Below the pieces are notes generated by a model. The model did not search any database, was not told the DNA's origin, and saw only the letters and a program-made list of their open reading frames with translations. Positions 1-64,000 of a DNA stretch of 64,000 nt are shown here, piece by piece. Source of the DNA: Cellulosimicrobium sp. ES-005 (GTDB taxonomy: Bacteria > Actinomycetota > Actinomycetes > Actinomycetales > Cellulomonadaceae); the NCBI RefSeq assembly GCF_040448685.1, contig NZ_CP159290.1, forward strand, positions 3,720,001 to 3,784,000, read 5' to 3'. The translations under genes were made by a program, and so were the position numbers. Within the stretch, counting starts at the first letter, position 1, and each line of letters starts with the position of its first letter.

Positions 1-1034
1 TCATGAGCCACCTCGACCTCGTCGACGGCGTCCGGTACCCCCGCGGCGGGATGCACACGCTGATCGAGGCCGTGGCGCGGCTCGCGCGCGCGGAGGGGGC
101 CGAGCTCCGGACCGGCGCGGACGTCGCCGGGATCGAGGTGGCCCCCGGTGCCCGACGGCGCGGGCGCGTCACGGGCGTCCGCCTCGCCTCGGGCGAGCTC
201 GTCGAGGCGGACCTCGTCGTGTCGGCCGCCGACCGGCACCACACGGAGACCGCGCTCCTCGCCCCGCGGTGGGCGGAGCTGCCCGCCGCGGCGTGGGACG
301 ACAAGGGACCGGGGATCTCGGCCCTGCTCGTGCTCGCGGGAGTGCGGGGCGCGCTGCCCGAGCTCGCGCACCACTCCCTCTTCTTCACGCGCGACTGGCC
401 CGCGAACTTCGACGCCGTGCTCGGCACCGACCGGCGCAGCGACCCCGCGGGGCTGCGCGTCCCGGACCCCGCCTCGCTCTACGTGTCGCGCACCTCCGCG
501 ACCGACGGGCCGTCGTCGTCCGCGCCCGCGGCCCCGCCCGGGCACGAGAACCTCTTCCTCCTCGTCCCGTTCCCCGCCGACCCGACGCTCGGCGCCGACG
601 CCGCGTCGCGCCGCGCGCTCGACGCGCTCGCGGACCGCTACCTCGCGCAGGTCGGGCGCTGGGCCGGGGTCGTGGACCTCCCGGGTCGGGTCGTCACGCG
701 GCGCGTGCTGGGGCCAGCCCACTTCGCGACCGAGCTCTCGTCGTGGCGCGGCGGCGCGCTCGGCATGGAGCACACCCTCCGGCAGTCGGCTCTGTGGCGG
801 CCCGGCACGGCGGCCCGCCGTGTCGACGGGCTCTACCACGCCGGGGGTGGGAGCATCCCGGGCGTGGGACTGCCGATGTGCCTCATCAGCGCCGAGCTCG
901 TCGCGAAGCGCCTGCTCGGTGAGACGTCGGCACGCCCGCTGCCGACGCCGTTGCGCCCCGGCTACCTCGCGGCGAGCCGTCGGCCCGAGCGGATCCGGCC
1001 GTCGGGTGCGCGACCGGTCGAGGTCCGCCGGTGA
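1..1034 (+). CDS. crtI: phytoene desaturase, C-terminal part (gene starts before window)
   Basis: C-terminal part of a CrtI-type carotenoid desaturase, the FAD enzyme that converts phytoene to lycopene at the membrane. The start lies upstream of the window; about 343 residues remain of the usual ~500. Visible hallmarks are PRGGMHTLIEAVARLA near the front and the C-terminal FAD-contact stretch YHAGGGSIPGVGLPMCLIS. The TGA overlaps the GTG of the next gene by four bases, so translation is probably coupled to the cyclase genes. Family assignment is firm. That lycopene is the end product is inferred from the lycopene-using enzymes encoded directly downstream. Confidence 0.93.
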   Translation, partial: MSHLDLVDGVRYPRGGMHTLIEAVARLARAEGAELRTGADVAGIEVAPGARRRGRVTGVRLASGELVEADLVVSAADRHHTETALLAPRWAELPAAAWDDKGPGISALLVLAGVRGALPELAHHSLFFTRDWPANFDAVLGTDRRSDPAGLRVPDPASLYVSRTSATDGPSSSAPAAPPGHENLFLLVPFPADPTLGADAASRRALDALADRYLAQVGRWAGVVDLPGRVVTRRVLGPAHFATELSSWRGGALGMEHTLRQSALWRPGTAARRVDGLYHAGGGSIPGVGLPMCLISAELVAKRLLGETSARPLPTPLRPGYLAASRRPERIRPSGARPVEVRR

Positions 1035-1372
1035 CGGGTCTGGTCTACCTCGGCGCGCTCGCGGTCTCGCTCGGCGGCCTCGCCGTGCTCGACCGGCGCT
1101 TCCGCCTCGCGTTCTGGGCGGACCGGCGCCGTGCCGCGCTCACGGTCGGTCTCGGCGTCGTCGGCTTCCTCGCGTGGGACGTCGCGGGCCTCGCGCTCGG
1201 GATCTTCGCGCGCGGGGAGAGCCCGTGGATGACGGGGCTCCTGCTCGCGCCCGACCTGCCCGTCGAGGAGGCGGTCTTCCTGACGCTCCTGTGCTACACC
1301 GCGCTGCTGGGCTGGCGCGGCGCCGAGCGCGTGCTCGCCGCGCGACGGAGCCGGGCGGAGGGCGACGCGTGA
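1031..1372 (+). CDS. crtYe: heterodimeric lycopene cyclase subunit (CrtYe/CrtYc type)
   Basis: Small membrane protein of 113 residues with about three hydrophobic helices, the usual size of one half of the heterodimeric C50-type lycopene cyclases. It carries the family signature around PDLPVEEAVFLTLLCYTALL (PxEE). In Corynebacterium glutamicum and Micrococcus such subunits close the rings of the C50 intermediate made by lycopene elongase. It starts with GTG in a GTGA overlap with crtI and ends in another GTGA overlap with the second subunit. The gene order crtI-Ye-Yf-Eb is that of the C. glutamicum decaprenoxanthin operon; which ring type (epsilon or gamma) is formed cannot be read from the sequence. 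Confidence 0.85.
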   Translation: MTGLVYLGALAVSLGGLAVLDRRFRLAFWADRRRAALTVGLGVVGFLAWDVAGLALGIFARGESPWMTGLLLAPDLPVEEAVFLTLLCYTALLGWRGAERVLAARRSRAEGDA

Positions 1373-1713
1373 CGAACCTCGTGCTCAACGTCGTCGTCCT
1401 CGCGGTGCTCGTCGCGGTGTCGTGGCGCGTGCTGCGCCGGCTGCGACCTGGGCCGCTCGTGTGCACGGCCGTCGTGATGTGCGTGCTCACCCTCGTGTTC
1501 GACACGCTGATGATCGCCGCCGACCTGTACGTCTACCACCCGGACAAGATCCTCGGCGTCTACCTGTGGGGCGCGCCGCTCGAGGACTTCGCGTACGCGT
1601 TCGCCGCCGCGCTCGGGATGCCGGTGCTGTGGACGGTGCTCGGAGCCCGCGGTCGCGAGCGCACCGCGGGCCGCGGGTCCGAGCACGGTCGTGCCGCGGA
1701 GGACGAGCGGTGA
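1369..1713 (+). CDS. crtYf: heterodimeric lycopene cyclase subunit (CrtYf/CrtYd type)
   Basis: Second half of the split lycopene cyclase, 114 residues from the GTG at 1369 that overlaps the preceding stop. Three hydrophobic helices are visible, and the cyclase signature PLED lies in WGAPLEDFAYAFAAALGMP near residues 67-85. The last 20 residues are charged and probably cytoplasmic. It should work only as a heterodimer with the product at 1031-1372, cyclising flavuxanthin-type C50 carotenoid at the membrane. Its stop overlaps the GTG of the elongase gene, so all four enzymes are probably made from one coupled message. Confidence 0.85.
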   Translation: MTNLVLNVVVLAVLVAVSWRVLRRLRPGPLVCTAVVMCVLTLVFDTLMIAADLYVYHPDKILGVYLWGAPLEDFAYAFAAALGMPVLWTVLGARGRERTAGRGSEHGRAAEDER

Positions 1714-2579
1714 AGGACGTGCTCGCCGCGTCGCGGCCCTTCTCCTGGATCAACACCGCGTACCCGTTCGCCGCGGGGTACCTCGTCGCGACCGGCGGGC
1801 GCGCCGACCTCGCGCTCGTGGTCGGGACGCTGTACTTCCTCGTCCCGTACAACCTGCTCATGTACGGCGTGAACGACGTCTTCGACTACGCGAGCGACCT
1901 GCGCAACCCGCGCAAGGGCGGGATCGAGGGCGCGCTGGCCGACCCGGCGACGGCCCGCGTCACGCACCGCCGCATCCTGCGCGCGTGCGTCGCGACCAAC
2001 GTGCCGTTCCTCGTCGCGCTCCTGCTCCTCGGCGACCCGCTCGCGGGCGCGGTCCTCGCGCTCGTGGTGTTCGGCGTCGTCGCGTACTCGGCGCCGCGGC
2101 TGCGGTTCAAGGAGCGCCCGTTCCTCGACTCGTTCACGTCGGCGATGCACTTCGTCGGGCCGTTGCTGTACGCGCTCGTGCTCGTCGACGCGGACCTCTC
2201 CGCGCGGTCCGTCTGGCCCGTGCTCGTCGGCTTCGTGCTCTGGGGCATGGCGTCGCACGCGTTCGGCGCGGTGCAGGACGTGCGCGCGGACCGCGAGGGC
2301 GGCATCGCGTCCGTCGCGACGGCGATCGGCGCGCACGCGACCGTGCTCGCCGCCGCGGCGGCGTACGTCGCGGCGGCCGTCGTGCTCGCGGTGCTCCCGT
2401 GGCCCGGCGTCGTCGCCGCGCTGCTCCCGCTGCCGTACGCCGTCAACGTGCTGCGGTTCCGCGACGTGCGCGACGACGACTGCGAGCGCGCCAACGCGGG
2501 CTGGCGCGCGTTCCTGTGGCTCAACCTCGTCACCGGGTTCCTCGTGACGATGCTGCTCCTCGCGGACGCCCTCACCTGA
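1710..2579 (+). CDS. crtEb: lycopene elongase, UbiA-family prenyltransferase
   Basis: Integral-membrane prenyltransferase of the UbiA superfamily, 289 residues, with about eight hydrophobic segments. The two aspartate-rich Mg-diphosphate sites are present: NDVFDYASD near residues 53-61 and DVRADREGG near 190-198. Family knowledge and the position after the split cyclase genes indicate addition of two dimethylallyl units to lycopene, giving a C50 skeleton. The start is the GTG in a GTGA overlap with the upstream cyclase gene. It is the last gene of the operon; a long hairpin follows at 2602-2656. Decaprenoxanthin is the likely product but sarcinaxanthin-type pigment is possible. Confidence 0.88.
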   Translation: MKDVLAASRPFSWINTAYPFAAGYLVATGGRADLALVVGTLYFLVPYNLLMYGVNDVFDYASDLRNPRKGGIEGALADPATARVTHRRILRACVATNVPFLVALLLLGDPLAGAVLALVVFGVVAYSAPRLRFKERPFLDSFTSAMHFVGPLLYALVLVDADLSARSVWPVLVGFVLWGMASHAFGAVQDVRADREGGIASVATAIGAHATVLAAAAAYVAAAVVLAVLPWPGVVAALLPLPYAVNVLRFRDVRDDDCERANAGWRAFLWLNLVTGFLVTMLLLADALT

Positions 2580-2601
2580 CGCGCCCCGCGTCGCCGGGCA
2601 C

Positions 2602-2656
2602 GGACGACGAGGCCCCGGTCCGCGAGGTCCTCGCGGTGCCGGGGCCGTCGTCGGGG
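2602..2656. terminator. hairpin between convergent crtEb and peptidase genes
   Basis: A long, slightly bulged inverted repeat: GGCCCCGG followed by CCGCGAGG on the left arm pairs with CCTCGCGG and CCGGGGCC on the right arm. It sits between two convergent genes and has no U-tract, as is common in actinobacteria. It is probably a bidirectional terminator. Confidence 0.6.
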
Positions 2657-2666
2657 GAGCGGCTCG

Positions 2667-4130
2667 TCAGGAGAGGTCGCCGTACTCCCAGTGCCAGGGC
2701 TCGTTCTTCGAGCCGCCGGCGCGGGCCCACTCGGGGTTGTCCCAGCCGTAGGCCGGCGCGTTGGCGCGCATCCACTCGTACTGCGCGGTGCCGTAGCCCT
2801 GGATGCCGCCGCCGAGGTCGAGCGCGAGCGCCCAGCCGTGGTTCGACATGCCCGGGGGCGCGGCGAAGTAGCCGCGCGACGCCTTGACCGCGACCTGCGA
2901 GGCGTAGGAGCGGTACGAGTCCGTCACGGAGAGGTTCGCGCCGAACGTCTCGCGGAACTTCTGGTTGAGCGCCTCGATCTGGTGGGCGGCGTCGCAGCGG
3001 AGCTGCTCGCCCGGCGCGAACGACAGCTCGCACAGGGCGCTCGCGGGGATCTGCCCGTTGCCGAAGCCCGCCGTGGAGGCGGCCCACTGGTCGAGCTGTG
3101 CCGCGATCTCCTCGGCCGACGGCGGACCGGGCACGACCTGCACGGTCACGCCCGAGCCGGCCGCGTCGAGCAGCGTGGAGAGCTCGGCCGTCAGCGCGGC
3201 GATCTCCTCGGTGGACCCCGCGGGCGCCGGCGTCTCGGCGGCGTCGGTGGTGGCGTCCGTCGCCGTCCCGGTGGTGAGGTCGGGCGACGCGGTCGCCGCC
3301 TCGGAGGCCGCCGCGTCCTCCTCGGGGGACTCGGTCGAGGTGTCAGCGCTCGTCGCGGCGTCGGGTGCCGCCGCGGTCTCCGCCTCGTCCGACGACTCGT
3401 CCGACGCCGTGGCCAGGTCCGGCACGGTCGGCTCGAGCGTCGGGAGGGCGGCGAGGTCCTCGAGGGACGTGCGGGCCGAGGATCGGCTCGCACGGTCGGA
3501 GCCGCGCTCGGCGAGGTGAGGCACGCTCGATTCGAGGGTGTCGGACGCGGTCAGCAGCGCGTCGCCCTCGGTGTCGACCGCGGCGTTGTCGTCGGCGGAC
3601 CCGTCGTCGGCGGTGTCGGCTGCCGTGTCGTCGGCGGTCCCTCCCAGCCCGGAGTCGGCGAGCGAGGGCAGGCCGGCGAACGCCGACGAGCCGTCGGTCG
3701 GGGAGGCCGCGGTGACGGCCGTGCTGAGCCGGGTGCGCGCGTCCTCGATCTGGGCGATCTGCTCGGGAGTCAGCCCGGCGGCGCCCTCCCCGGTGAGGAA
3801 CTGTGCCCGCACGAGGGCGTCGCTCGCCGCGTCGACGGTGGCGGGGTCGGCCGCGATCGCGCCCAGGGTCACCGGCGCCGTGCCGGCAGCGGTCGACGTG
3901 GTCGGTGCCGCGGACGAGGAGTCGGCGGGCACATCCGCCGACGGCGCACCGCCGTCGGCGAAGGCGGCCGCGGCGGTGCTCGCGGTGAGCGCGACGGCCG
4001 CCACGGCGGCACCGGTCCCGAGGGTCCGGCGACGGCCGGGAGCGACGCGGGCAGCGCCCTGCGCGCCGCGGCGCGCGGCGGAGGCGAGGGCTGCGGGGAG
4101 CGAGGCCCGGCTCGCGGTGTGGCGGCCCAT
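2667..4130 (-). CDS. secreted VanY-type (M15B) D-alanyl-D-alanine carboxypeptidase-like protein
   Basis: Predicted secreted zinc peptidase of 487 residues. The first ~60 residues hold a basic start and a hydrophobic signal segment (GTGAAVAAVALTASTAAAAF). A low-complexity Ala/Ser/Thr/Asp/Glu-rich linker of roughly 270 residues follows. The catalytic M15B domain occupies the last ~120 residues, with the metal motifs SNHGWALALD and EPWHWEY and the substrate-side stretch DSYRSYASQ. Members cut the D-Ala-D-Ala end of peptidoglycan stem peptides. The acidic linker is much longer than in typical VanY proteins and may span the cell wall. A CebR-like box lies 132 bp upstream of the ATG. Confidence 0.85.
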   Translation of the reverse strand: MGRHTASRASLPAALASAARRGAQGAARVAPGRRRTLGTGAAVAAVALTASTAAAAFADGGAPSADVPADSSSAAPTTSTAAGTAPVTLGAIAADPATVDAASDALVRAQFLTGEGAAGLTPEQIAQIEDARTRLSTAVTAASPTDGSSAFAGLPSLADSGLGGTADDTAADTADDGSADDNAAVDTEGDALLTASDTLESSVPHLAERGSDRASRSSARTSLEDLAALPTLEPTVPDLATASDESSDEAETAAAPDAATSADTSTESPEEDAAASEAATASPDLTTGTATDATTDAAETPAPAGSTEEIAALTAELSTLLDAAGSGVTVQVVPGPPSAEEIAAQLDQWAASTAGFGNGQIPASALCELSFAPGEQLRCDAAHQIEALNQKFRETFGANLSVTDSYRSYASQVAVKASRGYFAAPPGMSNHGWALALDLGGGIQGYGTAQYEWMRANAPAYGWDNPEWARAGGSKNEPWHWEYGDLS

Positions 4131-4261
4131 CTAGCGTGCCTCGCCGGGGGCGGCGGGGCACGCGCCGGTGGTGCTGGACGTGTGCGGTGCGGTCTTCTGG
4201 TGCTGGGCAGTGGTCAAGCGAGCGATCCGATCATCGGGTCGTGGTCGCGGGCGGTCGAACG

Positions 4262-4275
4262 CGGAAGCGCTCCCA
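4262..4275. promoter_or_regulatory. CebR/LacI-type operator-like box
   Basis: CGGAAGCGCTCCCA matches 12 of 14 positions of the palindromic CebR operator TGGGAGCGCTCCCA known from Streptomyces cellulose/cellobiose genes. It lies in the 357-bp gap 4131-4487, between the start of the VanY-type gene and the end of the exporter gene. The only promoter it could control is that of the peptidase. Otherwise I see no gene in this gap. The match is weaker than the two boxes upstream of the glucanase gene. Confidence 0.4.
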
Positions 4276-4487
4276 TCCCTGGTGCACCTGCGCAGGACGG
4301 AGCGCTGGGTGACCACGACGGCGTGCGGTCGGGGCGGGACGCGTGCGCCCTCTCACCACGACGCCGGCTGGTCTGGTCGCAGGGTGGACCACGGAGACCG
4401 GTCGGCTGTTCCATCTTCAACTAGACGTGCGTCCAGCGGGACCCTCTGACGGGGGGAAGCCTCGGGAATGGGGTGCCGACCGTGTGG

Positions 4488-5789
4488 TCAGGATGTGAAG
4501 AGGGTACGTGTCACCCGTCCCGCGTCCCGCGTGACGGCCGACCCGACGAGCGTGCCGAGGGCGATCCCGAACACGGCGACGACCGCGTTGGCGATCTCCT
4601 GTGCCGCCTCCGGGCCGCCGTTCACCAGGTCCGAGAGGCCCAGCAGGCTGAGCGCCCCGGGCACGAGGAGCCAGAACGCCGGGAGGGTCGTGACGGCGGC
4701 GGGCGGTCCGTGCGGCGTCCGCTCGACCAGCGCGGCGAGCGGCGCGATGACGAGGGCACCCACGAACCCCGCGAGCGGGGCGGCGGCGAGCGCCCCGGCG
4801 AGCTGGGCCGCGTACGCGCCGAGCAGGACGAGCAGCACCCAGGGCAGCGAGCCCCGCGGCGACGACGCGAAGTACATCTGCCCGAGCCCGACGGCGAGGA
4901 TCCCCACCCACGGCGCCCACCACCCGAGCTGGTCCGCGGCGGGGGCGGCGACGAGCGGGCCCGCGACCGCGGCCCCCGCGACGACGCCGAACACGAGCAG
5001 CAGGAGCTGCGCGACCCCGTAGACGAGCCGGCTCGCGCCGGCGACGATCTGGTTGCCCGTCAGCTCGATCGCGGCGACCGTGAGCACCGAGCCGGGCAGG
5101 AACGACACGAGGGGCGGCACGAGCACGCTGAGCGGGTCGTCGCCGAGCCAGGGGTGGACGACGTCGACCGCCAGGAGCGTCACGACGAACGCCGCGACGA
5201 CGGGCAGGGCGGTGGCGAGCGTCGGCCACCGCGTCCCGAGCCAGCGCAGGGCGCCGACGAGGATCCCGAGCGCGAGGTAGACCGGCAGGAGCCGGGCGGT
5301 GGGGTTGAGCACGAGGCCGAACCCGACCGTGAGCAGCCCGTGGCCGACGATCGTGAGCACCGCGCCGAAGCGGGGCGGCCGCTCCACGATCGCGCGCAGC
5401 TCGGCCCGCGCGTCGGCGAGCGGGACGTCGGTCGTGCGCAGGCGGCGCACGAGGGTGGTGAGCGCCCCGATCTGGTCGAGGTTGAGACCGCTCGCGGCAG
5501 CACCCGCGAAGTCGGCGACCGTGCCGCCCGCCGTGCTCACCCGGACGAAGACACCCGTGGGGAGGACGAGCGTGCCCACGGTGGACGTGCCCGAGCGTCG
5601 CGCGACGGCCTCCAGGTCGTCCTCGACGTCGGTCACGGAGCGTCCGGAGTCGAGCAGCGCCGTCCCCAGCTCGCGCAGGAGCGGGACGAGGTCGGGGGAC
5701 ACCTCGGGCGGCTCGGGATCGACCGCGGGGGGCGGCTCGTCGCCCAGCGCGCGCAGCACGCGGCGCACGACGGACGGGGCGCGTCGCAC
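4488..5789 (-). CDS. threonine/serine exporter family protein (ThrE-like)
   Basis: Inner-membrane transporter of the ThrE family, 433 residues from the GTG at 5789. The N-terminal soluble half (to about residue 155) carries the conserved stretches LLDSGRSVTDVEDDLEAVAR and SGLNLDQIGALTTLVRRL. The rest is about ten hydrophobic helices in two blocks, matching the fused ThrE domain plus its smaller partner domain. Family members export threonine, serine and small peptides by proton antiport; the substrate here is not shown. The start is uncertain: no ATG is available, and the gene begins about 30 bp after the stop of the upstream YbjN-like gene, suggesting a two-gene operon. Confidence 0.8.
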   Translation of the reverse strand: MRRAPSVVRRVLRALGDEPPPAVDPEPPEVSPDLVPLLRELGTALLDSGRSVTDVEDDLEAVARRSGTSTVGTLVLPTGVFVRVSTAGGTVADFAGAAASGLNLDQIGALTTLVRRLRTTDVPLADARAELRAIVERPPRFGAVLTIVGHGLLTVGFGLVLNPTARLLPVYLALGILVGALRWLGTRWPTLATALPVVAAFVVTLLAVDVVHPWLGDDPLSVLVPPLVSFLPGSVLTVAAIELTGNQIVAGASRLVYGVAQLLLLVFGVVAGAAVAGPLVAAPAADQLGWWAPWVGILAVGLGQMYFASSPRGSLPWVLLVLLGAYAAQLAGALAAAPLAGFVGALVIAPLAALVERTPHGPPAAVTTLPAFWLLVPGALSLLGLSDLVNGGPEAAQEIANAVVAVFGIALGTLVGSAVTRDAGRVTRTLFTS

Positions 5790-5821
5790 GTCGTCGAGCC
5801 AGCTCGCCCTGCGCCCGCGGG

Positions 5822-6238
5822 TCAGGGCGGGTCCTCGGTGCTCGCGGCGACGAGCGCGAGCAGGGCCCGCGCGTACGCGTCGGCGGCGTCCGCCGCGGCG
5901 AACGTGCCGAGGTCGTGGAGCACCTCGGTGCGGACGACGTACCCGGCGTCCGACCGTTCGAGCGCGCGGAAGGTGCCCCCGAGGAGCTCCCGGAGCTGCT
6001 CCTCGAGCGGGTGCCACAGCGCGTCCTCGAGCGCGACCGAGTCGAGCGCCCACTCGGTCGTCCCGTTGAAGCCGAGCACGACGCCGGTGTCGAACTCGTG
6101 CGGCTCGATCGTCATGTCGCTCACGGTGAAGACGTCGCCGTCGCCGCCCGTGGCGAGGAGGCGGAAGCGGTCGCCCGACGCCGGCGACCACCGCACGCCC
6201 GCGTCGCGCAGCGCGAGCGCGAGCTCCCACGAGATCAT
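5822..6238 (-). CDS. YbjN-like hypothetical protein
   Basis: Soluble protein of 138 residues beginning MISWELALALRDAGVRW. The alternating strands and helices and the tail of hydrophobic helix suggest the small type-III-chaperone-like fold of YbjN proteins, but I recognise no catalytic motif. The ATG at 6238 is preferred over an in-frame GTG 36 bp upstream because it opens the well-structured part. It lies directly upstream of the ThrE-like gene on the same strand and divergent from the MscS gene. No function can be assigned. Confidence 0.65.
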   Translation of the reverse strand: MISWELALALRDAGVRWSPASGDRFRLLATGGDGDVFTVSDMTIEPHEFDTGVVLGFNGTTEWALDSVALEDALWHPLEEQLRELLGGTFRALERSDAGYVVRTEVLHDLGTFAAADAADAYARALLALVAASTEDPP

Positions 6239-6323
6239 GCCTGCCACGGTAGGCCCGGCCCGCACGCCCCGCACGAGCGACGGCCCGGAGGTGACCGCCG
6301 GGCGCCCTGCCTAGCCTGAGGTG

Positions 6324-7979
6324 ATGGACACCGAGCTGGAGAACACGACCGACGTGCTCGTCACCCTGGGCGCGGTCGCGGCGGGAGTCCTTGTCGCGTT
6401 CGTCCTGGGGACCGTGATCTCTGCCGTCGTGCGCCGGGCCGGCCGGCGCAGCGAGCTCGCGCGCGACCTCTCGCGGCGGCTGCGCCGACCGGACCGCGCG
6501 GTCCTGACCGTCGTCGCGGTGTGGGTGGCAGTCCGTCTGACGACCGACGCTTCGACGCCCTGGCGCCCGGCGGTCGAGCACCTCCTGCTCATCGCGCTCA
6601 TCCTGGCCGGTGCGTGGTGGGTGGGCGCCATCGCGTTCGTGCTCGAGGACTCCGCGCTGCAGCGCTACCGCATGGACACCGCGGACAACCGGCACGCGCG
6701 CCGCGTCCGGACGCAGATCACGGTGCTGCGCCGGCTCACCGTCGCGGTGATCGTCGTGTGCGCGGTCGCGGGCATCCTGCTCACGTTCCCCGCCGCGCGC
6801 GCCGCCGGGGCGAGCCTGCTCGCGTCGGCGGGGCTCATCTCGATCGTCGCGGGCCTCGCCGCGCAGACGTCGCTCGCGAACGTGTTCGCGGGCATGCAGA
6901 TCGCGTTCACCGACGCCATCCGCGTGGACGACGTCGTGGTGCTCGAGGGCGAGTGGGGGCGGATCGAGGAGATCACCATGACGTACGTCGTGGTGCACCT
7001 CTGGGACGACCGCCGCCTCATCATGCCGTCCACGTACTTCACGACGACGCCGTTCCAGAACTGGACCCGCCGCGCCGCCGACCTGCTGGGCACGGTCGAG
7101 CTCGACCTCGACTTCGAGGTGCCGGTCGGGCCGATGCGGGCCGAGCTGCGGCGTCTCCTCGCGCTCACCGACCTGTGGGACGGGCGCGTCGGCATCCTCC
7201 AGGTGACCGACGCTGTCGGGGGCCTCGTGCGGGTCCGCGCCCTCGTCAGCGCGCACGACGCCCCGACGCTGTTCGACCTGCGGTGCTTCGTCCGGGAGGG
7301 CCTGGTCGACTGGCTGCAGCGCGCCGCCCCGCAGGGTCTGCCCCGGACCCGGCTCGAGCGCGCCGCGGACGCCGCCGACCTCCTGCCGGGGGAGCCGGGC
7401 GAGCCCGCCGCGGCGGACGCCGAGCGGCCCGACGGGACCGGCACGGGCGGCGACGGGGTCCCCGTGGCCCCGGCGCGACCGCCGCGCCTCCCCGCGGAGC
7501 GCGGGTCGCGGCGGGCCGACGCGCCCGTGGTCCTCGGGACGATCCGGCGTGCGGGGAAGGGCGCCGGCGCGGCGCCGAGCGAGGACCCGACACGGCTCGT
7601 CGGGGTCGTGCCCGGCCCGGCGGGGCGCCCGGACGAGCGGGACGTCGACGCCGGCGCCGGTCACGACCGCGCCGGTCACGACGCCGAGGTGCCGGGCGGG
7701 ACCCGGCCGCTCCCCGCCGTCGGGCACGACGTGCACGGCGACGCGACGCCCGAGGCCGCGGAGTCCGCCTTCTTCAGCGGGACGCCCGAGGGAGAGGAGC
7801 GGTCGCGCGCCTTCGCGGGACCGGGCCAGGACGTCATCGACGAGCGCGAGCGCACGGCCGAGCACGGCGCCGTGCCGGACCACGACGCGCCGGGCGACGC
7901 GCCCGACGCGGGGGCGCCGCGCGACCCCGCCGACGACGGGGACGGCGTCCGCGAGGACGACCGCCGACCCGGTACCTGA
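6324..7979 (+). CDS. MscS-family mechanosensitive channel with long disordered tail
   Basis: Small-conductance mechanosensitive channel homologue, about 551 residues. Hydrophobic helices occupy roughly residues 12-33, 55-66, 87-113 and 135-200. The pore helix and following beta domain are recognisable in ASLLASAGLISIVAGLAAQT and AFTDAIRVDDVVVLEGEWG, then FQNWTRRAADLLG. From about residue 350 the protein is Pro/Gly/Ala/Asp/Arg-rich and presumably disordered for some 200 residues, longer than in ordinary MscS proteins. A TAGCCT -10-like hexamer ends six bases before the ATG, so the message may be leaderless. Channels of this kind release osmolytes on hypo-osmotic shock. Confidence 0.88.
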   Translation: MDTELENTTDVLVTLGAVAAGVLVAFVLGTVISAVVRRAGRRSELARDLSRRLRRPDRAVLTVVAVWVAVRLTTDASTPWRPAVEHLLLIALILAGAWWVGAIAFVLEDSALQRYRMDTADNRHARRVRTQITVLRRLTVAVIVVCAVAGILLTFPAARAAGASLLASAGLISIVAGLAAQTSLANVFAGMQIAFTDAIRVDDVVVLEGEWGRIEEITMTYVVVHLWDDRRLIMPSTYFTTTPFQNWTRRAADLLGTVELDLDFEVPVGPMRAELRRLLALTDLWDGRVGILQVTDAVGGLVRVRALVSAHDAPTLFDLRCFVREGLVDWLQRAAPQGLPRTRLERAADAADLLPGEPGEPAAADAERPDGTGTGGDGVPVAPARPPRLPAERGSRRADAPVVLGTIRRAGKGAGAAPSEDPTRLVGVVPGPAGRPDERDVDAGAGHDRAGHDAEVPGGTRPLPAVGHDVHGDATPEAAESAFFSGTPEGEERSRAFAGPGQDVIDERERTAEHGAVPDHDAPGDAPDAGAPRDPADDGDGVREDDRRPGT

Positions 7980-8024
7980 GGACGGGACCCGGACGCGTCC
8001 CCGGCGCGCCCGACGGCGAGCGGA

Positions 8025-8792
8025 TCAGGTCAGGCCGGGGACCTCGACCGTCACGTCGGCGTACGGCGCGACGAGGAGAGTCGCGGTCGCCCACCCGCGC
8101 GTGAGCAGGCCGGTGTCGGAGTCGGGCTCGGAGTGCCGCTCCGTGCCGGAGTACTGGAGCACCAGGTGCCGGTCGCCGTCCTCGTGGATGTTCGCCTGGA
8201 CGAGCCCGAACGTCGCGAGCGGCGCCTGGCGCAGACCGCGCAGCCGGTCCGGCGGGACGTCGGGGACGTTGACGTTGAGCGTGCGGCGGTCGAGCGGGAC
8301 GTCCCGCGACGCGGCGTCGTCCATCCACGCGAGCACGTGGTCGGTGACGAGGCGCGCGGTGTCCCAGTGCTGCGGCTCCGCCGCGTCGACCGAGACGGCG
8401 AGCGACCGGATCCCGTGCGTCATCGCGGACAGCGCCGCGCCGACCGTCCCGGAGTGCAGGATCGCGTTGCCGGTGTTGGCGCCCTTGTTCGCCCCCGAGA
8501 GCAGGAGGTCCGGCCGGGGTCCGAACCCGCCGTAGGCGGCGACGAAGGCGATGAGCGCGGGGGCGGCGCGGACGGCGTAGGAGGTCACGTCGTCGGGCAG
8601 GCCCGGCGCGCGGCGCGGCTCGACGGCGAGCCGCCCGTCGCGCTCGGCGCCGAGCAGGGACGCGCTGGCGCCCGACGACTCGCGGGCGGGGGCCGCGACG
8701 ACGACCTCGTAGCCGGCGTCGAGCGCCGCCCCGGCGAGGACCGCCAGGCCGGGGGAGTCGATCCCGTCGTCGTTGGTCACGAGGGCGCGCAC
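8025..8792 (-). CDS. surE: 5'/3'-nucleotidase SurE
   Basis: Survival protein SurE, a metal-dependent phosphatase that removes 5'- or 3'-phosphates from nucleoside monophosphates. It has 255 residues, the normal length. The N-terminal metal site TNDDGIDSPG (residues 6-15) is intact, as are LLSGANKGANTGNAILHSGT around residues 98-117 and the later LNVNVPDVPPD. The start is GTG at 8792. A run of four TCGGGG units and further G tracts (8811-8850) sits directly upstream, between this gene and the PfkB gene that precedes it on the same strand. Confidence 0.93.
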   Translation of the reverse strand: MRALVTNDDGIDSPGLAVLAGAALDAGYEVVVAAPARESSGASASLLGAERDGRLAVEPRRAPGLPDDVTSYAVRAAPALIAFVAAYGGFGPRPDLLLSGANKGANTGNAILHSGTVGAALSAMTHGIRSLAVSVDAAEPQHWDTARLVTDHVLAWMDDAASRDVPLDRRTLNVNVPDVPPDRLRGLRQAPLATFGLVQANIHEDGDRHLVLQYSGTERHSEPDSDTGLLTRGWATATLLVAPYADVTVEVPGLT

Positions 8793-8810
8793 GGTGGTTC
8801 TCCTCTGTCG

Positions 8811-8850
8811 TCGGGGTCGGGGTCGGGGTCGGGGGGGTGGGGGTGGGGGT
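8811..8850. repeat. TCGGGG tandem repeat and G-tract run
   Basis: Four perfect TCGGGG hexamers (8811-8834) run into GGGTGGGGGTGGGGGT on the plus strand. It is the only content of the short gap upstream of surE. Such G-tracts could form a quadruplex on the plus strand and are prone to slippage. Confidence 0.75.
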
Positions 8851-8870
8851 AGCCGGCCCGGCGGCCGGGT

Positions 8871-9881
8871 TCAGGTGCGGGCCTCGCGCACCGTGATGCG
8901 GCGCGCGAGGCGCTCGATCTGGTCGCGCCGGCCCGTGCCGAGCCCGCGCCGCGTGACGTTGAGCGCGCCCGCCGCGGCGCCCAGGCGCACGGCGTCCGGG
9001 AGCTCGAGGCCGCGGCCCAGCCCGACGGCGATGCCCGCCGTCATGGAGTCGCCCGCGCCGCGGTGGTCGACGGTCGTGATGCGCGGCGTGCGCACGGTGT
9101 ACGTGTGCTCGCGCGTCACGAGCAGCGAGGGGTCGTGCGCGCGCGACACGACGACCGCGCGCGGCCCGGCGTCGACCATGCCGCGCGCGGCGGCGAGCAG
9201 GGCCGCCTCGGTGTCGTCGTCGGCGAACCCGCCGTCGACCATCTCCTCGTGGCTGATCTTGAGCACCGCGCCGGGCGCGTCGGCCACGGCGCGCGCCTGC
9301 TCCCCGGAGAGGTCGGCGACCACCTGGCGCTCCGAGGCGTGCAGGTCGCGCGCGAGCCGCCCGAAGAACGACGCCGGGACCCCGATCGCGGTCTCCGACC
9401 CGGTGAGGATGGTCACCGCCGCGTCGAGACCGGACACGAGGACGGTGCCGTAGAGGTCGTCGACCTCGTGCCGGTTGAGCGGGAACGGGTCCATCGTCAC
9501 GACCTCCTCCCGGTGGCCGCTGCGCCGGTCGTGGACGTACGCGCCGTTGCCGCCGGTCGTCGTCGCGCGCAGGTCGAGGTGCTCGGCGCGCGCGAGGTGC
9601 GCCGCGACCGTGCCCGTCTCCCCGCCGAACGGGCCGCAGACCACGACCTGCGCACCGAGCGAGTACGCCATGCGCGCGAGCCACAGCCCCTGGCCGCCGG
9701 GGTGGACGTGCACCTCGGGCGAGGTCTCGTACGGCCCGGCGGGCTCGATCTCCACCGTGAGCAGCGGCGTCAGCGCGAGCACGCACACCGCCGGGGCGCG
9801 CGCGGGTCCCGGGCCGGACGGGTCGGACGGGTCGGGCGGGGTGGGGAGCGGACCGGGCGAGGGCGTCGGGGTGGCGCTCAT
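8871..9881 (-). CDS. PfkB-family carbohydrate kinase (1-phosphofructokinase-like)
   Basis: Sugar kinase of the ribokinase/PfkB family, 336 residues. The first ~30 residues are Pro/Ser-rich and low-complexity, so the real start could be later than the ATG at 9881. The substrate-side motif HPGGQGLWLARMAYSLGAQV (residues 57-76) and the catalytic signature DHRGAGDSMTAGIAVGLGRG near 285 are present, with the catalytic Asp in GAGDS. The spacing resembles 1-phosphofructokinase/tagatose-6-phosphate kinase rather than ribokinase, but the substrate is uncertain. No fructose PTS gene is adjacent. It lies just downstream of the glycerophosphodiesterase gene. Confidence 0.78.
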   Translation of the reverse strand: MSATPTPSPGPLPTPPDPSDPSGPGPARAPAVCVLALTPLLTVEIEPAGPYETSPEVHVHPGGQGLWLARMAYSLGAQVVVCGPFGGETGTVAAHLARAEHLDLRATTTGGNGAYVHDRRSGHREEVVTMDPFPLNRHEVDDLYGTVLVSGLDAAVTILTGSETAIGVPASFFGRLARDLHASERQVVADLSGEQARAVADAPGAVLKISHEEMVDGGFADDDTEAALLAAARGMVDAGPRAVVVSRAHDPSLLVTREHTYTVRTPRITTVDHRGAGDSMTAGIAVGLGRGLELPDAVRLGAAAGALNVTRRGLGTGRRDQIERLARRITVREART

Positions 9882-9890
9882 CCGTCCACG

Positions 9891-10754
9891 CTAGGGGCGC
9901 GGCGGCCGGTTCACCCGCCGAGGATCCTCGAACCGCGCGTCGAGCCAGCCGGCGAGCCGGTCCGGCCGGTCCGTCATGATGCCGTCGACGCCCTGCGCGA
10001 GGAGGTCGTCCCACTCGTCCGTCGTGTTCGCGGTCCAGGCGTGCACGCGCAGCCCCGCGCCGCGGAGCGTGTCCACGAGGCCCGGCTCGTGTGCGAGGAG
10101 CGCGACCTCCGGGTTGCAGGCCACGACCCCCAGGTCCGCGCACACGCTGACGAGCTCGGCGAGGCTGTCGGGGTGCAGCGCGAGCAGGAGCGCGCGGTCG
10201 AGGTGACCGGCGGCGTCGCGCAGCGCGGCGACCGTGGGGGGCCAGAACGACTGGACGAGCACCCGGTCCGCGAGCCCGGCGTCGTCGACCTGCTTGGTCA
10301 CGAGCAGGACGTCCTCGACCGACCAGACGCCCTTGAGCTCGACGAGGAGCCCGACACCCGGGTGCGCGACGGCGAACCGCGCGACCTCCGCGAACGTCGG
10401 GACGCGCTGGCCCGCGTACGCGCGCGAGAACGACGAGCCGGCGTCGAGCGCGCGCACCTCGGCGAGCGTGAGCCCGTCCACGCGGCCGGTCCCGTCCGTC
10501 GTCTCGTCCACGACGTCGTCGTGCAGCACGACGACCTGCCGGTCGGCCGTGAGGTGCACGTCGAGCTCGATCGCGTCGGCGCCCGCGCGCACCGCGGCCT
10601 CGAACGCCGCGAGCGTGTTCTGCGGCGCGACGGACGAGTTGCCGCGGTGCCCGACGACGAGGGGACGGCCCCCGCGGTCGGCCGCGGCCCGGAGCAGGGG
10701 CGGCGCGTGCGTCGTGCGCTGGTCCGGGGTGCGACCCGGAGCGGTGGGTGGCAT
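9891..10754 (-). CDS. glycerophosphodiester phosphodiesterase
   Basis: GDPD-family hydrolase, 287 residues, which cuts glycerophosphodiesters from phospholipid turnover to glycerol 3-phosphate and an alcohol. The catalytic pieces are GHRGNSSVAPQNT (residues 35-47), IELDVHLTADRQVVVLHDD (with the metal Glu/Asp and second His), and the C-terminal MTDRPDRLAGWL. No signal peptide is seen, so it should be cytoplasmic. Its stop is 9 bp upstream of the PfkB start on the same strand, implying co-transcription. Confidence 0.9.
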   Translation of the reverse strand: MPPTAPGRTPDQRTTHAPPLLRAAADRGGRPLVVGHRGNSSVAPQNTLAAFEAAVRAGADAIELDVHLTADRQVVVLHDDVVDETTDGTGRVDGLTLAEVRALDAGSSFSRAYAGQRVPTFAEVARFAVAHPGVGLLVELKGVWSVEDVLLVTKQVDDAGLADRVLVQSFWPPTVAALRDAAGHLDRALLLALHPDSLAELVSVCADLGVVACNPEVALLAHEPGLVDTLRGAGLRVHAWTANTTDEWDDLLAQGVDGIMTDRPDRLAGWLDARFEDPRRVNRPPRP

Positions 10755-10845
10755 GGGGTCAGTCTCGCGCGCGACCCGCGCGCCCGTCCTGCCGGGGCCG
10801 CCTCCGGGCAGACCGTTCCGCGAACGTTCACCCGGCGTGCGACCG

Positions 10846-11409
10846 TCAGCGGCGGCGGCCCGTGAGCGCGAGGAGGTGCGTGAGGTCGTCGGCGCCGTCG
10901 TCGACGTCGAGCGGGCCGCGGAACAGCGGGCCCGGCTCGAGGAACGTCGAGCGCGACTCCGCGTAGTGCAGCGCCCACGCGACCAGCGCGGGCTCGCCCG
11001 TCTCGTCCGCCCCGACGGCGCGGGCCAGGTCCCAGGCGTGCACCACGAGGTCGAACGTCATCTGGGCGCAGTACTCCGCGCCCGACTCGTCGCCGTAGGA
11101 CAGGTGCACGCGGCGGTCCAGGGCGTCGGGAGCGAGGAACGCCTCGCGGGCCTGGACGGACGCGTCGACCCACCGGTCCACCGGGTCGTCGCCGAGCACG
11201 TCGCCCTCGAAGACGGTGCCCACGTCCTCGATCCAGCGCCCGGCGAGCAGCTCCGGGGCCCAGAGCTGCTCGGCGGTGAGGTGGTTGACGAGGTCGCGCA
11301 CCGTCCAGTCGGCGTCCGGGGTGGGCAGCGCCCACTGGTCGTCGCGCAGCGGGCGGACGAGGGCGTCGAACGCGCCGATCGCGTCGCCGTGGGCGGCGAG
11401 GACGTCCAT
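10846..11409 (-). CDS. TIGR03086-type DinB/MDMPI-like metal-binding protein
   Basis: Soluble four-helix-bundle protein of 187 residues. Stretches such as WTVRDLVNHLTAEQLWAPEL (His ligand) and FDLVVHAWDLARAVG (second His) are typical of the TIGR03086 branch of mycothiol-dependent maleylpyruvate isomerase/DinB proteins. Members bind a metal and are thought to use mycothiol, but most have unknown reactions. It starts at the ATG at 11409. The window also encodes mycothiol synthase (54987-56006), consistent with a mycothiol-using host. Confidence 0.75.
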   Translation of the reverse strand: MDVLAAHGDAIGAFDALVRPLRDDQWALPTPDADWTVRDLVNHLTAEQLWAPELLAGRWIEDVGTVFEGDVLGDDPVDRWVDASVQAREAFLAPDALDRRVHLSYGDESGAEYCAQMTFDLVVHAWDLARAVGADETGEPALVAWALHYAESRSTFLEPGPLFRGPLDVDDGADDLTHLLALTGRRR

Positions 11410-11549
11410 GCGGCACCTCCCGGAGGCCTCGTGAGCCTCCACCGTGGCACGCCGGGCGGCGCGCCGCAGGTCGAGCGCGGCGCGTCGACGAGCACGGGTC
11501 GAGCGCGGCCCGCGGCCCCCGGGGACGGGGAGGGCCGCGGGCCGCCGTC

Positions 11550-12608
11550 TCACACCGACACGACGATCTTCACGTGGTCGTCCTTGTGGTCGATGAGCTC
11601 GCGGTACCCCTTCTCCACGACGTCCTCGACGGCGATGCGGCTCGTGACGAACGGGGCGAGGTCGACCTTGCCCTCCTGCACGAGCCGGATGACCGCCGGG
11701 TGGTCGTCGGCGTACCCGATGGCGCCCTTGATCGTGAGCTCGCGCAGCAGCACCGTCATGACGTCGAGCGTCGGCGGCGCGGAGAACAGCGCCACGATCT
11801 GGAGCGTGCCGCCCGCCTTGAGCGCGTGGGTCAGGGTGTCGAGCACCGGCTGCGCGCCCGAGCACTCGATCGCGACGTCCGCGCCGCGGCCGTCGGTGAT
11901 CTCGAGCACGCGCGCGGCGACGTCGACCTCGCGCGGGTCGAGCACGACGTCGGCCACGCCCGTCTCCAGCGCCTTGGCCTTGCGGGCCCCGCTCACCTCC
12001 GTGACGATCGTCCGCGCCCCGATCGCGTGCAGCACGGCGCACGTCAGCAGGCCGATCGGCCCCGCCCCGCCCACGAGGACGGTGTCGCCCGCCTGAGCCC
12101 CGGACAGCCGCACGCCGTGGTACGCGACGGCCAGCGGCTCGATCAGCGCGGCCTGGTCCAGCGGGACGTCGCCCACCGGGTGCACCCACCGGCGCTCGAC
12201 GACGATGTGCTCGGACAGCCCGCCGCCGCGGCCGGAGATCCCGATGAACCCCATCTTCACGCACGCGTTGTACAGGCCGTCGCGGCACGGCGGGCACTCG
12301 CCGCACACCATGAACGGCTCGACCACCACGGCATCCCCGACCGCGAGCCCGTCGACGCCCTCGCCGAGCTCCTCCACGACCCCGGAGAACTCGTGGCCGA
12401 ACACGACGGGCAGCGTCTCGCCCGACAGCGGGTGCGGCTCGGTCTCCGACGGCGCGGGCGGGAAGGGGCCCTCGAGGTACAGGTGCAGGTCGGACCCGCA
12501 GATGCCCGTCCACGCGGGCCGGATCTTCACGGTGCCCGGCCTGGTCTCGGGCTCCGGGACGTCCTCGATCCGGAGGTCTTCCTTGCCGTGGTACCGCGCC
12601 GCCTTCAT
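11550..12608 (-). CDS. zinc-dependent alcohol dehydrogenase (butanediol dehydrogenase-like)
   Basis: Medium-chain NAD(P)-dependent dehydrogenase, 352 residues from ATG 12608. Catalytic zinc ligands are visible in TGICGSDLHLY (Cys) and GHEFSGVVEELG (His-Glu). The structural zinc loop is CGECPPCRDGLYNAC, and the nucleotide-binding turn is VGGAGPIGLLTCAVL. The pattern is that of the 2,3-butanediol/sorbitol dehydrogenase group, which oxidises secondary alcohols or polyols reversibly; the exact substrate is inferred only loosely. It is transcribed away from the VanZ-like gene; the 307-bp region between them (12609-12915) holds both promoters and a short leader ORF. Confidence 0.85.
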   Translation of the reverse strand: MKAARYHGKEDLRIEDVPEPETRPGTVKIRPAWTGICGSDLHLYLEGPFPPAPSETEPHPLSGETLPVVFGHEFSGVVEELGEGVDGLAVGDAVVVEPFMVCGECPPCRDGLYNACVKMGFIGISGRGGGLSEHIVVERRWVHPVGDVPLDQAALIEPLAVAYHGVRLSGAQAGDTVLVGGAGPIGLLTCAVLHAIGARTIVTEVSGARKAKALETGVADVVLDPREVDVAARVLEITDGRGADVAIECSGAQPVLDTLTHALKAGGTLQIVALFSAPPTLDVMTVLLRELTIKGAIGYADDHPAVIRLVQEGKVDLAPFVTSRIAVEDVVEKGYRELIDHKDDHVKIVVSV

Positions 12609-12843
12609 CGTCCTCACCTCGTCCGTCGGGCCGCGCGCACCGGTCGGTGCGCGGCGGGCGGTCCCCGGACCGGTCCTCGGTGAGCCCTCGGCGGGCCGTG
12701 GCGACCGACCGCACCTCCACGCTAGGCCGCGGTCCGGCCCGCACGCCGCGCCGAAGGTCCTCGGGGACGAGGCCGGTCGTCGTCGGCGCTCGTCCGGGAG
12801 GCGGGCAGCGGGCGCCGGAGGGCAGCGCCGCGGGCGCCGCCGC

Positions 12844-12849
12844 GATACT
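12844..12849 (+). promoter_or_regulatory. candidate -10 element (GATACT) for leader ORF and VanZ-like gene
   Basis: GATACT lies seven bases before the GTG at 12857, the spacing seen for leaderless actinobacterial messages, where transcription starts at the start codon. It is the best promoter candidate in the 12609-12915 gap on this strand. Confidence 0.4.
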
Positions 12850-12856
12850 GGAGCCC

Positions 12857-12919
12857 GTGACCACGACCCGCACCCGCGCACGCCGACCCGCCCCTCAGCA
12901 CGGCGGGAGCCGCGCGTGA
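12857..12919 (+). CDS. 20-codon basic leader ORF coupled to VanZ-like gene
   Basis: A GTG-initiated ORF of 20 codons reading VTTTRTRARRPAPQHGGSRA. Its TGA (12917-12919) overlaps the GTG start of the VanZ-like gene (12916-12918) in the GTGA arrangement. A GATACT element just upstream suggests leaderless transcription from its first codon. The peptide is very basic and has no known relatives that I recognise. It may simply deliver ribosomes to the following gene by termination-reinitiation. In a genome this GC-rich a 20-codon open frame can arise by chance. Confidence 0.35.
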   Translation: MTTTRTRARRPAPQHGGSRA

Positions 12920-14061
12920 TCGACAGGTGGACGTGGCCGGCGTACGTCGGCGTCATCGGCGGCGCGCTGGTCTTCGCGGCGGTCCTCGTGCCCGCCCTCG
13001 CGTGGCAGTCGCGCCGGTACGGCGGCCTGAGCGGCCGGCGCCTGGTCGGGGCCGCGGCCGTCGCCGTGTACGGGGTGGCGCTCGTCGCGTACACGCTCCT
13101 GCCGCTGCCCGCCGGCGACCTCGCCGCGTGGTGCGCCCGGTACGGCGTCGCAGGGGCGGAGCTCGTGCCGTTCCACTCCCTGGCCGACATCCGGCGCGAC
13201 ACCGCCGGCCTCGGCGCCGGCGCGACCCTGCGGAGCGCGGCCGTGCTCCAGGTCGTGTTCAACGTCGTCCTCTTCGTCCCGTGGGGGCTGCTCGTACGGC
13301 GCTACCTGGGGCGCGGCGTCGTCGTCGCGACGCTCTCCGGGCTGGCCGCGTCGCTGCTCGTCGAGACCACGCAGTACACGGGGATCTTCGGGCTCATCCC
13401 GTGCTCGTACCGCGTCGCCGACGTCGACGACGTCCTGACCAACACGCTCGGCGCGTTGCTCGGGGCGCTCGCAGCGCCGCTCGTGCTGCGGTGGATGCCG
13501 CGCGCCGCGGAGCTCGAGGCGCGCCGGGACGAGGCGCGACCCGTGACGGTGTGGCGCCGCTGGCTGGGGATGCTGCTCGACGCGCTGCTCGTCACCGCGC
13601 TCGGGGTGGTGCTCCAGGTGGGCTACCGCACGGTGCTCCTCCTGCTCGGGCGTCCGCTGCCCGACGGGACGGACTGGCCGCAGTGGCTGCTCGGCACGCT
13701 CGTCCCGTTCGCGCTCGTGTTCGTCGTGCCGACGTTCCTCGGCAGCGGCGCGTCCTGGGGGCAGCGGACCGTGTGGCTCGCGCCGCGCTGGGCGGGCCGG
13801 CCCGGCACGACGGCGCAGCGCGTCGCCCGCGCGGCGGCCGGGGGCGCGCTGTGGGGGGCGCTGGGCCTGCTCGCCGACCTGCCGACGGGCGTCCCGGCGG
13901 CGCTCGCGGTGGTGGGCGACGTGGCCGCGCCGGTCGCGTGGCTGTTCGCCGTGGTGTCGGTCGCCGCGGTCCCGTTCACGCGCGGACGGCGCGGGCTCTC
14001 CGGGGCGGTGACCGGGGCGGAGGTCGTCGACGCGCGGGAGGCAGCGCTCAGTCGTGCGTGA
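12916..14061 (+). CDS. VanZ-like membrane protein with RDD-like C-terminal half
   Basis: Integral-membrane protein of 381 residues. The N-terminal half (to ~200) has the VanZ pattern: LPLPAGDLAAWC, a helix with VVFNVVLFVPWGLLVRRYLG, then the conserved ETTQYTGIFGLIPCSYRVAD and DDVLTNTLGALLGAL. The second half has an Arg-rich lead (WRRWLGMLLDALLV) and three more helices resembling an RDD domain. VanZ proteins are linked to low-level teicoplanin resistance in enterococci, but most actinobacterial relatives are uncharacterised. It ends 14 bp inside a small convergent gene. Confidence 0.8.
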   Translation: MIDRWTWPAYVGVIGGALVFAAVLVPALAWQSRRYGGLSGRRLVGAAAVAVYGVALVAYTLLPLPAGDLAAWCARYGVAGAELVPFHSLADIRRDTAGLGAGATLRSAAVLQVVFNVVLFVPWGLLVRRYLGRGVVVATLSGLAASLLVETTQYTGIFGLIPCSYRVADVDDVLTNTLGALLGALAAPLVLRWMPRAAELEARRDEARPVTVWRRWLGMLLDALLVTALGVVLQVGYRTVLLLLGRPLPDGTDWPQWLLGTLVPFALVFVVPTFLGSGASWGQRTVWLAPRWAGRPGTTAQRVARAAAGGALWGALGLLADLPTGVPAALAVVGDVAAPVAWLFAVVSVAAVPFTRGRRGLSGAVTGAEVVDAREAALSRA

Positions 14062-14239
14062 GGAGCCCGACGGTCAGGGCGATCGCGCCCCAGATCACGA
14101 GTCCGCCGCCGACGGCGATCGCCATCCCGTTCGCCCCGGTCGACCCGGCTCGGCGCGCGCCGCGGGCGGCCGTCGCGGCGATCGCGAGGCCGGACACGAC
14201 GAGCACAGCCCCTGCCACGATCCAGAACATCGCGAACAC
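14048..14239 (-). CDS. small two-helix membrane protein
   Basis: A 63-residue protein (GTG start at 14239; an ATG three codons later is equally possible) made of two hydrophobic helices joined by a short Arg/Gly loop, ending LTVGLLTHD. It overlaps the 3' end of the VanZ-like gene by 14 bp in convergent orientation. The amphipathic layout and absence of odd residues make it look real, but no family or function is recognised. Confidence 0.5.
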   Translation of the reverse strand: MFAMFWIVAGAVLVVSGLAIAATAARGARRAGSTGANGMAIAVGGGLVIWGAIALTVGLLTHD

Positions 14240-14435
14240 CGTCCCATACGTCCCCTGTGCTCCGCATCGTGGACGTGCGTCCAGGCCAGCCGGATCGGGG
14301 AGCGCTCAGGGGCGGGCGCCCCGGCGACCAGCGGGTTTCCCCGCTGGGCGGCCTTCACGGAGAGCGAACACGCGGTCGCCGAGGGGGACCGAGCGGTGAG
14401 ACGGGTTGCGTCGAGGGGGTGACGCCCCGCACGGT

Positions 14436-16052
14436 GTGCGCGTGCACCCTCCTGCGTCCCCGCCGGTCCGTCGCGTCCTCTTCCCGGGGCGTCACCACGT
14501 CGTCACGCGCTACCAGATCGACTACCTCCGGGCGCTGCGCGCCGGGCTCGTGCGCGACCTCGACGGGCACCGCGTGCGGTGCGCGCCCGACGTCGAGGTG
14601 GTCTGGGTCGTCACGTCCGCGAACCACGCGGGCACGCGCCGCAACCCGCTGCCGGGCCACCGGCGGGAGGCGCTCGTCGAGAACGTGACGACCCGGGAGG
14701 GGCTCCGGTCCGTCGTCGTGCCGGTGCCCGACGTCGCGCCGGACGACCGGTTCGCGCACCTCGTCGTCACGAGCGTCGCCACGGCGACGGGTGTCGCGCC
14801 CGACCCCGCCGACACCGTCGTCGCGTGCTCGACGCCCGCGCTCGTCGACGCGTACCGCGCGCTCGGCTACCGCGTCGCGGGCGTGGAGCTCGACGCCGCC
14901 GAGCCGGGCGGTGAGCTGCCCGCCCGCCCGTGGGACGTCGTCGAGCAGATCGCCGCGGGCGACGAGCGCTGGCGCGACGTCGCGCACCCGGCCGTCCCGG
15001 AGTTCTACGCGCGCTACCGGTTCGTGGAGGACGTGCGGCGGATCTTCGCCGACCCCGTCGTCTCGGGCGACGGCGACCTCACCTCGACGCGCGACTACCG
15101 CACGTACGCCGCCGCGTTCGAGGACGCGTCCGCGCGCAAGTGGGCCCAGGTGGCGCCGCACGTGCGGCCCGGGCGGATCGTCGACATCGGCTGCGCGACC
15201 GGCGGCCTCCTGGAGCACGTCGCGCGCGAGCCGCGCCTGCACGAGTCCGACCTGTTCGGGGTCGACGTCGCGCGGCACCTCGTGGCCGAGGCCGAGCACA
15301 AGAAGGCCCAGGGCGCGTTCGCGAACCCGCACGTGTGGTTCGTGCAGGCCAACATCCTCGACCGGTCCGTGATGCCCGACGCGACCGTCGACACGACCCT
15401 GACGATCGCCCTCACGCACGAGGTCTCGTCGTACGGGGACGGCGTGCGCGACGTCGAGACGTTCGCGCGCCGCGTCCACGCCCACACCCGGCCCGGCGGG
15501 GTGTGGATCAACTCCGACGTGTGCGGCCCGGCCGAGCCGGACCGCGTCGTCGTGCTCACCCTGCGGACCGACGACGGCGCAGCCGCCACCGGGGACGGGC
15601 CGGGCGGGGCGCGGGCCGACCTCGACGGCCTCGCGCGCGCGGACGTCGCCGCGTGGGTCGGCGCGCTGTCCACCGACGCGCGCCTGGTCCAGTTCGCGCA
15701 CGACTTCCCGCGCCTGTCCGGCGCCGCGTTCGCGCCCGAGCGCCTGGCGCCGGGGTCGTGGCGGCTCACGCTGCGCCAGGCGATGGAGTTCCTGACCCGC
15801 AAGGACTACGTCGACAACTGGCTGTCCGAGTGCCACGAGCGGTTCTGCGACCTCAGCGGCCCGCGGTGGGCCGACCTGCTCGCCGACGCCGGCTTCGAGC
15901 TCGAGCCGGGCAGCGGCGCGTGGCGCAACGAGTGGGTCGTCCAGCACGCCCTCGCGCCCGTCGCCGCGCTGCACGACGCCGCGACCGGCGAGCCCGTCGA
16001 CTGGCCCGACACCCACGTCCTCACCGTCGCCCGCCGCCCCGAGCTCGCCTGA
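14436..16052 (+). CDS. fusion of NMNAT/cytidylyltransferase-like domain and SAM methyltransferase
   Basis: About 538 residues in two parts. The first ~90 residues look like a nucleotidyltransferase of the NadM type. FPGRHHVVTRYQIDYLRAL stands where the usual GRFxPxHxGH is, and TSANHAGTRRNPLPGHRREA corresponds to the GSAxxSxTxxNPFTAxER stretch. The HxGH motif is altered (HVVT), so adenylyl transfer may be lost. From about residue 240 a class I methyltransferase follows, with the SAM-binding VDIGCATGGLLEHVA and a long helical C-terminal part. GTG starts at 14436 and 14442 are both possible. The substrate is unknown. The 21-bp repeats follow directly. Confidence 0.65.
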   Translation: MRVHPPASPPVRRVLFPGRHHVVTRYQIDYLRALRAGLVRDLDGHRVRCAPDVEVVWVVTSANHAGTRRNPLPGHRREALVENVTTREGLRSVVVPVPDVAPDDRFAHLVVTSVATATGVAPDPADTVVACSTPALVDAYRALGYRVAGVELDAAEPGGELPARPWDVVEQIAAGDERWRDVAHPAVPEFYARYRFVEDVRRIFADPVVSGDGDLTSTRDYRTYAAAFEDASARKWAQVAPHVRPGRIVDIGCATGGLLEHVAREPRLHESDLFGVDVARHLVAEAEHKKAQGAFANPHVWFVQANILDRSVMPDATVDTTLTIALTHEVSSYGDGVRDVETFARRVHAHTRPGGVWINSDVCGPAEPDRVVVLTLRTDDGAAATGDGPGGARADLDGLARADVAAWVGALSTDARLVQFAHDFPRLSGAAFAPERLAPGSWRLTLRQAMEFLTRKDYVDNWLSECHERFCDLSGPRWADLLADAGFELEPGSGAWRNEWVVQHALAPVAALHDAATGEPVDWPDTHVLTVARRPELA

Positions 16053-16077
16053 CCCGGCCCCGGGCCCGACCCCGCCG

Positions 16078-16174
16078 AGGGAGAGCCCTGGTGCGCCCAG
16101 GTAGAGCCCTGGTCACGCGAGGTAGAGCCCTGGTCACGCGAGGTAGAGCCCTGGTCATGACCAGGGCTCTACCT
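16078..16174. repeat. 21-bp tandem repeat array ending in a palindrome
   Basis: Three direct 21-bp units (16078-16098, 16099-16119, 16120-16140), each an A plus GGTAGAGCCCTGGTCACGCG or a near variant. They run into a 34-bp perfect palindrome (16141-16174) made from the same unit in head-to-head orientation around TCATGA. Units of the same family occur at 48847-48909 and 49221-49366. The array lies in the gap between the fusion gene and a probably leaderless gene. It may serve as a terminator or protein-binding array. Confidence 0.85.
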
Positions 16175-16211
16175 CGGGAGATCGGGGCGGCGGCGTCGTA
16201 CGCTCGGAGAC

Positions 16212-16808
16212 GTGCTCCTCGACGCCCGCACGCTGCGCGGCCTCCAGGACGGGACGGTGACGCTCGCGTTCCGCCGCTGGACGACGCCGCGCGTGAAGGT
16301 GGGGACGCTCCAGCGGACGCGGATCGGGGTCGTCGAGGTGACGTCCGTCGAGCGCGTCGCGGTCGGGCCGGACGGCGCACCGCTCGTGTCCGACGACGAG
16401 GCGCGCCTCGCGGGGATGGCCTCACCGGAGCGCGTGCTCGCCCGGGGAGCCGCGCGCGAGGGCGACCTCTACCGTGTGGGCATCCGCCTGGCGGGTCCCG
16501 ACCCGCGCGTCGCGCTGCGCGAGGACGCCGACCTGGACGCGGCCGCCGTCGAGCAGATCCGCGCGGCGCTGGACCGCAAGGACCGCGCCGCCGCCGCGCC
16601 GTGGACCCGGCAGTACCTCGAGCTGGTCGCGGCGAACGAGGGCGTCGTCGCGCGCGAGCTCGCCGCCGGCCTCGGGATGGCGCGCGACGACTTCAAGGTA
16701 CGCGTGCGCCGGCTCAAGGAGCTCGGCCTCACCGAGAGCCTGGACGTCGGCTACCGTCTCTCCCCGCGCGGCCGGGCCTACCTCGACGCGACCTCGACCG
16801 GCTCCTGA
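16212..16808 (+). CDS. hypothetical protein, ASCH/PUA-like front and winged-helix C-terminus
   Basis: A 198-residue soluble protein from GTG 16212. A TACGCT element ends seven bases upstream, suggesting a leaderless message. The first ~70 residues (LQDGTVTLAFRRWTTPRVKV then VGTLQRTRIGVVEVTSVERV) resemble an ASCH-type RNA-binding beta barrel. The last ~70 residues (EGVVARELAAGLGMARDDFK then VRVRRLKELGLTESLDVGYR) form a clear winged helix-turn-helix. This pairing suggests nucleic-acid sensing or regulation, but no characterised relative is recognised. It is not in an operon with its neighbours. Confidence 0.6.
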   Translation: MLLDARTLRGLQDGTVTLAFRRWTTPRVKVGTLQRTRIGVVEVTSVERVAVGPDGAPLVSDDEARLAGMASPERVLARGAAREGDLYRVGIRLAGPDPRVALREDADLDAAAVEQIRAALDRKDRAAAAPWTRQYLELVAANEGVVARELAAGLGMARDDFKVRVRRLKELGLTESLDVGYRLSPRGRAYLDATSTGS

Positions 16809-16851
16809 CGAGCCGGTGGGCCGTCAGCCTCTGTCGCGCCGTCGCGCGACG

Positions 16852-17478
16852 TCAGGTGGCGGACGCCTCGACCGGTCGGCGAGGGGTCGCGCTCGACGGC
16901 GACGACGGGCCGACAGGTTCGGCGGGCTCGCCGATCGCGGGGAGGCCGTCGATGCTCGTCGAGTTCTTGGTGACCCGGTAGTCGTCGAGCTGCTCGGGCG
17001 TCTTGCGACCCGCCCAGCGGTCGAGCAGGTCGCGGTCCTCGACGAGCTCGAGGTGCGGGACGGAGAACCCGCACGAGTCGGAGACGCGCGTGACGTCCAC
17101 GACGACGACGCCGCGCTGCCCGGCGGTCTCCGTCTTGGCGAAGTGCCCGCGCAGCGCGTCGAACTCCGCGCTCCCGGCCTCGACGTACCGTCCGGTGCCG
17201 TGGAACCGGACGATGGTGGGCGGCCCGGAGAACGCGCAGAACATCACGACGATGCGCCCGTTCTCCCGCAGGTGCGCGGGAGCCTCCGCGCCCGACCCGG
17301 TGTAGTCGAGGTAGGCGACGCGGTGCGGCGAGAGCACGGCGAACGTGCCCGCCATGCCCTTGGGCGAGACGTTGACGTGGCCGTCCGCCGCGAGCGGGGC
17401 GGTCCCGACGAAGAACACCGGCTGCGCGAGGACGAACGCCGCCAGCCGGTCGGTGATCTCTGCGTGCACGGTGCCCAT
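16852..17478 (-). CDS. pyridoxamine 5'-phosphate oxidase family (flavin/F420-binding) protein
   Basis: A 208-residue split-barrel protein from ATG 17478. Recognisable pieces are FFVGTAPLAADGHVNVSPKG near the front, YLDYTGSGAEAPAHLRENGR in the middle and the family's CGFSVPHLELVEDRDLLDRW (residues ~145-164). Related proteins bind FMN or F420 and are often annotated as general PPOX-family proteins; the natural substrate is unknown. The last ~25 residues are low-complexity. It is divergent from the DinB-like gene; a short shared promoter region lies between. Confidence 0.8.
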   Translation of the reverse strand: MGTVHAEITDRLAAFVLAQPVFFVGTAPLAADGHVNVSPKGMAGTFAVLSPHRVAYLDYTGSGAEAPAHLRENGRIVVMFCAFSGPPTIVRFHGTGRYVEAGSAEFDALRGHFAKTETAGQRGVVVVDVTRVSDSCGFSVPHLELVEDRDLLDRWAGRKTPEQLDDYRVTKNSTSIDGLPAIGEPAEPVGPSSPSSATPRRPVEASAT

Positions 17479-17526
17479 GGGGCGAGTCTGGCACCGGCGT
17501 GGGAGGGCGTCGGTAACGTCCGGTGG

Positions 17527-18141
17527 ATGAGCACGAGGACAGCACCAGACCACGACCCCAAGGCGACGCTGCTGCGGTACCTCGGCCGGGAGCGGGACGC
17601 GCTGCTGGCCAAGGCGGAGGGGCTGAGCGAGTACGACGTCCGCCGTCCGCTCACGCGCACCGGCACGAACGTCCTGGGACTCGTGAAGCACGTGGGCAGC
17701 GTGCAGCTCGGCTATCTCCACGAGGCGTTCGGCGGCACGCACGACCTGGAGCTGCCCTGGTTCGCCGACGACGCGGAGGTGAACGCCGACATGTGGGCCA
17801 CGGCGGACGAGAGCCGGGAGGAGATCCTGGAGCTCTTCCGCCGGTCGTCGGAGCTGTGCGACGCGACCGTGGCGTCGCTCGACCTCGACGCGCCCGGGCA
17901 CGTGCCGTGGTGGCGCCCCGAGAACCGCGACGTCACGCTCCACCAGGTGCTCGTGCACGTGCTCGCGGAGGTGGCGCACCACGCCGGCCACGCGGACATC
18001 GTGCGGGAGCTCGTCGACGGCGCTGCGGGGGACGGCCGGGGCAACCTGCCCGCGCTCGACGAGGCCGAGTGGGCGGCCTACCGGGAGCGGCTGGAGGCGT
18101 CCGCCGTCGAGGCTGCGCGGCGCGCGGGCGAGCGCCCCTGA
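17527..18141 (+). CDS. DinB-family protein
   Basis: A 204-residue four-helix bundle of the DinB/DUF664 type. The three expected His ligands appear in LGLVKHVGSVQLGYLHEAFG and HVLAEVAHHAGHADIVRELV. Family members are metal-binding proteins, some acting as thiol-dependent transferases; no reaction can be assigned here. The ATG at 17527 follows a TAACGT element by seven bases, indicating a leaderless message. A short hairpin at 18167-18191 lies after the stop, shared with the convergent rRNA methyltransferase gene. Confidence 0.78.
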   Translation: MSTRTAPDHDPKATLLRYLGRERDALLAKAEGLSEYDVRRPLTRTGTNVLGLVKHVGSVQLGYLHEAFGGTHDLELPWFADDAEVNADMWATADESREEILELFRRSSELCDATVASLDLDAPGHVPWWRPENRDVTLHQVLVHVLAEVAHHAGHADIVRELVDGAAGDGRGNLPALDEAEWAAYRERLEASAVEAARRAGERP

Positions 18142-18166
18142 CCGCGAGATCGGCCCGCCCGTCGCC

Positions 18167-18191
18167 AGATCGACCTCCGGAGGGTCGATCT
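18167..18191. terminator. hairpin between convergent genes
   Basis: AGATCGACC on the left pairs with GGTCGATCT on the right around TCCGGAG, between the ends of the DinB-like and RlmC-type genes. Further copies of GATCTCGG-like words follow to 18220. It is a plausible bidirectional terminator without a U-tract. Confidence 0.45.
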
Positions 18192-18245
18192 CGGACGCTC
18201 GGGTCGATCTCGGCGCCGGGGTGAACGGCAGCCGTACGAGCGCGG

Positions 18246-19370
18246 TCAGCCGCGCTCGAGCAGGACCGCGACCTCGTAGTGCGACGTCTGCGGGAACATG
18301 TCGAGCACCCGGGCGGCGCGCGGGCGCAGGGACGGCATGCGCGCGAGGTCGCGCGCGAGCGACGTCGCGTTGCAGCTCGAGTAGACGACGTGCCCGACGC
18401 CGGACTCCTCGAGCCACGTGCTGAGCGTCTCCCCGATCCCGCGACGTGGCGGGTTGACGACGACGAGGTCGGGCGCGACGTGCCGCGACAGCGCGAACGC
18501 CGTCGCGTCCTGGGCGAGGAACGTCGTGCGGTCGAGGCCCGCGTCGTGCGCGGTGAGCCGCGCGCTCGCGACGGCCTCGGCGCTCGTCTCGACGCCGACG
18601 ACGTCCCGGTCCGGACCGGCGACGTGCAGCGCGAACCCGCCCACCCCGCAGTAGAGGTCCCAGACCGTGGCGGGCGCGGCGTCGTCGACCCACTCGCGGC
18701 CCTGGCGGTAGAGCGCGGCGGCGACGTCGGTGTTGGTCTGGAAGAAGCTCTGCGGGCGCAGGTGCAGGTCGATCCCGTTGACGCGCATGCGCAGCGTCTC
18801 GGCGTCCGTGAGGAGGATCTCCGTCTCGCCCTCGACCACGGCCTTGTGCTCCGGGTGCAGGTTCACCGAGACGACGCGCAGCGACGGCAGCGCGTCGAGC
18901 AGGCTCGGCAGGTGCTTGCGGACCCGGGGGAGCGACTCGGTGGACCGCAGGACGAACCGCGCCATGAGGTCGCCGTCGGGGGACAGCGTCACCAGCACGT
19001 ACTTGAGCTCGCCGCGACGGGCGCGCACGTCGTAGGGGACGAGCCGCGCGCGGGTCACGAAGTCCGCGAACGCCGGGAACGACGCCTGGAGCGCGGCCGG
19101 GTAGAGCGGGCAGTCGGTGAGGTCGACGCCGCCGCCCTCGCCGAGGATGCCGAGCACCGGGGCGTCCGTGGTGCCGGTGACGACCATCTTCGCCTTGTTG
19201 CGGAAGCCCGACTCCGCCGACTCGACCGTGGGCAGCCAGGTCAGGTCGGGCGCGAGCGGCGCGAGGAGGTCGGCGCAGTGCTCCTGCTTGCCGGTGAGCT
19301 GCGCCGGGTAGGCGAGCTCGAGGAGGCTGCACGAGCGGCACCGGCCAGCGTCGTAGTGGTGGCACTGCAC
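18246..19370 (-). CDS. rlmC: 23S rRNA (uracil-C5)-methyltransferase, RlmC/RumB type
   Basis: SAM-dependent RNA m5U methyltransferase, 374 residues from GTG 19370. The N-terminus carries a cysteine cluster (CHHYDAGRCRSC then a Cys near residue 32) that binds a 4Fe-4S centre in RumA/RumB proteins. Further on are QSFFQTNTDVAAALY, the SAM site DLYCGVGGFALHVAG, NPPRRGIGETL and the catalytic-Cys region VYSSCNATSLARDL near residues 320-333. It lacks an N-terminal TRAM domain, as RlmC does. The promoter lies in the region shared with the divergent glucanase gene. Confidence 0.88.
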   Translation of the reverse strand: MQCHHYDAGRCRSCSLLELAYPAQLTGKQEHCADLLAPLAPDLTWLPTVESAESGFRNKAKMVVTGTTDAPVLGILGEGGGVDLTDCPLYPAALQASFPAFADFVTRARLVPYDVRARRGELKYVLVTLSPDGDLMARFVLRSTESLPRVRKHLPSLLDALPSLRVVSVNLHPEHKAVVEGETEILLTDAETLRMRVNGIDLHLRPQSFFQTNTDVAAALYRQGREWVDDAAPATVWDLYCGVGGFALHVAGPDRDVVGVETSAEAVASARLTAHDAGLDRTTFLAQDATAFALSRHVAPDLVVVNPPRRGIGETLSTWLEESGVGHVVYSSCNATSLARDLARMPSLRPRAARVLDMFPQTSHYEVAVLLERG

Positions 19371-19429
19371 TCGTTCGAGTCTAGGTGCTGGGCGGGCCCG
19401 GGTGCGGTGGGGGCCGTGCGGCGACGTCG

Positions 19430-19443
19430 TGGGAGCGCTCCCT
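19430..19443. promoter_or_regulatory. CebR-type operator 1 upstream of glucanase gene
   Basis: TGGGAGCGCTCCCT matches the Streptomyces CebR operator TGGGAGCGCTCCCA in 13 of 14 positions. It lies about 30 bp upstream of a TACGGT -10-like element (19467-19472), where a LacI-family repressor could block RNA polymerase. Confidence 0.7.
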
Positions 19444-19473
19444 GGCGCGTCGGCGTGCCGTCCGCTACGGTCG

Positions 19474-19487
19474 TGGCAGCGCTCCCA
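19474..19487. promoter_or_regulatory. CebR-type operator 2 at the glucanase promoter
   Basis: TGGCAGCGCTCCCA matches the CebR consensus in 13 of 14 positions. It begins directly after the TACGGT element at 19467-19472, so a bound repressor would cover the transcription start. With operator 1, 44 bp away, it suggests repression by a LacI-family protein released by a beta-glucan oligosaccharide such as cellobiose or laminaribiose (inference). Confidence 0.7.
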
Positions 19488-19568
19488 CACCTCGTGCGGC
19501 AGTGCCGTCGCCGGGCCGTCCGGCGAGTGCGGTTTCGACGGAGCAACCGAACAAGGAGCAGACCTGGC

Positions 19569-21218
19569 ATGAGTCTCGACAGGCGGAGAAGAAGCAGACG
19601 AGCGTGGGCCGCCCTGTGCGCGGCGGTCCTCGCGGTGAGCGGGGCGGTCGTCGGTGCGGCGGCCCCCGCGAGCGCGGTCCCGGCGACCATCCCGCTCACG
19701 ATCACCAACGACTCGGGCAAGGGGCCGATCTACCTGTACGTCCTCGGCGAGCGCGACGGCGTCGCCGGCTGGGCCGACGCGGGCGGCACGTTCCACCCGT
19801 GGCCCGGCGGGGTGGGGCCCGTGCCCGTCCCGGCGCCCGACGCGTCGATCGCGGGCCCCGGCCCCGGCCAGTCCGTGACGATCCGGCTCCCGAAGCTGTC
19901 CGGGCGCGTCTACTACTCGTACGGCCAGAAGATGACGTTCCAGATCGTGCTCGACGGGCGGCTCGTCCAGCCAGCGGTCCAGAACGACTCCGACCCCAAC
20001 CGGAACATCCTCTTCAACTGGACCGAGTACACGCTCAACGACGGCGGGCTGTGGATCAACAGCACGCAGGTGGACCACTGGTCCGCGCCGTACCAGGTGG
20101 GCGTCCAGCGCGCCGACGGGCAGGTCCTCAGCACGGGCATGCTCACGCCGAACGGCTACGAGGCGTTCTACACGGCCCTCGAGAGCGCGGGGTGGGGCGG
20201 CCTCGTGCAGCGCGCCCCTGACGGGAGCCGCCTGCGCGCGCTCAACCCGTCGCACGGGATCGACGTCGGCAAGATCTCCTCGGCGTCGATCGACTCGTAC
20301 GTCACCGAGGTGTGGAACTCCTACCGCACGCGCGACATGGTCGTCACGCCGTTCTCCCACGAGCCCGGCACGCAGTTCCGCGGCCGGGTCGACGGCGACT
20401 GGTTCCGCTTCAGGAACGCGTCCGGGCAGGAGGTCGCGGCCTTTACGAAGCCCGACGCGTCGAGCGTGTACGGGTGCCACAAGGACCTCCAGGCGCCCAA
20501 CGACCACGTCGTCGGGCCGATCGCCCGCACCCTGTGCGCGGCGCTCATCCGCACCACGGCGCTGACGAACCCGAACCAGCCCGACGCGAGCGACGCCGGC
20601 TTCTACCAGGACGCGCGCACCAACGTCTACGCCAAGCTCGCGCACCAGCAGATGGCGAACGGCCGGGCGTACGCCTTCGCGTTCGACGACGTCGGCGCGC
20701 ACGAGTCGCTCGTCCACGACGGCAACCCTCAGGCTGCCTTCATCAAGCTGGACCCGTTCACGGGCGCCGCGACGCCCATCGGCGACGACGGTGGCGGCAC
20801 CGAGCAGCCGAACCCCGGCGGCGGCCTGCCGACCGGCACCGGGACGATCCGCGCCGGCGCCGCGCTGTGCCTCGACGTGCCGTGGGCCGACCCGACCGAC
20901 ACCAACCAGGTCCAGCTCGCGACGTGCAGCGGCAACACGGCGCAGCAGTGGACGCGCGGGTCCGACGGGACCGTGCGCGCGCTGGGCAAGTGCCTCGACG
21001 TCGCCCGCAGCGGGACCGCGGACGGCACCGTCGTGTGGATCTACACGTGCAACGGCACGGGCGCCCAGCAGTGGGTCTACGACGCCGGCACCCAGGCCCT
21101 GCGCAACCCGCAGTCCGGCAAGTGCCTCGACGCCCAGGGCGGGGCGCCGCTCCACGACGGCCAGAAGGTCCAGCTCTGGACCTGCAACCAGACCGAGGCC
21201 CAGCGCTGGTCGTTCTGA
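19569..21218 (+). CDS. secreted endo-beta-1,3-glucanase, GH64 with C-terminal CBM13
   Basis: Secreted laminaripentaose-type beta-1,3-glucanase of 549 residues that attacks fungal/yeast cell-wall glucan. A twin-arginine-rich start (DRRRRSRRAWAALCAAVLAV) and signal peptide end near ASAVPA. The GH64 domain spans about residues 38-400 and a Gly/Pro/Thr linker follows. The last ~130 residues are a ricin-type CBM13 with three QxW repeats (AQQWTRG, AQQWVYD, AQRWSF). Length and layout match the beta-1,3-glucanases of Oerskovia/Cellulosimicrobium. A strong RBS (AAGGAG) precedes the ATG, and two CebR-type operators flank the promoter. A hairpin terminator follows. Confidence 0.93.
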   Translation: MSLDRRRRSRRAWAALCAAVLAVSGAVVGAAAPASAVPATIPLTITNDSGKGPIYLYVLGERDGVAGWADAGGTFHPWPGGVGPVPVPAPDASIAGPGPGQSVTIRLPKLSGRVYYSYGQKMTFQIVLDGRLVQPAVQNDSDPNRNILFNWTEYTLNDGGLWINSTQVDHWSAPYQVGVQRADGQVLSTGMLTPNGYEAFYTALESAGWGGLVQRAPDGSRLRALNPSHGIDVGKISSASIDSYVTEVWNSYRTRDMVVTPFSHEPGTQFRGRVDGDWFRFRNASGQEVAAFTKPDASSVYGCHKDLQAPNDHVVGPIARTLCAALIRTTALTNPNQPDASDAGFYQDARTNVYAKLAHQQMANGRAYAFAFDDVGAHESLVHDGNPQAAFIKLDPFTGAATPIGDDGGGTEQPNPGGGLPTGTGTIRAGAALCLDVPWADPTDTNQVQLATCSGNTAQQWTRGSDGTVRALGKCLDVARSGTADGTVVWIYTCNGTGAQQWVYDAGTQALRNPQSGKCLDAQGGAPLHDGQKVQLWTCNQTEAQRWSF

Positions 21219-21250
21219 CGCCGCCCGGTCCCTGACCTGGCAGCACGCCC

Positions 21251-21291
21251 GGTGCCCGACGCCGCCCGCTCGCGGGACGTCGTCGGGCACC
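21251..21291 (+). terminator. hairpin after glucanase gene
   Basis: GGTGCCCGACG (21251-21261) pairs with CGTCGGGCACC (21281-21291), an 11-bp perfect stem about 30 bp after the glucanase stop. There is no clear U-tract. The following ~100 bp to 21389 hold nothing recognisable. Confidence 0.6.
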
Positions 21292-21389
21292 CGGGGCTTC
21301 GTCGAGTGTGCACCGGGGCCGGCGACGGGCGACCCCGAGGTCTCCCTGCCCGCGGTGCGCGGGGCGACCCGGGCGGTGTCCGCGGTGCG

Positions 21390-21677
21390 TCAGGCGGGCT
21401 TGGTCGCCTTGCCGTCGAGCCACAGGGTGTCGGACTCGTCGCGGTGCGTGCCGTCGGACCCCACGTGCTTCGACGAGATCCGCGGGCCCTTGGTGATGAC
21501 GTGCACGATCGCCATGCCGTGGCCCCGACCGAGCCCGTAGTCGTCCTTCAGCCACTCGAGGATCGGCGTCGCCTTCGTGGACTCGTCGAACCCGCGCTCG
21601 TGCGCCAGGTCGACGAGCTGGCGCGGGGTGAGGCCGGTCTTGTCCTCGACCGCGTCGAGATAGGCCTGGAAGGACAT
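21390..21677 (-). CDS. DUF4287 domain-containing protein
   Basis: Small soluble protein of 95 residues with the DUF4287 pattern: SFQAYLDAVEDKTGLTPRQ and LVDLAHERG at the front, then ILEWLKDDYGLGRGHGMAIV. The domain is common in actinobacteria, often alone, and has no established function. ATG start at 21677, with GAGCACGC-type sequence rather than a strong RBS upstream. No operon partners. Confidence 0.8.
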   Translation of the reverse strand: MSFQAYLDAVEDKTGLTPRQLVDLAHERGFDESTKATPILEWLKDDYGLGRGHGMAIVHVITKGPRISSKHVGSDGTHRDESDTLWLDGKATKPA

Positions 21678-21906
21678 GCGTGCTCCTCGTCGTCGGGGGC
21701 GGGCCGCTCGACCCGCCGGTGAACCTACCGACGGCGGGGGCGCCGTCCCGGCTGCGGCACGCGGTCGTCGGCGGGGCGTCCCTCGCCGCCGGGGCGCGGT
21801 CGCGCGCGGCGGCGCTCGGCATCGACGTGCTCGCCTACTACGGCGCGGTCGAGCTCTCGTTCGTCGCATACGACCCCGACGGGTCGGGGCTGCGTCACAC
21901 CCGGAC

Positions 21907-22140
21907 TCATCGGTCCGGTCGCGGCGTCCTCCGCGCCGGGCGGGCCGGCCGGGTACCCGACCGCAGCACGTCCGTCACCGCGTTCTCGACGAGCACAGGC
22001 ACGAAGTCGCGCACGTGCGCGGTCTGGTAGCGCCCGAGCTCCGCGAGCACCTGGTCGCGGACGTCGTCCACCGGCACCTCCGGGAAGCGCGCACTGATCC
22101 GCTCGACCACGACGTCGATCTCGCGGTCCTCGTCCTCCAT
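21907..22140 (-). CDS. three-helix-bundle small protein
   Basis: A 77-residue acidic, all-helical protein starting MEDEDREIDVVVERISARF. The sequence VDDVRDQVLAELGRYQTAHV followed by RDFVPVLVENAVTDVLR resembles the small three-helix dimerisation proteins annotated in many actinobacteria. The tail is Arg/Pro-rich. The function is unknown; it is divergent from the next small membrane-protein gene. Confidence 0.6.
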   Translation of the reverse strand: MEDEDREIDVVVERISARFPEVPVDDVRDQVLAELGRYQTAHVRDFVPVLVENAVTDVLRSGTRPARPARRTPRPDR

Positions 22141-22260
22141 CGCCACGACCCGACGTTCCGGCCCTACGGTGCGGGGCACAACCAACAGCGGATGAACACG
22201 AGGCGCACGCGCCGCGCCGCCCGCATGCGGTCCTCGGATCCCGGTACGCTCGGGCAACCG

Positions 22261-22611
22261 ATGTGGACGATCCTCGTGCTGTGCGCGTTCCTCGCACTCC
22301 TGGCCGCCGCGGTGTGGCCGGCGGTGCGGCGCCGTGGTGCCCCGGGTCGTCGGTTCCGTGCCGTCCTCGCAGCCACGACCGCGACGCTCGTCCTGGGCCT
22401 GATGCTCGTGACCGTGGCGCCTCGCGACGTCACCGACGACGGACAGCGGTACACGTGCATCGAGGAGCCGCTCGGCGGGCTGAACCCGCTGTCGTCCGAC
22501 GCGACCGACGCGTGCGTCCAGGCGAGCTGGACGACGATCGCCGTCGTGCTGCTCGGGTGCGCGGCACTGGTGGCAGCGGAGCACGTCGTGGTCCGCCGTC
22601 GTGCACGCTGA
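22261..22611 (+). CDS. small membrane protein with two or three helices
   Basis: A 116-residue protein from ATG 22261: an N-terminal helix (WTILVLCAFLALLAAAVWPA), a second helix (VLAATTATLVLGLMLVTVA), an external loop with two cysteines (YTCIEEPLGG and DACVQAS) that may form a disulfide, and a final helix with an Arg-rich end. An in-frame ATG at 22192 would add a basic leader. A TACGCT element ten bases upstream favours 22261. No family recognised. It is the last chromosomal gene before the integrative element. Confidence 0.55.
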   Translation: MWTILVLCAFLALLAAAVWPAVRRRGAPGRRFRAVLAATTATLVLGLMLVTVAPRDVTDDGQRYTCIEEPLGGLNPLSSDATDACVQASWTTIAVVLLGCAALVAAEHVVVRRRAR

Positions 22612-22648
22612 CCGCGGTCGCTCGCCCGCGGGGCGGCGCGCGCGGAGA

Positions 22649-22689
22649 GTGGGCCCCGTGGGGTTCGAACCCACAACCTACGGATTAAA
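22649..22689. other. attL: displaced 3' end of tRNA-Lys
   Basis: 41 bp matching 38839-38879 except T for C at 22664. It contains the T arm, variable loop and part of the anticodon arm of tRNA-Lys in the same orientation as the intact gene, but stops before the anticodon; the rest of the tRNA is missing. It is therefore the original chromosomal 3' end, separated by the insertion. Confidence 0.88.
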
Positions 22690-22773
22690 GGGTAGCAAGC
22701 GCCTGTCCTGCGATGTCCGGTTCCACGCAACGTAACACCGCGGGTGAATATCGGGGTGTCTCATCGAGGGTGC

Positions 22774-22803
22774 TTGACAGTGAGCACGTAAGAGGGGGAT
22801 AAC
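22774..22803 (+). promoter_or_regulatory. sigma70-like promoter just inside attL
   Basis: TTGACA (22774-22779) and GATAAC (22798-22803) are separated by 18 bp. The -35 is a perfect consensus, unusual in this GC-rich genome. It would drive the small gene at 22854. Confidence 0.6.
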
Positions 22804-22853
22804 AGGGGGACAGGCAAACGGCACCCGCCCAGCCACCTACGCAGGGAGCAGTC

Positions 22854-23096
22854 ATGGACCTCTCGCCCTCCTCATCAGCCCTCCGCACCAACCCCGCCGG
22901 CAACCTCGGGGTGCTCGTGTTCGGCACAGCCCCGATCGTGGAGCACTACGAGGACGGGTCACCCGTCCTGCCCATTCCGGTGGGCGCGACGCCCGACGAC
23001 CTCGCCCTCGCACAGGCCGACGGCTGGAACCTCCTCGGCATCGTCGCCGCGGGCTCGCCTGCCGGCCTGGTCGACATGTACGTCCTGAGCCGCTGA
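22854..23096 (+). CDS. hypothetical protein, first gene of the element
   Basis: An 80-residue soluble protein, MDLSPSSSALRTNPAGNLGV at the front and a compact body (VPIPVG-like turn, DDLALAQADGWNLLGIVAAG). It has an ATG start with GGGAGC ten bases upstream, and the TTGACA promoter at 22774 points to strong expression. No family is recognised. The gap after it (23097-23367) holds a GC-rich hairpin (23194-23213) and a 14-codon GTG ORF at 23148 rich in His, Pro and Ser behind a GGAAGGGG sequence. Whether that ORF is translated is unknown. Confidence 0.55.
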   Translation: MDLSPSSSALRTNPAGNLGVLVFGTAPIVEHYEDGSPVLPIPVGATPDDLALAQADGWNLLGIVAAGSPAGLVDMYVLSR

Positions 23097-23193
23097 CGCA
23101 GCTCACCAAGACCGCCTAGTCCACCGACACCAGGAAGGGGAACGGCCGTGGACCACACGCACCAGCACCCGTCATCATCACCACCACGCTGAC

Positions 23194-23213
23194 GCGGGCC
23201 ACACGCGGCCCGC
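23194..23213 (+). terminator. hairpin after first element gene
   Basis: GCGGGCC and GGCCCGC form a 7-bp stem around ACACGC, about 100 bp after the stop at 23096. Weak candidate terminator. Confidence 0.35.
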
Positions 23214-23367
23214 CCGCCCGTGCTGGCAGGCTCCCTAGCAACCGCCGGCACAACGTCACCCCGCACCCACGGTCACCACCGCAGGGGCGGGGTGACTTCC
23301 GTTCGGCCCGGGTGAAGTGATGTCCCAGGTGGTGACGCTTGCAGAGCAGCCGCCCTACGGTCAGAGC

Positions 23368-23814
23368 ATGCGGTTCAGGGTCCGCGCGTCACTTGCGCTC
23401 GTCGTTCTAGTCACTGCTGCCTGCGGGGCCGGTGACGACGGCACGCGACAGGCGGAAGACGCCTGCGCCCTAGCTGCGGCCGACTTGGCCATGGCGGACG
23501 ATCCGGAGGACATCACCCCGGCCCAAGTTGCTGAAGACAAGAGCAACGCCGACCGGGCGCGGGCGCTGGCTGCTAGTGCCGCGAAGCGCAATCCAGGCTT
23601 CAGGGAGCTCTCCCTCGCCGCAAGCGAGGCCGCCAGGTGGTACGAAGACTTGCAGGATCGGCTCGCCGTGAACCTTGCTCCCATGGAGTTTGGGCAGGCC
23701 CCGAGGTACCTACCTCTCGCAGATCGGCAGCCGGACACGCTCGAAGGGTTCGACCTCGATGCTCGGAGCCTGGAAGGGCTCGACGCGGAATGTCAGATCG
23801 TCACTGCTGAGTAG
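23368..23814 (+). CDS. predicted lipoprotein
   Basis: A 148-residue exported lipoprotein. The signal sequence MRFRVRASLALVVLVTAAC ends in a lipobox (VTAAC, Cys at residue 19). The mature part is charged and mainly helical (KSNADRARALAASAAKRNPG, then AASEAARWYEDLQDRLAVNL), with a single further Cys near the end. A TACGGT element ends six bases before the ATG, indicating a leaderless message. The role on the cell surface is unknown; surface lipoproteins of mobile elements sometimes act in exclusion, but nothing here shows that. Confidence 0.7.
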   Translation: MRFRVRASLALVVLVTAACGAGDDGTRQAEDACALAAADLAMADDPEDITPAQVAEDKSNADRARALAASAAKRNPGFRELSLAASEAARWYEDLQDRLAVNLAPMEFGQAPRYLPLADRQPDTLEGFDLDARSLEGLDAECQIVTAE

Positions 23815-23833
23815 CCGGCCCCAAGACAGCGAA

Positions 23834-23866
23834 CGAAGCCCCACACCGCATTGGTGTGGGGCTTCG
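23834..23866. terminator. strong bidirectional terminator hairpin
   Basis: CGAAGCCCCACACC pairs perfectly with GGTGTGGGGCTTCG (14-bp stem, loop GCATT), between the convergent lipoprotein and small membrane-protein genes. Confidence 0.85.
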
Positions 23867-23877
23867 TGTGTGCGCCT

Positions 23878-24195
23878 CTAGTGCGCGTGCTGGCGGCGGT
23901 CCTCCCACCGGTCCAGGGGTGCGCCCAAGGCGCGCACCAGAAGGGCGTACGGGATGCCTGCGACGGGCCACAACAGGCAGGCGAGCAGCGCGGACCACGC
24001 AAGCGCTCCGGCGAACTGGCCGACGTTCTCCAGGCCAACCATCTCGGAAGAGAGCTGCCACACCAGGACCGTGACGAACCCTGCGAGGCCGCCCCACCAC
24101 CACGCGCGCCGGCTACGGCGCCGGTCCGCGGCAACATCGGCCCGGATACGCGCCACCGCCGCTTCGTCCAGATCACTGTGCTCAACCGCATCCAT
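23878..24195 (-). CDS. small membrane protein of the element
   Basis: A 105-residue protein from ATG 24195. A charged N-terminus (DLDEAAVARIRADVAADRRR) precedes two hydrophobic helices (AWWWGGLAGFVTVLVWQL and ALAWSALLACLLWPVAGIPY) and ends with a His-containing basic tail. No homologue is recognised. The 181-bp region 24196-24376 upstream is free of genes and contains the boundary to the lower-GC nuclease gene. Confidence 0.55.
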   Translation of the reverse strand: MDAVEHSDLDEAAVARIRADVAADRRRSRRAWWWGGLAGFVTVLVWQLSSEMVGLENVGQFAGALAWSALLACLLWPVAGIPYALLVRALGAPLDRWEDRRQHAH

Positions 24196-24376
24196 GCCCA
24201 CCACCGTCCCACCGACCACCCACGGCGGGAAGGGTGAAACCGTGCCGTCCACACCGAACACTCGGCGAGGGGTGGGGGCCTCTTTTCCCATCTCGGGTTG
24301 ACCGGCCCCTTGTTAAATCCGCGACTCCACTAAGGGGTGGTACTGTCGCCGCGGCAATTTGCTTGCAGCTAGCCGG

Positions 24377-26104
24377 TTATGATTCAACCGTTGAGAACGC
24401 CCGGTGCTCCTCGATGCCGTAGAGGGACCATGGTGTCGGTGCCCAGGATTCGGGAGGCGCGCCCTCCGGACCGAGTTGGGCGGCGCGCCACCCAGCGTCG
24501 CCGCCCGCAACAAAGGTGATCGTGCGACCGTCGAAATCGTCGTTCTGGATCGCATCGAGTAGCTCAGACCCGTCCTTCACGGTGACAGACGGGGAACAGA
24601 CCCCAACAGGACCGAGGCGGACAGTAAGGCCGGCGATTTCCAGCGCGAAATCAGGCCGCCTTGAGTAAATCGCGTGGGGCCGATCCACAAGCTCGCGAAG
24701 CTCTGAAACTGCCGCCGGATCCGTTGAGTCGCCATCGACCTTTGTGTTGAAGTTCATTTGGGCAGGAAGGAAAACGCACTGCCCGTCGAGGATTCTGCAA
24801 GCCGCGCGCGCGAGCACGCGGTCCATCGGTGTTATCTCCAGGGGAATGATCCTCCTGGTGCCGATGTGATCGAGCAGTTGTTGAAAGTCCCGCGTAAACT
24901 CGCGCAGTATTTCGAGGTCGCTGTCTCGCAGTGCTTTGGTCGGCGCGACATCACCGACAGCGACCAGATTCCCATCCACGCTGATGTCAATTCGGTGGGC
25001 GCGGGTCAACAGGTCATGGTTCAGTGCAAGCGAGTCCCGGGCGTCGCGGACATCGAGCCGATGCACCGAGACGTCGATGTCACAACTACCTGCCGCGCCC
25101 TGCTTGCTCGGTAGCATCCAGTTCATCGTTAGCCCTTGGTAGTAGAGCGCCTTGACCGTGGCCCCTTCGGTGCCCTTGCCCGCGCCCAATACCTGCCCCT
25201 GGTGCGATCCCAGTGACGCTCCTTCCGAGTCAAAGAGCTCTATCTCAAGCGGCCGATCGAACGATCCTTGCGCGACGGGTTCGAAGAGCAAGTCGCCGGA
25301 TCGCGGACCCCACTGGAACGATGGACCGGTTGACTTCTGAGAAACGATCGACTCGCGTGGAATCAACACAGATTCCAACGACCCAAACCTTACGAAGCGG
25401 TCGAACGTCGCCTTGATTTCTGGTGTGAACCGCCCGGCGTCAAACACGACTTCCAATCCTAGTGGCGACTTTTCTGCGGCCTTTGGATGCTTCGCGCGTG
25501 GCATAATCCAAGTTTCTTCGCCGGTGGCGAATATGTCTACGGCCCAATCTGGGTCGAGATTGCTTGCGCGATGTGCAAGCGCTTGGGCGCGCTCGACAAC
25601 CTCTTCGGAGTTTCGCGCCTCAGCTACCTCAATATTGCGGCCCTCAATTTGATCGAGAATATCTTCACGATCCAGATAAGCCACGATGTCAGGGTACTTG
25701 GATAGAAGGAGTTCGAGCTTGGGAAGATCAAGTATTTGGATTCGGGGCGCACTTAAGCCGTCGGGTGCTTCAAGCTTCTCTACCCAGTCGCGCTCGGGAG
25801 GTGTGAGCTGTGACGGGACCACAAGAACCCAGTACCGCGGCTGGTGAGTCGTGACCGCCTTTTCGAATGAGTCTTTAGTCCAGTGCTTCCGACTCTTTGT
25901 GCTCGACTTGAATCCGTCGAGGTAGTGCTTGAACTGATATACGATCTTGTGACGTGGCATCTTAGCGAGAAAGTCCACACCGCCGTCGCCCCCTCGTCCG
26001 TCCGGTGCGAACGTCACCTTGGCCTTCTCGTGCTTCCGTTCCAGCAGAAGGCACAGAGTTCGCTCGAAGGTGGGACGGTCTGTCTTCGCCCAGTCGAATG
26101 CCAT
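24377..26104 (-). CDS. Mrr-like PD-(D/E)xK nuclease protein of unknown system
   Basis: 575 residues from ATG 26104. The first ~60 carry a restriction-endonuclease-like core: FERTLCLLLERKHEKAKVTF (catalytic Glu helix), then GGDGGVDFLAKM and IVYQFKHY, giving the D...QxK arrangement of Mrr-type enzymes. The remaining ~450 residues match nothing I know and hold mixed beta-rich and helical parts. The gene uses more A/T-ending codons than its neighbours, a sign of transfer. No methyltransferase is nearby. It is preceded by three 13-bp tandem GACCCCC-type repeats. A DNA-targeting defence role is an inference from the nuclease core and mobile context. Confidence 0.6.
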   Translation of the reverse strand: MAFDWAKTDRPTFERTLCLLLERKHEKAKVTFAPDGRGGDGGVDFLAKMPRHKIVYQFKHYLDGFKSSTKSRKHWTKDSFEKAVTTHQPRYWVLVVPSQLTPPERDWVEKLEAPDGLSAPRIQILDLPKLELLLSKYPDIVAYLDREDILDQIEGRNIEVAEARNSEEVVERAQALAHRASNLDPDWAVDIFATGEETWIMPRAKHPKAAEKSPLGLEVVFDAGRFTPEIKATFDRFVRFGSLESVLIPRESIVSQKSTGPSFQWGPRSGDLLFEPVAQGSFDRPLEIELFDSEGASLGSHQGQVLGAGKGTEGATVKALYYQGLTMNWMLPSKQGAAGSCDIDVSVHRLDVRDARDSLALNHDLLTRAHRIDISVDGNLVAVGDVAPTKALRDSDLEILREFTRDFQQLLDHIGTRRIIPLEITPMDRVLARAACRILDGQCVFLPAQMNFNTKVDGDSTDPAAVSELRELVDRPHAIYSRRPDFALEIAGLTVRLGPVGVCSPSVTVKDGSELLDAIQNDDFDGRTITFVAGGDAGWRAAQLGPEGAPPESWAPTPWSLYGIEEHRAFSTVES

Positions 26105-26143
26105 GGCGACGAGGATAGCCACTGGCAGGGTTACATCAGCACA

Positions 26144-26182
26144 GACCCCCTAACTTCACCCCCTACAACGACCCCCTACACC
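26144..26182. repeat. three 13-bp iteron-like direct repeats
   Basis: GACCCCCTAACTT (26144), CACCCCCTACAAC (26157) and GACCCCCTACACC (26170) follow each other at exact 13-bp steps, 40 bp upstream of the nuclease start and immediately after the SNF2 helicase stop. They share the GACCCCC word with the palindromes at 27894 and 33869. Operator or replication-iteron function is possible. Confidence 0.65.
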
Positions 26183-26191
26183 CCTACATGC

Positions 26192-27652
26192 TCAACCCCA
26201 CACGCCCATCACCTCGTGCATGAGGATGCGGTCCTGCTCCTCAGCCCACCAATCCCGCCCGCACCGCTCCTCCCGAGGCGCACCAGCCAGCACCTGCGAC
26301 GCCACCGCCTCACGCCCAGCCACCACCCCAGCCTTCCGCCGAGCATCCGGCACGTCCGGCAGAACCGTGTGATGCAGCACCCACGCAAACGACGAACCCA
26401 ACCTCCGGATACGCCCCTCCCGCTGCACCTCACGCGCAGGATTCCAAGAAGAATCCAACGACACCAAGACCCCACACGTCTGAAGATTCAGCCCACGCTC
26501 CAACACCGACGACCCCACCAAAACCCGCGGCCCCACCGGATCACGAAACGCAGCCACCGCGCTTGCACGCCCCGCGCGATCCACGCCACCATCCACTCGA
26601 ACAAACGACACACCCACCGAACGCAGACGTTCACACACCACATTCAACACATCCTGAAATTCCGAATACACAATCACCTTCGGAGTCTGGTGATAGTCAG
26701 CAGTCGTAACGAGACGTATGAACTCATTCGCTGTCGCGGAGCTGCCTGCGACGTACCGGGCGGCCTTGGCTCGCTTCTGGTGGCCGTGGAGTCCGGGCAT
26801 GGTGGCGTACCGGTCGTGCTGCTTCTGCTGGGGTGGGGTGAGCGGCACGAATGTGGTCTTGCGAACCAGGGTCGGGAGCGAAAGGCCGATGTCCTCGGCG
26901 GTGCGGCGGAGCGTCACGCCTCTGAGGTACTCGCGTAGGCGCGTCTCGGCGCCGGGGAGGAATCCGACGGCGCGGGGTGGCATGGGATCACCGAGGATGT
27001 TCGTCCCGGTGGGTGCCCATTCGACGAACTCGCGGTCGAACGTCTCCTGATCCCAGAGGTTGGGTGTGCCGACGGCGGCGAGGGCGGCCCATGTCTCGGG
27101 GGGCACGGTCTCGACGGGGGTGGCTGTGAGGCCGATGCACCGGTGGGCGCGGGCTGACAGGGTGCGGACGGCTTCCCAGTTCGTCTTGCCACCCTTCACA
27201 GCCATGATTTCGTCCAGCACCAGGATGTGGGGTCGCCAGTGCGACACGAGAGCGGTGTCGAGGCGGGTGCGGAGCGTGTCGTAGGAGATGACGACGACGT
27301 GCAGGTTGGCGGCGAGGGCCGCCCACTCCTGGGTGGCCTTCTTGGATGGGTTGGTGGACCACGCGCGGTGGGTGGATGCGTCGATGGTGAGGTTGGGCAG
27401 GAGGCGCCGCAGCTCGTCGAGAGTCTGGTTGATGAGCGAGGCGTCGGTGACCCAAACGACGGCCGGGCCGTCGGGTCGGCCCGGTGCCGAGAACGTGCCG
27501 TGGTGGGAGGCGCGCTCGATGACGAGCGCAGCCTGGATGGTCTTTCCTAGGCCGACCTCGTCGGCCAGGATCGCGCGGGGGTGGGTGTCGAGGAAGTCGG
27601 CACCCGCGACCTGGTGCGGGTGGGGGACGACGCCGAACGTCTGGTTGGTCAT
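26192..27652 (-). CDS. SNF2-family DNA helicase/translocase
   Basis: Superfamily-2 ATPase of the SNF2 type, 486 residues from ATG 27652. The Q-like start is PHPHQVAGADFL. Motif I is ADEVGLGKTIQAALV, motif II LDEIMAVK (DEIM instead of DEAH), motif III GLTATPVE, and motif VI QREGRIRRLG near residue 425. It is compact and has no attached nuclease, chromodomain or zinc domain. Similar stand-alone SNF2 helicases occur in actinophages and plasmids. In this element it probably works in replication or DNA processing with the winged-helix protein, or with the nearby nuclease; neither is shown by the sequence. Confidence 0.85.
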   Translation of the reverse strand: MTNQTFGVVPHPHQVAGADFLDTHPRAILADEVGLGKTIQAALVIERASHHGTFSAPGRPDGPAVVWVTDASLINQTLDELRRLLPNLTIDASTHRAWSTNPSKKATQEWAALAANLHVVVISYDTLRTRLDTALVSHWRPHILVLDEIMAVKGGKTNWEAVRTLSARAHRCIGLTATPVETVPPETWAALAAVGTPNLWDQETFDREFVEWAPTGTNILGDPMPPRAVGFLPGAETRLREYLRGVTLRRTAEDIGLSLPTLVRKTTFVPLTPPQQKQHDRYATMPGLHGHQKRAKAARYVAGSSATANEFIRLVTTADYHQTPKVIVYSEFQDVLNVVCERLRSVGVSFVRVDGGVDRAGRASAVAAFRDPVGPRVLVGSSVLERGLNLQTCGVLVSLDSSWNPAREVQREGRIRRLGSSFAWVLHHTVLPDVPDARRKAGVVAGREAVASQVLAGAPREERCGRDWWAEEQDRILMHEVMGVWG

Positions 27653-28027
27653 GGGTTCCTTACGGGTGTGTGGGCACGCGCGTGCCGCGTGCCGCCGACC
27701 ATGTAGTGGCGTCGCGTGGGCGCGACGCTGTAGGCCGTGACGGTGGGTGGTGGGGGAGCGGCGGCTCCGCCGGCCGCTCTGATTCCCGTGACGGGATGGG
27801 TCGAGGTAGCGGCTTCGCCGCTTGACCCGGGACGGTGATGGGTGGCCCCAAGACACACCCATCACCTTGTGGTCCGCGACCGGTCCCGGAGATGACCCCC
27901 AGAATTGGGGGTCTATCTAACATGTAGTTCTACATAGAGTGAATCTCTTTGGGGAGATTCACTATGGAGAGATTAGTGGGCAGATTCTGGGGGTGATCTT
28001 CTACCCCGATTTTGGGGGTGATCCCCG
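27653..28027. other. structured AT-rich intergenic region: candidate origin/control region
   Basis: No gene is seen in these 375 bp, but they are full of structure. At 27834-27866 there is an 11-bp stem (GGTGATGGGTG/CACCCATCACC). At 27894-27913 lies the palindrome GACCCCC-N6-GGGGGTC. At 27922-27935 there is a small ATGTA/TACAT repeat. At 27938-27963 a 10-bp inverted repeat (AGTGAATCTC/GAGATTCACT) sits in an AT-rich island. Direct copies of GGGGGTGATC are at 27989 and 28014. It is flanked by a winged-helix gene and an SNF2 helicase gene, as expected for a replication origin, though promoter control of the helicase is equally possible. Confidence 0.45.
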
Positions 28028-28396
28028 CTAGGGGGTGGTGAGGACGTACACGAGCTTGCGCCGATCGAGTGCCTGGAGCTCCGACACCTCGGGGTAGTCG
28101 CGGGGGTTCACGGCCACGAGGAACCCCCAGTCGCGGAGTTTGCGGATGGAGGCCTCGGCGGACTTGCCCCGCCCGCCGGCGGAGAGCCCCATCCGGTCGT
28201 CGATGGTCTTGTTCCCCGCCCAGATCGGACGCCCCGGGTTGGACGAGTCGGCGTATGTGACGAGCACGGCGGCGGTCCCGAGCAGCGTGGGCGACTTGTT
28301 TGGCACGCGGTGGTCGCGGAGCTTCGTGAGCCAGACGAGCGGCTGGACCGCCCGCCGGTCGGCCTCGGTGCGGGACGTCTTCTTCGGGGCGGTCAA
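28028..28396 (-). CDS. winged-helix (HTH_36-like) DNA-binding protein
   Basis: A 122-residue basic protein. The TTG start at 28396 overlaps the TGA of the giant gene by four bases (TTGA), so it is translationally coupled. The segment TLLGTAAVLVTYADSSNPGR then IDDRMGLSAGGRGKSAEASI and RKLRDWGFLVAVNP is a winged helix of the kind found at the front of plasmid and phage replication initiators. It could be a short replication or control protein. The iteron-like motifs at 27894-28023 lie directly beyond its 3' end. Confidence 0.55.
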   Translation of the reverse strand: MTAPKKTSRTEADRRAVQPLVWLTKLRDHRVPNKSPTLLGTAAVLVTYADSSNPGRPIWAGNKTIDDRMGLSAGGRGKSAEASIRKLRDWGFLVAVNPRDYPEVSELQALDRRKLVYVLTTP

Positions 28397-31300
28397 CCGA
28401 TCACCACCTCTGCCGACAGGTCGTCTGCGGCGATCGTGCGGTTCACCATCTGCTCGAACCCCACGTCCTCAGCGGCGAGTGCCTGGACCCACTCGGCCCA
28501 GACCTCAGCGAGTCCGGAGTCCTCGGCCTTCTGAGAGTCCAGCGACGAGATACCGAGTTGTGCCATGGCATCGCGCATCATCTTGCGCGTTTCCAGGTAG
28601 AGGTCGAGTTGCTTCATGTCGGATCGGCCGGCCAGGGACTTGTTGTCCCGGATCGCGGTGCCCATGGTCGACAGGAACCGGACCGCGTTGTCGCCCGTGA
28701 AACCGGACTCGTACGCGTCAGCCCATGCGGGGTTCTCCCGCTTCAGGTCTGACAGGAACTGCGCCTTGACTTCTCGGACACTCTCCGCCCCCTTGGAGCG
28801 GATCGTCAGTCCGGCGTCCTCCAGTTGGAGGTTCATCTCCGTGGAGAACTTGTTCCACTCGGCCCAGCCCTTCGAGACCTGAACCTCGTTGTACGCGTCC
28901 CCCGGGTCCTTGATCGTGCGCCACGTCTTCGACGTGCCCACACCGATCTTCTGACGCTTCTGCTGCTGGTACGCCCCCTGGGAGAACTCACCCCCCAGGT
29001 TCGCCGCACCAGCGAACGCCCACCCGTACTCGGGTGTCTGCGCGACCAGGTCCCGGTACTTCTTCACCTCGTCCATCGCGGCATCCGACGCACGCACCCC
29101 CGTCTCGTTCAGAGACAGCGAGATGGTCATGTCGAAATAGTCCGGGTAGTCCTCACGGAAACGATCCTCCGCGTCAGACCCGTACTCCTCGATGTACCGG
29201 TTCCACTCCTGCCGGTACCACTCCAACCGGCCCTGAGGGCTGGTGGAGAACGGTGCCTGCGAGCCGAACGCCTTCATGATGTAGAAGTTCCGGGTTCGGC
29301 GGGCGACGAGGGACATGGTGTCGGCCTTCGCCTTGGGCTCGCTCTCGCCCGTGGTCTGGGCCTGCATCTCCTCGGCCAGGAGCTGCGCGTAGGTCTGCGC
29401 GAACCGGTCTTCGCTCATGGACTGGTCGATGGCGGTGCGCGCGTTGCGCACCCACTGGGGTAGCGCCTGCTCGGCTGGGCTGTCGGCCGTGGGGCCGTAG
29501 GGGAGGAGCCACTTCCCGATGGGGTGATCGGCCCACTCGCTGGGCAACGCCTGCACCAGCGCCTCGTTTGCCGGGATCGACAGCAGCGGACCGGGTCCCG
29601 GGAGCCAGAACGGTTCACCCTGGAAGATGACGTTCATCGACCCCTTGGACACGCGCACGTTGTCGTCGACACCGGCCCAGTCAGCGAGAGCCCTCGGGAT
29701 CGGGATGTGGATGTACCCCTTCGTCGGGTCGGCCTCGTGGCCGATCACCTCACCCAGGGACCCATCCTCGTTGACGCGCACCACGTCGCCGTTCGGCAGG
29801 ATGCGGTTACCGTCCTCGTCCGTCACCTCGAACATCTTGTTCGGAGCCTGGTACGCCTTCAGCATCAGAGGCGCAGCCTCCCAATGCTCACCGAAGATGC
29901 GAGCCCACTTCGACATCGTGTCTTCCCACGCCGAATAGAACGGCATCAGGAACCGCATGTGGTAACCCAGGTTCGACTGCCTCGACGTGTCGAACATGAC
30001 CTTCGCCACGTCACGACGAGCCAAGATGTCCGCACGGTTGCGGAGCTGGTGCACCTCGGCGCGGGTGAGGGTGGCGGACTCTCGGCCGGTCTGGGAGATG
30101 AGGTGTTCGAGGCGTCGGGAGAAGGCGTCACGATAGAAGGGGTGGCGGCCCATGACGGTCTCGGGGATCTCGGCGGCGTACTTGAAGTAGGTGCTGCGTG
30201 CCTTGTTGTAGCCGTTGACGAGGGGGTTGCCCTGGTCGATGGCTTCCTTCAGGTTGTGGGGCACGACGGGTCGCGGCGTCCCTTCGGGAAAGGCGACGTC
30301 GATGTCGTCAGCGCGGAGGTTGCCGGCAATGGCGCGGTTGCGAATCTCCTCGGTGGGGAGGAGCGCGTCCACGTGCTCACGCTGGGCGTTGAGCAGGTCG
30401 AGTTCGCTGAGCCACTTGGTCTCGCCCTGCTGGTTCGTGGCGAACGCGGCCCAGTACTCGCGTCCTTCTGGGGTCTCGCGCATCCATGCGAGGAGCGTCT
30501 GGTCGTCGGCTCCGCCGGCCAGCGACTTCAGGACGTGGTCGTTGCGCACGTGCCGGTTCACCGCATCCAGGTAGGCGTCAGCCCACGCGGGGTTCTTGGC
30601 GTCGACGAGCGCGTAGCGACCGGAGCTTCGGAGGCTACGGAGCGCGAGGGTCCGGCGCGTGTCCATCAGCCCGAGGATCGACGCACGAGCGTCGGTGAGG
30701 TCGTGCACCCGGGTGTAGGCCTCCTGGCCGCCCATGTACGGGTCGGTGATGGACGGGGCGGTGAACTCCCCGGTCTTGACGTCGAGGCCCGCCGTCGAAC
30801 CCTGGAAGGCCTTCAGGTCCGTCTTCCCGCGGCGAACCGAGCCCTCGATGTCGGGGCGCTCCACCTTGAAGTCGTCCAGCGTCTTGTCCACGATCGCCTG
30901 CTGGCGTGCCCGCTCCGCGGTCGCGGCCTTCAGGCGCTTGCCCGACAGCGCCGGGATCGTCTCGTCCAGTTCCTCCAGGCGGGCGTGCGCCAGCATCTTC
31001 TGCTGGAACAGCTCGACGGCAGCCTTATCGACGCGCTCCAGATTGCGGAGGCTGTTCCCGAGCCCGCGCATGGCGGTCAGGCCGTGACGCATCACGCCGA
31101 TGTGCGCGAGCGCACGAGCCTGCGTGTCGACCTGGACGCGGACGGGGTAGCCGAGGGGACGCAGTAGCGCGACGAACTTCCAGAGGTCATTGAAGGAGGC
31201 AAGGCCCGCCTCCGCCCACTGGTATGCGCCGGTCGCGGTCTTGCGGATCATGCCGGGCGTGAGCCTGGTCCCGAGTGCGTTGTCGACCGCCTTCCAGTCC

Positions 31301-33228
31301 ACGACGGATACGACGTCCTGGAACTGGGACGTCGCGACGGACCGCGCGAGTTCGTCGGTTAGGGCGTAGATGCCATCGTCGGAGGCGATGGTGGTTGCGC
31401 GCTCCGCGTCCAGCGCCTGCTTGGCGCTGAGACCAAGTCGCGCCATCTCCTCGTTGCGTCGTCCGACGATGTCGCGCACGGCCCAACGGATTTCGGGTGC
31501 GCTCACACCGTTCCGGCCGCCATGACGCACGACCATGTAGTCCTCCGCGAACTTGTTGAAGTCGCGCACCACCTCGTGCCGCTGCGTACGGGCCAGGCCC
31601 GGGTCGACCGCGGACCGAGCCGAGACAAACCGGTCACGGAACTCCGCCAGCGCACCCAGCGCGGCGTCGTTCTTGTCCTTGCGGAGCATGCGCTCCACAC
31701 GACCCGTCGCCGCCTCGAACCCCTCGTAGGCATCATCTGACGAGAGCTTCAGCGTCTGCGGGATGTGACGCCCCGCGACCAGGTGCACCGGGTGCAGGGC
31801 CGGCGAACCCGCCAACGTCTTCACAACAGACGCCGCGTTGCGGTCCGCGCGGAACGACGCCACCATGCCGGGCGTCTCGCGCACCGTCGCAGCCTGCCCG
31901 CGCTTCACCGTCGCAGAGACCGCGTCCACACCCAGGCCACCAGTGCCCGAGTCGATCACACGCTGAATCGCACCCAGCTCGTCACGAATCTGCTGCTGCT
32001 GGAGGTCCACCTGGCGCTGCACGAGGGTGTCCTTGTCCAGCAGGGCGAGGGAGTCCTTGTGCGAGATGGCGGGGTTGCCCAGAATCTCGGCCGCCGCTGT
32101 GTCGGCGTTGGGGCCCACCATGCGCTCCAACTCCAGGGACAGCATGTCGGACCGGTCGCGCAGCGTCGACAGGGCCTTCCGGTCTCCGGCGCCCGCGTAG
32201 ATCACCTGATCCATCAGGTTCTTCGCGTCCGCCTCGTCCGCGCCGACCTCGCGGGCGCGGCGCATCATGAACGCCACCGCCCCCGCATCCGTGGTCTGCG
32301 AAATCAGCGGGTCCTTCGCCACGGCGGCGAGGCCGCCGGGCTGGTTCAGGACGTCGTAGTACCGGTCCGTGGTCCGCTCCACAGCGGACTGGAAGCGGTT
32401 CGCCTTGAACGACCCGGCCTCGACCGTCTCCGTTGCGGCACGGTTCAGGCGGGAAGCGTTCGCGGCAGCCGCCACGTCCACGGCGTCGATCGATCGGGCA
32501 GCCGTGGCGATCTTGGAACCGCCCGCGGTCGCCAGGACCAGCGGGTCGGCGTAGATGTTGAACGCGGCGTCCGCGATCCCCGTAACCCACTTCTGGCCCC
32601 CGCCACCGAAATACTCGGCACGCGCACCGACCAACGCAGGGTCGTCCAGCAGCGGCAGGGCCGTGCGGCCAGTGCGGGGGTCGAACGAACCAGCGTTCTC
32701 ACCCTCAGGCTGGAACGCAGCACGACCCTGCTCCCACACGGCCTGCGCCACCGACGACTCGTTCTGCAACTCCTGCGACCAGTAGTTCTCGCGGAACTCC
32801 GGGTCCGTGAACGCGAACCCCGGCAGCACCGCACCCAACGACTGCAACGCGTTGACCGGGCCGCCCTGCGTCATCTGGTCGTTCTGGTAGCGGAAGGCCG
32901 CGCCGTAGTAGTCGCCCGTCCAGCGCACCGGGGCACCCATGGCCTCCAGAAGCCAGTTCCCCGCACCATCCGAGCGGAGCTCAGGGTTCGCCGCGACCTT
33001 CGCCTGCTCCCGCTGGAACGACGCCTGGGCGCCAGCGCCCTCGAACGACTGCCGCAGCGTCGGCTGCCGGACACCGAAGAACGACGAACCCTGCGCCAGC
33101 CCTCCGGCTGTCCGCGCCTGGTCCTGGTCTCGGGTGACCTTGGCGATTCCGATGGACGCACCGAGGGGTGCGCCGGCCTCGAAGGCGGCGCCGATTCGGG
33201 TCATGAGGTCGTGCTTTTTGGCAGGCAA
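28393..33228 (-). CDS. giant phage-like protein (about 1,611 residues)
   Basis: The largest gene of the window. A TTG at 33228 with GGAGG seven bases upstream is the best start (ATG 33204 is possible). The protein is soluble, helix-rich and Ala/Asp/Arg/Gln-rich, with no signal peptide. A semi-hydrophobic part (KWVTGIADAAFNIYADPLVL) lies near residue 215, heptad-like helices fill 250-1050, MRFLMPFYSAWEDTMSKWA is near 1090 and FWLPGPGPLLSIPANEALVQ near 1206. Overall size and the MPFYSAW-type region recall internal virion/ejection or polyvalent proteins of phages; this is my impression, not a match. No peptidase, transglycosylase or polymerase motif was found. It lies downstream of xis-like and Cys4 genes and is coupled to the winged-helix gene. 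Confidence 0.7.
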   Translation of the reverse strand: MPAKKHDLMTRIGAAFEAGAPLGASIGIAKVTRDQDQARTAGGLAQGSSFFGVRQPTLRQSFEGAGAQASFQREQAKVAANPELRSDGAGNWLLEAMGAPVRWTGDYYGAAFRYQNDQMTQGGPVNALQSLGAVLPGFAFTDPEFRENYWSQELQNESSVAQAVWEQGRAAFQPEGENAGSFDPRTGRTALPLLDDPALVGARAEYFGGGGQKWVTGIADAAFNIYADPLVLATAGGSKIATAARSIDAVDVAAAANASRLNRAATETVEAGSFKANRFQSAVERTTDRYYDVLNQPGGLAAVAKDPLISQTTDAGAVAFMMRRAREVGADEADAKNLMDQVIYAGAGDRKALSTLRDRSDMLSLELERMVGPNADTAAAEILGNPAISHKDSLALLDKDTLVQRQVDLQQQQIRDELGAIQRVIDSGTGGLGVDAVSATVKRGQAATVRETPGMVASFRADRNAASVVKTLAGSPALHPVHLVAGRHIPQTLKLSSDDAYEGFEAATGRVERMLRKDKNDAALGALAEFRDRFVSARSAVDPGLARTQRHEVVRDFNKFAEDYMVVRHGGRNGVSAPEIRWAVRDIVGRRNEEMARLGLSAKQALDAERATTIASDDGIYALTDELARSVATSQFQDVVSVVDWKAVDNALGTRLTPGMIRKTATGAYQWAEAGLASFNDLWKFVALLRPLGYPVRVQVDTQARALAHIGVMRHGLTAMRGLGNSLRNLERVDKAAVELFQQKMLAHARLEELDETIPALSGKRLKAATAERARQQAIVDKTLDDFKVERPDIEGSVRRGKTDLKAFQGSTAGLDVKTGEFTAPSITDPYMGGQEAYTRVHDLTDARASILGLMDTRRTLALRSLRSSGRYALVDAKNPAWADAYLDAVNRHVRNDHVLKSLAGGADDQTLLAWMRETPEGREYWAAFATNQQGETKWLSELDLLNAQREHVDALLPTEEIRNRAIAGNLRADDIDVAFPEGTPRPVVPHNLKEAIDQGNPLVNGYNKARSTYFKYAAEIPETVMGRHPFYRDAFSRRLEHLISQTGRESATLTRAEVHQLRNRADILARRDVAKVMFDTSRQSNLGYHMRFLMPFYSAWEDTMSKWARIFGEHWEAAPLMLKAYQAPNKMFEVTDEDGNRILPNGDVVRVNEDGSLGEVIGHEADPTKGYIHIPIPRALADWAGVDDNVRVSKGSMNVIFQGEPFWLPGPGPLLSIPANEALVQALPSEWADHPIGKWLLPYGPTADSPAEQALPQWVRNARTAIDQSMSEDRFAQTYAQLLAEEMQAQTTGESEPKAKADTMSLVARRTRNFYIMKAFGSQAPFSTSPQGRLEWYRQEWNRYIEEYGSDAEDRFREDYPDYFDMTISLSLNETGVRASDAAMDEVKKYRDLVAQTPEYGWAFAGAANLGGEFSQGAYQQQKRQKIGVGTSKTWRTIKDPGDAYNEVQVSKGWAEWNKFSTEMNLQLEDAGLTIRSKGAESVREVKAQFLSDLKRENPAWADAYESGFTGDNAVRFLSTMGTAIRDNKSLAGRSDMKQLDLYLETRKMMRDAMAQLGISSLDSQKAEDSGLAEVWAEWVQALAAEDVGFEQMVNRTIAADDLSAEVVIG

Positions 33229-33368
33229 GAGTGGTCCTCCGTGTTGTCGGGGAGTGTGCGGGCACGCCAAAGGCCCGCGAATTGCTGTCTGTACGGCTCT
33301 CTGGTGCGCGTCTCAGCGCATCCGGGTATCTGCGGTGCCCCGAACGCTGGCGCGCACTTTCAAACTCA

Positions 33369-33614
33369 TCAGCGCTGTGCGTTTGAGAGCGAGCGCCAGC
33401 CGTTGGCGCGCTCGCGAGGGAATCTGTCGACCTTGGGTCGGCAGGTGGGGCAGGGCTCGTGCTGGAGTGAGGTGTAGCCGAGCTGGTGGCCGTAGGCGGC
33501 CTGGCTGGCGCAACGGTTGCAGAGGCCGTTGGCGAGGTAGAGGTTCTTGATCCGCTCCCAGTTCCGAGCCTGGGAGGGGGTCTCGTGCTGCTTCTGGCGG
33601 GCCGTCTCCGTCAT
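33369..33614 (-). CDS. small Cys4 zinc-binding protein
   Basis: An 81-residue basic protein with two CxxC knuckles: LCNRCASQAAYGHQLG and CPTCRPKVDRF. The ATG overlaps the TGA of the xis-like gene (ATGA), so the two are translated together. The spacing of the cysteine pairs (about 23 residues) resembles small phage zinc proteins that bind nucleic acid. The giant gene follows after 140 bp containing a GCGGGC/GCCCGC hairpin. The exact role is unknown. Confidence 0.6.
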   Translation of the reverse strand: MTETARQKQHETPSQARNWERIKNLYLANGLCNRCASQAAYGHQLGYTSLQHEPCPTCRPKVDRFPRERANGWRSLSNAQR

Positions 33615-33838
33615 ACGGTCCCGCTCGTGTTCACGGCGTGCTTGTCCTCGTACGCCTCGACGTCGGACACGCGGTAGCGGACGTTGAAGCCGATCTTGCG
33701 GTAGACGGGTCCGCGCCTCTGCGAGCGGAGTGTGGCGAGCCAGCCCGGGTTGACTTGCCACCGGGCCGCTAGTTCCTTTTCGGTCAGCAAGTTGGAGGAG
33801 ATGGGAGCGGCGTTACTGCTTGTGGATGACTTCGCCAT
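33611..33838 (-). CDS. excisionase-like HTH_17 (MerR-type) protein
   Basis: A 75-residue DNA-binding protein from ATG 33838. The pattern LLTEKELAARWQVNPGWLAT followed by LRSQRRGPVYRKIGFNVRYR and VSDVEAYE is the classic single MerR-like helix-turn-helix plus wing of excisionases and element regulators. It is first in the minus-strand module, 31 bp downstream of a GACCCCC-N6-GGGGGTC palindrome. In this context it is a candidate recombination directionality factor or the repressor of the module. The integrase gene is 3 kb away on the other strand, rather than adjacent. Confidence 0.7.
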   Translation of the reverse strand: MAKSSTSSNAAPISSNLLTEKELAARWQVNPGWLATLRSQRRGPVYRKIGFNVRYRVSDVEAYEDKHAVNTSGTV

Positions 33839-33868
33839 ACCACACATCTAAGCCGGTCCCTATGACAC

Positions 33869-33888
33869 GACCCCCTTTCCTGGGGGTC
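33869..33888. promoter_or_regulatory. palindromic GACCCCC-N6-GGGGGTC box upstream of xis-like gene
   Basis: GACCCCC (33869-33875), TTTCCT, GGGGGTC (33882-33888). Arm sequence and 6-bp spacer are the same as in the box at 27894-27913. It lies at the divergent start of the minus-strand module. It could be an operator; TTTGGG after it is too short for a convincing U-tract terminator. Confidence 0.55.
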
Positions 33889-34064
33889 TTTGGGAGCTGC
33901 GACGCGAGGCCTCAAATACAGCGTTGCGGAGCGACCTGCGACGACTCTCGAGAATCAAGCGTTTGTGAAGATTTTGGATGACCATGGGGGCCGGGCCGAA
34001 AGGGTGTGTTTTCACCCGCTTTGGACCTGGTGTGCGTTACCAGGTGCGGCGTACCGTCACCTAC

Positions 34065-34391
34065 ATGAAGGTCCTCATATCAGCAGCGGTCGGAGGGGTT
34101 GCGGCCGTGGCGCTCTGGACTTCGGGCCACCCCGTATGGGCTGTGATCGCCTTCCTCGTCATCGGGGGTGGGGCGTGGACCTTGGTGCCATGGCACTTGC
34201 TGAACCCTCGCCGGCGTCGTGACGCCGCCGAGTTCCGTGCCGCTGCCATGGATGCTGGCATCTGGTCGACGCTGACGGCGACAGATGCGCAGGAGCTGTT
34301 TTCGGGCTGGTTGCAGGTGCGTCGCCAGCACCACGGCATGCCCGCACGCACCTACTTGGCAGTGCTGTTCCCACCCACGCCACCCCAGTAG
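34065..34391 (+). CDS. small membrane protein of the element
   Basis: A 108-residue protein from ATG 34065. A TACCGT element seven bases upstream suggests a leaderless message. Two hydrophobic helices (VLISAAVGGVAAVALWTSG and WAVIAFLVIGGGAWTLVPW) are followed by a basic stretch (LLNPRRRRDAAEFRAAAMD) and a cytoplasmic tail. No family is recognised. The tail and helix pair resemble other short actinobacterial element proteins only in general form. Confidence 0.5.
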   Translation: MKVLISAAVGGVAAVALWTSGHPVWAVIAFLVIGGGAWTLVPWHLLNPRRRRDAAEFRAAAMDAGIWSTLTATDAQELFSGWLQVRRQHHGMPARTYLAVLFPPTPPQ

Positions 34392-34402
34392 TCTCCTCGC
34401 TC

Positions 34403-34974
34403 ATGGGGGATGCAGCGCTGCCGCAGCTAGTACCTGGCGTGCGAGTTGGGACGACCGCCGACGTCGGTGCGCTGATGCGCCTGTCAGGCCACGCACTGTG
34501 GAAGCTCGTGCGCTCGCCCGGGCTCCCTAAACGTCACGTTCGTAATGATCGGGTTGGCGATCGGGCAGGGTCACGGGAAGCGACTGCGAGAGGCACTGGT
34601 GGGTCCGCTGCTGGCCCAGGCGGACGCGACCGGGACGCGGGTCACGTTCGATGCAGTGGCCGCGACGGCGAACCAGTACGACGTGGTTCTTCTCGGGTTC
34701 GTTGCCGGCGGCAGGTCGTGGCAGGGACGCCGCTACACACGCGAGCCGGTGGCGCAGCGTGTTTGAGTCGTACTGGATGCACTACAACCGGTGGGACCGG
34801 CACGGGTCCGCTGAGAAGCGCGACGGCTCCGAGCATCAGCGCGCCAAGACGCATTGCCCGCACGGCCACGAGTACACGGAAGAGAACACGATCGGTTTTC
34901 CGTCGGACGCGCGACGTCGGTGCCGCGCGTGTCGAAACACGAAGCGATCAACGCCGGGAGCCAATGAGGTATAG
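34403..34974 (+). pseudogene. decayed HTH and HNH-endonuclease locus
   Basis: Three overlapping open frames, none complete. From ATG 34403 (after TAGTCT) an HTH_17-like segment TTADVGALMRLSGHALWKLV is followed by RSPGLPKRHVRND and then loses protein character near 34550. A second frame (34545-34766) encodes MIGLAIGQGHGKRLREALVG and onward. A third (34777-34974) ends in KTHCPHGHEYTEENTIGFPS then RRRCRACRN, the zinc-binding tail typical of actinophage HNH homing-type endonucleases, but without the HNH core. I read this as remains of one or two genes broken by frameshifts; short intact genes cannot be excluded. Confidence 0.4.
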
Positions 34975-34976
34975 AG

Positions 34977-36038
34977 ATGGAAGATGAATCAAACCGCGCC
35001 GGCGATGCCCGCGACCGAACGGATGGCGCTGGAGAAGGCGAGAAGCGGCGGAAGTTGCGAGTTCGGCGGGGAGATGGCGAGTGGAAGGAGATTGAACCGG
35101 CGCCTCCAATCGATATCGACGACCCCGAGATTGCTGCCATTGGCCTCTTGAAGCAAGAGGATGTTGCGGCGATCATCGAGAACAAAGATGACCCGCGACA
35201 CGCGGCGGCGCTAGAATATGAAAGGCTGCGTGGCCTTCGCAACAAGAGATGGGCCGCTCGAATCGGTGAGGCCTTAGGTGCTTCCCCTTCCGCCGCCGCG
35301 AAGTCGGTGTTGGATAGCTTGGGGGAGGCTGCCCGCGGCAGCGTTGACCTCGCGGCCTTAGCCTATCCGACCCCGCCAATGGCGCCTATTACGGGCGCTG
35401 GCGAGGGCTCCCGATTGCTTGACCTCGAGCCCGTGCACAATCCGACCTATGACGTGCTTGTGGAGCAGCAAAAGGCAAACGGCTTGGCCTCGGACGCGAA
35501 CGAGATTCTTAGCGGAATGGCCGACCTTGCGCGGGACGAAGCCAATGCCGCCAGAAAAGATGCAAGCGATGCCGCTCGCAAGACAAGGCACGCATTGGTC
35601 GCGGCTTGGGTGGCGGTTGGAGTCACCGTGGTAGTGGGTGCGGTCCAAGTGGCCGTGGCACTAAATCCCCCGCAGATGTCCGCCACTGACCCCAGTCTCG
35701 CGAATGAGGCGACCCCTTCGCCAGAAAGTGTCCAACCGGAGACTCCGTTGCCCGAGCCGTCTGCGCCATACTCGGACCCTGCGACCTGGACCGACGCCGA
35801 GAAGCGTGCAGTTCAAGAGTTGCGGTCCGGATTGCCCGGTGTCGATCCTCACTTTTCGGATGAGCAGGCCGCCGAGTTCCTCCGCTTCGGGCACCTTGCT
35901 TGCGACTCGCTCACCGCAGGCGAGGGATGGCGCGACATCGCGACCCAATTCCCTTCTCTGCCGCAGCAAGAGGTTCTACCTGTCATCGGCGAGATGTGGG
36001 CAGAACTATGCCCCGAGGTGCCTTTCGATCCGCGCTGA
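34977..36038 (+). CDS. membrane-anchored protein with DUF732-like C-terminal domain
   Basis: 353 residues. The first ~205 are charged and cytoplasmic, with a helical segment (DVAAIIENKDDPRHAAALEY and following) and a coiled region (ANEILSGMADLARDEANAAR). One transmembrane helix (ALVAAWVAVGVTVVVGAVQV) lies near 208-230. A Pro/Ser/Glu-rich linker leads to an external ~75-residue domain with FLRFGHLACDSLTAGEGW, a pattern close to DUF732 (two Cys, small helical). It follows the decayed locus directly. The function is unknown; the topology suits sensing or surface interaction. Confidence 0.6.
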   Translation: MEDESNRAGDARDRTDGAGEGEKRRKLRVRRGDGEWKEIEPAPPIDIDDPEIAAIGLLKQEDVAAIIENKDDPRHAAALEYERLRGLRNKRWAARIGEALGASPSAAAKSVLDSLGEAARGSVDLAALAYPTPPMAPITGAGEGSRLLDLEPVHNPTYDVLVEQQKANGLASDANEILSGMADLARDEANAARKDASDAARKTRHALVAAWVAVGVTVVVGAVQVAVALNPPQMSATDPSLANEATPSPESVQPETPLPEPSAPYSDPATWTDAEKRAVQELRSGLPGVDPHFSDEQAAEFLRFGHLACDSLTAGEGWRDIATQFPSLPQQEVLPVIGEMWAELCPEVPFDPR

Positions 36039-36065
36039 GTCAGTGGTGGAGCAATTGGTTACCGC

Positions 36066-36836
36066 CTAGTTGACGGGTGGGAGTCCGAGCGTTGCGCTAG
36101 TCAGCCTCTCGGGTTCGGGGTCGAATGGCTCGTACTTCAACTCGCTGGAACGAACCATGTCAACGAACACATCTTTGATTCCACGAGCGCGAAGGTATAG
36201 GCGTGCGCCGATGGACGTTGGTTCGGCCCAACTCATGGGTTCCGGTCGGTCGGGTGTGACGCGGCCGGTACCCCACTGCCCGATTAGGCCTGCGCGCCAG
36301 AGGGCGTCCAGAGCTTCCACGACCGCCTGGCCCGTTACGCCCGAGGCCTTTTCTAGCTCGCTGGTCTCTGTTATAACGCAAAGCTCTTTGGCTTCATTAA
36401 ACGCGATGGAAATAGGATTCTGGTCGCCTGTCGCTGTTCCTTCGAGGCTTGCGTATATCAGGAAGTGCAGTCGAGTCTGGGCGGCCGTCATGCGGGAAGC
36501 GATCCCGGCGTAATACGTCCCACTGTCGTCCGCACCGCCTGGCGAACGCGACGTGAGCAAAAGGCCTGCAAGGTATTCCTGCTGTACGTCGTCATTGATC
36601 CACGAGCCCGCGTCAAGAACTTCGTGTGCGACCCGCGGATGGACCGCCTCCCCATCGGGCATCGGCTCGGACCTTCGCGATACTCGTTGCAGGATTCGCG
36701 CGAAGTTCTCCGCGCGCCACGCGGAGTAGACGGCCGCGAGGTCCTTGGCGAACTGGTCGATGGTGGGACCGAGCACTTTTCGTCCAGTAGCGAGTGCTGC
36801 TCCGGTGAGCGCGACGGTCGAGACGGGGTCAACCAC
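36066..36836 (-). CDS. Abi-alpha/DUF4393-like protein
   Basis: A 256-residue cytoplasmic protein from GTG 36836. A glycine-rich front (DPVSTVALTGAALATGRKVL) is followed by QFAKDLAAVYSAWRAENFAR, then a region (LDAGSWINDDVQQEYLAGLL) and a C-terminal winged-helix-like part (GVTGQAVVEALDALWRAGLI). The order and the 'R-x-x-N-x-x-x-I' helix resemble DUF4393, which includes the Abi-alpha abortive-infection protein. The resemblance is seen by eye only. It is convergent with the DUF732-like gene and divergent from the integrase, a usual cargo position for defence genes. Confidence 0.5.
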   Translation of the reverse strand: MVDPVSTVALTGAALATGRKVLGPTIDQFAKDLAAVYSAWRAENFARILQRVSRRSEPMPDGEAVHPRVAHEVLDAGSWINDDVQQEYLAGLLLTSRSPGGADDSGTYYAGIASRMTAAQTRLHFLIYASLEGTATGDQNPISIAFNEAKELCVITETSELEKASGVTGQAVVEALDALWRAGLIGQWGTGRVTPDRPEPMSWAEPTSIGARLYLRARGIKDVFVDMVRSSELKYEPFDPEPERLTSATLGLPPVN

Positions 36837-37011
36837 GGGGCGTCACTCTCCTGCGTCTCTGGTTGCACGACGAACGTGCTGGTCACGGGGCTAGTGTCGT
36901 CTATCCGACCGGGCGCGTCCAGGGCGAAGCTCTTCAGTGCCCGGTGCCCCGCCGCCTATGCCCTTGAACTGGACCTTTTTTCATCCCCCGCATACTGCTA
37001 CGGTGGATCGT

Positions 37012-38265
37012 ATGGCGCGTCCGCGGATGAAGCTCGGGGAGTGGGGCAACGTCGCTACTACGCCCCAGCTCCTGGCCGATGACGGCAAGTACCGTGCAGC
37101 CCCCGCGGGGACGCGGAAGGCGGATCGTTGGCGTGCACGCGCCAAGGTGCGCGACACAGACGGCATCGTCCGCGACGTCGAGCGCTACGGCGGGACGAAG
37201 GTTGAGGCCCGCCGCCTGCTCGAAGAGGCCCTACGCGAGCGAGTCACCCCGGTGACTAAGGGCACGATCACCCCGGCTACGACGTTCTCGGACCTGGCGG
37301 CAGCGTGGGAGGAGGAGCTTCAGGGCGACGAGTCACGCTCGCCCAATACGAAGGCCGTGTACTCCTCGATCCTGCACCGGTACGTCACCGGCAGCCCCGC
37401 CGACCCGAAGTCGCGGGGCCCCCTCGCCGGCTGGACCGTGCGCGAGCTGAACGTGGCCGCGATCAACCGGGCGCTCCAGGACATCAACAAGGAGGGTGGG
37501 CCGGCGGTCGCCAAGACCGCCCGCACCGTCCTGTCCGGCATCCTAGGCCTCGCCGTTCGCAACGGCGCCATCCCCGCCAACCCCGTGCGCGAGGTCGACC
37601 GCATCAAGCAAAAGGGCGCCCCGAAGCGGAAGGGCGCGACCCGCGACACCACACGGGCGTTCACGGTGGAGGAGCGTGCTGCGGTCCTGACGTTCATGGA
37701 CACCGACGAGCACGCCCTCGCGCACGACCTGGGTGACCTGATGGCGTTCCTGGCGGGCACAGGTGCGCGTCTGGGCGAAGCGTGTGCTCTCAGGTGGTCG
37801 CGGGTCTCCCTCGACGCTCGGAAGGCCACGGCGCGCATCGACGCCACCCTTGTCCGCGTCCCGGGGGAAGGGGTCTCGATCCAGGAGGGCACGAAGACGA
37901 AGCGTCATGTGTCCGACTCCAGCCGCCGCGTGGTGCAGTTGCCCGAGTGGCTGGCGGACCGGCTGCGCGTCCGTCGCGACACGATGAAGCACACCGAACC
38001 GGACGACGTGGTGTTCCCGTCCCCGGGCGGGAAGCTCCGCGACCCGTCGAACACGACGAAGACGATCCGGCGCATGCTGGACCGGGCGGGGTTCGAGTGG
38101 GCGACGTCGCACACGTTCCGTCGAACGGCGGCGACGCTCATGGATCAGCGCGGCCTGACAGCGCGGGAGATTGCGGGCCAGCTCGGGCATGCATCGCCGT
38201 CGATCACGACCGACGTGTACATGGACCGCCGTCCCGCGACGACACGTGCGGCCGAGGTTCTGTAG
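37012..38265 (+). CDS. int: tyrosine recombinase (integrase)
   Basis: Site-specific integrase of 417 residues. The ATG at 37012 follows a TACGGT element by seven bases (leaderless). An N-terminal AP2-like arm-binding segment (RWRARAKVRDTDGIVRDVER) and SAM-like core-binding domain (NTKAVYSSILHRYV) precede the catalytic domain. The catalytic residues are all visible: R in GTGARLGEACALRW (near 250), HTFRRTAATL (H and R near 365), GHASPSITTDVYM with H and the nucleophilic Tyr. It lies beside attR/tRNA-Lys, as in most tRNA-integrated elements, and should catalyse insertion at the 3' end of tRNA-Lys. Confidence 0.92.
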   Translation: MARPRMKLGEWGNVATTPQLLADDGKYRAAPAGTRKADRWRARAKVRDTDGIVRDVERYGGTKVEARRLLEEALRERVTPVTKGTITPATTFSDLAAAWEEELQGDESRSPNTKAVYSSILHRYVTGSPADPKSRGPLAGWTVRELNVAAINRALQDINKEGGPAVAKTARTVLSGILGLAVRNGAIPANPVREVDRIKQKGAPKRKGATRDTTRAFTVEERAAVLTFMDTDEHALAHDLGDLMAFLAGTGARLGEACALRWSRVSLDARKATARIDATLVRVPGEGVSIQEGTKTKRHVSDSSRRVVQLPEWLADRLRVRRDTMKHTEPDDVVFPSPGGKLRDPSNTTKTIRRMLDRAGFEWATSHTFRRTAATLMDQRGLTAREIAGQLGHASPSITTDVYMDRRPATTRAAEVL

Positions 38266-38314
38266 CCGCAAGCCCAATCCTTGCCGAGAGCGGTCGTCCG
38301 GATACAGTCACGCC

Positions 38315-38761
38315 ATGGCGATAGAGGTCGATGTCAGCACGTCCTTGACCGACGTCGTAGCTGCGATCGGGACCGTCGGCGCTCTGTTGATCGCAGCGCT
38401 CGCGTACGGGGCCGAGGTTCGCCGACGACGCCGCGAGAGCAAATGGGGCCAGGCCGAGCGCGTATCGGCATGGATTGGGGACGCGACCGTGAGCACTAGC
38501 TCAACTGATGCTGGGTTGTTCCTGCGAAACGACTCCGGAGCCATGGTCTATGGGGTGAGAGTTCATCTCCACGACGGGGCGCTGGGCACCATCGACGGGG
38601 CCATCGCCCCTGAGACCACGCAGGAGTATTACCTTGAGTACGACCGGCCGGTCCTCAGGGTCATACCCGTGGACATCGAGTTCCAGGACGCAGCCGGTCG
38701 ATCCTGGAAGCGTCACCGAGACGGCCGGTTGGTGCTCGTGAAGAGCGTTCAGGGCGAGTAA
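38315..38761 (+). CDS. single-helix membrane protein next to integrase
   Basis: A 148-residue protein from ATG 38315; a TACAGT element ends six bases upstream. One N-terminal transmembrane helix (VVAAIGTVGALLIAALAYGA) is followed by a basic stretch (EVRRRRRESKW) and a beta-rich C-terminal domain (DAGLFLRNDSGAMVYGVRVH and on). This layout is common among small proteins of actinobacterial mobile elements. No function is known. It is the last gene before the attachment site. Confidence 0.55.
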   Translation: MAIEVDVSTSLTDVVAAIGTVGALLIAALAYGAEVRRRRRESKWGQAERVSAWIGDATVSTSSTDAGLFLRNDSGAMVYGVRVHLHDGALGTIDGAIAPETTQEYYLEYDRPVLRVIPVDIEFQDAAGRSWKRHRDGRLVLVKSVQGE

Positions 38762-38836
38762 CCGGGGGATTTTCGGGGGACGAGAGCCTCGCTGCGTACT
38801 GATGGGCGGCAGCAACTGTTGTGAATCCGCCATCTT

Positions 38837-38912
38837 TGGTGGGCCCCGTGGGGCTCGAACCCACAACCTACGGATTAAAAGTCCGCAGCTCTGCCAATTG
38901 AGCTAGAGGCCC
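38837..38912 (-). tRNA. tRNA-Lys (anticodon UUU)
   Basis: The minus strand folds into a full cloverleaf: acceptor GGGCCTC/GGGGCCC (one G-U pair), D arm GCTC-AATTGGCA-GAGC, anticodon arm GCGGA-CTTTTAA-TCCGT with anticodon TTT, variable AGGTT, T arm GTGGG-TTCGAGC-CCCAC, discriminator A. The 3' CCA is encoded (38837-38839). The 3' half is provided by the integrated element; the displaced original 3' end at 22649 continues with CT instead of CCA, so the original gene probably did not encode CCA. Confidence 0.95.
38839..38879. other. attR within tRNA-Lys
   Basis: 41 bp identical to 22649-22689 except one base in the T loop (C at 38854 against T at 22664). It spans the tRNA acceptor 3' strand through the anticodon stem. 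Crossover somewhere in this core keeps the tRNA functional. Confidence 0.88.
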
Positions 38913-38987
38913 TGGACGCCCGGCGGCGTCCAGGCACAGGCTACCCGCGCGCCCGGGTCGGCAGTTCGCCACGACGTCGGCGGTCCC

Positions 38988-39030
38988 TGCCGATATCGGC
39001 AACCGGGAGCGCCGATCTCGGCAGGAGCTG
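38988..39030. repeat. palindromic ATCGGC repeat, family copy 1
   Basis: TGCCGATATCGGCA (perfect 14-bp palindrome, 38988-39001) followed by a GCCGATCTCGGC palindrome at 39011. The reverse complement contains CCGAGATCGGCGCTCCCGGT, which recurs at 58830-58849. It lies in the 368-bp gap 38913-39280 between the tRNA and the HesB-like gene; the rest of the gap holds nothing recognisable. Confidence 0.7.
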
Positions 39031-39280
39031 CCGACCGCGGGTGTAGCGGGCGCGCGGGCGCGGACCCTACGCGCGTCGTCGGGCGCTGTCACGCGCGGTC
39101 TTGGTCCGTGAGAAATTCGGTGAGAATCGGGCGATTCGCTTGCGAGTCGAGCCCGTTCTTGTTTCGGTGGAGTGGACCGAGGGGCCCGCGGGAGGGTGCA
39201 CCGACGGCAGGTCACGCCGGCCAGGCGTGAGCCGCACGGACGTGTCCCGCAGGCCCCGCCCGGCGACGAGAGGAGCTCTC

Positions 39281-39562
39281 GTGCTCACCCTGACCGACAA
39301 CGCCCGTACCGCTGTCCACGACCTGCAGACCCAGGCCGGTGTCCCGGAGGGAGGCGGTCTGCGGATCGCCGAGTCCGCGGACCAGGCGGGCAGCTTCGAG
39401 CTCGCGCTCGTGCCCGGCCCGCAGCCTGACGACACGGTGGTCGAGGACGGTGAGGCGAAGGTGTTCGTGGAGTCCGCCACGGCCCCGACCCTCGCGAACC
39501 TCACGCTCGACACGGACCCGAACGCGCAGGGCCCGGCGTTCGTCCTGACTCCTCAGGGCTGA
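39281..39562 (+). CDS. HesB/IscA-like protein lacking cysteines
   Basis: A 93-residue protein from GTG 39281, with GAGAGGAGC upstream as RBS. The sequence LTLTDNARTAVHDLQTQAGV followed by PEGGGLRIAESADQAGSFEL and the later FVESATAPTLANLTLDTDP follow the A-type Fe-S carrier (IscA/HesB) fold closely. None of the three conserved Cys is present, so it cannot bind a cluster in the usual way. Such Cys-free relatives are frequent in actinobacteria and uncharacterised. A hairpin terminator follows at 39637. Confidence 0.75.
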   Translation: MLTLTDNARTAVHDLQTQAGVPEGGGLRIAESADQAGSFELALVPGPQPDDTVVEDGEAKVFVESATAPTLANLTLDTDPNAQGPAFVLTPQG

Positions 39563-39636
39563 CCCCACCAGTTCTCCCGGCGCCCGCGCCGGACGATCTC
39601 GACGACGCCTCCTCCTCCAGGCGCGTCTCTGGTCGC

Positions 39637-39672
39637 ACGACGGGCCGTCCGCTCCGGCGGGCGGCCCGTCGT
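39637..39672. terminator. hairpin between convergent HesB-like and M50 genes
   Basis: ACGACGGGCCG pairs with CGGCCCGTCGT (11 bp, extended by CCG/CGG toward the loop). It lies between the stops of two convergent genes. Confidence 0.65.
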
Positions 39673-39706
39673 CGTGCCGGACGGCGGCAGCCTCTTCGCG
39701 CCGTCC

Positions 39707-40519
39707 TCAGGCCGCTGGCCCCACGATCCACGAGCCGCCGAGCACGGCGGCGCCCAGCGTGACGACGAGGAACACCCCGACCCAGAACAGCCCGGGCAGG
39801 TGCGTGAGGCGCGCGAGGATGTCGGCGTCGGAGGTCGCCGCCCGTCCGCGCGACCGCTCGCTCTGCAGCTCCAGCACGGGCCGGACCGCCCCGAGCAGCA
39901 GGAACCACGTGACCGCGTAGGCGACGGCGCTCTGCACGTCGGGCGACGCCCACCACGACACGCCCACGAGCGCCGCGCCCGTGACGAGCACGGACCACAG
40001 CCCGAACCAGTTGCGGATCTGCAGCAGCATGAGGGCGAGCAGCACGACGAGCAGCCACAGCAGCCCGACGGCGTAGCCCTGGCGCAGGAGCGCGGCGGCG
40101 CCGAGCCCGATGAGGCCCGGTCCGACGTACCCCAGGAACGCGGTGAGGATCATGCCGAACCCGCGCGGTCGGCCCGACGACACGGTGAGGCCGGAGGTGT
40201 CGGAGTGCAGCCGGATGCCCGAGAGGCGCCGTCCGGTGAGCAGCGCGGCGAGCGCGTGCGAGGCCTCGTGCGCGATCGTCACGACGTGCCGCGCGACGCG
40301 CCAGACCGGCGTGACCAGCACGACCGCCAGGGCGAGCACGCCCATCGCCACGACGACGGCGGTCGCCGGGGGCGCGACGGGTGTCGTCGCGGCCTCCCAC
40401 ACCTGCCCGACGACGTCCCCCACGGAGGAGGCGACGTCGCCTCCGGAGGTGGTCCCGCCGTCGGACAGCACGGCTCGGGCTACGGCGAGGGAGGGCGTCG
40501 GCGCGTGCACGCGCGCCAT
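39707..40519 (-). CDS. M50-family membrane metallopeptidase
   Basis: Polytopic membrane zinc peptidase of about 270 residues from ATG 40519. The HExxH motif lies in a hydrophobic helix, VVTIAHEASHALAALLTGRR (near residues 92-111), followed by GIRLHSDTSGLTVSSGRPRG and four or five more helices including TAFLGYVGPGLIGLGAAALL. Relatives are the actinobacterial M50B proteases, usually of unknown substrate. The N-terminal ~30 residues before the first helix are Ser/Gly-rich. The dispersed 62-bp repeat lies just upstream. Confidence 0.78.
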   Translation of the reverse strand: MARVHAPTPSLAVARAVLSDGGTTSGGDVASSVGDVVGQVWEAATTPVAPPATAVVVAMGVLALAVVLVTPVWRVARHVVTIAHEASHALAALLTGRRLSGIRLHSDTSGLTVSSGRPRGFGMILTAFLGYVGPGLIGLGAAALLRQGYAVGLLWLLVVLLALMLLQIRNWFGLWSVLVTGAALVGVSWWASPDVQSAVAYAVTWFLLLGAVRPVLELQSERSRGRAATSDADILARLTHLPGLFWVGVFLVVTLGAAVLGGSWIVGPAA

Positions 40520-40566
40520 TCCACCACAGACGGCTCGGAGCCCGCCGAGAACGACTCCGCGCGCGG

Positions 40567-40628
40567 TCGAGCACCACATGGCGGTCGCGAAGACGCCGTT
40601 GACGTCCTCCATGTCGTGTTCGGCGGCG
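40567..40628. repeat. dispersed ~62-bp imperfect hairpin repeat, copy 1
   Basis: Starts GGTCGAGCACCACATGGCGG and ends CTCCATGTCGTGTTCGGCG; the two ends are imperfect inverted arms. A similar sequence in the same orientation occurs at about 56080-56141 between other genes. It is intergenic between the M50 and DEAD-box genes. The resemblance to REP/BIME-like elements is an interpretation. Confidence 0.65.
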
Positions 40629-40797
40629 GACCCGGCGCGTGCACCGGCGACGAGACGCACCTCACCAGTGCTCCGGCGTCCGGCATGAGACACTGGAGGT
40701 TCGAGGGCAGCGCGATCCCGCGCGCCCCGCGTCGTGGAGATCCCCCCGGATTGCGTGCGGCGGACCCCGACCTTGAGCCCCGAGAGGCCCATCACCT

Positions 40798-42309
40798 GTG
40801 ACTTCCTTTGCCGACTTCGGCCTGCCCACCCCCGTCGTGCGCGAGCTCTCGCGCCAGGGCATCGACTCCCCGTTCCCCATCCAGACCGCCACGCTGCCCG
40901 ACTCGCTGAAGGGCCGTGACGTCCTCGGCCGCGGCCGCACGGGCTCCGGCAAGACCCTCGCGTTCTCGCTGCCGACCGTCTCGCGCCTGTCGTGGGCCAA
41001 GTCGTCGCGCCAGCCGCGTCGCCCCCGCGCGCTCGTGCTGTGCCCGACGCGCGAGCTCGCCAACCAGATCAACGCCACGATGGAGCCGGTCGCGAAGGCG
41101 CTCGGCCTCGTGACGACGACGATCTTCGGCGGCGTCGCGCAGTCGCGCCAGGTCGCCGCGCTCGACAAGGGCGTGGACATCGTCATCGCGTGCCCCGGCC
41201 GCCTCGAGGACCTCCTCAACCAGCGCCTGCTCACGCTCGACGGCGTCGAGATCACGGTGCTCGACGAGGCCGACCACATGGCCGACCTCGGGTTCCTGCC
41301 CGGCGTGAAGCGCATCATGGACAAGACGCCGAAGCAGGGTCAGCGCATGCTGTTCTCCGCGACGCTCGACAACGGCGTGGACCAGCTCGTCAAGCGCTAC
41401 CTCAGCAACCCGGTGCGCCACTCGGTGGACGACGCCGCGGCGGCGCCCCCGCAGATGACGCACCACATCCTCGCGGTGCGCGACGCGGACGCGAAGAAGC
41501 AGATCGTGCACGAGCTCGCGTCCGGCACGGGCCGCCGCGTGCTGTTCATGCGCACCAAGCACCAGGCGAAGAAGCTCGCGAAGCAGCTCACCGCGAACGG
41601 CGTCCCGGCCGTCGACCTGCACGGCAACCTCGGCCAGGGCGCGCGCGAGCGCAACCTCGAGGCGTTCTCGTCGGGCGCGGTCAAGGTGCTCGTCGCGACG
41701 GACATCGCGGCGCGCGGCATCCACGTCGACGACGTCGAGCTCGTCGTGCACGTCGACCCGCCGGCCGAGCACAAGGCGTACCTGCACCGCTCGGGCCGCA
41801 CCGCGCGCGCCGGGTCGGAGGGCGTCGTCGTCACCGTCATGCTCCCGGAGCAGCGCGGCGACGTGCGCGACCTCACGCGCAAGGCGAAGATCACCGCCCA
41901 GCCGAAGCCGGTCGCGCCCGGCGACGCGACGATCAAGGGCCTCGTCGGCGAGGTCGCGGAGTACGTGCGCCCGGCGGACATCACGCCGCCGCAGACGCAG
42001 GCGAAGCGCGGCACCACGTCCACCAACGGCGGGTCGCGCGCGTCGCGCCGCAACCGCGGCAGCCAGGGCGGCGGCCGTCCCGCGGCCCAGGGCGCCGGTC
42101 AGGGCACGACGACGCAGCGCGGCCAGGGCGGCCAGCGCGCGTCGGGTGCGGGTCGCCCCGAGGGCGGCGGCCGGGACGGACGCGGCGCCTCGGGCACCGG
42201 GAACGGCTCGACGGGCCAGTCCGCAGGTCGCCGCCGCGGCGGCCGCGGCCGCGCGCAGCGCCCGGCCGGCGGCTCGAGCACCGTCTACTCGACGTCCAGC
42301 CCGCGCTGA
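40798..42309 (+). CDS. DEAD-box RNA helicase
   Basis: ATP-dependent RNA helicase of 503 residues from GTG 40798. Motifs in order: Q-motif ([11 protein letters not shown]...PFPIQ), I GRTGSGKT (residues ~42-49), Ia [34 protein letters not shown], then the second RecA domain with [14 protein letters not shown] and [12 protein letters not shown] near 340. The last ~140 residues are Gly/Arg/Gln-rich, a disordered RNA-binding tail similar to other actinobacterial RhlE/DeaD-type helicases. It is likely to act in RNA decay or ribosome assembly. A 25-bp-stem hairpin terminator follows. Confidence 0.93.
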
Positions 42310-42326
42310 CTCGTCGCCCACCCGGT

Positions 42327-42384
42327 TGTGGGCATGAGATGGGCCCGGTCTTCTCGTCGAGACCGGGCCCATCTCATGCCCACA
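42327..42384. terminator. 25-bp perfect hairpin after helicase gene
   Basis: Arms 42327-42351 and 42360-42384 are perfectly complementary (start TGTGGGCATGAGATGGGCCC), with an 8-base loop. It sits 18 bp after the helicase stop and before msrB. Confidence 0.85.
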
Positions 42385-42446
42385 GCGGTGGGGGAAGGCG
42401 GGAACACGGGGGCGGGGCGCGCGGTTGGGATGGTCGGAGGTGGATC

Positions 42447-42875
42447 ATGACCAGCCAGACCCACGAGAACCAGCCCTACGAGGTCGTCAAGACCGACGAC
42501 GAGTGGCGCGCCGAGCTGTCACCGCAGGAGTTCGCCGTGCTGCGGCAGGCGGGGACGGAGCGCGCCTGGACGGGCGAGCTGCTCGACGAGAAGCGCGTCG
42601 GCGTCTACGCGTGTCGGGCGTGCGGCAACGAGCTGTTCCGGTCGGACACCAAGTTCGACTCGCACTGCGGGTGGCCGAGCTTCTTCAGCCCGCTCGCGGG
42701 AGACCGCGTCGAGCTCCTCACCGACCGCAGCCTCGGCATGGTGCGCACGGAGGTGCGCTGCGCGCGCTGCGGGTCGCACCTGGGCCACGTGTTCGACGAC
42801 GCGCCCCAGACCCCGACGGGTGACCGGTTCTGCATGAACTCGGTCAGCCTGACCTTCCAGGCCGCGTCGGAGTAG
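42447..42875 (+). CDS. msrB: peptide-methionine (R)-S-oxide reductase
   Basis: Methionine sulfoxide reductase B, 142 residues, repairing oxidised methionine in proteins. The two zinc CxxC pairs are CRACG (near 53-57) and [16 protein letters not shown]. The core [12 protein letters not shown] and the catalytic-Cys motif [13 protein letters not shown] near the C-terminus are intact. ATG 42447 is preceded by GGAGGTGG as RBS. The last 32 bp overlap the convergent DUF2809-like gene. Confidence 0.95.
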
Positions 42876-43308
42876 CCGACCGGGCGCCGGCCCCCGTGTC
42901 GACCGCGCACGCGAGGCCGACGCCCACCAGATAGCAGACCAGGTCCCGCACCGCGAACGTGCTGCCCAGCAGCCACGCCGCGGGCGGGACCGCGTCGTTC
43001 ACGGCCGCGGCCAGGCCCGTCGCCTGCAGCGCCTCGACCGCCCAGCACCAGCCGAGCGCGACGGCGCCCGCGACGACGGGGCGGACGCGCGCGAGGACCA
43101 GGACCACCAGGACGTACGTCGCGACGGCGTACAGGACGTCACCGCCGACGTCCCCCCACGGGTCGGGCACGCGCGTCGCGACGACGAGCCCCGCGAGCAC
43201 GACCAGCCCGAGGACGAGGGCGACGAGGATCCGACGCCGTCGCCGAGGCCCTGAGATCGCGGGCGCGACGAGGCCGCGGGCCGGACGGTCGCCGTCGGGC
43301 ACGGTCAC
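42844..43308 (-). CDS. DUF2809 family membrane protein
   Basis: A 154-residue membrane protein from GTG 43308, 19 bp after the stop of the MarR gene. Four helices can be seen, including [20 protein letters not shown] and [20 protein letters not shown]. The conserved [11 protein letters not shown] and [18 protein letters not shown] fit DUF2809, a family resembling VanZ in topology and without a known function. The tail is low-complexity and overlaps the end of msrB. Confidence 0.7.
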
Positions 43309-43327
43309 GCCGCGGGGGTGCGAGCCG

Positions 43328-43831
43328 TCACCGGTTCGCGGACCAGCGCACGACGTCCTCGGAGTAGCGGTGCAGGAGCGACGCGAGCGTCGCGACGTCG
43401 CGCCGGTCCCACCCCTCCAGCGCCTCGGTGATCGAGGTGACCCGACCGCTGTGCGCGGCGTGGAGCCGCGTCTCGCCGTCGGGCGTGAGGGTGATGAGCT
43501 GTCCGCGCGAGTCGTCGGGGTCGACCTCGCGCGCGACGAGGCCCAGGGCGTGGAGCCGGCTGAGCTGGCGCGAGATCGTCGCCCGCCCGACGCCGAAGTG
43601 CGCGGCGAGCTCCGAGCCGCGGACGCCCGGGTGGTCGGCGATGTGCGCGAGCAGCGGGTAGGCGCTGGCCTCCAGGTCCGGGTGGATCCGGCGTGCCATG
43701 GCGGTCGCGGCCGCCCCGCCGCGGCGCAGGAGGACCCGCAGCTCACGTTCGAGGTCGACGTACGCGACGTCCGGCTCTGCGCCGCGCGTGGCGTCGGGAA
43801 CGGTGCGGGTGGGAGCGGTCTCGGCGGGCAC
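43328..43831 (-). CDS. MarR-family transcriptional regulator
   Basis: A 167-residue winged-helix repressor-type protein from GTG 43831. The DNA-binding core is GSELAAHFGVGRATISRQLS then RLHALGLVAREVDPDDSRGQ (wing with the conserved D-R). It heads a two-gene operon with the DUF2809 gene. It lies downstream of the DHA2 exporter gene but a hairpin separates them. The inducer and targets are unknown. Confidence 0.82.
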   Translation of the reverse strand: MPAETAPTRTVPDATRGAEPDVAYVDLERELRVLLRRGGAAATAMARRIHPDLEASAYPLLAHIADHPGVRGSELAAHFGVGRATISRQLSRLHALGLVAREVDPDDSRGQLITLTPDGETRLHAAHSGRVTSITEALEGWDRRDVATLASLLHRYSEDVVRWSANR

Positions 43832-43913
43832 ACGCCCATCATGACGCCCGGGACGGCAAACGGTCACGCCCGTCCGAAAACCTCACCCGCTGGACGGCCG
43901 ACCAACACGCCGA

Positions 43914-43965
43914 GTGCAGGAAATATGCGGCCCCGAACCGATTCGAGACCGCATATTCCCTGCAC
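43914..43965. terminator. hairpin after exporter gene
   Basis: GTGCAGGAAATATGCGG pairs with CCGCATATTCCCTGCAC in 16 of 17 positions. It lies between the stop of the DHA2 exporter gene and the MarR gene, both on the minus strand. Confidence 0.7.
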
Positions 43966-43982
43966 CCAGCGTGCGGGGTGGG

Positions 43983-45692
43983 TCAGCGGGACGAGCGGGC
44001 CGTCCGCTCGTCGTCGACCACGCCCGCCGGCTCGAACGCCTCGAGGAGGGTGGACTCCGTCTCCTCGGTGAGGGTCACGCGGTCCGGGGTCGCGTCGACC
44101 GGGGACTCGCTGCCGGCGAGCGCCGCCTCCTTCTCGAGGCGCTCCTGCAGGCCGGTCTTGGTCCCGAGCGGCACCTCCTTGAGGAACGCCACGGCGATCA
44201 GCGCGATCAGCGCGAGCGGCACCGCGACGAGGAAGATCTCGGCGATCCCGTCGCCGTAGGACTTCTCGACGAGGTCCTTGATCGGCGCCGGCAGGGTCGA
44301 GACGTCGGGCACGGCGTTGCCGCCGCCCATCGAGTCGGCCGGGATGCCGAGCTTGGTCAGGCCGTCCTGGATCGACGTCGTGACCTTGGTCGCGAGCACC
44401 GCGCCGAGCACGGACACGCCGATCGCGCCGCCGAGGCTGCGGAAGAACGCGACCGTCGAGGTGCCGGCGCCCATCTCGTCGACGTCGAGCGTGTTCTGCA
44501 CGGCCAGCACGAGGTTCTGCATGAGCATGCCCATGCTGACGCCGAGGAAGAACAGGTAGACGCTGATGAGCGTGAAGCTCGTGTGGTAGTCGATCGTCGA
44601 CAGGGCGAACAGCGACGCCACGAGGACCGCGCCACCCGTGACCATGAAGGCCTTGTAGCGGCCGTACCGCGTGATGAGCTGGCCGAACAGGGTCGACGCG
44701 ACGAACGTGCCGATGATCATCGGGACCGTCAGGAGACCCGACTCGGTCGGCGTCTTGCCGCGCGCCACCTGCATGTACTGGCTGAGGAACACGGCGGTGC
44801 CGAACATCGCGACGCCGACCGCGACCGAGGCGACGACCGCGAGGACGAACGTGCGGTTCTTGAAGAGGTGCAGCGGGATGAGGGGCTCGGGGGTCACGCG
44901 CTCGACGAGCACGGCACCGACGAGCGCGAGGACCGCGCCGCCGACCATGGCGAAGGTCTGCCACGAGAGCCACTCGAAGTTCTGCCCGGCGAACGTCACC
45001 CACAGCAGGAGCGAGGACACGCCGGCGCTGATGAGGATCGCGCCCCAGTAGTCGATCCGGACGACGCGGCGCGCGACCTTCGGCAGGTGCAGCGTGCGCT
45101 GGAGCACGATGATCGCGGCGATCGCGAACGGCAGGCCGACGAAGAAGTTGAGGCGCCAGCTCACGGCGTCGGTGAGGACGCCGCCCAGGAGCGGTCCGCC
45201 GATCTGGCTCACGGCCATGATGCCGCCCATGAGGCCCATGAACTTGCCGCGCTCGCGCGGCGAGATGATGTCCGTGATGAGCACGGTGGCGAGGGCCATG
45301 AGGCCGCCCGCGCCGATGCCCTGGAAGGCGCGGAGCGCGATGAGCGTCCCGACGTTCTGCGACAGGCCCGCGAGCGCGGAGGACACGACCGCGACGACGA
45401 GCGCGACCTGGATGAGGACCTTGCGGTTGGTGAGGTCGGCGAGCTTGCCCCAGATCGGGGTGGAGATCGTCATGGCGAGCAGGGTCGACGTGACGACCCA
45501 GGTGTAGGACGACTGCGAGCCGTCGAGGTCGCTGACGATCTTGGGGAGCGAGCTGGAGACGATCGAGCTCGCGAGGATCGCGACGAACATGCCGAGGAGG
45601 ATCCCGGAGAGGGACTCCATGACCTCGCGACGGGTCATGGACGACTCGACGCCGCCGGGCGGGGCGGTGCGTTCTGGGGTGGTGCTGGTCAT
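43983..45692 (-). CDS. DHA2-family (14-TMS) MFS drug exporter
   Basis: Proton-driven multidrug exporter of the EmrB/QacA type, 569 residues from ATG 45692, with about 14 transmembrane helices. Family motifs include PKIVSDLDGSQSSYTWVVTS near the first helix, WGKLADLTNRKVLIQVALV (motif A), ALRAFQGIGAGGLMALATVL (motif B) and GGPLLGGVLTDAVSWRLNFF (motif C region). A charged C-terminal tail follows. It is the second gene after a MarR repressor gene (151-bp gap), the usual layout for inducible drug efflux. The drug is unknown. Confidence 0.88.
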   Translation of the reverse strand: MTSTTPERTAPPGGVESSMTRREVMESLSGILLGMFVAILASSIVSSSLPKIVSDLDGSQSSYTWVVTSTLLAMTISTPIWGKLADLTNRKVLIQVALVVAVVSSALAGLSQNVGTLIALRAFQGIGAGGLMALATVLITDIISPRERGKFMGLMGGIMAVSQIGGPLLGGVLTDAVSWRLNFFVGLPFAIAAIIVLQRTLHLPKVARRVVRIDYWGAILISAGVSSLLLWVTFAGQNFEWLSWQTFAMVGGAVLALVGAVLVERVTPEPLIPLHLFKNRTFVLAVVASVAVGVAMFGTAVFLSQYMQVARGKTPTESGLLTVPMIIGTFVASTLFGQLITRYGRYKAFMVTGGAVLVASLFALSTIDYHTSFTLISVYLFFLGVSMGMLMQNLVLAVQNTLDVDEMGAGTSTVAFFRSLGGAIGVSVLGAVLATKVTTSIQDGLTKLGIPADSMGGGNAVPDVSTLPAPIKDLVEKSYGDGIAEIFLVAVPLALIALIAVAFLKEVPLGTKTGLQERLEKEAALAGSESPVDATPDRVTLTEETESTLLEAFEPAGVVDDERTARSSR

Positions 45693-45843
45693 GAGGCGCT
45701 GAGGTTCCTTGCTCACGGGGCCGTGTCGGAGGGCCGGCGTGTCGTGGGGCGGTGTCAGGTGGTCTGGTGGCCGGTCCGCGCGGCGGCGCGGTCGGCGGTC
45801 GGGGGACGTGCCCGACGGCGGTGGTGCCGCCGGGCGTCGTCGG

Positions 45844-46347
45844 TCACCCGGTCGTGCGGGGTGCGCCGTGGCCGGCGACGACCGCGGAGGCCACACGCTC
45901 GATCTGGCGCGTGGCCTCGACGATCTCCTCGTCGCGCCACTCGGCGAACGTCGTGGCGGCGAGGGAGTCGATGTGCTCGTACGCCCGCAGGACGAGCCCG
46001 CGCCCCGCGTCGGTGAGCTCGACGGTCCGGGCGCGCCGGTCGTCGTCGTCCACCGTGCGGCGGACGAGGCCCTCGTCGACCAGGTGGCTCACCTGGCGGC
46101 TGGCCACGGAGAGGTCGACGCGGAGCTTCGCGGCGATGTCCCCGAGCTGGACGGGACCGCACCGCTGGAGCATGCGGAGCAGGCCGAACGACGAACGCGG
46201 GATGTCGAGGTCGCGCGCGATGCGGACGGCCGACTCGCGCTGGGCGCGGGCCAGCTCGTCGAGCGCGCGGATGAGGCCCGCCGCGGGGGACGGGTCGGGT
46301 GCGAGCTCGGGGTCCGCGGTGGTCGCGGCGGGGGTGATGACGGGCAC
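45844..46347 (-). CDS. MarR-family repressor of the exporter operon
   Basis: A 167-residue MarR protein. The GTG at 46347 is chosen because AAGGAG lies five bases upstream; other in-frame starts reach 46401 but would run through the operators. The HTH core is VQLGDIAAKLRVDLSVASRQ then VSHLVDEGLVRRTVDDDDRR (wing). It lies upstream of the DHA2 exporter on the same strand. Two palindromic boxes just upstream of its start suggest autoregulation and control of the exporter. Confidence 0.85.
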   Translation of the reverse strand: MPVITPAATTADPELAPDPSPAAGLIRALDELARAQRESAVRIARDLDIPRSSFGLLRMLQRCGPVQLGDIAAKLRVDLSVASRQVSHLVDEGLVRRTVDDDDRRARTVELTDAGRGLVLRAYEHIDSLAATTFAEWRDEEIVEATRQIERVASAVVAGHGAPRTTG

Positions 46348-46360
46348 GGGCACTCCTTGG

Positions 46361-46402
46361 TTGCTGCAGGCAAGCATACTCCTCGCAGTTGCTTTCAGCA
46401 AC
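46361..46402. promoter_or_regulatory. two palindromic MarR-type operators
   Basis: TTGCTGCAGGCAA (46361-46373) and GTTGCTTTCAGCAAC (46388-46402) share the half-site TTGC. The second is a perfect 6-3-6 palindrome. Both lie between 14 and 55 bp upstream of the MarR start, where a dimer would block the promoter. Confidence 0.6.
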
Positions 46403-46452
46403 CATTGTGCGGAGCAAGGAATTCCCGACCGGGCTCACAGGACCCGGACACG

Positions 46453-46512
46453 GCCGAACCCGGGGTCGCTCCTCAGGTGGCGGACGCCGTGGGGAGCGAC
46501 CCCGGGTTCGGC
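46453..46512. terminator. 20-bp perfect hairpin after sugar-porter gene
   Basis: GCCGAACCCGGGGTCGCTCC (46453-46472) is perfectly complementary to 46493-46512, with a 20-base loop. It lies 7 bp after the sugar-porter stop. Confidence 0.8.
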
Positions 46513-46519
46513 AGGAGGG

Positions 46520-47974
46520 CTAGTGCGCCGTGCGGCCTACGCGTTCGTCGCCCATGTCCTCGAGCTCGACACCCTTCGTCTCCGGGACCTTGCTGAAGAC
46601 GAAGACGAACGACAGCGCCGCGAAGACCGCGTACATGAGATAGGGGATCGAGGCACCGAACGCCGACAGCATCGGCGGGAACGTGAGGGTGATCGCGAAG
46701 TTCGCGAGCCACTGCGCCATGGCCGCGACGCCGAGCGCGGCCGCACGGATGCGGTTCGGGAACATCTCGCCGAGCAGCACCCAGACGAGCGGCCCCCACG
46801 ACGCCCCGAAGAACACGACGAACGCGTTCGCCGCGACCAGGGCGATGGGGCCCCACGGGTCGGGCAGGGTGATGTTGTCACCGGTCCCGCTCGACTGCGT
46901 GAAGGCGAGCGCCATGATGCCGAGCGACAGCGTCATGCCCGCCGAGCCGATGAGCAGGATCGGACGACGACCCACCTTGTCCACGAGCGCGATCGCGATG
47001 AACGTCACCGCGACGTTCGTCACCGACGTGATCGTCGAGACGAGGAACGACTGGCTCTCGTCGAACCCGACCGCCTGCCACAGCGTCGTCGAGTAGTAGA
47101 AGATCACGTTGATCCCGACGAACTGCTGGAACACCGACAGCAGGATGCCGACCCACACGATCGGCTTGAGCCCGAACGTCGAGCCCTTGAGCGTCCCCTC
47201 CTGGGCGTTCTTCTCGTCGACCGCGATCGAACGGTGGATCTGTGCGATGCGGTCGTCGACGTCCTCGTCCGGGCCCAGGACGGACTCCAGCACGGCGCGC
47301 GCCTCGTCGTCGCGACCCTTCGCCACCAGGTAGCGCGGCGACTCCGGGATGCGCATCGCGAGGATGCCGTACACGGCGGCCGGGATCACGCAGACGAGGA
47401 ACATCCACCGCCACGCCTCCCACCCGAACCACAGCTCGTTGGAGGCGCCGCCCGCCGTCTCGGCGAGGAGCTGGTCGGACAGCAGCGCCGCGAAGATGCC
47501 GACCGTGATCGCGAGCTGCTGCAGCGACCCCATGCGACCGCGCAGCCGCGCCGGCGCGATCTCCGCGATGTAGGCCGGGGCGATGACGGACGCGATGCCG
47601 ATGCCGACACCCGCCATGAAGCGCCAGATCGCGAGGTCGAACGCCGACCACGCGATCGCGGACAGGATCGAGGACGCGAAGAACAGGATCGCGCCGAACA
47701 CCATCACGCGCGTGCGGCCCCAGCGGTCGGCCAGCCGGCCGCCCGACCACGCGCCGAGCGCGCAGCCGAGGAGCGCGATCGCGACGACGAGCCCCGTGAC
47801 GGCCGAGTCGAGGTCGAACTGGCCCTCGATCGCGGCGACGGCCCCGTTGATGACCGAGCTGTCGAAGCCGAAGAGGAACCCGCCGACGGCGGCGGCGACG
47901 GCCAGACCGATCGCCTTCCGGTGCGCGCTGCGTGCGCTCACGGTCGCGTGACCTGCTGCGTCGCTGCTCGACAT
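46520..47974 (-). CDS. MFS sugar porter
   Basis: Sugar/H+ symporter family protein, 484 residues from ATG 47974, with 12 predicted helices. Signatures: FLFGFDSSVINGAVAAIEG in helix 1, GGRLADRWGRTRVMVFG, PESPRYLVAKGR after helix 6, QQFVGINVIFYYSTTLWQAV, VDKVGRRPILLIG and the final PETKG. This is the family of glucose, xylose and arabinose permeases; which sugar it carries is unknown. It is monocistronic. Confidence 0.9.
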   Translation of the reverse strand: MSSSDAAGHATVSARSAHRKAIGLAVAAAVGGFLFGFDSSVINGAVAAIEGQFDLDSAVTGLVVAIALLGCALGAWSGGRLADRWGRTRVMVFGAILFFASSILSAIAWSAFDLAIWRFMAGVGIGIASVIAPAYIAEIAPARLRGRMGSLQQLAITVGIFAALLSDQLLAETAGGASNELWFGWEAWRWMFLVCVIPAAVYGILAMRIPESPRYLVAKGRDDEARAVLESVLGPDEDVDDRIAQIHRSIAVDEKNAQEGTLKGSTFGLKPIVWVGILLSVFQQFVGINVIFYYSTTLWQAVGFDESQSFLVSTITSVTNVAVTFIAIALVDKVGRRPILLIGSAGMTLSLGIMALAFTQSSGTGDNITLPDPWGPIALVAANAFVVFFGASWGPLVWVLLGEMFPNRIRAAALGVAAMAQWLANFAITLTFPPMLSAFGASIPYLMYAVFAALSFVFVFSKVPETKGVELEDMGDERVGRTAH

Positions 47975-48155
47975 CTCGTCCTCCGCTCCGTCCCGGAGCC
48001 GGTCGAGGCCCCTCTCGTCACTGTAGGGCGGGGTGCTTTCGGCGGCGCGGCGAACGGGGGTGCCGCCTCGCCGGGGCCTCGGGTCGCTGGTCGTCCGCCA
48101 CGGCGGGGGTACCGGGACGGTGCGACCGGGCCCCCACCGGGTGGACACTGGGCGC

Positions 48156-48839
48156 GTGCCCGACGACGTCCCCGCCACCCCCGCAGACCGGCCCGACCCG
48201 GGTCGGGCAGACCGCACGCAACGACCCCGCCGCCCGGCGATGCTCGACCCCCGCGACGCCGACGAGCTCCCCGGCGAGCTCGACCCCGCGCTCCGCGACC
48301 AGGTCGCGCACACGACCGCGCACGCGATCGTCCACCGCGCGCGCGACACCGAGGACCCGGAGGTCGTCGAGCGCCTGGTCCACCTCGTGGAGACCGAGGG
48401 GCTCGACGTCGTCGCCGGCCTGTGGTCCGACGCCGCCCCGAACTCCCTGCCGGGCGCGCTCTGGCGGCTCTACGTGCTGCGCGAGTGGGTGCGCCGCGAC
48501 CCGCAGACGGTGACGCTGCGGTACCGCCTCGGGGTCGACGCCGCCCCCGTCCACGAGGCCATCGCCGGCGTCCCCCGACCACCCGGCCCCCAGGACGTGC
48601 GCGACCTCGTCGACGCCGTGCTCTCCGGCGTGTTCACCGGCGACCTCGCCGTCGCGCTCGAGCGGGCGGGGTCGTTCTGCCGCATCCTCGCGACCGGCGC
48701 CGCGTTCGACGCCGACGCGCGCGAGGTCGCCGACCCCGACGGCGCGCTCCGCACGACCCGCGGCGCCGGGTCGCTCCTCCGCACCGCCCAAGAGCTCGAG
48801 CACGCCGCCGAGCTCTGGCGCGCCGACCGCCTCGACTGA
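48156..48839 (+). CDS. hypothetical actinobacterial protein
   Basis: 227 residues from GTG 48156; a GACACT -10-like element six bases upstream favours this start over ATG 48240. The first ~28 residues are Pro/Asp/Arg-rich. The remainder is helical (LPGELDPALRDQVAHTTAHA and on) with LPGALWRLYVLREWVRRDPQ and a C-terminal helix bundle. I recognise it as a conserved protein type of cellulomonads but know no function for it. It is followed by the repeat region and homopolymer. Confidence 0.6.
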   Translation: MPDDVPATPADRPDPGRADRTQRPRRPAMLDPRDADELPGELDPALRDQVAHTTAHAIVHRARDTEDPEVVERLVHLVETEGLDVVAGLWSDAAPNSLPGALWRLYVLREWVRRDPQTVTLRYRLGVDAAPVHEAIAGVPRPPGPQDVRDLVDAVLSGVFTGDLAVALERAGSFCRILATGAAFDADAREVADPDGALRTTRGAGSLLRTAQELEHAAELWRADRLD

Positions 48840-48846
48840 ACTCCCG

Positions 48847-48909
48847 AGGGAAACCGCCGGTCGCGCGAGGTAGAGCCGTGGTTGGCCGAGGTGGAGCCGT
48901 GGTTCTTGT
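48847..48909. repeat. 21-bp tandem repeat, second locus (three units)
   Basis: Units at 48847-48867 (degenerate), 48868-48888 and 48889-48909 of the family with core AGGTAGAGCCGTGGTT. Orientation is the same as at 16078 and opposite to 49221-49366. It starts eight bases after the stop of the hypothetical gene. Confidence 0.75.
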
Positions 48910-48936
48910 GTTCGACGGCGTGTGGTTGCCCTGGGT

Positions 48937-49018
<82 letters not shown>

Positions 49019-49220
49019 ACGACGCGGCACCACCACCCACCCCGCCCGGCGTCGTCTCGCCATGGTCAGTCCTCACCCGGGCGACGGCCCGCGGTGGTCG
49101 TTCACGTCTTGCCGTGCGGGCCGGTCGTCGTTGCGTTCGCTGTTCCGCTGTCCGACGGAGTCTCGATGTTGCCCCCGGCGTGTCGAGAAGGCGGTCGGGT
49201 CGCGGGCCGTCGTCGTGGGT

Positions 49221-49366
49221 CGTGACCACGGGTTCTACCTCGGCCGACCGCGGCGCTACTTCGCGTGACCACGGTTCTACCTCGGCCGACCGCGGCGCTA
49301 CTTCGCGTGACCATGGCTCTACCTCGGCCGACCAGGGCTCTACCTCGCGCGACCAGGGGACTATCT
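49221..49366. repeat. 21-bp tandem repeat array, third locus (seven units)
   Basis: Seven adjoining units beginning at about 49221, 49241, 49262, 49283, 49304, 49325 and 49346. Units alternate between CGTGACCACGGTTCTACCT-type and CGGCCGACCGCGGCGCTACT-type, then become uniform. The consensus is the reverse complement of the 16078 array. Apart from these repeats the stretch 48840-49902 has no gene that I can support; a PHO-box-like triple lies near its end. Confidence 0.85.
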
Positions 49367-49764
49367 CCGGGGGGCGGGGGTCTGCTTCGGCTGGCTGGGC
49401 GGAGGGTGCGGGGTGCGGGGGTGGTGCGCACGTCGGGGGGTGGGGTTCTCGCGGAGCGCGAACACGGGGTCGGCGAGGTACCTCGGGGGGCGGTCGGCAC
49501 GTACGATGGTTCACGACGCCGGGCCGCGGTAGCCCCGGGCTCCACACTCAGCCGCTACGAGCGGCCACGCGCCGAGAGGCGCTCCCGGTCCGGCGTCGCC
49601 AACTTCTCCCGCCTTCCCCGCCCGCTGCGCCCGCGTCGTCGCGCACGGGACGGGTGGTCGCCCCGGCGAGGACGCCGGGCGCGGGCTGCGGGTGTCCTGA
49701 GGATCCGGGACCTTCGCCCCGACGATTCCAGCATCGCGCCGTGCGTCGGATACATTTGACGAGA

Positions 49765-49797
49765 GTTCGACGTGCGTTCATCCAGAGATCATCCGAC
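49765..49797 (+). promoter_or_regulatory. PHO-box-like triple 11-bp direct repeat
   Basis: GTTCGACGTGC, GTTCATCCAGA and GATCATCCGAC follow each other without gaps at 49765, 49776 and 49787. The 11-nt period and GTTCA-like starts match PhoP-binding PHO boxes of Streptomyces. It lies ~105 bp upstream of the DUF47-PiT operon, consistent with phosphate-starvation control. Confidence 0.6.
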
Positions 49798-49902
49798 CCG
49801 AGATCGTGACCACCCCGGCTGACCGGCCCCGTCCGGCGGCCGAGCGGCCCCCGTGGCCGACGCCAGCTCAGCCCCTACCCCGCGTCCCTTCCGGAGCCTC
49901 CC

Positions 49903-50523
49903 GTGCGCCTGCGCCTGACACCGCGCGACACCTCGTTCTTCGACCTTCTCGCCGCCTCGGCGCAGCACCTGGTCACAGGGTCCACGCTCCTGGCGGAGCT
50001 GCTGGGCGCGGACCGCCCGACGCGCAAGCAGCTCGCGAAGCAGCTCAGCGAGACGGAGCACCTCGCGGACGACGCGACGCACTCGATCATGCGGCGGCTC
50101 AACCAGACGTTCGTCACCCCGTTCGACCGGGACGACATCTACGCCCTCGCGTCGGCGCTCGACGACTGCATGGACTTCATGGAGGAGGCGGCCGACCTCA
50201 TCGTCCTCTACAAGGTGGACGAGCTCCCGGCCCGCGTGTCCGAGCAGGTCCAGGTGCTCCAGCGCGCGTCGGAGCTCACGGCCGAGGCGATGCCGCGCCT
50301 GCGCTCCATGGACGACCTCCCCGAGTACTGGGTCGAGGTCAACCGTCTGGAGAACCAGGCGGACAAGGTCCACCGCAAGCTGCTCGCCGAGCTGTTCGAC
50401 GACGTGTCCGACCCGGTCCTCCTCATGAAGCTCAAGGAGATCGTCGAGGTCCTCGAGCAGGCGGCCGACGCCTTCGAGAAGGTCGCGAACACGGTCGAGA
50501 CCATCGCGCTCAAGGAGTCCTGA
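49903..50523 (+). CDS. DUF47 (PhoU-like) protein, PiT accessory
   Basis: A 206-residue helical protein of the DUF47/PitR group, structurally like PhoU. Typical stretches are RDTSFFDLLAASAQHLVTGS, TEHLADDATHSIMRRLNQTF then VTPFDRDDIYALASALDDCM, and the C-terminal EIVEVLEQAADAFEKVANTV. These proteins are encoded next to PiT transporters and are thought to regulate them. GTG start at 49903, five bases before the PiT start after the stop, so the two form an operon behind the PHO-box-like site. Confidence 0.88.
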   Translation: MRLRLTPRDTSFFDLLAASAQHLVTGSTLLAELLGADRPTRKQLAKQLSETEHLADDATHSIMRRLNQTFVTPFDRDDIYALASALDDCMDFMEEAADLIVLYKVDELPARVSEQVQVLQRASELTAEAMPRLRSMDDLPEYWVEVNRLENQADKVHRKLLAELFDDVSDPVLLMKLKEIVEVLEQAADAFEKVANTVETIALKES

Positions 50524-50528
50524 GCCCC

Positions 50529-51530
50529 GTGGAGGCAGTGCTCGTCGTCGTCGTCGTGGCGTTCGCCCTGGCGTTCGACTACACCAACGGGTTCCACGAC
50601 GCCGCGAACGCCATCGCGACCTCGGTCTCGACCAGGGCCCTCACGCCGCGCGCCGCGCTCCTCATGGCGGCGGTGTTCAACCTCATCGGCGCCCTGCTGG
50701 GCACGGCCGTCGCGCAGACCATCGCCGAGGACATCGTGGCGGTCAACGACGTCCCACCCCATCAGGGACTCGTGATTGTGCTGTGCGGCCTCGTCGGCGC
50801 GATCACGTGGAACCTCATCACGTGGTGGCTGGGGCTGCCGTCGTCCTCGACGCACGCGATCATCGGCGGTCTCGCGGGCGTCGGGATCGCGTCGGGCATC
50901 ACGGTCCACTGGGACGCGATCCTCGACAAGGTCGTGCTGCCCATGGTCTTCTCGCCGCTCATCGGCTTCGGGCTCGCGTTCGCGATCATGGTGCTGCTGC
51001 TGTGGGTGTTCCGGAACGCGGCGCCCGCCCGGGCGTTTCGTCGCTTCCGCATCGCGCAGACGGCGTCGGCGGCGGCGATGGCCCTGGGCCACGGCCTCCA
51101 GGACGCGCAGAAGACGATGGGCGTGATCGTGCTCGCGCTCGTCGCGGGCGGGTTCCAGGACGACAACACGATCCCGCTGTGGGTCAAGCTGTCCGCGGCG
51201 ACCGCGATCTCCCTCGGCACGTACGCCGGCGGGTGGCGCATCATGCGCACGCTGGGCCGCAAGATCATCGAGCTCGACCCGGCGCGCGGCTTCGTCGCCG
51301 AGTCGGTCTCCGCCGTCGTGCTGTACGCCAACGCGTTCATCTTCCACGCGCCGGTGTCGACGACCCACACGATCACCTCCGCGATCATGGGCGTCGGTGC
51401 GACCAAGCGGCTGTCCGCGGTCCGCTGGGGCGTCGCGAAGAACATCGGGGTCGCGTGGGTCCTGACCATCCCGGCGGCCGCGCTCGTGGCGGCCGTCGTC
51501 TACTGGATCCTCAGCCCGATCCTGCTCTGA
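50529..51530 (+). CDS. pit: inorganic phosphate transporter, PiT family
   Basis: Low-affinity phosphate/proton symporter of 333 residues from GTG 50529, with about nine helices. The two inverted PiT signature repeats are visible: DYTNGFHDAANAIATSVSTR near the N-terminus and GHGLQDAQKTMGVIVLALVA in the second half. Also present are LPSSSTHAIIGGLAGVGIA and HAPVSTTHTITSAIMGVGAT. It is co-transcribed with the DUF47 gene. A 28-bp-stem terminator follows. Confidence 0.93.
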   Translation: MEAVLVVVVVAFALAFDYTNGFHDAANAIATSVSTRALTPRAALLMAAVFNLIGALLGTAVAQTIAEDIVAVNDVPPHQGLVIVLCGLVGAITWNLITWWLGLPSSSTHAIIGGLAGVGIASGITVHWDAILDKVVLPMVFSPLIGFGLAFAIMVLLLWVFRNAAPARAFRRFRIAQTASAAAMALGHGLQDAQKTMGVIVLALVAGGFQDDNTIPLWVKLSAATAISLGTYAGGWRIMRTLGRKIIELDPARGFVAESVSAVVLYANAFIFHAPVSTTHTITSAIMGVGATKRLSAVRWGVAKNIGVAWVLTIPAAALVAAVVYWILSPILL

Positions 51531-51570
51531 CACCGCGCGCCGCACGCCGGGCGCGCACACCGCACACGAC

Positions 51571-51631
51571 GACGAGGACGGCGCCCCGCCGATCCGGGCA
51601 CCACCCGGATCGGCGGGGCGCCGTCCTCGTC
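51571..51631. terminator. 28-bp perfect bidirectional terminator
   Basis: Arms 51571-51598 and 51604-51631 (left begins GACGAGGACGGCGCCCCGCC) are perfectly complementary with a 5-base loop. It lies between the convergent pit and MutT1-type genes. It is the longest perfect hairpin in the window. Confidence 0.9.
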
Positions 51632-51637
51632 CTGGTC

Positions 51638-52675
51638 TCAGTGCAGCGGCGGGGCGACCTTCTCCGCCGCGACGACGCGCGGGCCCTTGGGGGTGCGGGC
51701 CACGTGGGCGACGATCATCTCGCCCGGCTCGAGGAACGGGTCGTGCGTCGGCAGGGCGTTCGCGACGGGTCGGCGCGAGTGCTGGCCGAGCACGTCGAGC
51801 ACCGTGGGCAGCACGGGCCGGTGCGTGCACAGCACCGACGACCGCTCGGCCTCGAGGAGCTCGCGGACGGTCCGCGCGACGCGCGCGGGGGAGCGCTCGT
51901 GCTGCGCCTCCGTGAGGTGGTCGATGCTCACGGTCTCCAGCCCCGACGCGCCGGCGTAGGGCGCGATCGTCTGGGCGCACCGGTCCCAGCGGCTCGTCAC
52001 GACGGTCTCGACGCCGTACGCCGCGAGCACCGGCACCAGGGCGACGGCCTGGGCGTGCCCCGCCGGCGTGAGCGGCCGGTCCTGCTCGTCGCCGTGCCAC
52101 GCCGAGCGTGCGACGGCCTTGCCGTGCCGCGCGATGACGACGACGTGCGTCGCCAGCCGGCCCTCCTCGCGCTCGCGCACGAGCGCCTCGAGCGGGGCGC
52201 GGTCGGCCTGGCGCGTGAGGCGCTGCGCGGCGTCGTCGGCCGAGAGCCAGGCCGCACGGTCGATCTCCTGCGGCGACACCGGCGGGACGGGCGCGCGCGC
52301 GGCGAGCGCACCGGCGTCCGCCTTCCGCGACGCCCGGCGCGCCGCCCAGTAGTGCACGCGCTTCACGCGGCCCTCGGGAGTGAGGTACTGCAGGCCCGGC
52401 AGGGGGACGCCCAGCACGACCGGCTTGCCGGTCTCCTCGGCGACCTCGCGCGCCGCGGCGGCCTGGAACGTCTCGCCGGGGTCGAGCTTGCCCTTGGGCC
52501 ACGACCAGTCGTCGTACCGGGGCCGGTGGACGAGGCGGACCTGCAGGTCGTCGTCGCGCACGCGCCACACGAGGGCCCCGGCGGACTCGATGACCGGGGC
52601 GTGCGAGACGTGCGTCGGGCCGAGGGCGTCCACGAGGGGCAGACCGCTGCGCAGGGCGGGGGAGGGCACACCCAT
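51638..52675 (-). CDS. mutT1: NUDIX hydrolase-histidine phosphatase fusion (MutT1 type)
   Basis: 345 residues with two catalytic domains. The NUDIX box is GETFQAAAAREVAEETGKP (residues ~67-85, in the GX5EX7REUXEE pattern). From about 175 a histidine-phosphatase domain starts with VIARHGKAVARSAWHG (RHG catalytic His) and ends near LCTHRPVLPTVLD. This fusion is mycobacterial MutT1, which hydrolyses 8-oxo-(d)GTP and diadenosine polyphosphates. It starts three bases after the ppk stop, in an operon with ppk. Confidence 0.88.
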   Translation of the reverse strand: MGVPSPALRSGLPLVDALGPTHVSHAPVIESAGALVWRVRDDDLQVRLVHRPRYDDWSWPKGKLDPGETFQAAAAREVAEETGKPVVLGVPLPGLQYLTPEGRVKRVHYWAARRASRKADAGALAARAPVPPVSPQEIDRAAWLSADDAAQRLTRQADRAPLEALVREREEGRLATHVVVIARHGKAVARSAWHGDEQDRPLTPAGHAQAVALVPVLAAYGVETVVTSRWDRCAQTIAPYAGASGLETVSIDHLTEAQHERSPARVARTVRELLEAERSSVLCTHRPVLPTVLDVLGQHSRRPVANALPTHDPFLEPGEMIVAHVARTPKGPRVVAAEKVAPPLH

Positions 52676-52678
52676 CCG

Positions 52679-54943
52679 CTACCGCCTCCCGACGAGCCGG
52701 CGGCGCTGTCGCTGCACGAGGCTCGCCTGGAGGTCGACGAGGGGCGTGCCGTCGGGTCCGGACTCCGGCCGGTGCCACGTGCCGTCGGCGTCGAGGTGCC
52801 ACGACGCGGTGCGCTCGGACATCGACGCGTCGAGCAGGTCGAGCAGCTCGATGACCTGGTCGGGGTCCGTGATGCGCACGAGCGCCTCGACGCGGCGGTC
52901 GAGGTTGCGGTGCATGAGGTCGGCCGACCCGATGAACACCTCGGGCCCGCTGTCCGGGCCCTCGCCGATCGCGGGGCCCGCGGAGTTCGCGAACGCGTAG
53001 ATGCGCGAGTGCTCGAGGAAGCGGCCGAGGATCGAGCGCACCCGGATGTTCTCGCTCAGGCCGGGGACGCCGGGACGCACGGCGCAGATGCCCCGCACGA
53101 CGAGGTCGACCTTCACGCCCGCCTGCGACGCGCGGTAGAGCGCGTCGAGCGTCGTCTCGTCGACCACGGAGTTGACCTTGATCTTGACCCACGCCTCGTG
53201 GCCCTCGCGCGCGGCGGTCGCCTCGCGGTCGATCCGCTCGACGAGGCCGGAGCGGACGGTGCGCGGCGCGACGAGCAGGCGGTGGAACCGCGACTGCGGC
53301 GCGTACCCGGAGAGCTGGTTGAACAGGCGCGTGAGGTCCTGCCCGACGTCGGGGTCGCACGTGAGCAGGCCGTGGTCGGTGTAGAGGCGCGCCGTCTTCG
53401 GGTGGTAGTTCCCGGTGCCGACGTGGCAGTAGCGGCGCAGGCCGTCCGACTCCTGGCGCACGACGAGCGAGAGCTTGCAGTGCGTCTTGAGCCCGACGAT
53501 CCCGTACACGACGTGCACGCCCGCCTGCTCGAGCTTGCGCGCCCAGGAGATGTTGGCCTGCTCGTCGAACCGGGCCTTGATCTCGACGAGCGCGAGCACC
53601 TGCTTGCCCGCCTCGGCGGCGTCGATGAGCGCGTCGACGATCGGCGAGTCGCCCGACGTCCGGTACAGGGTCTGCTTGATCGCGAGCACCGCCGGGTCGG
53701 CCGCCGCCTGCTCGAGGAACGTCTGCACCGACGTCGAGAACGAGTCGTAGGGGTGGTGCAGCAGCACGTCGCGCTCGCGGATCGCGGCGAACACGTCCGT
53801 GGGCGAGGCGCTCTCGACCTCCGCGAGGAGCCGGTGCGTCGTGGGGACGAACGGCGGGAAGTGCAGGTCCGCGCGGTCGAGGTCGGCGATGAGGTTGAGG
53901 CCCGTGAGGTCGAGCGGCTCGGGGATCTCGTACACCTCCTCCTCGACGACGCCCAGCTCGCGCACGAGCAGCGCCCGGATGCGCGGGCTGATCCCGGGCG
54001 TGAGCTCGAGCCGCACGGGCGGGCCGAACCGCCGGCGCAGGAGCTCCTTCTCCATCGCCTGGAGCAGGTTCTCGGCGTCGTCCTCCTCGACCTCCACGTC
54101 CTCGTTGCGCGTGACGCGGAACAGGTGGTGCTCGCGCACCTCCATGCCGGGGAAGAGGTGGTCGAGGTGCTGGGCGATGACCTCCTCGATGGGCACGAAC
54201 GACGTCGGCCCGCGGTCCGGGGCGGCGGTCTGCGACGTCGGCGCGCTCGGGCGCCCGCGCGCGTCCACCGCGATGAACCGCGGCAGCAGCGGCGGCACCT
54301 TGACCCGGGCGAAGTGCTCCTTGCCCGTGGTCGGGTTCGCCACGACGACCGCGAGGTTGAGCGACAGCCCCGAGATGTACGGGAAGGGGTGCGCCGGGTC
54401 GACGGCGAGCGGCGTGAGCACCGGGAAGATCTGCTTGCGGAAGAACTTGTGCAGGCGCTCCTGCTCGCGGGTCTCGAGCTCGTCCCAGTGCACGAGCGTG
54501 ATGCCCTCCGCCGCGAGCGCGGGCTGGACCTCGTCGGCGAAGACGCGCGCGTGCCGCGCCATGAGGTCGTGCGCGCGCTCGCTGATTGCGTCGAGCACCT
54601 GGCGCGGCGACAGCCCGGACGCCGCGGTGACCGCGATGCCCGTCGCCATGCGGCGCTTGAGGCCCGCCACGCGGACCATGAAGAACTCGTCCAGGTTCGA
54701 CGCGAAGATCGCCAGGAACCGCACGCGCTCCAGGAGCGGCTGGCTCGGGTCCTCCGCGAGCTCCAGCACGCGCTGGTTGAACGCGAGCCAGCTCAGCTCG
54801 CGGTCGGCGAACCGGTCGTCGGGCAGCGGACCGAGGTCGAGCTCCGTGCCGACCGGCTCGATCTCCGGCTCCTCCGCGATGTGCTCGGCGATGTGCGCGG
54901 CCAGGTCCGGGTCGAGCGTGCGCTGCGTGGACGTGTCGGTCAT
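52679..54943 (-). CDS. ppk1: polyphosphate kinase
   Basis: Polyphosphate kinase 1 of 754 residues from ATG 54943, making polyphosphate from ATP. All four domain regions are recognisable: N-terminal [40 protein letters not shown], the active-site block with [20 protein letters not shown] (catalytic His near residue 500) and a C-terminal [20 protein letters not shown]. Length is normal for the family (~700-750). It lies between mshD and mutT1 on the same strand. Together with pit on the other strand it makes this a phosphate-handling region. Confidence 0.95.
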
Positions 54944-54986
54944 GGGTTCATGGTGGCACCAGTTGGTGAACGGTGCGTGACACGCG

Positions 54987-56006
54987 TCACCGCGCGGTCG
55001 GGTGCGCGTACTGCACGTGCACGGCGCGCCGCGTGAAGCCCGCGCGCTCGTACGTGCGGACGGCGGGCACGTTGTCGCCGTCCACGTAGAGGACCGCGGT
55101 CGTGGCGGCCCGGTCGGCGAGGTGCGCGAGCCCGACGGCGGTCAGCAGCCGGCCGAGCCCCTCGCCCTGGGCGGTCGGGACGACCCCGACGACGTAGATC
55201 TCGCCCTCGCGGGCGCCGTCGGGCTGGCCGGTCGGGATCTTGGTCCAGACGAACCCGACGAGCTCGGGCGCCCCGTCGCCGGGCGCCGGGTCGCGCTCGA
55301 GGAGCAGGAGCCCGGCCGCGTCGAACCAGTCCTCGCGCATCCGGGCGCGCAGGTCGTCGACCGTGAGCCGGCCCTGCTCCGGGTGGTGCGCGAAGGCGAG
55401 CGCGTTCGCCCGGACCCACGCGTCGTCGTCGTCCCCCGGCACGAACGCGCGCAGCCGGAGGCCGTCGGGGACGGCGGGGCGCTCCTGCGGCCCGGCGAGC
55501 GGCCGTTCGAGGACCAGCAGCTCGCGCACGACGGCGTAGCCCGCCCGCGCGGCCAGGCCGCGGGCCGCGGGGAGGTCGCCGTGGGCCCACACCCGCAGCG
55601 GGGGGCGCGGCGCGCGGGCGGGCTCGCCGTCGGTCTCCGCGCCGGGGTGCGGCTGCCCGTCGTGGTCGGCGCCCCGGTCGCTCGGCCGCGGCTCGGCAGC
55701 GCGGTCCGCGGCGCTGCCGAGCAGGTGGAACCCGAGCCCGTGCCGGCGGTGCGCGGGGGCGACGACGAGCTCCGCGCTCGGTGCGTCGCCACGCTTGTCC
55801 ACCTGTGCGTAGCCCGCGAGCTCGCCCGCGCGCCACGTGAGGAGGTGCACGACGTCGTCGGTCGCCTCGCGCAGGTTGAGCAGCGGCTGCTCGGAGAGGG
55901 GGGCGACGCCGTCCGCGCTCTCGGCCGCGGCGGCGAGCTCGTGGACCTGCGTGATCTCGACGTCGTCGATGAGCGGCCCGGTGTGCCAGAGGATCGCGGT
56001 CTCCAC
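54987..56006 (-). CDS. mshD: mycothiol synthase
   Basis: Acetyltransferase of 339 residues that adds the acetyl group to Cys-GlcN-Ins in the last step of mycothiol synthesis. Two GNAT domains are joined in tandem: [20 protein letters not shown] in the first and [20 protein letters not shown] in the second, both with the R/Q-x-x-G-x-G/A acetyl-CoA loop. A conserved region [10 protein letters not shown]-like start ([15 protein letters not shown]) is present. An Asp/Pro-rich insert (~125-140) is not in all homologues. ppk follows 43 bp downstream. Confidence 0.9.
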
Positions 56007-56079
56007 CGCCCCATCTTGCCCCCGGCGCCCGCGACCGGCCGAACCCGGCCCGCGCCGTGCCGAACCCGACGTTGCCCGT

Positions 56080-56141
56080 CGTCGAGCACGACATGGAGGT
56101 CGCCATCGGCTCGATAACGCCCCTCATGTCGTGTTCGGCAC
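56080..56141. repeat. dispersed ~62-bp imperfect hairpin repeat, copy 2
   Basis: CGTCGAGCACGACATGGAGG at the start and CTCATGTCGTGTTCGGCA at the end, similar to 40567-40628 in the same orientation (about 60% identical in the middle, >80% at the ends). It lies between the divergent mshD and flavoprotein genes. Confidence 0.65.
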
Positions 56142-56191
56142 ATTGCTGGGTGGCGGGGAAGGTTCGGCTGGGCCGGGTCGTTGAGGGGGGC

Positions 56192-57391
56192 GTGAGCCAG
56201 GTGACGGATGTGCGGGACGCGGTGGGCCCGGGCGCTGAAGGTGCCGGTGGCCCTGGCGCCGTGCGCGACGTCGTGGTCGTCGGGGCCGGGCAGGCGGGGC
56301 TCTCCGCCGCGTACCACCTGCGGCGCGCCGGGCTCGACCCGCTCGTGCTCGACGGCGGTCGTGGCCCCGGGGGCGCGTGGCAGGAGCGCTGGGACTCGCT
56401 CACGATGGCGGAGACGCACGCCGTGCACGACCTCCCGGGCGTCCCCCTCCCGGCGGGCGACCCCGCGGAGCGCGCGAACGTCGCCGTGCCGCGCTACTAC
56501 GCGGCGTACGAGCGCGAGAACGACCTGCGCGTCGTGCGCCCGGTCACGGTCGACGACGTGTCCCAGGACCCCGACGACCCTGCCCTGCTGCGTGTCCGCG
56601 CGACGGTCGGCACCGGGCCGGACGCGCGCGGGCTCACCGTGCGGACGCGCACCCTCGTCAACGCGACGGGCACGTGGACCCGGCCGTTCTGGCCCCGCTA
56701 CCCGGGCATGGAGACGTTCCGCGGCCGCCAGCTCCACACGCACGACTTCCGGTCCGCCGCGGACTTCGCCGGGCAGCACGTCGTGGTCGTGGGCGGCGGG
56801 GCGTCGGCGACCCAGCTCCTGCTCCAGATCGCCCCGCACGCGTCCGGCACCACGTGGGTCACGCGCCGCGAGCCGGTGTGGGTCGAGGAGGAGTTCTCGC
56901 CCGAGCTCGGTCGCGCCGCGGTCGCGCGCGTCGCCGAGCGGACGTCCGCGGGCCTGCCGCCGGGGAGCGTCGTCTCCGTCACCGGCCTCCCGCTCTCCCC
57001 GCGCTACCGCGCGGGGATCGCGAGCGGGGTGCTGCGGCGCCGGCCCATGTTCGAGCGGGTCACGGCGTCGGGCGTCGAGTGGGCCGCGGGCGCGAACGAC
57101 GACGGGCTGCTGTTCCAGCCCGCCGACGTCATCCTCTGGGCCACCGGGTTCCGCGCCGCGCTCGACCACCTCGCGCCGCTCGGCCTGCGCGCGCCCGGGG
57201 GCGGGATCGTCCTCGACGGCACGACGGCGGCCCGCGACCTCCGCGTGCAGCTCGTCGGGTACGGGCCCAGCGCGTCGACGATCGGCGCGAACAGGGCGGG
57301 TCGCGAGGCCGCGCGCGGGGTCCTCCGCGGTCTCGGGGCGAGCCCGCGGCGCGGCGACGCGGCAGGATCTCGGCGTCCCGTGGCGGCGTAA
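56192..57391 (+). CDS. FAD-dependent NAD(P)H monooxygenase-like flavoprotein
   Basis: 399 residues from GTG 56192 with GAGGGGGG upstream. The FAD-binding turn is VVVVGAGQAGLSAAYHLRRA (residues ~26-45) and a second dinucleotide-binding turn VVVVGGGASATQLLLQIAPH is near 195. ILWATGFRAALDHLAPLG near 320 is the ATG motif of flavin-containing monooxygenases. The sequence fits the group of FAD-binding proteins annotated as monooxygenases or pyridine-nucleotide oxidoreductases. The substrate is unknown. An MFS gene follows after 40 bp. Confidence 0.82.
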   Translation: MSQVTDVRDAVGPGAEGAGGPGAVRDVVVVGAGQAGLSAAYHLRRAGLDPLVLDGGRGPGGAWQERWDSLTMAETHAVHDLPGVPLPAGDPAERANVAVPRYYAAYERENDLRVVRPVTVDDVSQDPDDPALLRVRATVGTGPDARGLTVRTRTLVNATGTWTRPFWPRYPGMETFRGRQLHTHDFRSAADFAGQHVVVVGGGASATQLLLQIAPHASGTTWVTRREPVWVEEEFSPELGRAAVARVAERTSAGLPPGSVVSVTGLPLSPRYRAGIASGVLRRRPMFERVTASGVEWAAGANDDGLLFQPADVILWATGFRAALDHLAPLGLRAPGGGIVLDGTTAARDLRVQLVGYGPSASTIGANRAGREAARGVLRGLGASPRRGDAAGSRRPVAA

Positions 57392-57431
57392 GGGCTCGTC
57401 AGGGCCGCTCGCCGGGACCTACCGTGCTCCG

Positions 57432-58793
57432 GTGAGCACCGAGCAGCCCGCCCCCGAACCGGCGACCCCGCCCTCCGACGTCGGTTCCGACGTCCCCGTC
57501 CTCCCGACGCAGCGTCGCACCCTGACGACCCTCGCCGCGACGCAGGTGCTCTCGGGCGTGGGCGTCGCGAGCGGGATCGCGGTCGCGCCGCTCGTCGCGT
57601 CCGCGCTCTCGGGGTCGGACGCGATCGCGGGCCTCACCTCGACGTCGGGCGTCGTCGGTGCCGCCCTCGTCGCGCTGCCGCTCGCGCACGTCGCCGGACA
57701 GCGCGGTCGGCGGCCGTCACTGCTCCTCGGGTTCGGCGTCGCGACCGGCGGAGCGGTCCTCGCGACCGTCGCCGTGCTCGTGGGATCTTGGCCGCTGCTC
57801 GTCGTGGCCATGCTCCTCTTCGGGTCGGGGACGGCGGCCGGCCTCGCGTCGCGCTTCGCGGCGACCGACCTCGCGACGCCCCAGCGGCGGGCGCGCGACC
57901 TCTCCGTGGTGGTGTGGGCGACGACGGTCGGCTCCGTCGTCGGTCCGACCCTCGCCGGGCTCGCGGACCGCGTCGCGGGACCCGGCCTGCGCCTCGGCGA
58001 CGCGCACGCGCAGCACGGCTCGACGGCGCCCAGCGCGGCGCCGTTCGTCCTCGCCGCGGTCGCGTTCGCGCTGGCGGCCGTCGTCGTCGTGGTCTGGCTG
58101 CGGCCGGACCCGCTGCTCGCGTCGCGCGCGACGGCCGACGCGGGCCCGGGTGCGGCGCCGGGGGCCGGACCGGGCGACGGCAAGGGCTCGTCGTGGCGCG
58201 ACGGCCTGCGCGCCGGGTGGGCCGTCGTGTCGGCCAGCCCGACGGCGCGCCTCGCTCTCGGCGCGATCGTCCTCAGCCACCTCGTCATGGTCGGGCTCAT
58301 GTCCATGACGCCCGTCCACATGAACCACGGCGGGGCGACGCTCCAGGTCGTCGGGCTCGTCATCAGCGCGCACATCGCGGGCATGTACGCCCTGAGCCCG
58401 GTCGTGGGGTGGCTCGCGGACCGGGTCGGGCACGCGCGCGTCCTCTACGTCGGGGGCGCGCTGCTCCTCGCGGCCGCGGTCGTCGTCGCGGGCGCGCCGG
58501 GGGAGGACTCCGCGCGGCTCACGGTCGGCCTCGTGCTCCTGGGGCTCGGCTGGTCGTGCGGGCTCGTCGCCGGGTCGGCGCTGCTCGTCGACGCGACGCC
58601 CGGGCCGTCGCGCACGTCCGTGCAGGGCCTCTCCGACCTCGCGATGAACGCGGGCGGCGCCGTCGGCGGCATCCTCGCCGGGGCGATCATCGGGTTCTCG
58701 TCGTACGGCGCGCTCGCCTGGGGCGCGGCGGCCCTCGTCGCCGTGTGCGCGGTGCTCGCGGCCCCGCTCGCACGGCGGGCCACCCTGCGCTGA
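57432..58793 (+). CDS. MFS transporter
   Basis: Major-facilitator permease, 453 residues from GTG 57432, with about 12 helices. A TACCGT element ends shortly before the GTG (leaderless). The central loop is rich in Ala/Gly/Pro (ATADAGPGAAPGAGPGDGKG). Motifs are weak: GLASRFAATDLATPQRRARD after helix 4-5 and VGWLADRVGHARVLYVGGAL (motif A of the second half). No substrate can be predicted. It is probably transcribed independently of the flavoprotein gene. Confidence 0.82.
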   Translation: MSTEQPAPEPATPPSDVGSDVPVLPTQRRTLTTLAATQVLSGVGVASGIAVAPLVASALSGSDAIAGLTSTSGVVGAALVALPLAHVAGQRGRRPSLLLGFGVATGGAVLATVAVLVGSWPLLVVAMLLFGSGTAAGLASRFAATDLATPQRRARDLSVVVWATTVGSVVGPTLAGLADRVAGPGLRLGDAHAQHGSTAPSAAPFVLAAVAFALAAVVVVVWLRPDPLLASRATADAGPGAAPGAGPGDGKGSSWRDGLRAGWAVVSASPTARLALGAIVLSHLVMVGLMSMTPVHMNHGGATLQVVGLVISAHIAGMYALSPVVGWLADRVGHARVLYVGGALLLAAAVVVAGAPGEDSARLTVGLVLLGLGWSCGLVAGSALLVDATPGPSRTSVQGLSDLAMNAGGAVGGILAGAIIGFSSYGALAWGAAALVAVCAVLAAPLARRATLR

Positions 58794-58825
58794 CGGCGGT
58801 CGAGCCGACTGCGTCCGAGCTGACG

Positions 58826-58893
58826 CCGCCGAGATCGGCGCTCCCGGTCCAGATCGGCAGTCGCGGCTGCCGATCTCGGCAGGCAGTGCCGAC
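58826..58893. repeat. palindromic ATCGGC repeat, family copy 2
   Basis: CCGAGATCGGCGCTCCCGGT (58830-58849) is the inverse of the copy at 38988-39030. It is followed by GCCGATCTCGGC (near 58869) and GTGCCGACG. It sits between the MFS gene and the convergent pentapeptide gene. Confidence 0.7.
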
Positions 58894-58909
58894 GTCGCGG
58901 TGGGCCCGG

Positions 58910-59881
58910 TCAGGGCAGGAGCGTGGCGGGGAGGGTCGTGCGCTCGTCACGGCGGACAGCGCCGGCCTGCGCCGGGGTGAGGAAGAGCGCACGCGCGAGG
59001 TCGGCGCCGCGCGCGTCGGCGCCGCGCAGGTCCGCTCCCAGGAGGTCGACGGCGTCCAGCCGGGAGCCGCGCAGGTCGGCGCCCAGCAGCAGCGCGCCCC
59101 GGAGGTCGGACCCGGTGAGGTCGAGCCCGCGCAGGTCGGCGCCGACGAGGTCCGCGCCGGGTCGCAGGCGGCGTCGCACACCGGCGCCCGGCACCCGGTG
59201 CCCGACGGCGGCGGGTGGCGCCGCCGCCGGGCCGTGCCCCTCGGTGCGGCCTCGGCTGCGGGCGGACCGGGACCCGGCACCGGCCGCGCCCGGAGGACGG
59301 CGGGACGTGCCGTGCCGGGCGGCGTCGCGGACGAGCACGCTCGCGCGGTCGACGAGCGGCCCGACGTCGCGGCGGACGGCGCCGACGTCGAGCGCGAGGA
59401 GGTCCGCCGGGGCGAGGTCCGCGAGGGGTGCCGTCCGGTCGAGGGCCCGGCGCGCGTCGTCGTGCACGGGTGCCGCGGCGGGGAGCGACAGCACCTCGGC
59501 GAGGTACCAGAGCAGCTCCTGGAGCTGCGTGACGACGGGGAGCGCCGCGAACGCGTCGCGCGCGGCGGCCGGGTCGTCGCGCCAGGTCGCGCCGTCGTGC
59601 GCGGACCGGACGGACGCGGTCACGCGCTGGCCGGCCCCGAGGCAGTCGTACGCGACGCAGCCGGGGAACCCGGACTCGCGGAGCCGGGCGTGGATGCCGC
59701 AGCCGAAGTCGTCGCGCAGGTGGGGGCAGGGGTCGCCCGCGGGCTTGTCGATCGCGAAGTCGGCGGAGCGCACGAGGTGGAGCCCGACGCAGCACAGGCC
59801 GGTGCAGCGCGAGCAGTCGCTGCGCAGGCCGAGCTGCTCGACCAGGAGGGAACGACCGTCGGCCGCGGGAACGGGGATCAC
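58910..59881 (-). CDS. Cys-cluster (YkgJ-like) plus pentapeptide-repeat fusion protein
   Basis: 323 residues from ATG 59881. The first ~90 hold a cysteine cluster (CSRCTGLCCVGLH, then DPCPHLRDDFGCGIH and FPGCVAYDC), like the YkgJ-type metal/Fe-S binding module. A Pro/Arg/Ala-rich middle follows. From about residue 235 there are around ten pentapeptide repeats of the A(D/N)LxG type (GADLVGADLRGLDLTGSDLR and on), which make a right-handed beta helix. Pentapeptide proteins can mimic DNA and protect gyrase, but many are unknown. The combination is unusual. Confidence 0.78.
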   Translation of the reverse strand: MIPVPAADGRSLLVEQLGLRSDCSRCTGLCCVGLHLVRSADFAIDKPAGDPCPHLRDDFGCGIHARLRESGFPGCVAYDCLGAGQRVTASVRSAHDGATWRDDPAAARDAFAALPVVTQLQELLWYLAEVLSLPAAAPVHDDARRALDRTAPLADLAPADLLALDVGAVRRDVGPLVDRASVLVRDAARHGTSRRPPGAAGAGSRSARSRGRTEGHGPAAAPPAAVGHRVPGAGVRRRLRPGADLVGADLRGLDLTGSDLRGALLLGADLRGSRLDAVDLLGADLRGADARGADLARALFLTPAQAGAVRRDERTTLPATLLP

Positions 59882-59973
59882 CTCCCGACGCTACGCCGTC
59901 CGCGGGCCCTCGGGCACGGCCATATCGACGGCGGGTGCCCGCCCACCGAGCACGACCCTGCCCGCGCGCGAGA

Positions 59974-60018
59974 ACGGGGTCGGTGTCGTTCTCGCGCGGA
60001 GAACGACACCGACCCCGT
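59974..60018. terminator. 20-bp perfect hairpin downstream of acs
   Basis: ACGGGGTCGGTGTCGTTCTC (59974-59993) is perfectly complementary to 59999-60018 (loop GCGCG), 17 bp after the acs stop. Confidence 0.85.
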
Positions 60019-60034
60019 GGTCGGCGCAGGCCGG

Positions 60035-62053
60035 TCAGTCCTCGGACGACGACGGCTTCTGCAGGCCCGCCGAGATGAGGTCCATCACCGACGAGTCGGC
60101 GAGGGTCGTCGCGTCGCCGACGGTGCGGTTCTCCGCGACGTCGCGCAGCAGGCGGCGCATGATCTTGCCGGACCGGGTCTTGGGCAGCTCCGGCACGACG
60201 AGGATGCGCTTCGGCTTGGCGATCGGGCCGATCTCCTTCGCCACGTGGTTGCGCAGCTCGGTCTGCACGGCGGCCGCGCCGTCGGCGTCGGACGCCCGGC
60301 CGGCGTGCTCGCCGCGGAGGATGACGAACGCGACGACGGCCTGGCCCGTGAGGTCGTCGCTCGCGCCCACGACCGCGGCCTCCGCGACGATCTCGTGCGA
60401 GACGAGCGCCGACTCGATCTCCGTGGTGGAGAGGCGGTGGCCCGAGACGTTCATGACGTCGTCGACGCGGCCGAGGAGCCAGATGTCGCCGTCCTCGTCC
60501 TTCTTGGCGCCGTCGCCCGCGAAGTAGATCCCCGGGAAGCGCGACCAGTACGTGTCCGTGAAGCGCTCGAGGTCGCCCCAGATGCCGCGCAGCATGGAGG
60601 GCCACGGCTCGGACAGCACGAGGTACCCGCCGCCGCCGTTCGGCACGGAGTGCGCCTCGTCGTCGACGACGTCCGCGACGATGCCCGGGAGCGGCACCTG
60701 GGCGGAGCCCGGCTTGGCGGCCGTGACGCCCGGCAGGGGCGAGATCATGATCGCGCCGGTCTCCGTCTGCCACCACGTGTCGACGATGGGCGTGCGGTCG
60801 CCGCCGATGACGCGGCGGTACCACATCCACGCCTCGGGGTTGATGGGCTCGCCCACCGACCCGAGCACGCGCAGCGACGACAGGTCGAACTTCGCGGGGA
60901 TCTCCTCGCCCCACTTCATGCACGCGCGGATCGCCGTCGGCGCGGTGTAGAGGATCGAGACCTTGTACTTCTCCACGATCTCCCACCAGCGCCCCTGGTG
61001 CGGGGAGTCCGGGGTGCCCTCGTAGATCACCTGGGTCGCGCCGTTGAGCAGCGGGCCGTAGACCACGTAGGAGTGGCCGGTGACCCAGCCGATGTCGGCC
61101 GTGCACCAGTAGACGTCGCTCTCGGCCTTGAGGTCGAAGACGTTGCGGTGCGTGTACGCGGACTGCGTGAGGTAGCCGCCGGTCGTGTGGAGGATGCCCT
61201 TGGGCTTCCCGGTCGTGCCGGACGTGTAGAGGATGAACAGCGGGTGCTCGGCCTCGACCCAGACCGGCGTGTGGGTCGTGTCGGCCGACTCGAGCGCGTC
61301 GTGCCACCACACGTCGCGGCCCTCGGTCCACGCGGTGTCCTGGCCGGTGCGGCGCACGACGAGCACGTGCTCGACCGTCGTCGGCTCGGCGCCCTCCTTC
61401 GGCGCGAGCGCCTCGTCGACCGCGGGCTTGAGCGCGGAGGCGGCGCCGCGGCGGTAGCCGCCGTCGGCCGTGATGACGAGCTTCGCCTCCGCGTCGGCGA
61501 TGCGGCTGCGCAGCGCGTCCGCCGAGAACCCGCCGAACACGACCGAGTGCGGCGCACCGATCCGCGCGCACGCGAGCATGGCGACGACCGCCTCGACGAT
61601 CATCGGCAGGTAGATGACGACCCGGTCGCCCGTCTCGACGCCGAGCGCGGCGAGCGCGTTGGCCGCGCGCGACACGTCGCGCTGCAGCTCGGCGTACGTC
61701 ACGGTGCGGGTGTCGCCCGGCTCGCCCTCGAAGTGGATCGCGACCCGGTCGCCCAGACCCGCCTCGACGTGGCGGTCGACCGCGTTGTACGCGGCGTTGA
61801 GCGTGCCGTCGGCGAACCAGCGCGCGACGGGCGCCTGCGACCAGTCGAGCGTCTCGGTGAAGGGCGTCCGCCAGGTGACGAGGTCGTTCGCCTGCCGTGC
61901 CCAGAACGCGAGCCGGTCGGCCTGCGCCTCCTCGTAGAGCTCGGGCTTCGCGTTCGCCTGCGCGGCGAACTCCGGGCTCGGCGGGAAGCTCCGGGTCTCG
62001 TGGAGGAGGTTCTCCAACCCGGGCTGGGCGGTGGTGGACTCGTTCTCTGGCAC
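60035..62053 (-). CDS. acs: acetyl-CoA synthetase
   Basis: AMP-forming acetyl-CoA synthetase of 672 residues, converting acetate, ATP and CoA to acetyl-CoA. GTG 62053 has GGAGGT six bases upstream and is preferred over longer in-frame versions. Motifs: [20 protein letters not shown] (P-loop), [16 protein letters not shown], the substrate-fixing [19 protein letters not shown] and the C-terminal lysine [15 protein letters not shown], the target of regulatory acetylation. The hinge and C-terminal domain are complete. It is single, with a strong hairpin after it. Confidence 0.95.
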
Positions 62054-62285
62054 GCTGACCTCCGGTGCGCATCGACTCTGGTGCGGCGCCCGTGCGTGGG
62101 CCGCCGAGGAAGCGGCGGCGGGGCGCAGGGCGGTCGGACGCCCACGACGGTGGGCCCCGACCTTGGGGAGTCTAGACCCGTTGTCGTGAGCGCGGTCACA
62201 GGAGTCCATCATTCGGCGGGACCGCTCGCAAATGCCCGCCGGCGGTCGTCGGCGGCATGGCAGAGGCTGCTCCGCCGTGGCGGCG

Positions 62286-63122
62286 TCAGCGGGACCGGCG
62301 CTGCCGGACGGCCTCGTACAGCACGACCGTCGTCGCGCTCGCGGCGTTGAGCGAGCTCGCCGAGCCGAGCATCGGGATGCTCACCATGACGTCGCACGCC
62401 TCGCGCCACCCGGCGCTGAGGCCGGTCGTCTCGTTGCCGGTGAGGACGAGCGTCGGGCCGGTGAGGTCGTGGTCCGCGAGTTCGACGTCGCCGTCCTCGT
62501 CCGTCCCGAGCAGGGTCAGGGGAACCCCGGCGGAGCGCTGCGCGGCGACCCAGTCGAGGACGTCGCGCCCCGCGGGGACGCGCACGGTCGGCACGGAGAA
62601 GATCGAGCCCGTGCTGGCGCGCACGGCGCGCGGGTCGTACGGGTCCGCGGCGTGCCCCGCGACGACCAGCCCGCCGCCCCCGAACGCGTCGAGCGAGCGT
62701 GCGACGGTCCCGACGTTGCCCGGGCTCGTGGGGCGGTCGAGCACGACGCCGAGGAACGCGGTGCCCTCGTCCCCGGCGGCACGGCCGCCGACGGCGATCC
62801 GCCCCAGGTCGTCGGGCGGCGTCGCGACGACGGCGAGCAGCTCCGGCGCGTCGTCGTCCTTGCCCCCGAGCTCGCGCATGAGCTCCGACGACACCGCGAA
62901 CCGCCGGGTCCGGACGCGGTCGAGCATCGCGTGCGCCCAGCTCGACAGCGACCGGTCCGCGTCGACGAGCCAGGTCCGCACGGTCCAGCCCGACTCGACG
63001 GCGAGCGTGATCGGCCGCACGCCCTGGACGACCATCTCGCCCGCGCGGTGCCGCTTGGTGCGGTTGGTGAGCAGCGCCTCCCACTGCTGGAACGCGGCGT
63101 TGCGGGTGGTGACGCGCTGCAC
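62286..63122 (-). CDS. TrmH/SpoU-family RNA 2'-O-methyltransferase
   Basis: 278-residue SPOUT methyltransferase from GTG 63122. An N-terminal substrate-binding part (residues 1-100) precedes the three SpoU motifs: [20 protein letters not shown] (N and R), [13 protein letters not shown] and [20 protein letters not shown]. It would methylate a ribose in tRNA or rRNA; the target is unknown. It starts three bases after the malic enzyme stop, an operon-like junction. Confidence 0.88.
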
Positions 63123-63125
63123 GGG

Positions 63126-64000
<875 letters not shown>

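Follow-up and report, generated by a model that had tools for sequence, protein, structure and literature searches.

Here, we report a 16.19-kb element in a tRNA-Lys gene of Cellulosimicrobium sp. ES-005 that is very probably (we put this at about 0.82) an integrative satellite whose helpers are podophages akin to the Streptomyces Beephvirinae, with packaging by a helper terminase and an ejection-type giant protein of its own. It lies in the 64,000-nucleotide stretch of DNA analyzed here (the window), and it belongs with eight further elements of one plan, which are best read as a new family of integrative podophage satellites.

The element is bounded by direct repeats (22649 to 22689 and 38839 to 38879) identical at 40/41 positions and spaced 16,190 bp apart. 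In a same-species genome (G289, locus L108), both flanks were found at 98 to 99% identity, joined over one 41-bp copy, and the element is therefore a real insertion; the 16.2-kb tRNA-Lys element with 41-bp att repeats proposed in an earlier, sequence-only reading of this DNA was thus confirmed. G+C content, taken in 1-kb steps, was 57 to 70% inside the element and 69 to 76% outside. The same element occupies the same tRNA gene in Cellulosimicrobium cellulans MP1 (L009; judged by coordinates to be genome G312 of the same genus). At the L009 locus, a second integrase gene adjoins the element at the same att (2837 to 3979 and 4143 to 4183), and an intact tRNA was not found, probably reflecting a tandem insertion at the tRNA-Lys site. 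The features of the window element are as follows.

22649..22689, attL, 41-bp direct repeat, single copy at the G289 empty site
23320..23814, plus strand, lipoprotein-like gene (by eye), kept in L009
23878..24291, minus strand, small membrane protein (by eye), kept in L009
24298..24347, plus strand, candidate packaging-end site TTGACC-N7-TGTTAAA-N23-TACTGTC, intergenic
24377..26104, minus strand, cargo 1, Mrr-like nuclease (PF04471, E value 8.5e-4, 19.9 bits against a cutoff of 21)
26192..27652, minus strand, SNF2-type helicase, start set as in L009 (PF00176, 1.5e-20; phrog_62, 1.2e-57)
28028..28396, minus strand, 122-aa protein that looks winged-helix-like by eye and may serve in replication or regulation
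28393..33228, minus strand, giant of 1,611 aa without cysteine, homologue of Beephvirinae gp9/gp10, proposed ejection or internal virion protein (phrog_10618, 5.8e-70)
33369..33620, minus strand, small Cys4 protein (Cys4 by eye), no family
33611..33847, minus strand, Xis-like HTH_17 protein (HTH_17, 3.9e-5, 24.3 bits against a cutoff of 27; phrog_66, 4.4e-6)
34384..34935, plus strand, shorter, partial version of an L009 membrane-protein gene, with an internal stretch missing from the window copy
34977..36038, plus strand, cargo 2, membrane protein (by eye), no family
36066..36836, minus strand, cargo 2, 256-aa protein, no family
37012..38265, plus strand, tyrosine integrase (PF00589, 2.7e-18)
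38837..38912, minus strand, tRNA-Lys (ttt), integration target
38839..38879, attR, 41-bp direct repeat, within tRNA-Lys

The earlier description of the integrase, Xis-like, giant, SNF2, and nuclease genes holds, with "winged-helix" and "Cys4" being by-eye readings; the 122-aa protein had no match in Pfam, PHROG, or NCBIfam. Six backbone genes compared between the window and L009 were 71 to 97% identical (integrase, 97%; dN/dS, 0.05), and two cargo spots differed, with a RelA/SpoT-type gene in L009 at the spot of the Mrr-like nuclease and other genes opposite the membrane genes. PICI and P4-like satellites carry a primase-type replication gene and TerS or capsid-size genes such as Sid or Cpm, and AICEs carry a TraB/FtsK-type translocase. 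The scanned window proteins matched neither a TraB/FtsK nor a relaxase family, and Pfam and PHROGs gave no primase family, no terminase or capsid gene, and no TerS, Sid, or Cpm match, although small divergent proteins of the last kind could escape detection.

The element had been described as lacking virion genes, which is not entirely correct, because its giant is homologous to a gene of the podophage virion block. The giant, for which Pfam gave nothing above cutoff (the best family was PSCyt2, with an E value of 0.04), matched 29 phage records, all Streptomyces phages, at 23 to 26% tblastn identity over 35 to 57% of the query. In WRightOn, Immanuel3, and Fabian, the homologue (1,635 to 1,648 aa) comes after terL, endolysin, portal, and small genes and is followed by peptidase/glycosylase or minor tail genes, with the major capsid gene further downstream in the two phages whose stretch reached that far. 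Multiple alignment of the window giant with phage gp9/gp10 was full-length and colinear end to end (24 to 25% identity). Abafar, a member of these Beephvirinae-type phages, is described as a podovirus by electron microscopy (PMC11536984).

Viral contigs scanned with the giant as a single-protein query yielded no relative; the giant alignment as query yielded 53 loci, including copies of Immanuel3, Manuel, FlowerPower, and JXY1. The nearest phage giant (81% identity over 898 codons) is on contig L034, which carries terL and portal and starts inside terL, so that the terL-upstream end of the closest helper is missing from it; a scan with the L034 giant returned only L034 itself. No match was obtained in a plasmid search with the giant and no PDB relative by profile search. 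Purifying selection acts on the giant (dN/dS of 0.17 against both L009 and L034).

Trimmed to the first Met, 49 of 55 satellite and phage giants (a few partial) had no cysteine, and the other 6 had one at position 8 to 9; a broader collection (52 giant ORFs and fragments) held 9 cysteines in 68,897 residues. Among the other phage proteins (loci L034 to L086), gp8, gp11, and gp14 had none and gp13 had one, with frequencies per 1,000 residues of 1.8 for gp12, 2.3 for the major capsid protein (MCP), 5.2 for portal, and 8.0 for terL. Such a group of cysteine-free proteins, encoded between portal and capsid, would be consistent with ejection or with exposure outside the cell, and the near-absence of cysteine in gp8, gp10, gp11, gp13, and gp14 may mark ejected or outer virion proteins. 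From gene position and cysteine scarcity, we propose an ejection role for the giant.

Giant-bearing genomes, with the genome of the window counted each time, numbered 2 of 198 in the order, 3 of 150 in the family, and 8 of 394 in the class; a genus search around G449 (12 genomes) gave 4, none beyond those already found. Gene neighbors identified phages or prophages in G265, G350, and G439 and elements in the window, L009, G164, G421, G566, G494, G510, and G449, with a ninth element in G694 (via contig L117). Giant and integrase thus recur together, not as scattered genes of ordinary prophages. The nine elements span at least five actinobacterial families, measure 15.9 to 20.4 kb, and share a plan of integrase plus giant with varying replication and defense cargo, including Mrr-like, RelA/SpoT-type, HNH, and weakly SIR2-like (below cutoff) genes; AAA_25 ATPases were confirmed in four relatives. 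Bounding repeats of 36 to 51 bp were found at G164, G421, and G494, and G566 has a 40/40-bp copy of its own tRNA-Lys end; the ends of the G510 and G449 elements are less certain.

HMMs derived from phage proteins (built from 3 to 54 sequences; the G439 phage matched all but belonged to the training set) detected the giant in 8/8 elements tested and gp11, the neighbor of the giant in the phages, in 3/8 (G421, G566, and G449). The other helper-type virion genes tested (terL, portal, MCP, and gp12 to gp14) were detected in 0/8. The outcome that the sequence-only reading had named as counting against it, recurrent relatives that all carry capsid and terminase genes deleted in the window element, thus did not occur. 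The gp9 HMM gave a weak match in the window (E value 0.01), probably by chance. Both G494 and G449 have a PKD-domain gene that corresponds to a portion of such a gene in the G439 phage. The expectation that SNF2 and the 122-aa gene would always accompany the giant failed, as SNF2 is present in only 5/9 elements (window, L009, G164, G421, and G566); absent from G494, G510, G449, and G694, it was rejected as a family hallmark.

The ninth element has an integrase, an Xis, a 146-aa gene, and a giant interrupted by an IS3-like insertion (by eye; L140, 8767 to 10068). A siphophage-like prophage (by eye; L141, G694 17393 to 31500), unmatched by the beephvirus HMMs, directly adjoins it. At G566, two successive copies of the tRNA-Lys 3' end (L098; 2270615 and 2272880; 40/40 and 38/40) and a transposase-like gene after gp11 were seen, and a second element or remnant may therefore sit there.

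A site shared with phage genome ends was found by BLAST comparison of three elements (G449, G494, and G510) with the phage in G439, which gave a 73- to 94-bp match ~600 nt upstream of the phage terL. In WRightOn, a 264-bp terminal repeat has its edge at the same place. Deposited Beephvirinae genomes end ~40 nt past the motif start in 6/6 records looked at, with end repeats of 253 to 276 bp in 4/4 measured (the left ends of Manuel and FlowerPower were read from IMG/VR copies). A core search (up to 4 mismatches, 66 sequences) found, beyond the four sources, single copies only in G164, G421, and the G350 phage, missing the window, L009, G265, and G566. Looser patterns matched the window at 24298, in intergenic DNA. 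Such loose mismatch-tolerant patterns also gave chance matches in coding DNA, and a second core pattern that had no match even in its own source was discarded as mis-spaced. The final pattern, TTGACCN{6,7}TGYTWAA, covers the sites found without the window but was fixed after the window site was known.

This pattern has one match in the 4.86-Mb genome of the window (G000), at 24298 inside the element. It occurs once per genome, inside the element, in 6/7 other element-bearing genomes (G312, G164, G421, G494, G510, and G449) and once each upstream of terL in 2/3 phage-bearing genomes (G439 and G350). It is absent from G289, G265, and G566, the last two carrying variants only, and the reversed-pattern control gave 0 matches in all 12 genomes. 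Altogether, 8/9 elements matched the site pattern, with G566 having a variant; the sites are mostly intergenic, with short low-scoring predicted ORFs overlapping those in L009 and G494.

A score matrix built with the tested site held out (19 other sites) gave the window site 27.2 bits, against 11.7 for the best match elsewhere in the 64 kb and 12.8 for the reversed control; the L009 site scored 26.4 bits against 9.5 for the best elsewhere. In a phage-only nhmmer search, sites were recovered in G421 (E value 8.6e-7), G566 (0.0059), G494 (0.13), G510 (0.27), G449 (1.2), and L009 (1.7), and those of the window and G164 were not listed at an E value of 10 or better; the window site is supported by the held-out two-box score and by its uniqueness in the genome.

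The two-box pattern matched 16 times in 2.9 million viral contigs. Twelve matches (9 distinct by site sequence) lie upstream of, and co-oriented with, terL of the Beephvirinae type; the one on L115 is identical in sequence to the site in the G439 phage, and L115 is probably this phage. One other match is the new element L117, and three appear unrelated. The site is therefore usable as a marker, the two-box pattern alone having led to a new element. Among 394 class genomes, 5 matched (G000, G439, G449, G494, and G510; reversed control, 1), all giant-bearing, and giant-bearing G350, G421, and G566 were missed; because all five had been used in pattern finding, this demonstrates specificity and not new members. 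Contigs with the site upstream of terL range from 41 to 69% G+C. Six of them (L120 to L123, L125, and L129) combine the site with Beephvirinae-type terL at 41 to 48% G+C, and hosts of lower G+C content are therefore probably within the range of the phage clade.

From these sequences we infer a route of excision, replication, packaging, and transfer that would depend on a helper. The element's own integrase and Xis would place it in tRNA-Lys. During helper phage growth it would excise and replicate with its own initiator and helicase genes, possibly the 122-aa protein and SNF2. The helper terminase would cut at the site common to satellite and helper genome end, and satellite DNA would thereby enter helper capsids; with elements of 16 to 20 kb and helper genomes of 44 to 46.5 kb, small heads or multimers would be expected. 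There, the satellite giant would replace or join the helper giant in the particle and aid ejection of satellite DNA into the next cell. The earlier suggestion of a possibly virion-delivered giant in a helper-dependent satellite is thus well supported at the sequence level by virion-block homology, the phage-end site, and tRNA recurrence; the alternative suggestion of a wholly new mobility type is unsupported, because helper packaging is a known route.

It is very unlikely that the element is instead a decayed prophage, an integrated podophage stripped of all virion genes except the giant. Giant and site are both phage-like, and the broken giant of G694 indicates that decay does occur; however, nine elements in several families have all retained the giant together with the site or a variant of it, giant evolution is constrained, and the window integrase, Xis, and SNF2 have no best match in the 53 phage loci (partial genomes). 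That the shared site is an origin, regulatory site, or operator, with the element spreading by another route, is very unlikely: the phage DNA close to the genome end includes a long region with no annotated gene, which could hold other signals, and the elements carry possible replication genes, but the ~40-nt distance to the deposited genome ends (6/6 records) and the lack of a TraB/FtsK or relaxase match in the scanned window proteins argue otherwise. The least likely of the three is a defense island whose giant acts as a decoy that spoils podophage particles, the island itself staying unpackaged. The defense cargo listed above would suit it, as would the position of satellite giants next to local phage giants in the tree, yet it leaves the site near the phage genome end, matched or present as a variant in 9/9 elements, with no role.

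In a published definition, satellites have no full virion gene set, carry a DNA signal or mechanism favoring packaging, and use helper-made particles (PMC11389934). The elements here agree with the first point, as terL, portal, or MCP was present in 0/8, and by sequence they carry a candidate signal that may favor packaging. The elements resemble the Beephvirinae (WRightOn, Immanuel3, and Abafar) in the giant gp9/gp10, in gp11 in some elements, and in the genome-end site; unlike these phages, they have an integrase and no terL, portal, capsid, or gp12 to gp14. Like P4-like satellites, PICIs, and PICMI, they are integrative and small and, by sequence, carry a putative helper packaging signal; defense cargo, also present here, is described for many of those satellites (PMC11389934). 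Those satellites are described as redirecting capsid size or packaging (PMC10690885), whereas the window element brings an ejection-type gene. The strategy would be the opposite of that reported for SaPIs, for which the 80alpha ejection protein gp44, essential for the phage, is dispensable in transduction (PMC7290940).

The Streptomyces phage satellites Mulch and Flayer (14.8 and 17.4 kb) share actinobacterial hosts, similar size, and a helper with end repeats but are described as encoding their own terminase, portal, and capsid (PMC10690885), helper-type versions of which the present elements lack. Capsid-forming PICIs likewise carry part of a virion gene set and borrow the rest; they are reported to make capsids and borrow tails (PMC10690885), whereas the elements here would borrow capsids and bring an ejection-type protein. 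A literature search on satellites with ejection or internal virion proteins and on actinobacterial satellites, mostly outside the subscription literature, found no such description; in the sources consulted, satellites redirect capsid assembly or packaging, and the staphylococcal ejection protein is unneeded by the satellite.

More tentatively, and at somewhat less than even odds, these elements could represent a satellite class that pirates the capsid but has its own DNA-ejection machine, with particles carrying the satellite giant (in some hosts, also gp11 and a PKD-domain tail-like protein), setting its own DNA entry, and repeatedly swapping the giant with local helpers. If so, the route of its DNA into the next cell would be determined by the satellite itself. 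With their single ejection-type gene, their single genome-end site, and the remainder dropped, such elements offer a way to test whether the DNA that a particle can deliver is decided by the entry apparatus.

In the giant tree (quick method, 9/55 rows removed beforehand, with a long-branch warning), satellite giants are interleaved with phage giants. A single origin of the satellite giants was rejected, as the tree requires 6 label changes, of which supported branches force 5 or more; shuffled labels needed 7.6 changes on average, with 30 of 500 shuffles needing as few as 6. The window and L009 giants group with phage contig L034 and then with prophage G265, and those of G494 and G449 group with the G439 phage.
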